Assembly (NCBI GenBank): GCA_003219195.1
Contig: QHPX01000144.1
Coordinates: 1-41,127, forward strand
Origin: Verrucomicrobiota bacterium
GTDB taxonomy: Bacteria; Verrucomicrobiota; Verrucomicrobiia; Chthoniobacterales; UBA10450
Direction of reading: 5' to 3'
Length of the DNA: 41,127 nucleotides
The notes under the pieces were generated by a model. It saw only the letters and a program-made list of their open reading frames with translations, did no database searches and was not told the origin of the DNA. Positions 1 to 41,127 of the stretch are shown piece by piece. Both the position numbers and the translations under genes were made by a program. The stretch's first letter is position 1. Each line of letters begins with the position of its first letter.

Positions 1-330
1 CGCTTTTTCTCGATGAGCGAAGGAATGTGCATCGGTTTCGGCAGAAGATCAGCAGGACGCGGGCCGCCGCCGATAGGGTCAGCGCGCTACTCTGATCGGA
101 CGGTCCGAGCCGGACTGGCGGCGCAGCGCGGCGTCCCTACCTCATAACCCGATGGGGGTGCCAGGCCGTTTTCATTTCCACGGTGTCGAGAATCCCGCAG
201 GGATTTTCCGCGTCGCGCCCGCGCCACTGGGCCGGGCCCAGCTCGCGGCGTGCGATTGCCGCTTGCTCACCACGTCAGGATTGCGCAAATGAGGAAAAAA
301 GAAAATGCTAAACAAACTGGCCGGCAATCT
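1..330. other. Upstream region, no recognisable gene
   Basis: No gene could be recognised before the first operon. The minus strand is open from about position 276 down to a TAG near 139-141, but it has no start codon and I do not recognise the product, so it may be a decayed fragment. The stretch contains a palindrome-rich repeat (84-141) and a short hairpin, AATCCC-GCA-GGGATT, at 191-205. A long upstream extension of the first gene's frame (from 250) looks non-coding. Confidence 0.4.
84..141. repeat. Palindrome-rich intergenic repeat-like element
   Basis: The stretch has CTAC near one end and CCCTACC at the other. In the middle is a perfect small palindrome, CGGAC-G-GTCCG (97-107), followed by GC-rich half repeats (GGCGGCGCAGCGCGGCG). 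It resembles in style, but not in exact sequence, the TAG/CTA-ended hairpin repeats elsewhere in this window (for example 36567-36632). Calling it a member of a repeat family is an inference from its structure; no second copy was found here. Confidence 0.35.
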
Positions 331-1266
331 ATGATGGATAAATCAGAAAAAATCTTCGTGGCCGGTTATCGTGGCCTGGTCGGCGGCGCGCTCATCCGGC
401 GTCTCGAGACGGAAGGTTTTACCAATCTCCCGAAACGTGACCGGTCGCAGCTTGATCTCGCGGACGAAGCGGCCGTGCAAATTTTTTTCGCTCAAGAAAA
501 ACCGGCGGTGGTGATTTTCGCAGCCGCCAAAGTGGGCGGCATCAAGGCGAACACCGATTTTCCGGTCGAATTTCTGCTTAATAATTTGCGCATTCAAAAC
601 AACGTCATTCGCGCGACCTACAACGCCAAAGTGCGCAAACTTCTTTTTCTTGGAAGCTCCTGTATTTATCCAAAGCAGGCGCCGCAACCGATTCCGGAAA
701 GCGCCTTGTTGACCGGCCCGCTTGAGCCAACGAATGAAGCTTATGCGATCGCGAAGATCGCCGGCATCAAACTTTGCCAGGCATACGCCCGCGAATATGG
801 GGCGAATTTTATCTCAGCCATGCCGACCAATGTCTATGGCCCGAACGACAATTTCGACCTCGAAACCTCACACGTGCTGGCTGCGCTTTTGCGTAAGGCA
901 CATGAAGCCAAAATGCGAAAGACGCGCGAGCTTGTCGTGTGGGGCTCAGGCAAACCGCGGCGCGAATTTTTGCATGTCGACGATGTGGCTGGCGCGTGCC
1001 TGTTCCTTCTCGAAAAATATGATTCGCCCGAAATCATTAACGTCGGATGCGGCGTGGACATCTCCGTCCGCGAACTGGCGGAGCTGATTTGCGACGTGGT
1101 CGGTTTTCACGGCGAACTGACCTGGGATGCGACCAAGCCGGACGGCACGCCGCGCAAACTTCTCGATGTTACCAAGCTCACTAATCTCGGCTGGTGCCCG
1201 ACAATTCCGCTTCGCGATGGCATTGCGCGCACTTACGATTGGTTTTTGAAAAATGTCGCGCGTTAA
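331..1266 (+). CDS. fcl: GDP-L-fucose synthase (GDP-4-keto-6-deoxymannose epimerase/reductase)
   Basis: This enzyme catalyses the last step of GDP-L-fucose synthesis: epimerisation and NADPH reduction of GDP-4-keto-6-deoxy-D-mannose in the cytoplasm. The protein is 311 aa, the usual family length. An N-terminal Rossmann loop, AGYRGLVGGAL, matches the family's G-x-R-G-x-V-G pattern. The catalytic SDR triad is visible as GSSCIYP followed by the Y-x3-K of NEAYAIAK. I placed the start at ATGATG (331) because the Rossmann fold begins a few residues later; the frame is open back to 250 but that part is not family-like. The partner enzyme, GDP-mannose dehydratase, is encoded about 9 kb downstream (10081-11085). 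The gene leads an envelope operon with gfo, lpxB and a glycosyltransferase. Confidence 0.93.
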   Translation: MMDKSEKIFVAGYRGLVGGALIRRLETEGFTNLPKRDRSQLDLADEAAVQIFFAQEKPAVVIFAAAKVGGIKANTDFPVEFLLNNLRIQNNVIRATYNAKVRKLLFLGSSCIYPKQAPQPIPESALLTGPLEPTNEAYAIAKIAGIKLCQAYAREYGANFISAMPTNVYGPNDNFDLETSHVLAALLRKAHEAKMRKTRELVVWGSGKPRREFLHVDDVAGACLFLLEKYDSPEIINVGCGVDISVRELAELICDVVGFHGELTWDATKPDGTPRKLLDVTKLTNLGWCPTIPLRDGIARTYDWFLKNVAR

Positions 1267-1281
1267 AGCCCCTCTGTCTCG

Positions 1282-2202
1282 ATGAAGAACTTGCGAGTCG
1301 GCGTTGTTGGCGTCGGACACATTGGAAGCAATCATGCCCGGCTCTACGCTGAAACTCCCTCGGCGGAGTTTTCCGCGATTTACGATGTCGATCTTGCGAA
1401 AGCGAACGCCATTGCGAAAAAATATCGCGTTACGCCTGCGCAATCGCTCGACGAATTTGTTGAGATGGTCGATGCGGCCTCGATTGCGACGCCGACCAAT
1501 ACGCACTACGAAGTTGCGCGTTCCCTGCTTGCTCGCGGCAAACATTTGCTGATAGAGAAACCAATTACCGACAACGCCGCTCATGCCGGCGAATTGGCGG
1601 AATTGGCGGCGCAAAATGGACTGGTTTTGCAGGTCGGCCATGTCGAGCGATTCAACCCGGTTCTGAGCGCGCTTGAAGAACGGTTGACGCATCCGCGCTT
1701 TATCGAAGCGCACCGGCTCTCGCCTTATCCGGAACGCAGCACGGACATTGGGGTCGTGCTCGATCTCATGATTCACGATCTTGAAATTATTTTGCACCTC
1801 GTGCGCTCGCCCGTGCAGACCATCGACGCTGTCGGTGTGGCAGTGTTGAGCCGCGGCGAAGACATCGCGAACGCGCGCCTGCGTTTTGAGGATGGTTGTG
1901 TCGCAAATATCACTTCGAGCCGCATCAGTCCCGAGCGGATGCGCAAGATCCGCGTTTTTCAGGAGGACGCTTATCTCTCGCTCGATTATGAAAAACAGAG
2001 CGGCGAAATCTATCGGCGCGCGGAAGGCCGGATCACGCGCGAGAAGGTGGAGATCGCGCGAGAGGAGCCGCTCAAACATCAACTTGTTTCGTTCGTCGAA
2101 TGCGCGAGGAGCGGACGCCAGCCGCGCGTTTCCGGGTTTCAGGCGATCGCGGCGCTGGAACTGGCGATCGAAATCACGAAGCGGATCGACCCGAGTGTCT
2201 AA
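1282..2202 (+). CDS. Gfo/Idh/MocA-family oxidoreductase next to lpxB
   Basis: This is an NAD(P)-dependent sugar oxidoreductase of 306 aa. It has an N-terminal nucleotide loop (GVGHIGSNHA), the family EKP motif with its catalytic-region lysine (LLIEKPI, about residue 93), and a second domain starting near GHVERFNPV. The gene follows fcl by 15 nt, and its stop overlaps the lpxB GTG start. In several lineages an oxidoreductase of this family beside lpx genes (GnnA type) oxidises the 3-OH of UDP-GlcNAc, so that a diamino sugar can be used for lipid A. That function is plausible from the neighbourhood, but no GnnB aminotransferase is seen here. A sugar dehydrogenase for another glycan is the alternative. 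It contains one TGTCGATCTT motif (1386). Confidence 0.85.
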   Translation: MKNLRVGVVGVGHIGSNHARLYAETPSAEFSAIYDVDLAKANAIAKKYRVTPAQSLDEFVEMVDAASIATPTNTHYEVARSLLARGKHLLIEKPITDNAAHAGELAELAAQNGLVLQVGHVERFNPVLSALEERLTHPRFIEAHRLSPYPERSTDIGVVLDLMIHDLEIILHLVRSPVQTIDAVGVAVLSRGEDIANARLRFEDGCVANITSSRISPERMRKIRVFQEDAYLSLDYEKQSGEIYRRAEGRITREKVEIAREEPLKHQLVSFVECARSGRQPRVSGFQAIAALELAIEITKRIDPSV

Positions 2203-3403
2203 GACGATTTATTTTGTCGCCGGCGAAGCAAGCGGAGACAATCACGGAGCGGAGCTGATGCGCTCCTTGCGGCAACTCGCTGTCGATCTTCACTTCATCG
2301 GGCGCGGCGGACCGCGAATGAAAGCGACTGCAGGCAGGCAATTTCACGACTGGATCGGGAACGCGGCCGTTCTCGGTTTGTGGGAAGTGATCAGGAATTA
2401 TGGTTACTTCCGAGAAAAGTTTCGCGAAACGCTCAGCGAGATCGAGAAGAGCAAACCCGACGCGGTCGTGCTGATCGATTATCCCGGCTTTAATTTGCGT
2501 CTCGCGCGTGCGCTGCGTCTGCGGATCGGGGCGCACAAGATCGTCTACTACATCAGTCCGCAAGTTTGGGCCTGGAACCGCGGACGCATCAAAAAGATGG
2601 CGCGCTTTCTCGATCTCATGCTCTGCATTTTTCCGTTCGAAGCCGATCTCTATAACCAATCCGGCCTGCGCACGGTTTTCGTCGGGCATCCTATGATCGA
2701 AAGATTGCGCGCCTGCAAGGTCGACATCGAACGCGATCCAAACTTGGTCGCACTTTTCCCGGGAAGCCGCTCTCGCGAGGTGCGCAAAATTTTTCCGGTC
2801 CTGATTGAAGCGGCGCACAAACTGCGAAGGCGAAAACCAAATCTTCGTTTCGAAGTCGCAGCCGCGTCGGATGAGCTCGCTCAAGAAATGGACGAAATTT
2901 TGGATCGATCCGCCTCAGGCGGACAAGATCGACAACGAAGCCGGCGGAAGCCGAGCGACGTAGACGGGAAGCGCGAAGCGTTGACGAGCGGGAAGCGAGA
3001 AAATCAATCCTTCGAAATTAGGACCGGCGAAGCGGCGACGATTATGCAGCGCGCGTGCGCGGGAATCGTTGCTTCAGGAAGCGCCACGCTCGAGGCCGCG
3101 TATTTCCGGCTGCCCTTTGTGCTTATTTACAAAGTCGCGTGGCCGACGTATCTGGCGGCGCGACTGGTCGTGAGCGTAAAATATCTCGGCATGCCCAACG
3201 TGCTCGCGGACAAAGAAGTCGTGCCGGAATTCATTCAGCATCGAGCAAAAGGTCGGGCGATTGCGAACGCGGTCTTGCGATTGATTGATGAGCCGTTCAC
3301 GCGGGAGCAAATGATTTCCGAGTTCGATGCAATCATTGCCAAACTCGGTGAGGGCGGAGCGAGCGACCGCGCCGCGAACGCGATTATTAATGAACTCGGT
3401 TAG
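2195..3403 (+). CDS. lpxB: Lipid-A-disaccharide synthase with a repeat-derived insert
   Basis: LpxB joins UDP-2,3-diacylglucosamine and lipid X into the lipid A disaccharide at the inner face of the cytoplasmic membrane. The protein is 402 aa from a GTG at 2195 that overlaps the preceding stop. The N-terminus (AGEASGDNHGAEL), the central SPQVWAWNRGRIKK and VGHPM, and the later ASGSATLEAA and GMPNVLA are all typical. Most LpxB proteins are about 380 aa. The excess is explained by about 33 extra residues (roughly 240-272) that are Arg/Ser/Lys-rich and encoded by copy A of the dispersed repeat (2925-3007 plus a short flank). The insert keeps the frame and lies between EILDRS and FEIRTGEA, probably a surface loop before the nucleotide-sugar-binding C-terminal half. 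The downstream glycosyltransferase overlaps its 3' end. Confidence 0.93.
   Translation: MSKTIYFVAGEASGDNHGAELMRSLRQLAVDLHFIGRGGPRMKATAGRQFHDWIGNAAVLGLWEVIRNYGYFREKFRETLSEIEKSKPDAVVLIDYPGFNLRLARALRLRIGAHKIVYYISPQVWAWNRGRIKKMARFLDLMLCIFPFEADLYNQSGLRTVFVGHPMIERLRACKVDIERDPNLVALFPGSRSREVRKIFPVLIEAAHKLRRRKPNLRFEVAAASDELAQEMDEILDRSASGGQDRQRSRRKPSDVDGKREALTSGKRENQSFEIRTGEAATIMQRACAGIVASGSATLEAAYFRLPFVLIYKVAWPTYLAARLVVSVKYLGMPNVLADKEVVPEFIQHRAKGRAIANAVLRLIDEPFTREQMISEFDAIIAKLGEGGASDRAANAIINELG
2925..3007 (+). repeat. Dispersed ~85-bp coding-insert element, copy A (in lpxB)
   Basis: The copy starts with AAGATCGACAA and ends with AATCAA. It shares the internal blocks GGAAGCCGAGCGAC and GAGCGGGAAGCGAG with copies B, C and D. 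A palindrome, CGCCTCAGGCGG, lies just outside it (2911-2922); in copy D the same palindrome lies inside. With its flank, the insertion adds about 99 nt (2912-3010) to lpxB, a multiple of three, and brings no stop codon in the lpxB frame. Confidence 0.8.
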
Positions 3404-4862
3404 CCCGGCAGGAAGCTTTGTCGAAAACACCCTGGCGGCTTGGATCGTTAGCGCGATTGCGGTCGTTTTGTTTTTGATAACGAATCTGCCGTGGCAGCTC
3501 GACGATTACGATCAGGCCAAGCAGGCGGTCACCTCCTTCGAAATGGTCAAGGAGGGTCATTGGTTTTATCAACACACGCCGCACGAACGCGTGGCGACAA
3601 AACCGCCGCTGGTGGGATGGATCTCGGCCGGGTTTTTCTCGCTGACGCAATCGTGGGAAATCGCGTGGCGGTTGCCGTCGCTTCTCGCGGCAATTGCGTT
3701 GTCGATTTTGCTCTTTCGCTTCGGGAATGTTTACGGAGCGCTCGGAGGCCTTATCGCGATGAGCGCGTTCGCGTTTAATTTGCTCACGCCGCGATTGGCC
3801 TCACTTGTTCGCACGGACATGTCGCTCGCGTTGGTCGTGTTTCTGATCGGCCTGCAAATTTGGAAGAAGATTTGTGATGGAACTCGATGGGAGCGGCGGG
3901 ATCAATTGTCGATCTTCGTGCTGTTGACGGCGGCGATGTTGATTAAAGGGCCGATTGTTTATGCGTTTTTATTGCCAGGCATCGTCGTTTACCAATTGTG
4001 GCGGAGCAAAAGGAACGCGATATCTGCGTGGTCTGGTTGGTGGCCGTGGCTTGCGTCGCTTGGAATTTTTCTCGTCTGGGTGATCGGCGGAATTTTTTCT
4101 GAGCCGGACTTTTTTAATCAGGTCGTGCTGCGTGAATTCGCGGGGCGTTTCGGCGGAGAAATTCATCGCTCGCAACCGCTCTATTTTTATTTCCCGCATC
4201 TCCTGCACAAATTTTCCCCGTGGAGCGTCTTGATGATCGCAATTGCGGTTATCGCTCTTCGCTCACGGCGATGGAGGGTTGGCGCTGCATTTCGGGAGAT
4301 GTCACCCGAAACCTTCTGGCTCCTTGGTTGGAGCTTGGGCGGCTTAATCGTGCTGTCGATCATTCCATCGAAGCGTGTCGATCGGATTTTCCCCGTCATT
4401 CCGCCGCTTTGTTTGCTGCTCGCAGCGCAGGTCGGAAAAATGTTATCCCGGGAACAACCGCGCGAGCGCATTTACCGGTGGAGCGCCGTCGCCCTCTTCT
4501 TGTCGATCTTATTTACGAGCGGTTACACGATCTCGAAAGTTGTTTCCGGATATCGCGATCATCGCGCCGCGCTTGTGATTTTTGGGCGCGAGGTTCGCCA
4601 TGAAGCGAAGGTGCATCATTGGCGATACGAGACGATCCGGTCAAGCGACGAAGGAATGTTGCTCTATTTGCAAAAAACACATTTCATCGAGCCGGACGAG
4701 GCGATCAGAGAATGGAACCGGGGTGCGCTGGATGCGCTGGTCGCGCCCACGGACGAAGCGCCGCGCCTGATGCGCGAGCTTTCAAATGCATCACTTTCGC
4801 CAATCCGACCAGTGGAGAGAAAGAATGAGCAAGACATCGGTTATGTTTTGCTCACGCGCTAA
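3390..4862 (+). CDS. ArnT/PMT-like membrane glycosyltransferase (GT83 type)
   Basis: This is an integral membrane glycosyltransferase of 490 aa. Such enzymes transfer a sugar from a polyprenyl-phosphate carrier to lipid A or protein on the periplasmic side. The ATG at 3390 lies inside the last codons of lpxB, so the two are translationally coupled. The sequence shows a first membrane segment (AAWIVSAIAVVLFLI), then the acidic LDDYDQAKQ and the KPPLVGW motif typical of the ArnT/PMT_2 fold. About eight to ten further hydrophobic helices follow, and the C-terminus is soluble. The position after lpxB suggests a lipid A or LPS target, perhaps addition of an amino sugar or neutral sugar; the substrate cannot be read from sequence. 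It contains two TGTCGATCTT motifs (3907, 4501). Confidence 0.85.
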   Translation: MNSVSPAGSFVENTLAAWIVSAIAVVLFLITNLPWQLDDYDQAKQAVTSFEMVKEGHWFYQHTPHERVATKPPLVGWISAGFFSLTQSWEIAWRLPSLLAAIALSILLFRFGNVYGALGGLIAMSAFAFNLLTPRLASLVRTDMSLALVVFLIGLQIWKKICDGTRWERRDQLSIFVLLTAAMLIKGPIVYAFLLPGIVVYQLWRSKRNAISAWSGWWPWLASLGIFLVWVIGGIFSEPDFFNQVVLREFAGRFGGEIHRSQPLYFYFPHLLHKFSPWSVLMIAIAVIALRSRRWRVGAAFREMSPETFWLLGWSLGGLIVLSIIPSKRVDRIFPVIPPLCLLLAAQVGKMLSREQPRERIYRWSAVALFLSILFTSGYTISKVVSGYRDHRAALVIFGREVRHEAKVHHWRYETIRSSDEGMLLYLQKTHFIEPDEAIREWNRGALDALVAPTDEAPRLMRELSNASLSPIRPVERKNEQDIGYVLLTR

Positions 4863-4891
4863 AGGGCGACGGTCGGTCGAAATGCTGGCTC

Positions 4892-4960
4892 GACTTTCGG
4901 GGGTGGAAATCTACTCTCGCCAGATGGGAAGCTGACAGCTTCCCCCCACAGAAAAGCTGT
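4892..4960. repeat. Palindromic intergenic repeat, GGGGGAAGCTG family
   Basis: This contains a perfect inverted repeat, GGGAAGCTG-A-CAGCTTCCC (4926-4944), flanked by runs of G and C. Its reverse complement matches the element at 21023-21072 (TGTAGGGGGAGCTGTCCGC type), so this is a family with two copies here. It sits between the glycosyltransferase stop and the HIT gene and could act as a terminator or mRNA 3'-end hairpin. Confidence 0.6.
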
Positions 4961-4967
4961 TCGCCAC

Positions 4968-5501
4968 ATGCCCGAAGAAATTCCCAAGCGAGAAATGGAA
5001 GCGCTTTGGTGCCCGTGGCGCGTCGAATATTTCGAGCGCGAGAAACCCGACGCGAACTTTCTTTCCGAGGCGGCAAGAACAAGCGATGACGCCGCACACT
5101 TCGTAATCACACGGCGCAAGAATGCGTTTCTCATGATGAACCGGTATCCGTACGCGGTGGGTCACTTGATGGCGGTGCCGTATCGCAAGACGGCCGATCT
5201 TGCGGCGCTGGGTGAGAACGAAATTGTCGAGCTTTGGAATTTAGTGACGCATGCGCAAAGGCTGCTGCGTGCCACGATGAAAGCGCAAGGATTCAACGTC
5301 GGGCTGAACCTGGGCGAATGCGCGGGCGCGGGCATTGTGGATCACTTGCACGTGCACATTGTGCCGCGATGGAGCGGCGACACCAACTTTATGCCGATCC
5401 TTGCTGGCACTCGCACGCTTTCGGAAGGACTGCGCGGTCTTTATGACAAACTGATCGACGCGCAGGCGAAGATCGACATGGCGAAAGGCGCACGCGCATG
5501 A
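4968..5501 (+). CDS. HIT-family nucleotide hydrolase/phosphorylase (Ap4A phosphorylase-like)
   Basis: This 177-aa HIT-superfamily protein probably cleaves dinucleoside polyphosphates or related nucleotides. The His-triad signature is DHLHVHIVPRW near residue 125, preceded by NVGLNLGECAGAGI. The N-terminal LWCPWRVEYF resembles the LWAPWRMEYI of the mycobacterial-type Ap4A phosphorylases, which suggests that branch over the shorter Hint hydrolases. ATG 4968 is the first start after the palindromic repeat; an ATG at 4998 is possible and would still keep LWCPWR. Its TGA overlaps the ATG of the next gene (ATGA). One AAGATCGACA motif (5469) encodes AKID near the C-terminus. Confidence 0.85.
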   Translation: MPEEIPKREMEALWCPWRVEYFEREKPDANFLSEAARTSDDAAHFVITRRKNAFLMMNRYPYAVGHLMAVPYRKTADLAALGENEIVELWNLVTHAQRLLRATMKAQGFNVGLNLGECAGAGIVDHLHVHIVPRWSGDTNFMPILAGTRTLSEGLRGLYDKLIDAQAKIDMAKGARA

Positions 5502-6145
5502 GCAATACTGCGTGGATCGAGCCGCCGCCGCCGCAAAGAGGGATGGGCTGTTTCGCAAAAGGCTGTCTCATCCTCGTTGTCTTTGTAATTGTCCTCGTGA
5601 TCGCGTTCGTTGGCGGCTCTTACCTGGCCATTCGCTATCTCCGCAGCGAATATTTCGCGACGACACATGTGCAGTTGTCCACGAGCATGGCGACCGAACA
5701 GGAACAGGAAACGGTACGAGCCCGTTGGGACGCTTTTGAAAAAGCGGCGCATGCCGGTGAGCCGGCGCGGATCGAATTGACCGCGGATGATCTTAACGCG
5801 CTCATCGACTCCGAGCCGAAGTTGCGCGGCAAGGCGCATGTTTCCATTGACAATGACGTCGGCCATTTGCAAGTGAGCATCCCACTCGCCGACGTAAGAT
5901 GGCTGCGCGGACATTACGTCAATGCCGAATGCACGGTGCAATCGGCCGCCGGCGGAAGTCCGGCCGACGCGCGGATCACGCGCATTGTTGTCAACGGCCG
6001 CTCGGTGGGAGAGGAAGTGCTGCGCTGGCAGTACCGATCGTGGTCCTTGCGCGGTTACATGTCCGATTGGTCGAACAATAACAATCTGGAGAGATTTGAG
6101 ATCGAAGACGGCAAAGTGGTGCTGCAGACAAAAGAGGGCCGCTAA
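5498..6145 (+). CDS. Unknown membrane-anchored protein
   Basis: I do not recognise this 215-aa protein. It has a short Pro-rich N-terminus (EPPPPQRG), one strong membrane segment (about residues 22-45, CLILVVFVIVLVIAFVGG), and then a soluble domain that is presumably periplasmic. That domain includes the acidic ELTADDLNALI and a C-terminal half that looks like beta strands (RFEIEDGKVVLQ). The start overlaps the HIT gene stop, so the two are likely co-transcribed. Its stop lies 2 nt from the stop of the convergent 538-aa gene, leaving no room for a separate terminator. Confidence 0.7.
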   Translation: MSNTAWIEPPPPQRGMGCFAKGCLILVVFVIVLVIAFVGGSYLAIRYLRSEYFATTHVQLSTSMATEQEQETVRARWDAFEKAAHAGEPARIELTADDLNALIDSEPKLRGKAHVSIDNDVGHLQVSIPLADVRWLRGHYVNAECTVQSAAGGSPADARITRIVVNGRSVGEEVLRWQYRSWSLRGYMSDWSNNNNLERFEIEDGKVVLQTKEGR

Positions 6146-6147
6146 CA

Positions 6148-7764
6148 CTACTGCATGATTTCGCGCGCAAAAACGTTGAGCTGTCCGTCCTCTTGTTTGC
6201 GCACCTCGGTGATTTCGAGCGGACGCGCTTCATCGCGGTTCACGACAGAGCCTTGTCGCGGGGGAGTGTAACCGGCGGGAAACTCGACGATGATACGCGT
6301 TGGTGAGCCCGCGCCAAAGCGAAGCACAGTCTCGGTAAGTTTCGTTCGCGGGCGAAGAACGGCGCGGTTGGCATCGGCAAAATTGACGACGAATTGCCCC
6401 CGCAAGTAAATGCGCTCGCCGGCAAGTCCGCGCTCGGCAATATCTCGCAAGTCGCCTGGGCCGATAAGTCGACCGAGCGGCATTTTCCCAGCCGGAAAAG
6501 TTTTCCATGTCCCGCCGCCGGCGGTTGACGCCAGCGCCGCTCCGGAGGAATCAGCCGGGACCGGTTGAGCGGGCAACACCGGTCCTTCGGTTGCGTTCGG
6601 CGCCGGGGAAAGGAGCGCGACCGCGGGCGCAGCTGAAACGGCGGGCAGGGCCGTCGGCACGGGCGGCGCAGATGGCGGAGCGACGGCGATCGGCGACGGA
6701 ATTGTCGGGCTAGACTTTTGGGCGACTGCCGGTTGCGTTGCGGTCGAAGCGGGAGGCGCGGCAGGCGGCGGCGACGTGAGCTTCTGTTTCTTTGTCAGTT
6801 TCCCGCGTCTCGGCAACGGCGTTGTTTTTGCCAGCTTTGCATTTCTTGGCGGAACCTGCGCGATCGGCGGCGCTTCGACTGCCTTGGCCGGCTCGATTCG
6901 AACCAATTCATTCTGCGCGGGAGGGGGCGTGCCGCTGGGTGGCAGGCCAATGATTGGCACCTGACCCTGAGGTCCCGCGGCCTGCCGTCGATAATTAACG
7001 TAGTGTAACTCGGCCCTTGTGCGCATTTGCTCTTTAAATAACGGCCAGCCCGCCGCGAGATTGAGATTGAGAGGTGGTTCAAGCGTGAACGTGCCCGGCC
7101 CGCGCGTGATTGTATAGGTGCCGTAAAGTAATGGGATGGCAGTGATCATAATGCGACCATCAGTCAGCCGCTCCGCGTGAATGACAGCGGAAAGGTCGTG
7201 CGTGCGTTCGAGCTTGATTTCCAAACCAACATTGAGCGTTTGCTTCATCAACGGCGCGACGTCGGAGTCGGCCGGGTAAACGTGCTCCATGAGCAATTCG
7301 GCGTGATCGACTGCATTGGTGAGCGCGACCATCCCCGAGGTGAAAACATCGTTTGGCCCGAGTTCGCGGGCTTCCATCATGATGAATCGGCCGGTCACGT
7401 ACGGCACCAATCCGGGCACCTGCGTGTAATTTCGAATATAATTGCGCGCTAATTCAGCATTGGCTTTGACAAGTTCGGCGGCGCCCATCGCGACATAGCG
7501 GTCGTAGAGCTGCTTTGCGTTCAGGAATTCGCCGGTCGGCGCGGCAGTTAACTCGAAGCGTTTCGGTGGCTCAATCTTGTGCAGCCTTTGCAGAATCCGA
7601 TAACTCTCCGGCCGTTCGGGTTGATCGAAAATGTAAAAACTGCCGAGCCATGCGGCAAAGGCAATCCCAGTCAGGAGCAGGATCGCCACCGTCCACGCAA
7701 AATAATTGATGCGGCGCCGCGGACGCGGATACGGCTCTTCATAATCAAAACGGCCGTAGTCCAT
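6148..7764 (-). CDS. Unknown membrane-anchored protein with Pro/Ala-rich linker
   Basis: This is a 538-aa protein with no family I can name. Residues 1-20 are charged and Tyr/Arg/Pro-rich (cytoplasmic). A single membrane helix follows (about 23-46, FAWTVAILLLTGIAFAAWLGSFYIF). The first extracytoplasmic domain (about 50-260) is rich in helices. A long low-complexity linker of Pro/Ala/Thr/Lys (about 275-410) leads to a compact C-terminal domain (about 420-538) with beta-like segments such as RIIVEFPAGY. The architecture suggests an anchor, a spacer that could cross peptidoglycan, and an outer domain, but this is inference. The gene is tail-to-tail with the 215-aa membrane protein. It contains no copy of the 10-mer motif over 1.6 kb. 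Confidence 0.75.
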   Translation of the reverse strand: MDYGRFDYEEPYPRPRRRINYFAWTVAILLLTGIAFAAWLGSFYIFDQPERPESYRILQRLHKIEPPKRFELTAAPTGEFLNAKQLYDRYVAMGAAELVKANAELARNYIRNYTQVPGLVPYVTGRFIMMEARELGPNDVFTSGMVALTNAVDHAELLMEHVYPADSDVAPLMKQTLNVGLEIKLERTHDLSAVIHAERLTDGRIMITAIPLLYGTYTITRGPGTFTLEPPLNLNLAAGWPLFKEQMRTRAELHYVNYRRQAAGPQGQVPIIGLPPSGTPPPAQNELVRIEPAKAVEAPPIAQVPPRNAKLAKTTPLPRRGKLTKKQKLTSPPPAAPPASTATQPAVAQKSSPTIPSPIAVAPPSAPPVPTALPAVSAAPAVALLSPAPNATEGPVLPAQPVPADSSGAALASTAGGGTWKTFPAGKMPLGRLIGPGDLRDIAERGLAGERIYLRGQFVVNFADANRAVLRPRTKLTETVLRFGAGSPTRIIVEFPAGYTPPRQGSVVNRDEARPLEITEVRKQEDGQLNVFAREIMQ

Positions 7765-7793
7765 TTAACCGAAAGCGGGAAAATTCCTCGGTT

Positions 7794-8126
7794 TCAAGCC
7801 GGTCGCGCTGCTTCGAACGAGGAACCGCATCCGCAAGTGCGCGACGCATTGGGATTGACGATGTGAAACCCCACATCCGTCAAACCGTCGCGAAAATCCA
7901 GAGTAGCATCGCGCAAATATTGGGCGCTCTCATTGTCGATGAAAAACTCGAGCCCATCGCGTTGCACCACGGCGTCCGCCGCCTTTTTCTCACTCAGCGT
8001 CATCTCATAATGCAATCCCGAACAACCGCCCTTCACAATTTGAACGCGTAGTCCTTTGCCCGCTTTCGGCTGCCCTTTGAGCAAGTTGCGAAGCTGCCGC
8101 ACTGCGTTTTCGGTGACGTTGATCAT
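7794..8126 (-). CDS. Iron-sulfur cluster assembly protein, IscA/HesB/ErpA type
   Basis: This A-type Fe-S carrier of 110 aa passes clusters to apo-enzymes. The three conserved cysteines are visible: KGGCSGLHYEM (about Cys35) and the C-terminal CGCGSSF. The N-terminus MINVTENAVRQLRNLL is typical. It could supply the Fe-S enzymes encoded in this window (IspH, HemW, the 4Fe-4S uracil-DNA glycosylase), but no specific partner is shown. It is divergent from mutL with 93 nt between the starts, which probably holds both promoters. The subfamily (iscA, sufA or erpA) cannot be settled here, so no symbol is given. Confidence 0.93.
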   Translation of the reverse strand: MINVTENAVRQLRNLLKGQPKAGKGLRVQIVKGGCSGLHYEMTLSEKKAADAVVQRDGLEFFIDNESAQYLRDATLDFRDGLTDVGFHIVNPNASRTCGCGSSFEAARPA

Positions 8127-8219
8127 CTGTTTTTAAAGTACGGCGCGGGCCGGTCAAGTCAACCAATCCACCGAATCGAATTCGCAATCCGCATTCCTCA
8201 TTCTACAATCTCCAATCAG

Positions 8220-10016
8220 ATGAGCCGCATTCGATTGCTGCCGGAGATCGTCGCCAGCCAGGTCGCGGCCGGCGAAGTGGTGGAGCGCCCTGCTTCCGTG
8301 GTGAAAGAACTCATCGAGAACAGCATCGACGCCGGCGCGCGTAAGATCGACATCTTGATTCGGCGCGGTGGAATTTCGCTCCTCCGCGTGATCGATGACG
8401 GCTGCGGCATGGATCGCGATGACGCGCTCCTTTCGCTCGAACGTCATGCCACGAGCAAGATTCGTTCGGCGGCAGATCTTCATGCGATTGCCACACTTGG
8501 ATTTCGCGGAGAAGCTTTGCCAAGCATCGCGAGTGTTTCGCGCTTTCGACTGACGACGCGCGAAGCGGACGCTGTCGCCGGCACCGAAATCATCGTGAAC
8601 GGCGGCAAGATCGACATTGTGCGCGACGGCGGCGAAGCACCTGGAACGCAAGTCGAGGTGCGTTCTCTTTTTTACAATCTGCCCGCCCGCCGGAAATTTC
8701 TTCGCTCGGAGAACACCGAAAGCCGGAATATCGAGCACCAGCTCCACCTCCAGGCGATCGGACATCCCGAGATTGCTTTCACCTTTGTGCGCGACGATCG
8801 GCTCGTGCTTCAACTTCCGCGGGCGGCAAATCTCCATGACCGCATCCGGGATTTGCACGGAAACGAATTGCTCGAGCGGTTGCTTCCCTTGACCAGCGCC
8901 GGGCTGGGTAAGATCGACATCGGCGGATTGATCGGGCAGGCGGGCGTGAGCCGGCAGACGCGGGCACAGCAGCTCGTCTTTGTGAATGGCCGCGCGATTG
9001 AAAGCCCGGTGGTCACGGCGGGATTGCGCGAGGGTTATCATACCGCGCTCATGAAAGGGCAATTTCCCGTAACGTTCCTTTTCTTAAATCTCGATCCAGC
9101 GTCGGTGGATGTGAACGTCCATCCCGCGAAACGCGAGGTCCGGTTTCGCGATCCAACCGGGGTGCGCGAGGCCGTGGTCAATTCTATTCGGCGCGCGCTT
9201 GAAGGTGGGCGCGGCGACTGGCAGGAGAAATTTCGCGCACCAAATATCTCGCCATTATCAGCGCTGCCGATCGAACGGGAGACGCGACCAATCGAAGTGC
9301 AGCCCGCGTTTGCGCAGCAAACAATTGAGACGCTGCCGCGTGTTGCGCCGAGCGGGTTCGAGGGGCCCCGTAAACTACCGGACACGACGACGCCTGCCGA
9401 AGAGAGGATCGACAAGAAGGTTCCTCAGCAATTTCAGATCATCGGCGTTTTGAACAAACTTTACGTCTTGATGGAGAATGCGGACGGGCTCGTCCTGGTC
9501 GATCAGCATGCGGCGCATGAACGCATTCTTTTTGAGGAATTGCGCCGGCGAATGGAGGAACAGGGCGTTCCCTCCCAGAAATTGTTGCTTCCTCAAACTT
9601 TCGATCTCTCCCCGCGCGACGCCGAATGGGTCGAGCGCAACATGTCGATTTTGCAAAAAATGGGAATCGGTATCGAAGGGTTCGGACCGAACACTTTCAA
9701 GATCGACTGTCTGCCGGCATTCTTGAAAACGTCCGATCCGGTCAGCTTCATGCAGCGAGTCGTCGATGATCTCAAGAGCGCGAGCAACAGCAGCTCACCA
9801 TTGCGTCTGGGCGAAGAGACGATCGCAAAAACGGTTTGCCGTCATGCCGTGAAAGCCAATGATCCGCTGCGCTATCTCGAAGTTGAAAAACTCATCCAGG
9901 ATTTGCTTGGCTGCGATCTGCCTTATTGCTGTCCGCACGGACGGCCGACGATGATTCAAATTTCGCTGGCGGAGTTGGAGAAGAAATTCGGCCGGCGAAG
10001 TGCGATCCAAACTTAA
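8220..10016 (+). CDS. mutL: DNA mismatch repair protein MutL
   Basis: MutL couples MutS mismatch recognition to downstream excision. The protein is 598 aa. The N-terminal GHKL ATPase has ELIENSIDAGA (motif I), DDGCGM (motif II) and TLGFRGEAL (motif III); NVHPAKREVRF follows near residue 310. A variable linker (about 340-400) leads to the C-terminal dimerisation domain. That domain carries DQHAAHERILFEE, which matches the endonuclease metal motif DQHAxxERxxYE with F in place of Y, plus VCRHAVKAND and CCPHGRP. This MutL is therefore probably an endonuclease, as in bacteria lacking MutH. Three AAGATCGACA motifs (8343, 8607, 8910) each encode KID within 570 nt. Confidence 0.96.
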   Translation: MSRIRLLPEIVASQVAAGEVVERPASVVKELIENSIDAGARKIDILIRRGGISLLRVIDDGCGMDRDDALLSLERHATSKIRSAADLHAIATLGFRGEALPSIASVSRFRLTTREADAVAGTEIIVNGGKIDIVRDGGEAPGTQVEVRSLFYNLPARRKFLRSENTESRNIEHQLHLQAIGHPEIAFTFVRDDRLVLQLPRAANLHDRIRDLHGNELLERLLPLTSAGLGKIDIGGLIGQAGVSRQTRAQQLVFVNGRAIESPVVTAGLREGYHTALMKGQFPVTFLFLNLDPASVDVNVHPAKREVRFRDPTGVREAVVNSIRRALEGGRGDWQEKFRAPNISPLSALPIERETRPIEVQPAFAQQTIETLPRVAPSGFEGPRKLPDTTTPAEERIDKKVPQQFQIIGVLNKLYVLMENADGLVLVDQHAAHERILFEELRRRMEEQGVPSQKLLLPQTFDLSPRDAEWVERNMSILQKMGIGIEGFGPNTFKIDCLPAFLKTSDPVSFMQRVVDDLKSASNSSSPLRLGEETIAKTVCRHAVKANDPLRYLEVEKLIQDLLGCDLPYCCPHGRPTMIQISLAELEKKFGRRSAIQT

Positions 10017-10046
10017 GCGTGGCCGAAGCTTGGAAGTTGGAAGTTG

Positions 10047-10073
10047 AAGGTTGGACGCTGGACGTTCAACCTT
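10047..10073. repeat. Small hairpin / Trp-Lys-like GGAAGTTGGAAG repeat tract
   Basis: Direct repeats TTGGAAGTTGGAAG (10030-10043) run into a hairpin with 11-bp arms (AAGGTTGGACG 10047-10057 and CGTTCAACCTT 10063-10073, one mismatch) around a 5-nt loop. It lies in the 60-nt gap between mutL and gmd. It could end mutL transcripts or affect gmd leader folding, but there is no T tract, so a classical intrinsic terminator is unlikely. Confidence 0.45.
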
Positions 10074-10080
10074 CCCTCGG

Positions 10081-11085
10081 ATGAAGGAGAACGAAAAAGC
10101 CGCGCTCATCACCGGAATCGGAGGCCAAGATGGTTCCTACCTGACCGAGCTACTCCTGGAAAAAAATTACACCGTTCATGGAATGGTGCGGCGCACGAGC
10201 AATTTGCTGCGCTCACGCATCGAGCACCTGCGGCGCGATGAGAAGATTTACGGCCAACGATTTTTTTTGCATTATGGCGATCTATCGGACGGAACAACGT
10301 TACGCCGCATTTTCCGCAACGTGCGCCCGACTGAGCTTTATCATCTGGCGGGACAAAGCCATGTCGGCCTGAGTTTCGAAATCCCTGAATCCACCTGCGA
10401 AGAGGCGGGAATGGCGACGCTGCGCTTGCTCGAGATCGCGCGGGATCAGCCCGCACCGGTGCGGTTTTACCACGCCTCAAGCTCGGAAATTTTTGGCAAT
10501 GCAACGGAAACTCCGCAAACGGAGAAGACACCAATGCTTCCAACCAGTCCTTACGGCTGCGCCAAAGCGTTCGCCACACAACTGGCGCGCGTTTACCGGC
10601 AATCCTACGGGCTGTTTGTTTGCAACGGTATTCTCTATAATCACGAATCGCCGCGCCGCGGCGAAAATTTTGTTACGCGCAAGATCGCGCGCGGGGTCGC
10701 GCGGATTGCGCGCGGACTGGATGTCGATCTTGTCCTGGGCAATCTGGAGAGCCGGCGAGACTGGGGCCGCGCCCAGGATTACGTGAGAGCCATGTGGCTG
10801 ATGCTGCAACACAAAGCCGCGGACGATTATATCGTGGCGACCGGCGAGACGCATTCCGTGCGCGAATTTGTTGAGGCCGCCTTCGCCATTGTCGATCTTC
10901 CCTGGGAAAAATATGTGAAGCGCGATCCCTCTTTCGATCGTCCGACCGAGCCGGCGAATCTGGTCGGTTGTGCGGACAAGATCCGCCGCGTGCTTGAGTG
11001 GAAGCCGACCGGAACTTTTCCGCAGCTGGTACGCGAAATGGTCGAGGCCGAGCTGGCGGCGATCGAAATAAAAAGTGGACAGTAA
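10081..11085 (+). CDS. gmd: GDP-mannose 4,6-dehydratase
   Basis: This enzyme converts GDP-D-mannose to GDP-4-keto-6-deoxy-D-mannose, the substrate for the GDP-fucose synthase at 331-1266 and for GDP-rhamnose/perosamine routes. The protein is 334 aa. It shows the cofactor loop TGIGGQDGSYL, the family VRRTSNLLRSRIEHL, HLAGQSHVGLSF and the catalytic Y-x3-K in SPYGCAKAFA. ILYNHESPRRGENFVTRKI and WGRAQDYVRAMW are diagnostic of GMD. Start at ATG 10081; an in-frame TTG at 10051 falls inside the hairpin and is unlikely. It is probably transcribed toward uppP, 27 nt further on. It contains two TGTCGATCTT motifs (10722, 10890). Confidence 0.96.
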   Translation: MKENEKAALITGIGGQDGSYLTELLLEKNYTVHGMVRRTSNLLRSRIEHLRRDEKIYGQRFFLHYGDLSDGTTLRRIFRNVRPTELYHLAGQSHVGLSFEIPESTCEEAGMATLRLLEIARDQPAPVRFYHASSSEIFGNATETPQTEKTPMLPTSPYGCAKAFATQLARVYRQSYGLFVCNGILYNHESPRRGENFVTRKIARGVARIARGLDVDLVLGNLESRRDWGRAQDYVRAMWLMLQHKAADDYIVATGETHSVREFVEAAFAIVDLPWEKYVKRDPSFDRPTEPANLVGCADKIRRVLEWKPTGTFPQLVREMVEAELAAIEIKSGQ

Positions 11086-11094
11086 AAATTAAAG

Positions 11095-11103
11095 AAGGAG
11101 GAG
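11095..11103 (+). promoter_or_regulatory. Strong Shine-Dalgarno of uppP
   Basis: AAGGAGGAG lies 9 nt before the uppP ATG. Most genes in this window have weak or no visible Shine-Dalgarno sequences, so this nearly perfect match stands out and suggests efficient initiation. Confidence 0.8.
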
Positions 11104-11112
11104 AAATTTTTT

Positions 11113-11985
11113 ATGCACGATTTTTTCTTGTCGATCTTGCTCGGCATCGTTGAAGGGCTCACCGAATTCCTCCCCGTGAGCTCGACCGCCCATCTCCGGA
11201 TTGTTGAGGCGCTCCTCAATCTCGATCTCCACGATAGCTTTTGGAAGATGTACACGATCGTGATCCAGTTGGGCGCGATCCTGGCGTTGCCAGTTTATTT
11301 TTGGCAACGCATCATTCAATTCATCGGCACATTTCCGAAAGGCGAACGCGGCGACCGCAACTTTCTGACCCATCCGCTCAGCCTGACGCTGATCGCGTTT
11401 GTGGTCACAGCGCTTCCGGCGTGGGCATTGACAAAGGTGATTGGCAAAAATTTGGAAAGCCTGGTCGTCATGGCGACGGCGCTGCTCATCGGCGGAGTCG
11501 TGATGTGGATTGTCGATGTAACTTTCACGCACCCGCGCGTGACGCACATGGAGGAAATGAATTTGCCGCAAGCGGTGTGGATCGGCGCAGTGCAGATCCT
11601 TTCCGCGGTTTTTCCCGGCACGTCGCGGTCGATGTCCACGATCGCGGCCGGGCAAGTGGCCGGTCTGTCGCGGCCGGCTGCGCTTGAGTTTTCTTTCTTT
11701 CTTTCCATGCCGACAATGGTCGTGGCCACTTTGTACGATCTTTACAAAACGCTCGCGCCCAATCGCAATTTCGCAACGGAAGGCAATCTGGCGCCGCTGG
11801 CGGTGAATACGCACCAATGGATTTTGCTCACGATTGGCTTCGTTGTTTCATTCATCGTTGCGCTCGGTGTGGTCGCCTGGTTTATACGCTGGGTGCGCAC
11901 CCGAGGCTTTGCACCGTTCGCCGTTTACCGGATCGCGCTCGGAGCCATCATTTTGTTGGGGCTTGCCTTGCGTGGCGTAAGCTAA
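11113..11985 (+). CDS. uppP: Undecaprenyl-diphosphatase (bacitracin resistance protein)
   Basis: UppP dephosphorylates undecaprenyl diphosphate to recycle the lipid carrier of peptidoglycan and O-antigen synthesis. It is an integral membrane protein of 290 aa with about eight hydrophobic helices. Both signature regions are present: EGLTEFLPVSSTAHL near the N-terminus, containing the catalytic glutamates, and PGTSRSMSTIAAG near residue 168 with the conserved Arg. The neighbouring gmd/fcl and the uppS gene 4 kb downstream share the same lipid-carrier economy. One TGTCGATCTT motif (11129) encodes LSIL close to the start. Confidence 0.95.
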   Translation: MHDFFLSILLGIVEGLTEFLPVSSTAHLRIVEALLNLDLHDSFWKMYTIVIQLGAILALPVYFWQRIIQFIGTFPKGERGDRNFLTHPLSLTLIAFVVTALPAWALTKVIGKNLESLVVMATALLIGGVVMWIVDVTFTHPRVTHMEEMNLPQAVWIGAVQILSAVFPGTSRSMSTIAAGQVAGLSRPAALEFSFFLSMPTMVVATLYDLYKTLAPNRNFATEGNLAPLAVNTHQWILLTIGFVVSFIVALGVVAWFIRWVRTRGFAPFAVYRIALGAIILLGLALRGVS

Positions 11986-11997
11986 AATCGACTGCCA

Positions 11998-12399
11998 ATG
12001 GAAAACGACGCAATCCTTCCCGATCTGCAAAGCTGCCTGCTTTGCGAAGATGTCCGTTGTGAATTCAACGGAATGCAGACGCTGATCGGCGTGATTAACG
12101 TTATCCCGGCGCCGGCCCTGCCAGTCAATTGCTTGCGTCTTTGCATCTGGGCGCGTTGGTGCAGCGGGGCGGGAAAATTCCGGCAAAAGTCGCGAATCGT
12201 GGGAGTGGATGAACAACAAGTCATTGCTCAGGCGGAAGTGGAGTTCGTGCTCAAGGAGATGGAAGGGCATGCGACGAACGTGCATTACTTCGGAGGCGTT
12301 CAGTTTCAGCAGTACGGGTTGCATCACGTCGAGATTTATCTCGAGGACGAGTTGCGATTGCGCTTTCCGCTTCCGGTGGTGCGGATCGCCGCGAAATAG
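11998..12399 (+). CDS. DUF6941-like conserved hypothetical protein
   Basis: This is a 133-aa soluble protein of unknown function. The N-terminal pattern (LPDLQSCLLCEDVRCEFNG, then LIGVINVIPAP) resembles small proteins grouped as DUF6941, which look like beta-rich domains with strands ending in conserved Phe/Pro. The C-terminus (HHVEIYLEDELRLRFPLPVVRI) fits the same fold. It lies 12 nt after uppP on the same strand, so co-transcription is likely. The family name is from memory of similar proteins and is held with moderate confidence. Confidence 0.6.
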   Translation: MENDAILPDLQSCLLCEDVRCEFNGMQTLIGVINVIPAPALPVNCLRLCIWARWCSGAGKFRQKSRIVGVDEQQVIAQAEVEFVLKEMEGHATNVHYFGGVQFQQYGLHHVEIYLEDELRLRFPLPVVRIAAK

Positions 12400-12472
12400 C
12401 GGTTAAGTTCCAAGCTTTCTATAAATCGGCGCTTGCCATGAAGGATGAATTCCTCTATGACGAGCGCTTTCG

Positions 12473-13408
12473 ATGCGGGAAAAATTTCTTGCCGGAGTTT
12501 TATGCGGGTTCGCCGTTCTCACGCAAAGCCGCGCACAGGAAGTAGAAGTTCCGCGAGAGAGCAGTGCCAAAGTTGCCGCGTCGACCACTCTCCCGGAACA
12601 ACCGAAGACGCAAACTCGCGTGGAGCAGACGAACATTTCTCAACCGCCTGACCTTACGGCCGAGCAAATGCGAAAGGCGGGATCGCTCGCGGCTGAGCGA
12701 GTGAAAAGAGAATCTCAGCCCGAGCGAACGAGCGCTGCCGAGCAAATGGCTTTCCACGGAGACACTGCATTTACGAAATTAGCGGACGGTTTCGATTTTC
12801 CAGTGGGGAAACCGGACGCACAAGGTTACTACAAGGCGCGCGGCTTCCAATCGCAGGGGCATCCGGGCGAGGATTGGGACGGAAGCGGCGGCGGCAACAC
12901 CGACTTGGGCGATCCGATCTATAGCATTAGCAATGGTGTCGTTGTGTTCGCGCGCGACTGTCACATGGGCTGGGGAAACGTCGTGATCGTGCGACATGCT
13001 TATCGTGAAGGCGGCAGCATTAAAAATATCGACTCACTTTACGGCCATCTCGATCGGATCGTTGTGCATCGCGGCCAGCGGGTAGCGCGGGGCGAGCAGG
13101 TCGGGACGATGGGTACGGCGCACGGTCTTTACGATGCGCATCTTCATCTCGAAATCCGCAAGAACATCGAGATCGGAATGAGCCGGGCCGCGTTTGCGTG
13201 CGACTCCAGCAATTACTACGATCCCAGCCAATTCATTCTCTCTCATCGACATCTTCAGACAGGTTGGGGCAAATATCGCATCGCGATGAACACCTTTACG
13301 CATGATGCGCTTATCGATTGGGACAAGGCCCGAAATTATTCGCACGATAGTGGCGGAACCAATGAGTCGGCCGCCGCGTTGAAAAAGGCAGTCGCGTCGC
13401 AGCATTAA
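12473..13408 (+). CDS. Secreted M23-family (LytM-like) metallopeptidase
   Basis: This is a probable periplasmic peptidoglycan endopeptidase or LytM regulator of 311 aa. The N-terminal signal peptide ends at about QSRAQ (residue 22). Residues 23-95 are a polar linker. The LytM domain (about 105-235) has zinc ligands in GHPGEDWDG (H-x3-D) and in AHLHLEIRK (H-x-H), with YGHLDR between them. The catalytic residues appear intact, so it should be active rather than a degenerate activator. A C-terminal tail of about 75 residues has no motif I know. It converges with the small DUF3309 gene. Confidence 0.88.
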   Translation: MREKFLAGVLCGFAVLTQSRAQEVEVPRESSAKVAASTTLPEQPKTQTRVEQTNISQPPDLTAEQMRKAGSLAAERVKRESQPERTSAAEQMAFHGDTAFTKLADGFDFPVGKPDAQGYYKARGFQSQGHPGEDWDGSGGGNTDLGDPIYSISNGVVVFARDCHMGWGNVVIVRHAYREGGSIKNIDSLYGHLDRIVVHRGQRVARGEQVGTMGTAHGLYDAHLHLEIRKNIEIGMSRAAFACDSSNYYDPSQFILSHRHLQTGWGKYRIAMNTFTHDALIDWDKARNYSHDSGGTNESAAALKKAVASQH

Positions 13409-13424
13409 ACTGCGGCGCTGAAAT

Positions 13425-13457
13425 AATTGGGGACGGACCCGCTGTCGTCTCCCAATT
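13425..13457. terminator. Possible hairpin between convergent genes
   Basis: Inverted arms AATTGGG (13425-13431) and CCCAATT (13451-13457) enclose a GC-rich loop in the 54-nt gap between the M23 peptidase stop and the DUF3309 stop. The position suits a bidirectional terminator, but no clear T tract follows on either strand. Confidence 0.3.
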
Positions 13458-13462
13458 GTGAT

Positions 13463-13615
13463 TTAAATGCGGCCAGCCAGAGCAAGGATCAGCACGATCA
13501 ATAAAATCAGGCCGATCCCGCCGCTCGGATAATAACCCCAGCCCGAACTGTATGGCCAGGCCGGGAAAGCTCCGATCAGGAGAAGCACGAGGATAATCAG
13601 CAGAATTGTGCGCAT
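13463..13615 (-). CDS. DUF3309-type small hydrophobic protein
   Basis: This 50-aa membrane protein starts MRTILLIILVLLLIGAF and has two hydrophobic helices flanking a Trp/Tyr/Gly-rich turn (AWPYSSGWGYYPSGG), then GLILLIVLILALAGRI. This layout is the DUF3309 pattern found in many soil bacteria; no function is known. ATG at 13615 on the minus strand, stop TAA at 13463-13465. Its GYYPSGG core and helix lengths make it a convincing real gene despite its size. Another 50-aa membrane protein of similar design lies at 37556-37708. Confidence 0.85.
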   Translation of the reverse strand: MRTILLIILVLLLIGAFPAWPYSSGWGYYPSGGIGLILLIVLILALAGRI

Positions 13616-13824
13616 TCGCGAAGGCTATTTGTGTCCACGGTGAGATGGCAATCCTTATCTTCGGTCTCCATAAGTGGGAGCGGGCGGGAGCGACTGAAAA
13701 GATCGACAAGTAATCGGGACCAAAATGTCTTGCAGTGGTCTCGCGCCAACCTATTGTTCGTCCGCACTCCCGAGTGCATTCGGCCGGATGCTTCGGGAAA
13801 ATTTTTTGCCTGTTTCGAATTCCG
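13616..13824. other. Intergenic leader of purA
   Basis: This gap of about 210 nt between the divergent DUF3309 gene and purA probably holds both promoters. It contains one AAGATCGACA motif (13699-13708), preceded by GGGAGCGGGCGGGAGCGAC, which weakly resembles the end of the dispersed element but is not alignable over its length. No purine riboswitch-like structure was recognised. Confidence 0.4.
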
Positions 13825-15093
13825 ATGGCGAACACGATTCTAATCGGCGCGCAATGGGGCGACGAAGGGAAGGGGAAAATCATCGATGTGCTCACGGCAA
13901 AAGCCGACGTCGTCGTCCGCAGCCAGGGCGGGAACAATGCGGGCCACACCGTGCTCCATCGTGGCGCCAAATACATCCTGCACATGATCCCGTCGGGAAT
14001 TCTCCGGCGCGGAAAGACGTGCGTGATCGGCAACGGCGTAGTGATCGATCCAATCGCGCTCCTCTCCGAGATGGACAGCTTGCGCAAATTGGGGATCAAA
14101 ATTGGAAAAAACTTGCTGATTAGTGATTGCGCCCATCTCGTTTTGCCTTATCACCGCGTCATCGACGAACAGCGTGAGCTGCGCAAAGGCCGCGCGAAAA
14201 TAGGGACGACTAAACGCGGGATCGGCCCGGCCTATGGCGATAAAGCCGCCCGCACTGGGCTGCGCGTTTCCGATTTGATGCAACCGATCCTTTTCTCAAA
14301 AAAGTTGCAGGCCAAGATTGTCGAGAACAACAGCATTCTCCAGGCCCTCGGCGCAAAGCCGATCAGTTTTCGCGAGGTGAACGAAAGTTATCTCGCGGCG
14401 GGGGAAAAGTTGCGCCCGTTCGTTTGCAACACGGTAGTTTATCTTCATCGCGCTCTTCAGCGCGGCAAGGAAATTCTCTTTGAAGGCGCACAAGGGACGT
14501 TTCTCGATATCGATCACGGCACTTATCCATACGTGACTTCATCAAATACGACTGCGGGCGGCGCGTGCACGGGCACGGGAGTACCGCCGCACCGGATGGA
14601 CCGCGTGGTAGGAGTGATGAAAGCGTATACGACACGCGTAGGCGAAGGGGCGTTGCCCACCGAAGATCGACAATTAGCCGCAACGCTTCACAAACTGGGC
14701 CGCGAATTTGGAGCGACAACCGGGCGTGCCCGCCGCTGCGGCTGGTTTGATGCCGTGGCCACGCGTTATGCAACGATGATTAACGGCATCGACGAGCTTG
14801 CCATCACAAACCTGGACGGGCTCGACCATGTCGATCCTATCCGTGTTTGTGTGGCGTATCGGCTGAATCGAAAACGTCTGGATGTTCCACCGTGCGATGC
14901 GGCACAGCTCGATAATTGCGACCCGATTTACAAAGAAATGCCCGGCTGGAATCAATCCACGCATTCAGCGAAAAAACTTTCGCAACTTCCTTCAGCAGCA
15001 AAGGATTACGTCAAATACATTTCCACACTCACCGGAGCCAAATTATCGATTGTCAGTGTCGGGCCGGCTCGCGGTGAAACGATTATTTTGTAG
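13825..15093 (+). CDS. purA: Adenylosuccinate synthetase
   Basis: PurA catalyses the GTP-dependent joining of IMP and aspartate, the first committed step to AMP. The protein is 422 aa, the usual length. The N-terminal GAQWGDEGKGK is the diagnostic P-loop with the catalytic Asp. RSQGGNNAGHT with the catalytic His, TKRGIGPAYGDKAAR, EGAQGTFLDIDHGTYPYVTSS and TTGRARRCGWFDAV are all intact. Start ATG 13825 gives the canonical MANTILIGAQWGDEGKG; upstream codons back to 13735 are not family-like. uppS follows directly. One AAGATCGACA motif (14663) is read in a third frame as EDRQ. Confidence 0.97.
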   Translation: MANTILIGAQWGDEGKGKIIDVLTAKADVVVRSQGGNNAGHTVLHRGAKYILHMIPSGILRRGKTCVIGNGVVIDPIALLSEMDSLRKLGIKIGKNLLISDCAHLVLPYHRVIDEQRELRKGRAKIGTTKRGIGPAYGDKAARTGLRVSDLMQPILFSKKLQAKIVENNSILQALGAKPISFREVNESYLAAGEKLRPFVCNTVVYLHRALQRGKEILFEGAQGTFLDIDHGTYPYVTSSNTTAGGACTGTGVPPHRMDRVVGVMKAYTTRVGEGALPTEDRQLAATLHKLGREFGATTGRARRCGWFDAVATRYATMINGIDELAITNLDGLDHVDPIRVCVAYRLNRKRLDVPPCDAAQLDNCDPIYKEMPGWNQSTHSAKKLSQLPSAAKDYVKYISTLTGAKLSIVSVGPARGETIIL

Positions 15094-15104
15094 CCGTGGC
15101 CTCC

Positions 15105-15809
<705 letters not shown>

Positions 15810-15811
15810 TT

Positions 15812-15871
15812 TGTAGCGGCGGTCTGTGACCGTCGGATGTTTTTATTCGGCACGCGCAGAGCGCCGCTACA
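15812..15871. repeat. TGTAGCGGCGG...CCGCTACA palindromic repeat
   Basis: The ends TGTAGCGGC and GCCGCTACA are inverted copies, and the first arm folds as CGGTC-TGTGACCG. It sits in the 65-nt gap between convergent uppS and hemW, where it probably serves both as a 3'-end hairpin. Further members of the family lie at 19203, 25764, 30755 and (diverged) 31724. Confidence 0.8.
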
Positions 15872-15874
15872 GGT

Positions 15875-17038
15875 TCAGACAAACGCTTCCGCTACCGAAT
15901 CGGCCAGCGATTTTCCAGCGGTGGTCAGCACGAAATTGCCATATGATTGTCGAAGCAAACCGAGCGCGACGAACTCTTGCGTTTCCTTCGGCCATGCTTG
16001 GAGCGATTCCGCCGAGATCCCTTCAACGGTACGCAATGAAAAAGCGATTCGCTCGGCGCGCTTCATTTCGGGAGTGAGTTGCTCCATTGTCCCCATGGCC
16101 GATTTTCCCGATAAAATCCGGCCGGCGTAATCGCGATAATCAGAAACGTTCTGCCAGCGCTGTGACCCGCGGGTTGAAAATGCGCTTGGACCGATCCCAA
16201 GATAATCTTCGCCGGCCCAGTAAGCGCTATTGTGTGCCGAGGAGAAGCCGGGCAGCGCGTAGTTCGAGATTTCGTAATGTTCGTAGCCCGCATTTTGCAA
16301 GATCGACATCGTCATTTCGAACAACTGCGCGTCGACATCTGGATCGGCGTGGAACTCGCCGCGCGCCTGCCGGAGGAAAAATTCCGTGTCCTCCTCGTAA
16401 GTCAGACAGTAAGCAGAGATATGTTCGGGTTGCAGGCTGATCGTTTTCTCCAGGGTCGAGCGCCACTGCGGCGTGGTTTGGCCCGGCAGCCCGAACATAA
16501 GATCGACATTTATATTCGTGAATCCCGCCGCGCGCAGAATGAAAAATGACTTCTCCGCCTGCGGCGCATTGTGTTCGCGCCCGAGAATTTTTAGCATTTC
16601 CTCGTCCCAGGATTGCACACCGAGACTGATTCGATTCACACCGTGCTCCTGAAACAAAGCAGCCTTGCGCGGGGAGACGCTTCCGGGATTCGCTTCGACC
16701 GTCCATTCTGTCAATGTCGAGAGATCGAGCAGGGCACGAAAGCCTTTGAGGAGACGTTCAACCTGCGAAGTTGTGAGAGCGGTTGGCGTGCCGCCACCGA
16801 AGTAAATTGTCGATGGAAGGAGATGTCGATCTTGGGTGTGGTGCTTAAGTTCGCACAACACCGCTTCACAGAAGCGCTCGGTTTGCGATCGATCGAGCAG
16901 CTCTTTGTAAAACGCGCAGTACGGACAAATGCGCGCGCAAAACGGGATGTGCAGATAGAGGTGTCGAATCGGAGCGGGCGCCGGTTCTGATTTGCCGCAG
17001 TTGTGATTCTTCCTGTTGTTCATAGAGTCCGTTGCCAT
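15875..17038 (-). CDS. hemW: HemW-like radical SAM heme chaperone
   Basis: This radical SAM protein is related to coproporphyrinogen III oxidase HemN but belongs to the HemW heme-chaperone branch; it is 387 aa. The 4Fe-4S/SAM motif is CARICPYCAFY (C-x3-C-x2-C), preceded by LYLHIPFC. GGGTPTAL, VEANPGS and GVQSWDEEMLKILGR follow. HNSAYWAGEDYLGIGPSA is the HemW signature. ATG 17038 is used; ATG 17023 is equally possible, since the first about 25 residues are not conserved. It is divergent from the DUF362 gene with only about 17-32 nt between starts. It contains three copies of the 10-mer motif (16299, 16499, 16824), each in a different reading frame. Confidence 0.93.
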   Translation of the reverse strand: MATDSMNNRKNHNCGKSEPAPAPIRHLYLHIPFCARICPYCAFYKELLDRSQTERFCEAVLCELKHHTQDRHLLPSTIYFGGGTPTALTTSQVERLLKGFRALLDLSTLTEWTVEANPGSVSPRKAALFQEHGVNRISLGVQSWDEEMLKILGREHNAPQAEKSFFILRAAGFTNINVDLMFGLPGQTTPQWRSTLEKTISLQPEHISAYCLTYEEDTEFFLRQARGEFHADPDVDAQLFEMTMSILQNAGYEHYEISNYALPGFSSAHNSAYWAGEDYLGIGPSAFSTRGSQRWQNVSDYRDYAGRILSGKSAMGTMEQLTPEMKRAERIAFSLRTVEGISAESLQAWPKETQEFVALGLLRQSYGNFVLTTAGKSLADSVAEAFV

Positions 17039-17055
17039 CTCTCAGGTCGTTGTCG

Positions 17056-18096
17056 ATGCGAAACGTAGCCCTTGTTTTTTTGTGCGCCATCACCTTCGCG
17101 CAAGCGCAAGGACCACGGCCAACGCCTGCTCCGTCCATCGTTTACGCCGTGCACGATCCGGATGCGATTAAAGATTACGAAGCAAATCCGCGCGTCCTGC
17201 ACACGATGGTGGATCGACTCGTTCTCGTTGCGACCGGGCAATCAGAAGTGGCCAAGGCGTGGGCGACGCTGGTTTCTCCGAATGACAAGATTGGAATCAA
17301 AATCTCAGCGGCAGGCGGCGAACTTTTCACGACGCACCATGATGTGGTCAAGGCGATCGTCGATGGTCTGGCCGCGGCCGGACATTCACGCGGCAGCATC
17401 ATCGTGTGGGACCGTTCTCTGGGCGGAATCAAGGACGCGGGTTATCGGCCAGGCTCCGACGGTTATCAATTGAAAGCGATTGCGCCGCGCGATGGCTACG
17501 ATGCCAAGGCGGTCCTTTCCGCGCCGTTCATCGGGAAATTGGTGTGGGGCGATCTCGAGTATCAGGGAAACAAAGGGAAAATGCCGCTTCTTTCCGATAC
17601 GGAGAACACGAGCAACTTAAGTCATTTCTCGCGCATCCTTTCGACTGAGGTCACAAAAATCATCAACGTTCCGGTGATGAGCAGCAGTGAAACCAACGGC
17701 ATCGCCGGTTGTCTCTATAACGTGACGATCCCGAACATCGACAACTGGCGCCGTTTTACCCAGGGCTTCGGTTTTGGCGCGGGGAGCATCGCGGAAATTT
17801 ACAGCACTCCGCTGATCGCAAAGAAAGTCGTGTTTAATGTGATGGACGGTCTGGTCGCGCAATATGCGGGAGGGCCGCAGTCGCAGCCGAACTACGCGCT
17901 GCATCACGCCACGCTCTACGCGAGCAAGGATCCAGTGGCGCTGGACATCGTTGCGTTGAAACGATTGGAGGAATGGCGCGCTCGCTCGAGCCTGCCGGCC
18001 ATCGGTCACATGGCGGATTACGTAAAGGTTGCAGGTCAGCTCGGTCTTGGAAACTCGGACCCGAATCGCATCGAGATCAAGAATGCAGGGCGCTAA
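17056..18096 (+). CDS. Secreted DUF362-domain protein
   Basis: This is a 346-aa protein with a signal peptide (MRNVALVFLCAITFAQA). The body has features of the DUF362 family: an early nucleophile-like region with DKIGIKISA, IIVWDRSLGGIKDAGYRPG, VTKIINVPVMSSSETNGIAGCLYN and a late DPVALDIVALKRL. Members are often linked to iron-sulfur or redox proteins, but the function is unsettled and no Fe-S cysteine motif is visible here. I chose ATG 17056 over the earlier in-frame codon (17032) because it puts the signal peptide at the N-terminus. Divergent from hemW. Confidence 0.75.
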   Translation: MRNVALVFLCAITFAQAQGPRPTPAPSIVYAVHDPDAIKDYEANPRVLHTMVDRLVLVATGQSEVAKAWATLVSPNDKIGIKISAAGGELFTTHHDVVKAIVDGLAAAGHSRGSIIVWDRSLGGIKDAGYRPGSDGYQLKAIAPRDGYDAKAVLSAPFIGKLVWGDLEYQGNKGKMPLLSDTENTSNLSHFSRILSTEVTKIINVPVMSSSETNGIAGCLYNVTIPNIDNWRRFTQGFGFGAGSIAEIYSTPLIAKKVVFNVMDGLVAQYAGGPQSQPNYALHHATLYASKDPVALDIVALKRLEEWRARSSLPAIGHMADYVKVAGQLGLGNSDPNRIEIKNAGR

Positions 18097-18136
18097 ATTT
18101 TGCGTGTGACAGTTTATAAAGCACGGAACTAATAGA

Positions 18137-19207
18137 ATGGCTTCCTCGCGATTTCACAGCCCGCTCCTGCGCTCAGTTTCGCGATCGTTCTACCTGTCCA
18201 TTCGTATTTTGCCGGCGCGACTGCGTGAACCGGTGGCGCTGGCCTATTTGCTGGCGCGGACGACGGATACCGTGGCAGACACCGCGCGAATTTCGGGAAC
18301 GCTGCGAGCGGAGACCCTTCAAACATTATCGAACGCGATCCAAGGCAAAGCTCCGCAAGGCTCCCTTGATTCGCTCGCCGCGACGAACTCACCCGTTCGG
18401 GTCGCCCGTCCATCTCGCTCGGCTTCCGTCGGCTCGATTGTCGATCTTGTCGCGTCGTTCGCGCCGTTGCAGGAAAATGCGAACGAGCGAGCGCTCGTTG
18501 AATCTTTGCCCCATTGTTTGGAATGGCTGGACCAGCTGAGCGCGGCTGACCGTAACGACGTTTGTGCCGTTCTTGAGAAAATCACCCGGGGCCAAACGTT
18601 CGATCTGCAATATTTCGATAACCCCGCCAACATTTGCGCGCTCGCCACCGCAGCCGATCTGGATGAATACACGTTTCTGGTCGCGGGTTGTGTCGGGGAA
18701 TTCTGGACGCGGCTTTGCTTTCGGCATCTCCCGAAGTTCGCAGAGCTGGGCGAACACGAGATGCTCGATCTCGGAAAGCGCTACGGAATGGGACTTCAGT
18801 TGATTAACATCCTGCGCGATGCCGGTTCCGATCTTCGAGCCGGACGATGTTATTTTCCGGAGGATGAATTGGCCGCGGTCCATATGCGCGCGGCGCAAAT
18901 TGTTCACGAGCCGGATCGCTTTCAACCAATCTATCAAAAGTGGGCTGAAAAGGCCGAGCGCGGGCTCGCGGCGGGAATGCAATATTCGCGGGCGATTCGA
19001 AATCGACGGGTCCGCGCCGCGACGGTTCTGCCGGCGCTGATCGGCGCGCGCACCGTCGCGCTTTTGCGCGACGCGGGCCGCACGGCGTTGCAGCGCAAGG
19101 TTAAAGTCCAACGCCGCGAAGTGCGCGGGATGATTGCCTCGGTCGCCATCACGCTCGCGGCACGGTCACAGATTGACGAGATGTTTCGCCGCTTTTCGAA
19201 ACTGTAG
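18137..19207 (+). CDS. Squalene/phytoene synthase-like protein with repeat-derived insert
   Basis: This is a head-to-head prenyltransferase of 356 aa, probably feeding hopanoid, squalene or carotenoid synthesis. It shows SVSRSFYLSIRILP, the first Asp-rich motif as ARTTDTVADT, and the second as LINILRDAGSDLRAGRCYFPEDEL with GMGLQLIN before it. About 28 residues (77-104, SLAATNSPVRVARPSRSAS and on) are encoded by copy B of the dispersed repeat in reverse orientation; ordinary homologues should lack them. The insert keeps the frame and lies between the two substrate-binding helices' scaffolds. The stop TAG (19205-19207) is formed by the end of a palindromic repeat. Squalene versus phytoene cannot be decided. 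Confidence 0.9.
   Translation: MASSRFHSPLLRSVSRSFYLSIRILPARLREPVALAYLLARTTDTVADTARISGTLRAETLQTLSNAIQGKAPQGSLDSLAATNSPVRVARPSRSASVGSIVDLVASFAPLQENANERALVESLPHCLEWLDQLSAADRNDVCAVLEKITRGQTFDLQYFDNPANICALATAADLDEYTFLVAGCVGEFWTRLCFRHLPKFAELGEHEMLDLGKRYGMGLQLINILRDAGSDLRAGRCYFPEDELAAVHMRAAQIVHEPDRFQPIYQKWAEKAERGLAAGMQYSRAIRNRRVRAATVLPALIGARTVALLRDAGRTALQRKVKVQRREVRGMIASVAITLAARSQIDEMFRRFSKL
18366..18448 (-). repeat. Dispersed ~85-bp coding-insert element, copy B (in squalene-synthase-like gene)
   Basis: Read on the minus strand it begins AAGATCGACAATCGAGCC and ends GCGAATCAA. Between them are GGAAGCCGAGCGA, ATGGACGGGC and CCCGAACGGGTGAG, aligning closely with copies C and D. It is antisense to the host gene and is still open in the host's frame, giving a Ser/Arg/Val-rich insert. 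Confidence 0.85.
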
Positions 19208-19262
19208 CGGCGAGCTATGACCGCCGAGCGAATTAATGCGACGCTCACAGAGCGCCGCTACA
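19203..19262. repeat. TGTAGCGGC palindromic repeat supplying both stop codons
   Basis: Ends TGTAGCGGCG and GCGCCGCTACA are inverted. The element lies between two convergent genes. The TAG in its left end is the stop of the squalene-synthase-like gene (19205-19207), and the TAG read from its right end (CTA 19258-19260) is the stop of the uracil-DNA glycosylase gene. Confidence 0.85.
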
Positions 19263-19989
19263 GAAAATAATTTCGTTGTTTCTCCGTGATCGGTCGTTCC
19301 AGGCGCTCCAGCACTTGAAGCATGTCTTCCCAGACTTTCCGTTTTTCCGAAGGTGCCTGGTTTCGCAGCAAATACGCCGGGTGATAAGTAATCATCAACG
19401 GCGTCCCGTTGTAAGAGTGCCATCTGCCGCGTAATTCCCGCATCGTCCCGCGCATCCCGAGCATGCCTTCGACGGCCACGGCGCCGAGCGCGACCAGGAC
19501 CTTCGGTTGAATAATGTCGATCTGTTCGACCAGATACGGCCGGCAGGTTTGCATCTCGAGTGGTGTCGGCGCCCGATTTCCAAATGAGCCGGGCGGCATA
19601 TCCGGCCGGCATTTGAGAATGTTCGCGATATAAACGTCCTCGCGCGCAAAACCCATCGCCTTGATGATTTTCGTGAGCAGCTGTCCGGCGCGTCCGACGA
19701 ACGGTTCGCCTTGCGCGTCTTCATCCGCGCCAGGCGCTTCGCCGATGAACATGATCTCAGCGTCCGGATTTCCTACGCCGAAAACCGTCTGCGTTCGCGA
19801 GCAGGCGAGGTGCGGACACTTGGTGCAAACGCGAACGCGTTCACGGACCGGCGCGAGCAGCGTGGCCTTGTCGGGAACACTGCGGTCGAGGCGCGTGAGC
19901 GAGATTCTCGATGCACGCGGCAATCGATCCCTCGTCTCGCGAATTTTCTCCAGCGCCGCGATGACGAGATCAAGAGCAGGTTCCTGCAT
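19258..19989 (-). CDS. Uracil-DNA glycosylase, family 4 (4Fe-4S)
   Basis: This base-excision-repair enzyme of 243 aa removes uracil from DNA. The iron-sulfur type is shown by [16 protein letters not shown] (C-x2-C) and later cysteines in ILKCRP and QTCRPYL. The catalytic motif is [23 protein letters not shown]; the second motif is TYHPAYLLR. The first about 45 residues are a non-conserved extension. Its last residues (EKQRNYFL) run into the palindromic repeat that gives the stop codon. It is divergent from queA with 56 nt between starts. Confidence 0.93.
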
Positions 19990-20045
19990 CCAGGACGATC
20001 ATCCAAAATTTTGCGCACAACCGCAAATCCTTTGATGATGTCGAA

Positions 20046-21026
20046 ATGAATGCGCGACTTTCGGATTACGATTATGATCTGCCGTCCGACCTGATCGCGC
20101 AGCGACCGCTTCCGCGCCGCGACGGGTCCCGCATGATGGTTCTGCGTCGCGCTGCGCAGACAATCGAACATCGACAATTCACTGAATTAAAAATGCTGCT
20201 CAATTCGGGCGACCTGCTCGTTCTGAACGACACCCGAGTACTTTCGGCGAAAAAATTTTCCGATGACGGCGCGATTGAGTTCTTGTTTACGAAACGTATC
20301 GGTTCGGGGCGCTGGAAATGTCTGGTCAAACCTGGGCGAAAAATGCGCCTCGGCGCGACCTCTAAGATCGACAATGCGATTTTGCGCGTCGAGGAAATCT
20401 CGCCCGAGGGCGAGCGCATCGTGTCCCTAAATGAAGATGTCGATCTTTATGCTGGCGGTTCAATGCCTTTACCGCCGTATATCGGGCGCGAAAGCGACGC
20501 TGAGGACGAGAGGCGTTACCAGACGATTTTTGCCGACGGGCCCGGCGCGCTGGCCGCGCCAACCGCCGGCCTTCACTTCACCCGGGAAATTCTGGACGAA
20601 ATTCCTCATGCATTCGTGACCTTGCATGTCGGCACCGGAACATTTTTGCCGGTGCGATCGGAAAACATCCGCGCGCATCGCATGCATCCCGAGCAATTTT
20701 CTATTTCACCGGAGGCCGCCGAGAAGATCGACAATGCAAAACGGACTCTCGCGGTCGGAACAACAACAGTGCGGGTGCTGGAATCGGCGCGTCGTCAAAA
20801 TGGGAAATTGCTTCCGCAAGCCGGCTCGACCGATCTTTTCATTTGCCCGCCTTATCGCTTCCGGTATGTCGATCTTCTTTTCACGAATTTTCATCTGCCG
20901 CGCTCGACGCTGCTCATGCTAGTGTGTGCATTCGCGGGACGGGATTTCGTTCTTGCCGCGTACCAGGAAGCAATCCGCGAGCGCTATCGTTTCTACAGCT
21001 ATGGCGACTGCATGTTGATTCTGTAG
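20046..21026 (+). CDS. queA: S-adenosylmethionine:tRNA ribosyltransferase-isomerase
   Basis: QueA transfers and isomerises the ribose of SAM onto 7-aminomethyl-7-deazaguanine in tRNA, making epoxyqueuosine. The protein is 326 aa. Recognisable segments are YDLPSDLIAQRPLPRRDGSRMMVL at the start, LLVLNDTRVL, PLPPYI, the GPGALAAPTAGLHFT signature and NFHLPRSTLLMLVCAFAG near the end. The stop TAG (21024-21026) is part of the palindromic repeat at 21023-21072. Four copies of the 10-mer motif occur within about 510 nt (20364, 20438, 20724, 20867), the densest cluster in the window. Confidence 0.96.
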   Translation: MNARLSDYDYDLPSDLIAQRPLPRRDGSRMMVLRRAAQTIEHRQFTELKMLLNSGDLLVLNDTRVLSAKKFSDDGAIEFLFTKRIGSGRWKCLVKPGRKMRLGATSKIDNAILRVEEISPEGERIVSLNEDVDLYAGGSMPLPPYIGRESDAEDERRYQTIFADGPGALAAPTAGLHFTREILDEIPHAFVTLHVGTGTFLPVRSENIRAHRMHPEQFSISPEAAEKIDNAKRTLAVGTTTVRVLESARRQNGKLLPQAGSTDLFICPPYRFRYVDLLFTNFHLPRSTLLMLVCAFAGRDFVLAAYQEAIRERYRFYSYGDCMLIL

Positions 21027-21072
21027 GGGGAGCTGTCCGCTTCCCATGGGACGAAAACGTCGTCCCCCTACA
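21023..21072. repeat. TGTAGGGGGAGCTG palindromic repeat
   Basis: The inverted ends are TGTAGGGGG and CCCCCTACA. The inner part, GCTGTCCGCTTCCC, matches the reverse complement of the element at 4892-4960. It provides the TAG stop of queA and separates it from the thioesterase gene. Confidence 0.75.
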
Positions 21073-21104
21073 GATTTTCTTCCGTTGTGTTATTCTCCGC
21101 GCGA

Positions 21105-21497
21105 ATGGACGATGTCGATCAACCGAAAGGCGAGCTTGTCATTCAGACGATCGCGATGCCGAAGGACACCAATCGGAACGGCGACATTTTCGGCGGCTGG
21201 TTAATGTCGCAAATGGATTTGGGCAGCGGCATTCTCGCTGCGAAAACGTCGCAGGCTCGCGTCGTCACGGTGGCGATGAAAGGGATGTCGTTCCTTCATC
21301 CTGTGCGCGTGGGGGACACCGTTGCGTGTTACGCCTGGGTCGAGCGAATCGGCCGCACTTCGATGACCATTCCTGTGGAAGTTTGGGTGACGCGTTACAT
21401 GACCGGCGAGCAACTCCGCGTCACGCATGGCGTTTTCACTTACGTCGCGGTTAATGACGCCGGAAAACCGATCCCGGTAAAACGCGCGCCAACTTGA
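21105..21497 (+). CDS. Acyl-CoA thioesterase, YciA type (hotdog fold)
   Basis: This is a 130-aa single hotdog-domain thioesterase that hydrolyses acyl-CoA. The conserved pattern NRNGDIFGGWLMSQMD contains the catalytic Asp region typical of YciA/acyl-CoA thioester hydrolases. RVVTVAMKGMSFLHPVRVGD and VTHGVFTYVAV follow. ATG 21105 is preferred to an upstream codon at 21087, which would add residues read through the intergenic repeat side. Confidence 0.88.
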   Translation: MDDVDQPKGELVIQTIAMPKDTNRNGDIFGGWLMSQMDLGSGILAAKTSQARVVTVAMKGMSFLHPVRVGDTVACYAWVERIGRTSMTIPVEVWVTRYMTGEQLRVTHGVFTYVAVNDAGKPIPVKRAPT

Positions 21498-21505
21498 CGA
21501 ATTCG

Positions 21506-21796
21506 CTATTGCTCGGTTTGCGAATCGCTCGTCGTTACCGATTGTGGCGAAGGCGCAGCATCAACGACGTCGGCGCTGACTTTATTCTCCGAAGGCGCGG
21601 AAGCGGGTACGGCCATTTGCGGCATTTTCATTTTCGATCTTTGACGGTCGCGCGTGTAGCTGCATTTTCTCACGTATTTTTCGTAGGCGAGTTGTTGGCG
21701 TCCGCTTTTGGTAAAGTGTGCACAACCGGGCAGAATCAAACAAACGACCAAGATGACGGCCAATGATGTGAGAATTCGTTCCAGCATTCTTTCCAT
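21506..21796 (-). CDS. Small putative lipoprotein
   Basis: This is a 96-aa protein of unknown function. A lipoprotein signal ends in the lipobox LILPGC (Cys about residue 19 from ATG 21796, or about residue 16 from ATG 21787). A basic, Tyr/Lys/Arg-rich segment (QLAYEKYVRKCSYTRDRQRSK, in part) and a Ser/Pro/Thr-rich tail follow. The frame is open upstream to 21847, but the lipoprotein signal favours the internal start. It converges with the thioesterase gene, 8 nt apart. Confidence 0.6.
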   Translation of the reverse strand: MERMLERILTSLAVILVVCLILPGCAHFTKSGRQQLAYEKYVRKCSYTRDRQRSKMKMPQMAVPASAPSENKVSADVVDAAPSPQSVTTSDSQTEQ

Positions 21797-21889
21797 GGAG
21801 CAGAACTCGTGCGAAGCGACGCTCTCCGCGTCGTGGCCGCCTGGCACTGCGCTCTTTGCAGGAGACGCTTTCCCCGTTAATTGGGATCG

Positions 21890-23122
21890 ATGACGAAATT
21901 CGCTTATCTCTTCGAGCGGTTTCCGTCGTTTTCACAAACCTTCTGCTATCGAGAGGTCGCTGAGCTGGATCGACAAGGCTCGACCCCGCCCATTTTCTCG
22001 ATTCGTAAGCCGAAGGACGAGCCGCCGCAGGATTGGGACGAGCGCATTATAAACCGTGTCCATTATCTGCCCGGGGAAAAGGAGTTGTTGGACGACGTCC
22101 ATCGAGCTTCGAAAAAGGGAAACCTAACGGGAGAGATCGTTGCCGCGCTTGATGAATGGGAACGGCGAACCGATTTTCTCCGTCTTTATCAGGCGATTTA
22201 TATTGGGTTGCGCCTGCCCAATCTCGGAATTCGCCACGTCCACGCGCACTTCGCCGGTCTCGCCGCGCGCACCGCTTGTTGGATCGACAAGTTCTTCGGC
22301 ATCAATTTCAGCTTTACCGCGCACGCAAACGACATTTTCACGCCGCGACACTTCGAAATCGGCCTCGATAAACTTGTCGATGCCGCGCGCGCCATCGTTA
22401 CCGAGACCGACTACGCAGCAAAGTTTTTAAAAGAGCGCTTTCCAGACCGCGCGGACCGAATCCATCGCATTTACAACGGATTAAATCTCGCTGAATTCCA
22501 GCGCGCCGATTTCTCGGCCGCGCCGCCGTCGATCGTTGCCATCGGCCGTTTGATCGACAAAAAGGGATTCGGTGATTTGATCCACGCCTGTCGAGTACTC
22601 AAAGACAGCGGAAAATTATTTCGCTGCGAGATCATTGGCGAAGGCCCGCTCGAAAAAGAGTTGCGCCGGCAGATCGACGGATTCGATCTGCAAAATTACG
22701 TCCAGCTGCTCGGGGCAAAACCGCAACGTGAAATCGCGGAGCATTTGGCGGCGGGAACAGTTTTTGTCCTCCCGAGCGTGATCGATGCCGACGGCGGCAT
22801 GGATAATCTGCCCACCGTAATCATGGAAGCGATGGCGACGGGATTGCCGGTCATTTCGACCGCGATCGGCGGAATTCCAGAAATGGTCATTGAAAATGAG
22901 ACGGGAATTCTTGTACCTCCTCACGATGCCGGTGCGCTCGGCCGCGCCATTGAAAAAGTGATCGTCGATCTTTCACTCGCGCGGCGCTTGGGTGAGCAGG
23001 GACAGAAGCGCGCCCGCGAGCTTTTCTCGATCGACAAAAATGCGCGGTCGCTAATTCGGATTTTCGAAGAGCTCGCCGATTCGAAGATCGACAATCTCAA
23101 AGCAGATCGCGAACGCAGTTGA
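21890..23122 (+). CDS. Family-4 glycosyltransferase, WcaL-like
   Basis: This is a 410-aa GT-B glycosyltransferase, probably for exopolysaccharide or LPS. The N-terminus FAYLFERFPSFSQTF is typical of the WcaL/colanic-acid subgroup. The middle has HVHAHFAGLAARTA and FTAHANDIF. The C-terminal GT4 domain has AIGRLIDKKGFGDLI, EIIGEGPLEKEL and the E-x7-E region VIMEAMATGLPVI. With gmd and fcl in the same window, a fucose-containing polymer is conceivable, but the substrate is unknown. Its last 26 nt overlap the opcA gene on the other strand. An AAGATCGACA motif (23094) encodes SKIDN at the very end. Confidence 0.88.
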   Translation: MTKFAYLFERFPSFSQTFCYREVAELDRQGSTPPIFSIRKPKDEPPQDWDERIINRVHYLPGEKELLDDVHRASKKGNLTGEIVAALDEWERRTDFLRLYQAIYIGLRLPNLGIRHVHAHFAGLAARTACWIDKFFGINFSFTAHANDIFTPRHFEIGLDKLVDAARAIVTETDYAAKFLKERFPDRADRIHRIYNGLNLAEFQRADFSAAPPSIVAIGRLIDKKGFGDLIHACRVLKDSGKLFRCEIIGEGPLEKELRRQIDGFDLQNYVQLLGAKPQREIAEHLAAGTVFVLPSVIDADGGMDNLPTVIMEAMATGLPVISTAIGGIPEMVIENETGILVPPHDAGALGRAIEKVIVDLSLARRLGEQGQKRARELFSIDKNARSLIRIFEELADSKIDNLKADRERS

Positions 23123-24155
23123 CCGCGCGCAGATAAACATTGTGCGGTCCGCCGCGCATCAGCTCCTGGCTCATCAACTCCACTGGATCGTTACTTTGCG
23201 CCGGCATTAATTGTGACATTCGTTTGTCGCCCGGGTTGCCGCGCGAAACTTCCAGCAGATCGCCGCACTTCGCGGGCGCAACAATAAATTCTATGTCGCG
23301 CGAGTTCAGAATGATGCGACCGATCGGTTCACCGGAGTGCTCGCGCAGTTCGATGTCGATCTTGCGTCGGGGCGAGTCGCTAAACTTCAGTCTGTTCTCA
23401 TCTCTCGTTTTCTCGGCACGCCAGTTTAATTGAGCCGCGAGCCAACCGGCCAAAAGCACCGCGGTCGATCTGAAATCGGGCGCGAAATCAATCCGCGCGC
23501 TTTCGATTTCGGCGAAATGATGGTGCGAGGCCGGATGATCGAAAAATTGCGCGATCGCAAAACGGACTTTGTCCAGCCGCGTCCAATTCAAATCGCAAAG
23601 CACGACGCGCTGTCGTGCCTCTTGCTGCGCCGTCTCGACGAGCCGCATTTGTGCAGCAAAACTGCTCCACGTTTGGCTGTCGTAAATGAGCCGGTCGACC
23701 CACGCCCATAGCTGAGGGTCCATCGGGTCATGAAATTCGTCTTGCCACCAAAGATAAAAAGGCAGGTCCGAATCGAGATGCGAGAAAACGATGCTGGGCA
23801 TCAGATTCGTGCAAGGCCCTTCAAGTCGAAATGAGAGCTGCTCGGAGCAGATCTTTTTGCCCCCGGCACGGCTGATGTGGCAGTGCGCGCTGAGCCAAGC
23901 TTCAACACGATTCTCCTTCGCTTTGCAATTCGCGCCAATGACAATCGCGCGGCAAGCGTGATTCTCCGCGATCTTCGCGATGATCTGCGTATTCTTTTCG
24001 AGCGAGCCGGGCGCTTCGCTGTAAATGGCAAGATTAATCAGCGACGCGCGGGTCATCGAGCCTTCGCTCTCTGCCCAAAGCTTTTTCAGCTCCTTGTCGA
24101 TTTTGCCGATCTCGACAGCGAGCCCGAGCGAATAATTTTCAGCGATTGCAGGCAT
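23097..24155 (-). CDS. opcA: Glucose-6-phosphate dehydrogenase assembly protein OpcA
   Basis: OpcA is an allosteric activator/assembly factor for Zwf, best known from cyanobacteria and actinobacteria. The protein is 352 aa. Its family features include IIAKIAENHACRAIVI, a central LPFYLWWQDE and the RVVLCDLNWTRLDKVR block. It starts 3 nt after the zwf stop on the same strand, so the two are one operon and the assignment is strong. The 3' end overlaps the convergent glycosyltransferase by 26 nt. One 10-mer motif (23354) encodes RKID. Confidence 0.88.
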   Translation of the reverse strand: MPAIAENYSLGLAVEIGKIDKELKKLWAESEGSMTRASLINLAIYSEAPGSLEKNTQIIAKIAENHACRAIVIGANCKAKENRVEAWLSAHCHISRAGGKKICSEQLSFRLEGPCTNLMPSIVFSHLDSDLPFYLWWQDEFHDPMDPQLWAWVDRLIYDSQTWSSFAAQMRLVETAQQEARQRVVLCDLNWTRLDKVRFAIAQFFDHPASHHHFAEIESARIDFAPDFRSTAVLLAGWLAAQLNWRAEKTRDENRLKFSDSPRRKIDIELREHSGEPIGRIILNSRDIEFIVAPAKCGDLLEVSRGNPGDKRMSQLMPAQSNDPVELMSQELMRGGPHNVYLRAVNCVRDLL

Positions 24156-24158
24156 ACG

Positions 24159-25706
24159 TCACAATCTCCTCCAGGCGCGTCCATCGCGCGCGAGTAGATC
24201 GTCGGCTTCTTCCGGGCCCCACGAGCCGGCCGGATAAAAAAACAAATCAGGCGCATCTTTTTTCGCGACCCACGCATTTTCAATGATGTCGATAAAAGCC
24301 CACGCTTCCTCGACTTCATCGCGCCGGGCAAAGAGAGTGGCATCGCCACTCATGGCATCGAGCAGCAAACGTTCGTATGCCTCCGGGCTGGCTTTGCCGA
24401 ACGAAGTTCCGTAATGAAAATCCATTTTCACCGGCTGGATGCGGAAGCTGGTGCCCGGCATTTTTGCCTGCATGCGCAATGAAATTCCTTCATCCGGCTG
24501 AATCCGAATAACGAGTACGTTTTGGTCGAGTGTTACGGCTTCCTTGTTAAACAAAACGGCGGGCGCTTTTTTGAAGTGCACGGAAATCTCAGTGCCCGAT
24601 TTGGGAAGCCGTTTCCCGACGCGCATGTAAATCGGGAGGTCTGACCAGCGCCAGTTGTCGATGTACAAACGCAAGGCCACGAACGTTTCCGTTGTGGAAT
24701 CTGTTTTGACTTTTTCTTCCTCCCGGTAACCGGCGACCGATTTGCCGTTGATCGCCCCCTGCGCGTACTGGCCGCGCACAACGGCCGAGGCGATTTCACC
24801 CTGAGAAAAACGGCGAAGCGAACGAACGACCTTCACTTTTTCATCACGGATGCTATCGGCGCTCAAATCGGTGGGCGGCTCCATCGCGACGAGACAGAGC
24901 AGTTGGAGCAAATGATTCTGCACCATGTCGCGCAACGCGCCCGCGCCTTCGTAGTAACCGGCGCGACCTTCGACTCCGAGCGTTTCCGCGGCGGTAATCT
25001 GGACATGATCGACATAGTGCCTGTTCCAAAGCGGCGCGAAGATCGCATTCGCAAAGCGCAGCACCAGAATGTTCTGGGCTGTTTCTTTCCCGAGAAAATG
25101 ATCGATCCGATAGGTTTGTTCTTCTGCGAAAGAATTGCGGACGATGCGATTGAGTTCGCGCGCGGACGCAAGATCGGTTCCGAACGGTTTTTCGACGATA
25201 ACCCGCGCCCAGCTCCCTTCGCACGTTTTGTTCAAACCTGCCGCCTTCAAGTTTTTCAGGATCGGTTCGAACTGATCAGGCGCGGCCGCGAAATAAAAAA
25301 GACGATTGCCGCGTGTCCCCCGCTGCTTGTCGATCTTGTCCAGACGTTGCGCCAAACTTTTGTAGCCGGACTCGTCTTCAAATTCGCTCTGGTGATAAAA
25401 AATGGATTGCGCGAAAGTTTTCCAGATTTCGTCGCGCACCGTTTGCCGGGAGAATTTTCGTGTCGCGTCCTCGAGCTCGCGTCGAAATTCGTCATCGCTT
25501 TTTTCGCGACGCGCAAAGCCAACGACCGCGACCGCGGGCGGCAGCTCGCCGTCGGCCGCGAGATTGTAGAGAGCGGGGATGAGCTTGCGATGAGTGAGGT
25601 CGCCGGTCGCGCCGAAAATCACGATGCTGCACAGCTGTGGCACGGCGCGGTTGGACAGACCTTCGCGCAACGGATTTGTTTGCTGTTGTTCGCTAGTCCG
25701 GTTCAT
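24159..25706 (-). CDS. zwf: Glucose-6-phosphate 1-dehydrogenase
   Basis: Zwf oxidises glucose-6-phosphate to 6-phosphogluconolactone, the NADP-reducing entry of the pentose phosphate pathway. The protein is 515 aa. The cofactor loop is [18 protein letters not shown]. The active site is [16 protein letters not shown] with the substrate-binding [18 protein letters not shown] and the C-terminal [13 protein letters not shown]-like end ([15 protein letters not shown]) are typical. opcA follows directly. The upstream 115 nt contains a palindromic repeat that belongs to the 3' end of the next gene in the same direction. Confidence 0.97.
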
Positions 25707-25763
25707 CGTTGGAGCGTCCGCAAATTACGCAGATTTCCGGAGATTATGTAAGGCGAATCTTCT

Positions 25764-25820
25764 CTAGCGGCGGTCTATGACCGCCGGCCAGTGATGCGAC
25801 GCTCATAGAGCGCCGCTACA
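25764..25820. repeat. CTAGCGGCGG...GCCGCTACA palindromic repeat
   Basis: The inverted ends CTAGCGGCG and CGCCGCTA(CA) and the inner GGTCTATGACC hairpin match the element at 15812 and 19203. It lies just past the stop of the phosphatase-GlyA gene and upstream of zwf on the minus strand. Confidence 0.8.
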
Positions 25821-25821
25821 A

Positions 25822-27621
25822 CTACGAGGGAATCGGAAATCTTCGCGTTAACTCGCGCACTTTCGCGCGTACGCGCTCCAGTGCACCTGCGTCCGCTCGC
25901 TTCTCCAGCGCTTCTGCGATCAAGTCCGCAATCTCGAGCATGTCCTCTTCTTTCATGCCGCGCGTGGTCACAGCTGGCGTGCCGATGCGGATTCCACCCG
26001 GTTTGAAAATTGGATAGGTGTCGAAGGGGATCGCGTTCTTGTTCACGGTGATGCCAGCGCAATCGAGAACGTCCTGCGCCTCCTTGCCGTTAATCTCCTT
26101 CGGTCGAAGATCGACGAGCATGAGGTGATTGTCGGTGCCGCCGGAAACGATGCGATAACCGTGCTTGGCAATTCCGGCGGCGAGCGCTTTCGCATTCACA
26201 ACCACCTGACGCTGATATTCGCGGAACTGCGGCTGGAGCGCTTCGTGAAAACAAACCGCTTTCGCTGCGATCACGTGCATAAGCGGGCCGCCCTGCACTC
26301 CGGGAAAAAGCGTTGAATCGATTTGCTTGGCGAATTTTTCCTCGCACAGAACAATGCCGCCGCGCGGTCCGCGCAAGCTCTTGTGCGTCGTGGTCGTGAC
26401 AAATTGGGCATGCGGGATGGGGCTCGGGTGCTGGCCGCCGGCCACCAGCCCCGCAATGTGTGCCATGTCGATGAAAAGAATCGCGCCGACTGAATCGGCG
26501 ATTCGGCGCAGCCGCGGGAAATCGAGCGTGCGCGGATACGCTGACGCTCCCGCGGTGATCATGACCGGACGCACTTCCTCGGCTTGCTTTTGCAGCGCAT
26601 CGTAATCGATCTGTTCGTTTTTTTCGTCCACGCCGTAATGCGTGACTTGATAAAATTTGCCGGAAAAATTTGCCGGATGCCCATGGGTGAGATGCCCGCC
26701 GTGCGCAAGATTCATCGTCAGGATTTTGTCGCCCGGCTTAATCGCGGCGAAATAAACCGCCATGTTGGCCTGCGCGCCGCTGTGCGGCTGCACGTTCACA
26801 TGTTCGGCTCCGAACAATCGCTTGGCCCGATCGATCGCGAGTTGCTCCGCAACATCGACATTCTCACAGCCGCCATACCAGCGTTTGCCCGGATAACCTT
26901 CCGCGTATTTGTTTGTCAGGACGCTGCCTTGCGCTTCCATCACCGCACGGCTCGTGAAATTTTCCGACGCAATCAGTTCGATATTTTCGCGTTGCCGCTT
27001 TTCTTCGGCGCTGATCGCATCGAAAATTTCGGGATCAACCCGGCGCAGACCACCACTCGAGCCAGCCGACGATGTCGATCCACCGGGTTCGGTTTGAATC
27101 TGACGCGGTAGATCGCTCATGAGATAAGAAGAAGCCCCACTGCCGCGCGAAGTTGGCGCAAGCTCGCTTTGTTCTACGAAGGCAAGGACGCTGGGTAAAG
27201 CGTTTTTGATGGTTTGTGCACAGACTTCGTAAACCTGGCGGCCAAGTCCGATCGGATCCGGCACATCGCGCCACACTGTCGTGTCCGGCTCTTCAAATTC
27301 ACGGAGCAGGAAGGATCTTTCAGCGCCCTGCGGGAAGAGCATGTGGATTGTTTCCAGATGCGCCCCGGCCATGGCAAAAATGTGCGTGGCACGATCGATC
27401 AGCGTGGCCGTCAACGGCTGGCTGCGAAGATGGCTGATGTCCACGCCTTCGTCTTCGCAAACTTGCACGGCATATAGACTCGGCGGTTGGCCACGGACTG
27501 CATGCACACCCGCCGAGGCGACCCCGATGTCTTTACGATTTCCGAGCAAACGGCGAAACAGCCCTTCCGCGATGGGACTGCGGCAAATGTTTCCCGTACA
27601 GACAAAAAGGACGCTTTTCAC
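25822..27621 (-). CDS. glyA: Fused LMW protein phosphatase - serine hydroxymethyltransferase
   Basis: One 599-aa frame joins two enzymes. Residues 1-155 are a low-molecular-weight protein tyrosine phosphatase: the CX5R loop is CTGNICRSP and the acid is in VPDPIG. Residues about 156-195 are a Ser/Gly-rich linker. Residues about 196-599 are a complete PLP-dependent serine hydroxymethyltransferase ([35 protein letters not shown], and the PLP-lysine motif [14 protein letters not shown]). GlyA interconverts serine and glycine to charge tetrahydrofolate. In Bacillus the LMW phosphatase ywlE and glyA are close neighbours, so a fusion of neighbours is plausible. An in-frame ATG at 27120 (MSDLPRQ) could also allow separate translation of the GlyA part. 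The Ile after CTGN differs from the Thr linked to phosphoarginine specificity in YwlE, so tyrosine phosphatase activity is more likely. Confidence 0.92.
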
Positions 27622-27760
27622 GATTCGCGCGGCGCGCGAGCGCGCGCATTTGCAACCTAGAATCGAACAGAGTCAAGTCAATCGGACCTGGTGAAACAAT
27701 GCGCACTTGCGGTCGTGTCGTTAAGTAGCGAGGCGCGCGAGACGCGTGTATAGAATCGCG

Positions 27761-28777
27761 ATGCGCAGGCGATGGAAAAAATTTCGCTACCGACTGGAAT
27801 GGGCCGGTCTTCACGCCACGGCAAAACTAGTTCCATTGCTCTCCCGCAAAGCCTGCTTCCGCCTCGCGCGCATTCTCGGATTTGTCATGTCGATCTTTGA
27901 TCGACATGGCCGCAAGGTCGCGCTGAGCAATCTGGACGTTGCCTTCGGCGACGAATTGCCGATCGCTACGCAGCGCAAAATCGTTCGCCAATCGTTTCAG
28001 CATTTCGCGCGAACGTCGCTCGATCTTTTGTGGAGCCCGCGATTGTCACGCGAAAATTTTCGCGATTACATCGAGTTCGAAAACTTGGAGGAAATCGACC
28101 GAGCGACCGGACCAGAGCGCAACTTCATCACTGCTTGTTATCACTACAGCAATTTTGAATGGTTCAGTCTCGCGAGTGGTTACTCGGGGTTGACCGGGAC
28201 GATCATCACTCAGGAATTCAAAAACTCACTGCTCGATCCGATCTTCAAAAAAATCCGCGAACAATCCGGGCACGAGATGATCCCGCGCGAGCGCGGCATC
28301 ATTCGCCTTTACAAAGTGCTGCGGCGAAAAGGACGCACGGCTTTGCTGGTCGATCTTACGGTGCCGCCAGATCAAGGCGCCGTGGCCATTGATTGCTTTG
28401 GGCTAAAGACCAGCGTGACTTCAGCGCATGCGTGGCTGCATAAGCAAACCGGCGTGCCGATCATCCCGGTGCATTGCGAGCCACTCGCGGGCGGTCGTTA
28501 CCGAGTGGTTTTTCATGACAAGATCGACAACACGGAAGCGATGACGCTGCAACAGATCGCGCAAGCGTGTTGGAATTCGTTCGAGCCTTACGTGCGCAAA
28601 AATCCCGCGCCCTGGCTCTGGATGTACAAACACTGGCGCTTCCGGCCGCTCAACGCCCGCCGCAAATATCCGTTTTACGCGCACACATGGGTGCGATTCG
28701 ACGCACTTCTTCAACCGGACAATGCGCCGTCGGCCGTTACATCGACAGTTGGGCCGCCAGAGGTCTGCGATGGTTGA
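27761..28777 (+). CDS. LpxL/HtrB-like lipid A acyltransferase
   Basis: This is a 338-aa membrane-associated acyltransferase of the LpxL/LpxM (lysophospholipid acyltransferase) superfamily, which adds secondary acyl chains to lipid A. The catalytic H-x4-E is HYSNFE, and FGLKTSVTSAHAWLH and the late PWLWMYKHWRF match the family. The N-terminal region has one hydrophobic segment (about residues 15-45). ATG 27761 is chosen; an upstream GTG (27746) adds five residues. It is divergent from the glyA fusion with about 140 nt between starts. It fits with lpxB in this window. Confidence 0.87.
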   Translation: MRRRWKKFRYRLEWAGLHATAKLVPLLSRKACFRLARILGFVMSIFDRHGRKVALSNLDVAFGDELPIATQRKIVRQSFQHFARTSLDLLWSPRLSRENFRDYIEFENLEEIDRATGPERNFITACYHYSNFEWFSLASGYSGLTGTIITQEFKNSLLDPIFKKIREQSGHEMIPRERGIIRLYKVLRRKGRTALLVDLTVPPDQGAVAIDCFGLKTSVTSAHAWLHKQTGVPIIPVHCEPLAGGRYRVVFHDKIDNTEAMTLQQIAQACWNSFEPYVRKNPAPWLWMYKHWRFRPLNARRKYPFYAHTWVRFDALLQPDNAPSAVTSTVGPPEVCDG

Positions 28778-28802
28778 CAAAGTGCCGCCATGCTTTTCCA
28801 GT

Positions 28803-29468
28803 ATGCAACGTATGAGAGGTGTTTCCCGACTCATCTTGCTGGCTGGTGCCGGTGCGCTCTCGCTCCTGACCGGTTGCGAAACCGCGCGGCTGGCCGGGGG
28901 CAAAGCGTATCATGTGACGGCTTATCGCCCGCACGATCCAGCGGCAGTGCGGGTGAAGGTTTCGTTGTCGAAGCAAAATATTTATGTGATGGAGGGCGAT
29001 CGTTCCCTGATGGCGGTGGCGTGTTCGGTTGGTATTTCCGACAAGCCGACGCCGAAGGGCAACTTCACGATCTATTCAAAACAGGAACGCAAACGTTCCG
29101 GGTCGTATGGATTCAGCGTGCAGGGCAATCGGGTTGTTCCTTCCACCGGTGGCGGATCGGGGCGCTACGTCGGTTATCCGATGGGTTACTGGTGTGAGTT
29201 TGCTCCGGCCTACGGATTTCATCAGGGTTACGTTCATCTGCACCCGCGGACGCACGGTTGCATCCGATTGCACGGGGAGGCTGCGCCGAAGTTTTTTGCG
29301 CTCGTCAAGATCGGCACGCCGGTGAACATCGCGACATCGCAACCGGAGGACGACACTCTCGGTCCTAAAGTGCAGAGGGTGGATGATTCGAAAACGCCTG
29401 ATCCCGATCCGCGTTTAATGATTACGGACGCGGCATTCACCAAACCGAGCGGGCAGCTTTTGGAATAG
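28803..29468 (+). CDS. Lipoprotein L,D-transpeptidase (YkuD domain)
   Basis: This is a probable peptidoglycan L,D-transpeptidase or lipoprotein-anchoring enzyme, 221 aa. The N-terminus from ATG 28803 (or 28812) carries a lipobox, SLLTGC. The YkuD domain starts near VRVKVSLSKQNIYVMEGD, contains SVGISDKPTPKGNFTIYSK, and ends with the active site YVHLHPRTHGCIRLHG (H-x-H and the THGC-x-R nucleophile Cys). The polar C-terminal tail has no known domain. The start lies 25 nt beyond the acyltransferase stop, so the two are likely co-transcribed. Confidence 0.9.
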   Translation: MQRMRGVSRLILLAGAGALSLLTGCETARLAGGKAYHVTAYRPHDPAAVRVKVSLSKQNIYVMEGDRSLMAVACSVGISDKPTPKGNFTIYSKQERKRSGSYGFSVQGNRVVPSTGGGSGRYVGYPMGYWCEFAPAYGFHQGYVHLHPRTHGCIRLHGEAAPKFFALVKIGTPVNIATSQPEDDTLGPKVQRVDDSKTPDPDPRLMITDAAFTKPSGQLLE

Positions 29469-29502
29469 TTTTGGAAACGCGGGCCGGCGCCTGCGATTTT
29501 TT

Positions 29503-30741
29503 GTGAGCACGAACCTTATTTCCAGCGGCACGACGGCGCGCGAGAAAGTGAACTTGCGCACGCCGGACGTAATGGCCGCGGTCCAGGAGCAGGTCGAGTC
29601 CCATTACCGCAGCGATATTGTTGAAAAAATCCGGCGCGCGGGCGGAATTATCTCAGTCGGCAGCACGACCGTCCGTCTCGCAAAACAATTTGGGTTTTGT
29701 TATGGCGTCGAACGCGCCATCGATCTCGCCTATGCCGCTCGTAAAGTTTTCAAGGACCGCCGCCTCTTCATTGTTGGCGAGATCATTCACAATCCCGAGG
29801 TCAACGAACAGATCTCCTCGTTAGGAATCAAGAATCTGACGGGCAATAATAAGCAGGCGGACATTTCCGATCTCGGCCCTGATGACGTCGTAATCGTGCC
29901 GGCCTTCGGAACCGAATTGTCGATCCAACAACAGATTAGGGAACGCGGCTGCCAGATTGTCGATACCACGTGCGGCGACGTGATGAGCGTGTGGAAGCGC
30001 GTGCGCAAATACGCCAGTGAATCAGCCACGTCGATCATTCATGGCAAAGCTGAACACGAAGAGACCAAGGCGACCAGCTCGCGCGCTCTCGGCGATGGCA
30101 AAGGTCATTACCTCGTCGTGCTCACGCTGGCCGATGCCGATTATGTTTGCGATTACATCCGGTACGGCGGGGATAAGCAGGCGTTTCTCGACAAATTTCG
30201 CGGCGCTTACTCTCCCGGTTTCGATCCCGACGTGCATTTGCAAACCGTCGGCGTGGCGAACCAAACCACCATGTTACGTGGCGAGACCGAGGAAGTGCAG
30301 CGACGCGTTCGGCAGGCGATTGCCGATCGTGACGGTCCGGAACTGGCGGCAAAAAACTTCAGGTTTTTCGACACCATTTGCGGCGCCACCCAGGAACGCC
30401 AGGATGCATTGCGTGAGTTGCTGAATGTCCCGCTGGATCTTTTGCTCGTCGTGGGCGGTTACAACAGCTCGAATACTTCGCACCTCGCCGAAATGGGCGA
30501 GGAAAAGTTGTCCACCTATTTTGTGCTCAACGCCTCGCGCCTGCTCTCGCGCGACGAGATCAAGCATTACGATTTGCATGAGAAGCGCGAAGTCATCGCG
30601 AGAAATTGGCTGCCACACGGCCGGGCCGTCATCGGCATCACTGCCGGCGCATCCTGTCCGAACAACCTGATTGAAGAGACGCTCATTCGCCTGTTCGAAC
30701 TCCGCGGAATTCCGCGCGCGGAGCTCGAGCTCGCGGCTTAA
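29503..30741 (+). CDS. ispH: 4-Hydroxy-3-methylbut-2-enyl diphosphate reductase, long (plant/cyanobacterial) type
   Basis: IspH performs the last step of the MEP isoprenoid pathway, giving IPP and DMAPP that feed UppS and the squalene-synthase-like enzyme here. At 412 aa from GTG 29503 it is longer than the about 310-aa E. coli form and matches the plant/cyanobacterial branch. The three Fe-S cysteines lie in FGFCYGVERAI, DTTCGDVMSVW and TAGASCPNNLIEE; VGEIIHNP is also conserved. The TAA stop is formed by TAAGATCGACG, a one-mismatch copy of the 10-mer. A palindromic repeat follows. Confidence 0.94.
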   Translation: MSTNLISSGTTAREKVNLRTPDVMAAVQEQVESHYRSDIVEKIRRAGGIISVGSTTVRLAKQFGFCYGVERAIDLAYAARKVFKDRRLFIVGEIIHNPEVNEQISSLGIKNLTGNNKQADISDLGPDDVVIVPAFGTELSIQQQIRERGCQIVDTTCGDVMSVWKRVRKYASESATSIIHGKAEHEETKATSSRALGDGKGHYLVVLTLADADYVCDYIRYGGDKQAFLDKFRGAYSPGFDPDVHLQTVGVANQTTMLRGETEEVQRRVRQAIADRDGPELAAKNFRFFDTICGATQERQDALRELLNVPLDLLLVVGGYNSSNTSHLAEMGEEKLSTYFVLNASRLLSRDEIKHYDLHEKREVIARNWLPHGRAVIGITAGASCPNNLIEETLIRLFELRGIPRAELELAA

Positions 30742-30754
30742 GATCGACGATCGC

Positions 30755-30826
30755 TGTAGCGGCGTTCTATGAGCGCCGAAATAACATTCGCACGCACGGG
30801 GTCGGCGGTCACAGACCGCCGCTACA
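30755..30826. repeat. TGTAGCGGCG palindromic repeat, longer variant
   Basis: The outer ends TGTAGCGGCG and CGCCGCTACA are inverted, with an inner inverted pair GTCGGCGGTC/ACAGACCGCC on the right side. It lies between ispH and ku on the same strand. Confidence 0.8.
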
Positions 30827-30878
30827 AGTGCAATCTCATCCACCCATTTGCGGTGCGAGACGCGAAATAGTTGCGATT

Positions 30879-31722
30879 ATGCGCGCGATTTGGAAAGGCA
30901 GCATCAGTTTCGGACTGGTCAACATTCCGATCGCCTTGTATCCGGCGACCAGGAAAGAGGAGCTGAAGTTTCGACTCTTGCGCAAAGGCGATCTCAGTCG
31001 AGTACGAGAAAGGGAAATTCGTCGTGCTAAAGGATGAGGATTTTGAGCGCGTCGACCTGGAAGCGACACAGACCGTGGACATTCAGGATTTTGTCCACGT
31101 CGATGAAATCGATCCGATGTTCTTTTACAAGCCGTACTATCTCGAGCCGCAGAAAGGCGGCGACAAAGCTTATGCCCTTTTGCGTGACGCCTTAAAAGAC
31201 AGCAAGAAAGTCGGTATCGCCAAGGTTGTGATCAAAACGCGGGAATATCTCGCCGGGGTAAAACCGGAAGATGGCGCGCTCGTCCTCGAACTGATGCATT
31301 TCGCCGACGAACTCGCGGACACGGAAAAGCTGCATGTTCCAAAAAAGGTGGAGGTCGGCAAACGTGAGATGAACATGGCCAAATCGTTGATCGACAGCAT
31401 GAGCGCGAAATGGAATCCCGAGAAATATCATAACGAATATCGCGAAGCGCTTATGGAAGTGATCGAGGAGAAGGTTGAAGCGGGTGGCAAAGAGATCGAA
31501 GAAAAACCAAAGCCGAAAAGACAAGCGACTAAAGTGATCGACCTTGTTTCAGTCTTGCAGCAAAGCCTGGAGAAAACCGGCGTTGCGAAGAAACAATCGA
31601 CAATGGAGCCGCGGGGACGCGAGCGACATGGACGGGCAGCCCGAAGGGGTGAGCTTTTGGGAGAAAGCGAATCAACGAAACGTCGGGCCAAGCATGCGCA
31701 ACACGAAAAAAAGGCGGCATAG
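30879..31722 (+). pseudogene. ku: Ku DNA end-binding protein, broken by internal deletion/frameshift
   Basis: Ku binds DNA ends for non-homologous end joining. From ATG 30879 the family N-terminus is perfect (MRAIWKGSISFGLVNIPI...RLLRKGDLS). After about position 30996 the frame runs out at 31037. The next part of Ku resumes one frame over from about 30997 (VEYEKGKFVVLKDEDFERVDLEATQ) and continues to 31722. About 22-24 residues normally found between these points are absent, so a deletion of about 70 nt has also shifted the frame. The rest of the core is intact (YYLEPQKGGDKAY, KSLIDSM). Copy C of the dispersed repeat is inserted near the Lys-rich C-terminal tail. No ligD is present here. An assembly error is the alternative. 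Confidence 0.85.
31592..31675 (+). repeat. Dispersed ~85-bp coding-insert element, copy C (in ku)
   Basis: This begins AACAATCGACAATGGAGCC, two mismatches from the 10-mer start of the other copies, and ends AAAGCGAATCAA. Internal blocks GAGCGACATGGACGGGCAG and GGGGTGAGC align with copies B and D. It is 84 nt, 28 codons, and open in the ku frame, adding an Arg/Gly-rich stretch (EPRGRERHGRAARRG) to the C-terminal tail. Confidence 0.85.
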
Positions 31723-31723
31723 T

Positions 31724-31772
31724 TGTAACCGGGGTCGCTGACCCAGGTCGCGGTCAACGACCGCTGCTGCAA
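31724..31772. repeat. Diverged palindromic repeat of the TGTAGCGG family
   Basis: The outer ends are TGTAACCGG and CTGCTGCA, with inner hairpins GGTC-GCT-GACC and GCGGTC-AAC-GACCGC. It is diverged from the consensus ends but has the same spacing and position, between ku and doxX. Confidence 0.5.
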
Positions 31773-31812
31773 GCTTGACAGGCAAGATCGACATCCTTCA
31801 GCCTAAACGACC

Positions 31813-32253
31813 ATGAACTCTCTCAATCGATTTGCGGATCCGTTTTATTGCATTACGCGGCTGATCGTCGGTTTGATGTTTGCCTCTCACGGCGGGCAAT
31901 TAGTGCTGGGCATGTTCGGCGGGATGCCCGGTTCAGACAACATGATGATGCAGGTCGGCGGTTGGATTCAACTTGTCGGCGGCTTGCTTATTGCATTTGG
32001 GTTACTCACGCGGTTGGCCGCATTCATCTGCAGCGGCGAGATGGCAGTGGCTTATTTCATGATTCACGTGGCCAACGCCCCAACTCCGATGGCGAAGTTT
32101 TTTCCGATTTCGAGCGCCGGACCACAAGTCTCGAACAAAGGCGAACTGGCTATCTTCTATTGCTGGTTTTTCTTGTTCGTCGTGTTTTATGGCGCTGGAC
32201 GCTGGAGCATTGACGGGTTGATCGGGAAGGGGAAAGCCGCAGCGACGACATAG
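31813..32253 (+). CDS. DoxX-family membrane protein
   Basis: This is a 146-aa integral membrane protein with about four helices. The N-terminal R-LIVGLMFASHGGQLVLGMFGG and GWIQLVGGLLIAFGLLTRLAA are typical of the DoxX family. Members are linked to quinol or redox stress in some species; no specific role can be given. An AAGATCGACA motif sits 20 nt before the start (31784-31793). Confidence 0.88.
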   Translation: MNSLNRFADPFYCITRLIVGLMFASHGGQLVLGMFGGMPGSDNMMMQVGGWIQLVGGLLIAFGLLTRLAAFICSGEMAVAYFMIHVANAPTPMAKFFPISSAGPQVSNKGELAIFYCWFFLFVVFYGAGRWSIDGLIGKGKAAATT

Positions 32254-32292
32254 CTGCATCCTAGTTATCGCTAAGATCGACAATCACATTCG

Positions 32293-33150
32293 ATGGAACA
32301 ACGACGCGCGGGAGGAAGATTTCTCATCGCGACATTGTTCGCGATAATCATGTGCGACCCTATTTGTAACGCTCAGGCGCAGGATTGGGCGAAAGAACGG
32401 CTCAACAAATCGCCGCGTCACGGTGAGTGGGTCGATCTCAGATCCGGCGATCGCACGATCAAAGCCTTCGTCGTTTATCCGGAGCGGAAAGAGAAAACGC
32501 CGGTCGTTATTGTGATTCACGAGATCTTTGGGCTGACTGACTGGGTGCGTGGCATCTGCGACCAGCTCGCCGAGAATGGCGTCATCGCAATTGCGCCCGA
32601 TCTTTTGTCCGGGCAAGCCTATTCGGATGGCGATGAAGCGCGCAAAGCGATCTCGGCATTGTCGCCCGAACAAATCAAAGCCGATCTGGATGCGGCTTCG
32701 GATTACGCGCTAAGAATTCCTGCGGGCAATGGAGTACTCGCGGTCTGCGGATTTTGCTGGGGCGGGGGAGTGACCTTCGCTTACGCGAATGAAAATCCAA
32801 AATTGCAAGCGGCGTATTCATTTTACGGGTTGGCGGGGCTTACCTTGTCGGGGCTTATGGAGCAGTATGGTCGATTTCGGCCCGCGCCAGACGAGGGGTC
32901 AAAGGTCGCGAACATTCCGTGTCCGGTTTTCGGGTTCTACGGTGAGAACGATGAGCGCATCAACGCGACCATTCCTAAAGTGGAACAGCTAATGAAAGCG
33001 GCCGGCAAAAAATACGAGCCGGTGATTTACAAAGGCGCCGGCCACGGCTTTATGCGCGAAGGCGAAATGCCGAACGCAAACGAGGCAAACAAAAAAGCGC
33101 GCGACGACGCTTGGGCGCGCTGGAAAACGCTGCTTAAACAACTGTCGTGA
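32293..33150 (+). CDS. Secreted dienelactone hydrolase-family protein
   Basis: This is a 285-aa alpha/beta hydrolase with a signal peptide (FLIATLFAIIMCDPICNAQA). The dienelactone-hydrolase triad is visible as Cys in GFCWGGG, Asp in YGENDERI and His in KGAGHGFMRE. HEIFGLTDWVRGICDQLA is a typical early motif. It is probably a periplasmic carboxylesterase; the natural substrate is unknown. An AAGATCGACA motif lies 11 nt before the ATG (32273-32282). Confidence 0.88.
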   Translation: MEQRRAGGRFLIATLFAIIMCDPICNAQAQDWAKERLNKSPRHGEWVDLRSGDRTIKAFVVYPERKEKTPVVIVIHEIFGLTDWVRGICDQLAENGVIAIAPDLLSGQAYSDGDEARKAISALSPEQIKADLDAASDYALRIPAGNGVLAVCGFCWGGGVTFAYANENPKLQAAYSFYGLAGLTLSGLMEQYGRFRPAPDEGSKVANIPCPVFGFYGENDERINATIPKVEQLMKAAGKKYEPVIYKGAGHGFMREGEMPNANEANKKARDDAWARWKTLLKQLS

Positions 33151-33158
33151 AATTGCAA

Positions 33159-33177
33159 GGCAACCGCTTCGGTTGCC
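33159..33177. terminator. Hairpin after dienelactone hydrolase gene
   Basis: This is a perfect stem, GGCAACCG-CTT-CGGTTGCC, 9 nt past the stop. A second, weaker hairpin (GGCAGGCG/CGTCTGCC, 33192-33210) follows. No strong T run is present, so the terminator role is probable but not certain. Confidence 0.55.
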
Positions 33178-33287
33178 GAATAAAATGGTGCGGCAGGCGA
33201 TACGTCTGCCCAACAGAATTATTTCCCGCTCGATAATTCATCCGCGAGCGCGCGTTTGCGCCTTAAACTTGTGCATCGTTTTCCTGA

Positions 33288-33710
33288 TCAGGTAACAGAC
33301 TGCCGATCAGCTTGCTCGCTGGCTTTCATCAAGAAGGACGCCACCGCCGCGGTATCGAAGTAGAACATCTGGGCACGGGCGAGCTTTCCTTCACGGACTT
33401 GATAAAGGCCGAGCGCCTCGCCCTCAAATCGTTCTCCTGACGGGCTGACTCCGCGCTGTCGCCAAAGAACTACGCCTTCATCCTCGCTTGCAGCCACGAC
33501 GCGGGGATCCATCCTTCGCTCCGTCTCGCCGGGTTGAAGAGGTTCCCATGTTTCACTCCAGGTGCGCGCCTTGCTTCCGCCGTAAGGAAGCGATGGCGGC
33601 CAGTGAAGCGCAAAATCGGGATGCAACAGTTCGCGGAATCTTTTGTCGTCACGTTGCTCGATCGCGCGGAAAACATCGAGCAACAGCTTGCGATTCGCCG
33701 CGACGCTCAT
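33288..33710 (-). CDS. NTF2-like / SnoaL-like domain protein
   Basis: This is a 140-aa small alpha+beta barrel protein. The N-terminal NRKLLLDVFRAIEQRDDKRFRELLHPDFALHWP, the middle VVLWRQRGVSPSGERFEGEALGLYQVREGKLARAQMFYFD and the length match SnoaL-like/ketosteroid-isomerase-type proteins. No catalytic residues can be assigned. It is read from the same strand as the S46 peptidase gene and lies 16 nt after it, so they may share a transcript. Confidence 0.8.
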   Translation of the reverse strand: MSVAANRKLLLDVFRAIEQRDDKRFRELLHPDFALHWPPSLPYGGSKARTWSETWEPLQPGETERRMDPRVVAASEDEGVVLWRQRGVSPSGERFEGEALGLYQVREGKLARAQMFYFDTAAVASFLMKASEQADRQSVT

Positions 33711-33726
33711 GACTCGCGTCCGGTTC

Positions 33727-35732
33727 TCATTTCGGGGCGGTTAGTTCGTCAACCAGCGGCTGCGCGTCGTAAACGTTGCGCAGCGTTTCGGTGATGGCGG
33801 CGGAATCAACCGACACCGCGCGAGCTTGTTTGTCGCTGAAAATGCAATCGAGGACGAGCGATTGAATGTTGCCATCAAAAATGATGCCAACGAATTCGCC
33901 GGCTTTGTTCACGACCGGACTGCCGCTGTTCCCGCCGATGATGTCAGCGTCGGAAACGAAATTGAATTTGGTTGAAAGATTGAGATTAGACTTCTTGTCG
34001 ATCCAACGCTGCGGCAGATCGAACGGCGGTTTGTTCTCGTGTTCGGCGGCGCGTTGATACAAACCCTCGAAATTTGTGAACGAGGAAATCTGTTTCCCAT
34101 CTTCCTCGTAGCCGCGGACGGTCCCATAGGATAATCGCAACGTAAATGTCGCGTCGGGATAGTTGCTCGTTCCCTCGGCCGCGAAGCGTCTCCGGGCAAT
34201 TTCTCCGTAGGCCTGTTTTTTAATCTCCTCCTGCGCATCGTGGATTTTTCGCGCATTTCTGGCCGGTTCATCGACAAATCGCGCGAGATCGAGCATCGGA
34301 TCATGCGCGGCGGACAACGCCTTCGCATTTTTTGTGTAGAGGTCTTTGCGGAACGCGACATCTTTTAGCTTCGTTCCGGAAACCAACTCGACGGCGCGGG
34401 CGTGCGGCGATTTGCCGGCGAGAACTTGTTTAACCAGCGGATCGTTCGCCCCGAATTTCTCGGCAAAATCGGTCAGCGAATCGGTTAATCGCAGAATTTC
34501 GTAATCGTCATAGACCGGGGAAGTGGAAAAAAGATCGAGCTCGAGCGATTCACGCGCGCTGTCGCGAAACTCCGCGATGCGATTGCCGTTCGGCTTGGCG
34601 CGTTCGTCGATCGCACGAATAAGCAAGCGCCCGTATTTGAACAAAGTTCCGTAGAACGCGCGCGGTCCGCGGTAACCGACGGTAATCGGCCGCTCCTGTT
34701 CGATATAATCGTAACGCGGCGCAATTCTCACGATCTCGGTTTGCGCTTTCTTGATGTGGTCGTAAGCCGCAGATGTCGGTCTTAACTTCGGATCGCGCGC
34801 GATCGCAGCGCGCAATTTTTGCTCGCGCGCCTGGATCGACATCCAAATCTCCGGATCGAAAAGCGCCGCGACGTAACCGTCATAGCGTTTACGATTGTTT
34901 TGGTCGCCGAAGAGGTCATCGCGCGCACGTCGGGCATTTTCGAATGAGCGCTGACTCCAGGCGTTGAGCATTACTTCACGGCGGTTGAAAATCCCGAGCC
35001 AGTTCGGGACCTCTCGGTCGCGCTTGTCCGCAAGTTCGTCCACAGTCAGTTGTCGATCTGTTTTGCCCGGACTGCCGCTCACGAACGTCAGCTCGCCATC
35101 GCCCGGTCCGCGCGAATTCCATTTGAGAAAGTTTTCGATCTTGGCCGGCTGCCCGTTCTCATAAACACGGAAGAAGCAGATATCGAGATCGAAGCGCGGA
35201 TACTCGAAGTTGTCGGGATCGCCGCCGTAAAATGCCATCTGCTGTTCCGGCGCAAAAACGAGCCGCACATCATCGTAGCGTTTGTAGCGATAAAGATGAT
35301 ACACGCCGCCTTGATACAACGTCACCACATCGGAACGGAGCCCGGTTTTCTCTTTGCTTTCCTTCTCGATCTGGGCAATCGCGCTCGCGCGCGCGGCCGA
35401 TGCGGCGTCAGGAGACAGGCCGGCTTTCACGGCGCCATTCACGCGCGCGGTCACGTCTTCGGTCGACATCAGCACATTAAGCTCGAGATCAGTCGCTTTG
35501 ACTTCGCCCGCCTGCGTTTTCGCGTAGAAACCGTCGCGCACGTAGTTGTGTTCCTGGCTGCTGATTTTTTGCAGCGTGTCGAGACCGACGTGATGATTCG
35601 TGAGCGTGAGTCCGTTTGCGGAAACAAAAGAACCGCTGCCCCCGGAGTTGCGCGCGCAGGGAAGATGACGATAAGCGTGCAGGCGAGAGCAACGAGAATT
35701 GGTCGGGATGGAGTCGCAAGAACTTTGGACAT
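33727..35732 (-). pseudogene. S46-family dipeptidyl-peptidase, N-terminus broken by deletion/frameshift
   Basis: S46 peptidases (DPP7/DPP11) are periplasmic enzymes that release dipeptides. The mature part is nearly complete from GGSGSFVSANGLTLTNHHVG, with catalytic His, to IGGNSGSPVVNKAGEFVGIIFDGN with catalytic Ser. Upstream of position about 35650 the frame is wrong. A normal signal peptide (MSKVLATPSRPILVALACTLIVIFPARA, shown here in parts: start MSKVLATPSR, end IFPARA) exists from ATG 35732 but in another frame. About 40 residues usually present between signal and GGSGSF are missing. So about 120 nt appear deleted with a frameshift, as in ku. Translation from the long frame (from 35766) would give no export signal. 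A sequencing or assembly error would restore the gene. Confidence 0.75.
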
Positions 35733-35795
35733 CGGCCAGCATAAAGCGTCGGTGAGAACGCGACAACTCTCTGCCTTTGATTATAAGTGGTAGCG

Positions 35796-36560
35796 ATGTT
35801 TGGAATCGGACGGCGACGCAAGATCGACAAATTGGATTTTATCCTGGCTGGTGCGCAAAAATCGGGAACGACGGCGCTGCATTATTTTTTAGAAAAACAT
35901 CCGCGGATTACGATGGGCGATCAGGAGGAAATGCATTTCTTCGACGACGACGGCCTGTTTTCGGGTCCGGTCGATTATGAATTGTTACATCGACATTTCC
36001 CGTTGCTGCCAAGGTCGACAATCGCGGGTGAATGCACGCCAAGCTACTTGTATTGGAAACCGGCGGCTGAGCGGATTTGGAATTACAATCCGCGAATTAA
36101 ACTGCTCGTGCTCCTGCGAAATCCAGTCGAGCGCGCTTTTGCCCATTGGAACATGCAACGATTCAAAGGTCGCGAGCCGCTCGATTTACTCGACGCGGTG
36201 AAGAAGGAAAAATCACGGGTTGCCGGCGCGCCGCCTCGGGAAGCCCGCCGCTTCGCCTATGTCGATCGAGGATTTTACGTGCAGCACCTCGAGCGCTTCT
36301 TTCGATTTTTTTCACGAGAACAAATGATGATTATCAAGTTTGAAAAATTTCGACAGGAGCAGCGCGAAACACTGGATTCAATCTTTTCATTTTTAGGTGT
36401 GAAACCACTTCCATCGTTCCGCAGTAAGGACAGAAACGTCGTGCCGTACCAGCGTGCGATGAATTGGGAGGAGCGACTTTTTCTTTACAACATTTTCGCG
36501 GACGACATCGCAACGCTCGAGCAGTTGCTCGGTTGGGATTGCTCGGATTGGAAACTGTAG
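35796..36560 (+). CDS. PAPS-dependent sulfotransferase family protein
   Basis: This is a 254-aa sulfotransferase of the heparan/bacterial type, moving sulfate from PAPS to a carbohydrate or other acceptor. The 5'-phosphosulfate-binding loop is LAGAQKSGTTAL, and the 3'-phosphate-binding segment is LLRNPVERAFAHW. Later VIKFE-like and NWEERLFLYN are also typical. ATG 35796 is chosen over a GTG at 35787. The acceptor is unknown, but the polysaccharide and lipid genes nearby make a surface glycan plausible. One AAGATCGACA (35820) encodes RKIDK. Confidence 0.87.
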   Translation: MFGIGRRRKIDKLDFILAGAQKSGTTALHYFLEKHPRITMGDQEEMHFFDDDGLFSGPVDYELLHRHFPLLPRSTIAGECTPSYLYWKPAAERIWNYNPRIKLLVLLRNPVERAFAHWNMQRFKGREPLDLLDAVKKEKSRVAGAPPREARRFAYVDRGFYVQHLERFFRFFSREQMMIIKFEKFRQEQRETLDSIFSFLGVKPLPSFRSKDRNVVPYQRAMNWEERLFLYNIFADDIATLEQLLGWDCSDWKL

Positions 36561-36566
36561 TAACGG

Positions 36567-36632
36567 CGGTAGGGCGACGCTCTGCGGAGCCGTAGAATCA
36601 TCTCGTCGGCTAGACAGAGTCGCGCCCTACCG
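36567..36632. repeat. CGGTAGGGCG palindromic repeat
   Basis: The inverted ends are CGGTAGGGCG and CGCGCCCTACCG (near match over 18 nt). It lies between the convergent sulfotransferase and methyltransferase genes. The TAG read from its right end (CTA 36627-36629) is the methyltransferase stop codon. Confidence 0.75.
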
Positions 36633-37376
36633 TCCTGTCTGTTTGAATTGCGGGCGGACTTTCGGATCGACGGAAAACAGCGCTTTCGAGCGGAAGATGC
36701 GCGCGCCTTGCGCTAAAAAAAGAGCGCGCAGCTCCGGCGTGAAAAACGAAGATCCGTCGCGGCGCGGATTGAACTCCAGGAGCAAACGGCCATCCGGCCT
36801 GAGAAATCGCGCCCGGACGTCGTCGATAAAAAATTTCCAGTCTGGCGGCTTCCACTCGTTCCAGTCATCGTCCGCCGCGCGATCTATGCGATGAAAACAA
36901 ACGCGATGCGCCGTCACGAGGTCAAACTTTTCTCCGAGATCGGGCAGGGGGACTTGCGGATGGATTTTTGATATCACGCGACGCACGCCCAAAAGATCGG
37001 TCGCGCCGCGGAAAAGCGGCTCATCGTCGGTATCAAGGCCGAGCCCTTGATGTCCGAAGTATCGACAAACGTGGAGAAAATAACCGGCGCCGCAACCGAG
37101 ATCGAGAATGCGTAATGGCGGGGTGCGATCCAGCCAAAGGTCTTGGGCGCGTTCCACATTGACCCCGAGCCGGTAAGCCGCGTCTTCGTAGCGGTTGATC
37201 CTTCGTGCATTTGGCCGATACGGGCACCGTTCGCGCAGTTTGGCAAACTCTGCCTGATCAAGCGTCGCCAGGATCCGCCGTGTGTTTACCGGATGGGTCC
37301 AGCGGCAGACGTGCTCCCAAAAGCTCTCGAGCAGTTCATAGGAGAACAGCTTCTCGATTTTGCGCGACAGTTGCAC
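36627..37376 (-). CDS. Class I SAM-dependent methyltransferase
   Basis: This is a 249-aa methyltransferase. The SAM-binding motif I is LRILDLGCGAGYFLHVCR near residue 90, followed by GLGLDTDDEPLFRG (motif II acidic end) and FDLVTAHRVCFHRI. The first 85 residues hold an extra helical region (FWEHVCRWTHPVNTRRIL). The later KFFIDDVRARFLRPDGRLLLEFNP is the expected strand-helix end. The substrate is unknown. Its C-terminus (KQTGR) runs into the palindromic repeat that supplies the stop. Confidence 0.82.
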   Translation of the reverse strand: MQLSRKIEKLFSYELLESFWEHVCRWTHPVNTRRILATLDQAEFAKLRERCPYRPNARRINRYEDAAYRLGVNVERAQDLWLDRTPPLRILDLGCGAGYFLHVCRYFGHQGLGLDTDDEPLFRGATDLLGVRRVISKIHPQVPLPDLGEKFDLVTAHRVCFHRIDRAADDDWNEWKPPDWKFFIDDVRARFLRPDGRLLLEFNPRRDGSSFFTPELRALFLAQGARIFRSKALFSVDPKVRPQFKQTGR

Positions 37377-37464
37377 CCGAAAAGGATGCAGCTAAGTGCG
37401 GCCCAAACAAGTAGCGAATGGCTGTCAGATGCGGCGACGTCGGTGCGCGATTTTAAATTGGCCT
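37377..37464. other. Gap between methyltransferase start and repeat copy D
   Basis: This short region of about 90 nt holds no gene I can support and probably carries the methyltransferase promoter on the minus strand. Confidence 0.3.
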
Positions 37465-37555
37465 AAGATCGACAATGGAGCCCGCCTCAGGCGGGGAGCC
37501 GAGCGACATGGACAGGCAGCCCGCAAGGGTGAGCGAGCGGGAGCGAGCGAATCAA
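37465..37555 (+). repeat. Dispersed ~85-bp element, copy D (intergenic, longest)
   Basis: This begins AAGATCGACAATGGAGCC, contains the palindrome CGCCTCAGGCGG and the block GAGCGACATGGACAGGCAG, and ends GGGAGCGAGCGAATCAA. It is the best reference copy (91 nt). It ends at the last codon region of the small membrane gene on the opposite strand, whose TAA stop (37556-37558) is immediately adjacent. Confidence 0.85.
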
Positions 37556-37708
37556 TTACCTGCCGATGAGAATAAAGATGCCGGCCGCGAGGGCGAGAAT
37601 CCCCATTATTATCCCGGGGATGGCAATCGAGGGGATGAGCGCCACGATGCCAACGAGGATGAGATAAATTGCCAGCAGCAGCATACCGATGTTTTTGGTG
37701 AAGTTCAT
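37556..37708 (-). CDS. Small two-helix membrane protein
   Basis: This is a 50-aa hydrophobic protein (MNFTKNIGMLLLAIYLILVG and on), with two membrane helices separated by a Pro/Ser turn (ALIPSIAIPG). The C-terminus is AAGIFILIGR. Start is ATG 37708; an in-frame ATG at 37744 gives a charged extension that seems unlikely. The function is unknown. It has the same size and layout as the DUF3309 gene at 13463-13615. Divergent from the CPBP gene with about 70 nt between starts. Confidence 0.7.
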   Translation of the reverse strand: MNFTKNIGMLLLAIYLILVGIVALIPSIAIPGIIMGILALAAGIFILIGR

Positions 37709-37779
37709 GGCGTCTCTTCTGAGGCAAGCTCGTTTTTTTTGCACGCTTAAAAAGCTTACTTGTTGATACAGTCGACGAC

Positions 37780-38649
37780 GTGAATGAAGCGCAGGGCCGG
37801 GTTTGGAAGAAGATCGCGGTGTTTTACACGCTGACGATGCTTTTCAGCGGCGTGTTCGACGCTTTCGTTTTGCACGCCGGCAGAATGGATGCGGGCAACT
37901 TTCTCTACGTCACTGGCGCGATGTGGAGCCCGGCGCTGGCTGCTTTTGCGACGAAAAGAATCTTTCGCGAAAGAATTGGTGATTTGCCGTGGACCTGGAG
38001 CGGCGCCCGCTATGCCTGGCTGGCTTATATCATCCCGATCGGCTATGCCCTGCCAGTGTACCTCATTGTCTGGCTCACCGGTCTTGGCGGCTTTTACGAT
38101 GTCGATCTTGCCAAAAAAATCGCAGAGCAATTCGCTTGGGTGAATCTTCCGCCAAGCCTCCTGCTCGCGCTTTTCGTTCTGTTGACGGCGACGCTCGGGA
38201 TGATCGGCAAAATGTCGCGCGCGCTCGGAGAAGAGATCGGCTGGCGCGGCTTTCTCGTGCCGGAATTATCGAAAGTGGTCGGTTTCTCGGGAACCGCAGT
38301 CATCAGCGGTTTAATGTGGCCCGTTTATCATTATCCAATTCTGCTCTTCGCCGATTACAACGCCGGAACTCCTGCCTGGTATGGCTTGATCTGTTTCACG
38401 ATCATGGTGGTGGCCTCCAGTTTTATCCTGACGTGGTTGACACTGCGTTCGGGCAGTCTTTGGCCGGCGGCAATTTTCCATGGCAGTCACAACCTCTTTA
38501 TTCAATCCATTCTCTCGCCCCTTACGAAAAACACTGGCATAACCAAGTATATTATCGACGAGTTCGGGATCGGACTCGTAATCACGACTCTGATCGGTGC
38601 GATTATTGTTTGGCGGAGACGGCTCGAGCTGCCGCAAAGAATACCGTGA
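37780..38649 (+). CDS. CPBP-family intramembrane metalloprotease
   Basis: This is a 289-aa polytopic membrane protein of the CAAX-protease/bacteriocin-processing (Abi) family. The catalytic glutamates are in GEEIGWRGFLVPEL (EE-x3-R). The metal-binding histidines follow in WPVYHYP and FHGSHNLF. About seven to eight hydrophobic helices are present. Start is a GTG at 37780; no in-frame ATG is nearby. Substrates of bacterial members are mostly unknown. One TGTCGATCTT motif (38100) encodes DVDLAKK. Confidence 0.87.
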   Translation: MNEAQGRVWKKIAVFYTLTMLFSGVFDAFVLHAGRMDAGNFLYVTGAMWSPALAAFATKRIFRERIGDLPWTWSGARYAWLAYIIPIGYALPVYLIVWLTGLGGFYDVDLAKKIAEQFAWVNLPPSLLLALFVLLTATLGMIGKMSRALGEEIGWRGFLVPELSKVVGFSGTAVISGLMWPVYHYPILLFADYNAGTPAWYGLICFTIMVVASSFILTWLTLRSGSLWPAAIFHGSHNLFIQSILSPLTKNTGITKYIIDEFGIGLVITTLIGAIIVWRRRLELPQRIP

Positions 38650-38667
38650 ATTGCGCGGCAGCGATTG

Positions 38668-39390
38668 TTACAAGCCGATGGGGTGACGCGCGTCAAAGCC
38701 GCGAGTGTCGCGAAAGTCCGTGCGCCAGCGTGGGCCAATGTCGGTGCCGTAGCGTAGATCGGTCGTATCGAGGCGCAGGCCGGCAATAATGGCAAAGGTG
38801 TGGCCGGGCCGCGCATAAATTGTGATCCATTTTCCACGGCCCCGTTCGCCATAACGGAGAAAATCGCTCGATGGGAGCGGCGCGCCGAGAAGCCCGGCGT
38901 GATAAAGGGCGAAGGAAACGGCGCCGGAACAGTCGTAGCCATAATCGTCGAACGACCCGTGGCCACCGCCCCAAACATACGGTTTGCGGCGGAGAGAGTT
39001 CGCCGCCCAAATCGCGGACTTGACGGTTGCCGGAGCGTTCGCTGGTGCGTAGGCGATCCCGTTGCGCAAGATAGCGCGCCTGCCGCTAATAACCGGACGC
39101 GCGGCGTCATTGTCGATCTTGGAAACCGAGTCCGTTTCGTCATTATCTTGTGCAACTGCTTCGGCGCGCGGGATGGCGCGCGGCGCGTAATACGCGAGGC
39201 GAACAGGCGCTGGTTTATCCAGAGAGAACGGCTGGAGCGCAACGATCGCCTCTTCGGCGTGGCGCCCGCGAGGTTTTTGCTCCTCTGCGTCGGACGACGT
39301 GGCGACAAAAGTGAAGAGCACGAGCAGGCAGAAGAGCGCTGCTTGTCCGCATCTTCGCAGGTTCTGTCGAAAGGAAATCGGGTGCGGCAC
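38668..39390 (-). CDS. Secreted NlpC/P60-like cysteine peptidase
   Basis: This is a probable cell-wall endopeptidase of 240 aa from GTG 39390, whose next residues form a signal peptide (QAALFCLLVLFTFVATSSDA). The frame is open to a TTG at 39537, but that extension lacks a signal. The catalytic domain (about 130-240) has GGGHGSFDDYGYDCSGAVSFAL with the nucleophile Cys, and ARPGHTFAIIAGLRLDTT with the His. The linker before it is polar and contains SKIDND, encoded by a TGTCGATCTT motif (39111). Cell-wall cleavage is inferred from the fold family. Confidence 0.78.
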   Translation of the reverse strand: MPHPISFRQNLRRCGQAALFCLLVLFTFVATSSDAEEQKPRGRHAEEAIVALQPFSLDKPAPVRLAYYAPRAIPRAEAVAQDNDETDSVSKIDNDAARPVISGRRAILRNGIAYAPANAPATVKSAIWAANSLRRKPYVWGGGHGSFDDYGYDCSGAVSFALYHAGLLGAPLPSSDFLRYGERGRGKWITIYARPGHTFAIIAGLRLDTTDLRYGTDIGPRWRTDFRDTRGFDARHPIGL

Positions 39391-39568
39391 GATCGGACAA
39401 GAAGCTGCTTGCGCGCCACGCCGAAGCGTTTTTGCGACCTGCGAGCGCAAGATTTCGAGTTTGCGGCTGACGCGCAGGAATTCGCTTCTGCGGTGTGAGA
39501 ATTTTACGCTTGCCGGGAAGCGGCAAGAGATCGTCAACCTTAAGGCGTTACTCGCCTACGAAGGAAAT

Positions 39569-39574
39569 AGGAGG
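39569..39574 (+). promoter_or_regulatory. Shine-Dalgarno of the cupin gene
   Basis: AGGAGG lies 8 nt before ATG 39583, an unusually good match for this window. A small hairpin, AGGCG-TTACT-CGCCT (39543-39557), precedes it in the leader. Confidence 0.7.
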
Positions 39575-39582
39575 CAATAATC

Positions 39583-39936
39583 ATGAAGAAGTTCATCCCA
39601 ATCGTTTGTATCTCGATCCAGGCGTTAGCGACGGCAAAAGCTCAAGACCCGGTGAAGGTCGATCGCGCACATTACAAGGTGCTCTTTAACAACAAACAGG
39701 TGCGCATTTTGGATTACCACCTCAAGCCGGGCGAGACGACTCCCATGCATTCGCATCCCAACCATGTGATTTATCCATTTACGGGTGGGACGATGAAGTT
39801 CACGCTGGCCGACGGCAAGACGGAAACCGTCACGGGTAAGGCCGGCCAGGTCGTCTGGCACGATGCCGAGACACATACCGTGGAAAATGTTGGGAAAACG
39901 GAAACACACGGGCTCGACATCGAGCTGAAAAAATAA
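39583..39936 (+). CDS. Secreted cupin-domain protein
   Basis: This is a 117-aa single-cupin protein with a signal peptide (MKKFIPIVCISIQALATAKA). The metal-binding cupin motif 1 is visible as PGETTPMHSHPNHVIYPFTGG (shown here in parts: PMHSHPNHV, IYPFTGG), and motif 2 as WHDAETHTVENVG. Both carry histidines that could bind a metal. The substrate is unknown. A hairpin follows the stop. Confidence 0.85.
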   Translation: MKKFIPIVCISIQALATAKAQDPVKVDRAHYKVLFNNKQVRILDYHLKPGETTPMHSHPNHVIYPFTGGTMKFTLADGKTETVTGKAGQVVWHDAETHTVENVGKTETHGLDIELKK

Positions 39937-39961
39937 GACGCGCAGCGGGAGGGCCGTTCAT

Positions 39962-40001
39962 CGCGATTCTCGATCTACCAACAGTTGGATCGAAAATCGC
40001 G
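39962..40001. terminator. Hairpin after cupin gene
   Basis: A 14-bp stem with one mismatch (CGCGATTCTCGATC 39962-39975 and GATCGAAAATCGCG 39988-40001) has a 12-nt loop, 25 nt past the cupin stop. No T tract directly follows. Confidence 0.55.
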
Positions 40002-40013
40002 TGCGTCGAAAAA

Positions 40014-40049
40014 TTGCCGCCGGTGATCGATTCGAACCACCGGCGGCAA
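40014..40049 (-). terminator. Intrinsic terminator of the secreted 147-aa gene
   Basis: A perfect 12-bp stem TTGCCGCCGGTG/CACCGGCGGCAA (40014-40025 and 40038-40049) is present. Read on the minus strand it is followed by TTTTT (40009-40013 region), the classical rho-independent layout. It lies 25 nt beyond the stop of the gene at 40075-40518. Confidence 0.8.
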
Positions 40050-40074
40050 AAGCGAATTGATCGAGCAGGCGGAA

Positions 40075-40518
40075 TTACTTCAGCGTGATTTCGCGCATGA
40101 GCTTGTTGCCCATGATCTCACGAATTTCCAGACGCTTGGTCGCGGTGGCGCGCTGCTGGTCGGGTGTGCCCTCGATTTTTCTGGCGATCGGATCGAACTT
40201 TTCCCGTGCGTTATCGAACGACGCCATGTTCTTCTGTTCGACCATCAGCAGAATGTCGAAGTCGTGCGGTGTGGCGGCATCACCGAGCAGGATTTTATAA
40301 TCCATGATGAGGTTCTGTTTCTTGGCTTCGTCGAGCGTGCCTTTGAAGGTCGTGGCGAGGCCTTTGAGGTATTCATCGCCCATGCCGTACTTGGCTTTGA
40401 CCATGGTTATTTGCCAGACGGTGCCTTCGGTGTAAGGCGCGTCGCTTTGTGCAGAGCAGAGACCAGCCCACGCCGCGAACAGCGCGGTGCCGGCAATGAG
40501 GATTAGGGATTTTTTCAT
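40075..40518 (-). CDS. Secreted protein of unknown function
   Basis: This is a 147-aa protein with a clear signal peptide (MKKSLILIAGTALFAAWAGLCSA). The mature part starts with SDAPYTEGTVWQITMVKAK and has a helix-rich, charged middle (LKGLATTFKGTLDEAKKQN) followed by ILLGDAATPHDFDILLMVEQKNMA. The alternation of a strand, two helices and strands resembles ferredoxin-like alpha-beta barrel monooxygenase-type small domains, but this is only an impression. ATG 40518 puts the signal peptide first; the frame upstream to 40614 is not meaningful. Confidence 0.72.
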   Translation of the reverse strand: MKKSLILIAGTALFAAWAGLCSAQSDAPYTEGTVWQITMVKAKYGMGDEYLKGLATTFKGTLDEAKKQNLIMDYKILLGDAATPHDFDILLMVEQKNMASFDNAREKFDPIARKIEGTPDQQRATATKRLEIREIMGNKLMREITLK

Positions 40519-40663
40519 TCCGCGAGGATGATGGTACAGCAGAGAGCGGTCAATAAAATCCTTTGTTCCGTATGCCGGGTATGTAACTAGCGACGAACAA
40601 CTTGTCGCTCGCATTCGCTCCGGCTCGGTTCCTCAGGCGGCCTGCCTTTTTCACGTCGATAAA
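40519..40663. other. Intergenic region with degenerate palindromes
   Basis: This probably contains the promoter of the 147-aa gene. It has a hairpin AGCGAC/GTCGCT (40589-40594, 40604-40609) and the string CCTCAGGCGG (40632-40641 region), which also occurs in dispersed-element copies A and D. A degenerate relative of that element is possible but could not be aligned. Confidence 0.3.
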
Positions 40664-40845
40664 AATATGTACCTGTAATTTTGTCATTCTCGTCGCGGTG
40701 TTGCCGAATCTTCCGGGGGTTTCTTGTCACCGTGGAAATCATTGATGCAACGAGCGTCTCGGCGTTCTTCGTCCGGCTTTATGATTACGCGTGGTTCGTC
40801 GGGTTCGCGATTGCGTTTGCGATTATCTGGCATTGCGCGGCCTAA
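40664..40845 (+). pseudogene. 3' remnant of an NCS1-family nucleobase transporter
   Basis: The frame reading VILVAVLPNLPG (about 40684-40719) jumps by one at a run of five G. It then continues as FLVTVEIIDATSVSAFFVRLYDYAWFVGFAIAFAI (in parts: EIIDATS, RLYDYAWFVGFAIAF) to the TAA at 40843-40845. The LYDYAWFVGF segment is typical of the last helices of NCS1 cytosine/allantoin permeases. No upstream part of such a gene is present, so this is a decayed tail. The family call rests on this short match only. Confidence 0.5.
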
Positions 40846-41042
40846 GTTCTGAAATAAAGAGAGATGCTTCGACCCATTCGACTTTCGCTCAGGGCAGGCT
40901 TTCGCGCAGCGTGGCCAATTTTAACTCCCGACTGAGAGGGCCAGGGTGGTGGTGGTCGGGAATGGTAGACGCGATCGCCGGGCGCGCCGGGACCTGCTTT
41001 TCTGATTGCTTTCTTTAAGGCAGCAACTAATATCGTGCCCCC
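40846..41042. other. Intergenic region before the prepilin-like gene
   Basis: There is no gene here. The segment GATGCTTCGACCCATTCGAC...CTCAGGGCAGG (40863-40902) has the look of a spread intergenic repeat, but no second copy exists in the window. The remainder probably holds the promoter of the final gene. Confidence 0.3.
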
Positions 41043-41127
41043 GTGAACCTTGGACCGTGTCGCGCGCGACGCGCCTTTACCCTGATTGAATTGCTCGTCG
41101 TCATGGGCATCATTGCGATCTTAATGG
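41043..41127 (+). CDS. Type IV prepilin-like protein (start only, truncated by window end)
   Basis: From GTG 41043 the frame reads a short basic leader ending RARRA, then FTLIELLVVMGIIAILM. This is the prepilin N-terminal cleavage/methylation motif: cleavage precedes Phe, Glu is at +5, and a hydrophobic helix follows. Such proteins are pilins, pseudopilins of type II secretion, or the many secreted prepilin-like proteins of Verrucomicrobia and Planctomycetes. Only 28 codons are in the window, so the class cannot be decided. Confidence 0.85.
   Translation, partial: MNLGPCRARRAFTLIELLVVMGIIAILM

What the first reader, a model, noticed from the sequence alone, without database searches (positions are those of the whole stretch)
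1386..39120. A 10-mer, AAGATCGACAW, about 400-fold enriched: candidate uptake or chromosome-marking sequence
By hand count 33 exact copies lie in 41 kb, where about 0.08 are expected for a random 10-mer on both strands. Only about ten one-mismatch copies were noticed although there are 30 such sequences, so the peak is sharp, as for a maintained signal. Orientation is balanced (17 to 16), unlike polar motifs such as Chi or KOPS. It occurs in all coding frames and between genes, so codon or peptide bias cannot explain it. One site per about 1.25 kb matches the density of DNA uptake sequences in Neisseria or Haemophilus and of HIP1 in cyanobacteria. I know of no such motif described for this lineage. 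It contains GATC, so a methylation link is possible.
Basis: partly seen in the sequence, partly recalled or inferred. Interest (0 to 1): 0.9.

Follow-up and report, generated by a model that had tools for sequence, protein, structure and literature searches.

The report
Soil Verrucomicrobia genome-wide DNA self-tag
A 10-11 letter DNA word is repeated about 1,400 times across the genome of an uncultured soil bacterium and its relatives, is kept at the same gene positions over long evolutionary time, and most likely acts as a label by which these bacteria recognise and take up DNA of their own kind; a sister group uses a completely different word.

Summary
AAGATCGACA occurs 33 times in the window (0.11 expected) and 1419 times in the 2.82 Mb genome (693 forward, 726 reverse; the reversed word 0 times). 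The peak is sharp, with a weaker 11th position (A/T). Enrichment is confined to one family of Verrucomicrobia (probably order Chthoniobacterales), reaching 4653 copies (about 1.6 per kb) in one genus, with background counts elsewhere in the class. Sites are maintained as DNA: against a genus at 73% nucleotide identity 26 of 33 are identical (background 7%), and where the peptide is conserved 23 of 23 are identical (controls 18%). New here: a sister clade lacks this word but carries an unrelated word, GCCTAACGA, at about 2000-4600 copies; one genus carries both. The words follow the tree. ComEC, DprA, pilins and PilT-family ATPases are present. Orientation is balanced, flanks are mostly unique, the word is not palindromic, and Dam-type methylases are nearly absent. 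Best reading: a DNA uptake-type self-recognition sequence, apparently new for this phylum, with two unrelated 'dialects'. Uptake and a receptor are not shown; competence genes also occur in motif-poor relatives. Unexplained extra: head-to-tail pairs at exactly 15-16 bp.

The parts
1386..1395 (-). AAGATCGACA (next base T)
2281..2290 (-). AAGATCGACA (next base G: the only site without W)
2925..2934 (+). AAGATCGACA
3907..3916 (-). AAGATCGACA
4501..4510 (-). AAGATCGACA
5469..5478 (+). AAGATCGACA
8343..8352 (+). AAGATCGACA (in mutL)
8607..8616 (+). AAGATCGACA (in mutL)
8910..8919 (+). AAGATCGACA (in mutL)
10722..10731 (-). AAGATCGACA
10890..10899 (-). AAGATCGACA
11129..11138 (-). AAGATCGACA
13699..13708 (+). 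AAGATCGACA (just upstream of the purA reading frame)
14663..14672 (+). AAGATCGACA (in purA)
16299..16308 (+). AAGATCGACA (antisense in radical SAM gene)
16499..16508 (+). AAGATCGACA (antisense in radical SAM gene)
16824..16833 (-). AAGATCGACA (in radical SAM gene)
18439..18448 (-). AAGATCGACA (overlaps end of a dispersed repeat)
20364..20373 (+). AAGATCGACA
20438..20447 (-). AAGATCGACA
20724..20733 (+). AAGATCGACA
20867..20876 (-). AAGATCGACA
23084..23093 (+). AAGATCGACA
23354..23363 (-). AAGATCGACA
25328..25337 (-). AAGATCGACA (in glucose-6-phosphate dehydrogenase gene)
27888..27897 (-). AAGATCGACA
28520..28529 (+). AAGATCGACA
31784..31793 (+). AAGATCGACA (between reading frames)
32273..32282 (+). 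AAGATCGACA (between reading frames)
35820..35829 (+). AAGATCGACA
37465..37474 (+). AAGATCGACA (overlaps a dispersed repeat)
38100..38109 (-). AAGATCGACA
39111..39120 (-). AAGATCGACA

Best explanation
AAGATCGACAW is a DNA uptake-type self-recognition sequence of one family of Verrucomicrobia. Proposed mechanism (inferred): a surface DNA receptor, most likely a pilin of a competence type IV pilus, binds the word preferentially. Fragments carrying it are pulled in, passed through ComEC, protected by DprA and recombined. Because alleles with the word are taken up more often, copies accumulate and are held at the same chromosomal positions by biased import plus selection. A sister clade's receptor prefers an unrelated word, GCCTAACGA, and that word has accumulated there instead. 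Shown here: the words, their counts, clade distribution, orientation balance, spacing, DNA-level conservation, and the presence of competence and pilus genes. Inferred: receptor, preferential uptake, and import as the maintaining force.
For: Genome-wide counts and the zero control. A sharp peak with A/T at position 11. Confined to family f1 among 83 family and 286 class genomes. The second word GCCTAACGA, found by unbiased k-mer search in sister genera, has 1980-4605 copies in the g2 and g10 genomes counted and 1802 in G013, which also has 4653 of the first word. On a 13-genome tree each word falls in its own clade, with the two-word genome sister to the AAGATCGACA clade. Sites are kept exactly at orthologous positions within a word group: 26/33 against 7% background (P 2.6e-24), 9/11 against 6%, and GCCTAACGA 8/14 against 8%; no comparison between word groups exceeds background significantly for sites of the source genome's own abundant word. 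With the peptide conserved, 23/23 motif sites are DNA-identical against 18% of controls (P 5e-18). Orientation is balanced across 20 kb blocks and the two words together leave no gap over 3 kb in 327 kb of G013. 91% of own-genome sites have no repeated flank. ComEC, DprA, PilT-family ATPase and pilin genes are present. Density lies in or above the range published for Neisseriaceae and Pasteurellaceae uptake sequences (PMC3630211; PMC12616744).
Against: Competence and pilus genes are equally present in motif-poor genera and in other families, so they do not discriminate. No pilin tracked with either word in a partial survey. No uptake or binding data exist. The organisms are known here only as genome assemblies, many incomplete. 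The two words share no obvious core, unlike Neisseriaceae dialects, which share CTG.
Confidence: 0.72

Rival explanations
1. A HIP1-like iterated sequence created and kept by DNA methylation or mismatch-repair bias, with no role in uptake.
For: HIP1 is a high-frequency genome-wide word that contains GATC and is replaced by alternative words in some cyanobacteria (PMC4390886). AAGATCGACA contains GATC.
Against: HIP words are palindromic; neither word here is. HIPs go with matching methylases; no PF02086 (Dam-class) methylase was found in 10 of 11 motif-rich genomes, including G000 (87% complete) and G013 (98%). GCCTAACGA has no GATC. Other methylase families were not searched.
Confidence: 0.1
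2. A binding site for a chromosome-organising, segregating or recombination protein (Chi-, KOPS- or nucleoid-protein-like).
For: Genome-wide, maintained at the DNA level and evenly spaced. Head-to-tail pairs at 15-16 bp could suit a dimeric binder.
Against: No consistent orientation bias across 20 kb blocks of G013, unlike Chi or KOPS. No thinning in any sampled stretch of G013. Replacement by an unrelated word between sister clades is unusual for a housekeeping site.
Confidence: 0.12
3. By-product of codon or peptide bias, or of a dispersed mobile repeat.
For: Some sites overlap or adjoin dispersed repeats (window 18366-18447 and 37465-37554).
Against: All six frame/strand classes and intergenic DNA are used. 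Only 17 of 190 sites share a flank with another. Synonymous positions are frozen inside the word.
Confidence: 0.02

Closest known systems
DNA uptake sequence (DUS) of Neisseriaceae, read by the minor pilin ComP
   Same: 10-12 bp non-palindromic word, about 900-6000 copies per genome, dialects congruent with phylogeny, one genome (Simonsiella muelleri) with two dialects (PMC3630211).
   Different: Unrelated sequence, phylum Verrucomicrobia; the two words here share no evident core (Neisseriaceae dialects share CTG); no ComP-like receptor identified; uptake untested.
Uptake signal sequence (USS) of Pasteurellaceae, Hin and Apl types
   Same: Short word, 31-913 per Mb across the family, two dialects (PMC12616744).
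   Different: Unrelated sequence; the Hin and Apl types share invariant positions, the two words here are unrelated; G013 has about 1600 per Mb of the first word plus about 620 per Mb of the second.
HIP1 and alternate HIPs of cyanobacteria
   Same: Dense genome-wide word, contains GATC, replaced by other words in some genomes (PMC4390886).
   Different: HIPs are palindromes tied to methyltransferases; here non-palindromic and Dam-class enzymes nearly absent.

Membership tests
DNA uptake sequences (functional class) | Short non-palindromic word, hundreds to thousands of copies, sharp peak | tested here: met
DNA uptake sequences (functional class) | Both orientations equal, coding and intergenic, spread evenly | tested here: met
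DNA uptake sequences (functional class) | Clade-specific dialects congruent with phylogeny | tested here: met
DNA uptake sequences (functional class) | Competence and type IV pilus genes in the genome | tested here: met
   ComEC, DprA, PilT family, pilins; but also present in motif-poor relatives
DNA uptake sequences (functional class) | Cognate DNA receptor (minor pilin) tracking the word | tested here: inconclusive
   no pilin group tracks either word in a partial survey
DNA uptake sequences (functional class) | Word enhances DNA uptake or transformation | not testable with these tools
   needs experiment
Neisseriaceae DUS | Core CTG shared by all dialects | tested here: not met
   AAGATCGACA and GCCTAACGA contain neither CTG nor CAG; defining core from PMC3630211
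Pasteurellaceae USS | Core AAGTGCGGT (Hin type) | tested here: not met
   different word; Hin consensus from PMC5217627
HIP sequences | Palindromic word | tested here: not met
   sequence itself
HIP sequences | Matching DNA methyltransferase in motif-rich genomes | tested here: not met
   PF02086 absent in 10 of 11 motif-rich genomes; other methylase families not searched
Chi/KOPS-type polar motifs | Orientation biased along a replichore | tested here: not met
   no consistent bias over 20 kb blocks of G013

The most novel reading that the evidence does not exclude
An independently evolved self-DNA recognition system in an uncultured lineage of Verrucomicrobia that uses two unrelated recognition words: one in each of two sister clades, with one genus retaining or acquiring both, and with word pairs set at 15-16 bp that point to a cooperative or dimeric reader.
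Probability: 0.6. Interest if true: 0.9.

Novelty: new variant of a known kind. Interest (0 to 1): 0.82.

Why it matters
To my knowledge, over-represented uptake sequences are documented in two proteobacterial families. A third, unrelated origin in another phylum would allow a direct test of how such words arise, switch and isolate lineages sexually. It would also imply ongoing homologous recombination by transformation in uncultured Verrucomicrobia, and the word could serve as a practical tag for assigning metagenomic contigs and spotting recently acquired DNA.

Tried and rejected
Literature search for the word gave only chance matches, such as primers and constructs, among the papers listed; searches for uptake sequences in Verrucomicrobia found no report. 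Codon or peptide bias rejected by frames and frozen synonymous sites. Dispersed-repeat origin rejected: 17/190 shared flanks. Hairpin or terminator pairing rejected: no recurring inverted spacing in the own genome. Polar motif rejected. Dam methylation not supported. A receptor hunt by pilin groups gave nothing tied to either word; the conserved three-pilin locus looks like type II secretion (GspG/H/J-like, by my reading of the sequences), not competence. In-place replacement of one word by the other at orthologous sites: 0 cases.

Full report
OBSERVATION. AAGATCGACA is present 33 times in the window, 17 on the + strand and 16 on the - strand, against 0.11 expected from dinucleotide-preserving shuffles; with W at position 11 there are 32. 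The whole genome assembly (2.82 Mb, 183 contigs, 87% complete) holds 693 forward and 726 reverse copies, while the word read backwards without complementing occurs 0 times. In 335 kb of this genome there are 190 exact copies; the 30 one-mismatch variants average 5.5 and the two-mismatch variants 1.25. Position 11 is A in 53% and T in 43%; further flanks are nearly free. In the window the one-mismatch copies total 25 rather than about ten, which does not change the conclusion.

WHERE IT OCCURS. By PurA, the closest named records are Verrucomicrobia isolate AV42 (84% identity), an uncultured Chthoniobacter (73%) and a record labelled Akkermansia (68%). The order also contains 0.9 Mb single-contig genomes, which would fit Xiphinematobacter; the order Chthoniobacterales is therefore my inference. 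Among 83 genomes of the same family the word is strongly enriched in genera g1, g8, g11, g12 and g13, and variably in g5 and g14 (74 to 1016 copies), with the maximum of 4653 copies in G013 (2.9 Mb, g11). Genera g2, g3, g4, g6, g7, g9 and g10 have roughly 10 to 85 copies. In 286 genomes sampled across the class, no genome outside this family exceeds about 55 copies.

A SECOND WORD. An unbiased k-mer search on sampled DNA of sister genera found GCCTAACGA in g2, g10 and G013, plus weaker traces in g3, g6 and g9. Whole-genome counts are 2147 (G004), 1980, 2754, 4605 and 2183 (g10 genomes G012, G021, G027, G033) and 1802 in G013, against reversed controls of about 50-70. Genera g3, g6, g7 and g9 are mildly raised (about 190-590) and g4 is near its control. 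Outside the family the word has 0 to 30 copies, in every case below its control. G013 thus carries both words at high density. A 13-genome tree from reading frames of one conserved secretion locus puts the AAGATCGACA genomes in one clade (support 88), G013 as its sister, and the four GCCTAACGA genomes in another (100). The frame set of that tree includes some overlapping antisense frames, so its support values are inflated.

MAINTAINED AS DNA. Against G013 (73% nucleotide identity) 26 of 33 aligned sites of the own genome are identical, where 7% of background 10-mers are (P 2.6e-24); G015 to G013 gives 9/11; GCCTAACGA from G012 to G004 gives 8/14 against 8.4% (P 4.6e-6). Sites of one word group's genomes are not kept above background in the other group. 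Local background around the sites is no higher. Restricting to sites whose encoded peptide is conserved, 23 of 23 sites are DNA-identical between own genome and G013, against 18% of 16,063 control windows (P 5e-18). So the nucleotide word, not the protein, is what is kept. Control windows overlap each other, so the P values are approximate.

DISTRIBUTION. Coding sites use all six frame/strand classes; intergenic density is about equal to coding density in the own genome and about 2.5 times higher in G013 (crude gene calling). Orientation shows no consistent bias over 20 kb blocks of 327 kb of G013, and no interval over 3 kb lacks both words. Close neighbours are under-represented (39 gaps of 20-150 bp against 98 expected), except for 34 head-to-tail pairs at exactly 15 or 16 bp where chance gives about one (the expectation is my arithmetic from that output). 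Spacers and outer flanks of these pairs differ. Only 17 of 190 own-genome sites share a flank with another site; in G013 119 of 533 do, partly because of the close pairs.

MACHINERY. ComEC is found in 53 of 58 and DprA in 53 of 58 relatives, PilT-family ATPases in 56 of 58, 52 of them over the curated cut-off, and pilin genes in all 13 genomes searched. These genes are as common in motif-poor relatives, so they permit but do not prove uptake. Dam-class methylases (PF02086) are absent from G000, G013 and eight other motif-rich genomes and present in one (G015). Grouping of the pilins recovered gave no pilin family that tracks either word; that survey was partial and cannot exclude a pilin whose specificity changed without its presence changing.

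INTERPRETATION. Density, balance, sharpness, clade-wise replacement and DNA-level maintenance together match DNA uptake sequences. Published values: about 1900 copies in meningococcus, 5918 in a 2.4 Mb Kingella, two related dialects together in Simonsiella (PMC3630211), 31-913 per Mb in Pasteurellaceae (PMC12616744). It works like a DUS; membership in the Neisseriaceae or Pasteurellaceae families is not met by sequence. HIP-like and chromosome-organising rivals remain possible at lower probability. No earlier report of these words or of uptake sequences in this phylum was found in the paper library searched, which lacks most subscription journals.

Noticed in passing
G013 (L121-L125, L278, L279, L287-L289, L294-L300); also G000:C9:24489/24504, G010:C15:143/158, G014:C6:1387/1402: Head-to-tail pairs of AAGATCGACA at exactly 15 or 16 bp period (34 in 327 kb of G013, about 1 expected), with differing spacers and flanks.
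   Followed up: partly
window 18366-18447, 19202-19262, 21016-21071, 25762-25823, 36567-36631, 37465-37554: Short (55-90 bp) dispersed repeats; those in the stretch searched have many copies in same-genus genomes, apparently a separate repeat family, some overlapping a motif site.
   Followed up: partly
G000 contigs C4 (L092), C5 (L093), C23 (L104, 18.9 kb), C26 (L107): Contigs of the own assembly with no copy of the word; those looked at carry accessory-type genes such as kelch repeats, halogenase-like and AMP-ligase genes, RND efflux. Either acquired islands or binning contamination.
   Followed up: partly
G012, G021, G027, G033, G004, G013: Second genome-wide word GCCTAACGA. It resembles an integron attC half-site (GCCTAAC, from memory), but copies are single, unpaired and genome-wide.
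   Followed up: yes
window 25822-27621 (-): One reading frame matching both a low-molecular-weight phosphotyrosine phosphatase domain and serine hydroxymethyltransferase: an apparent fusion.
   Followed up: no
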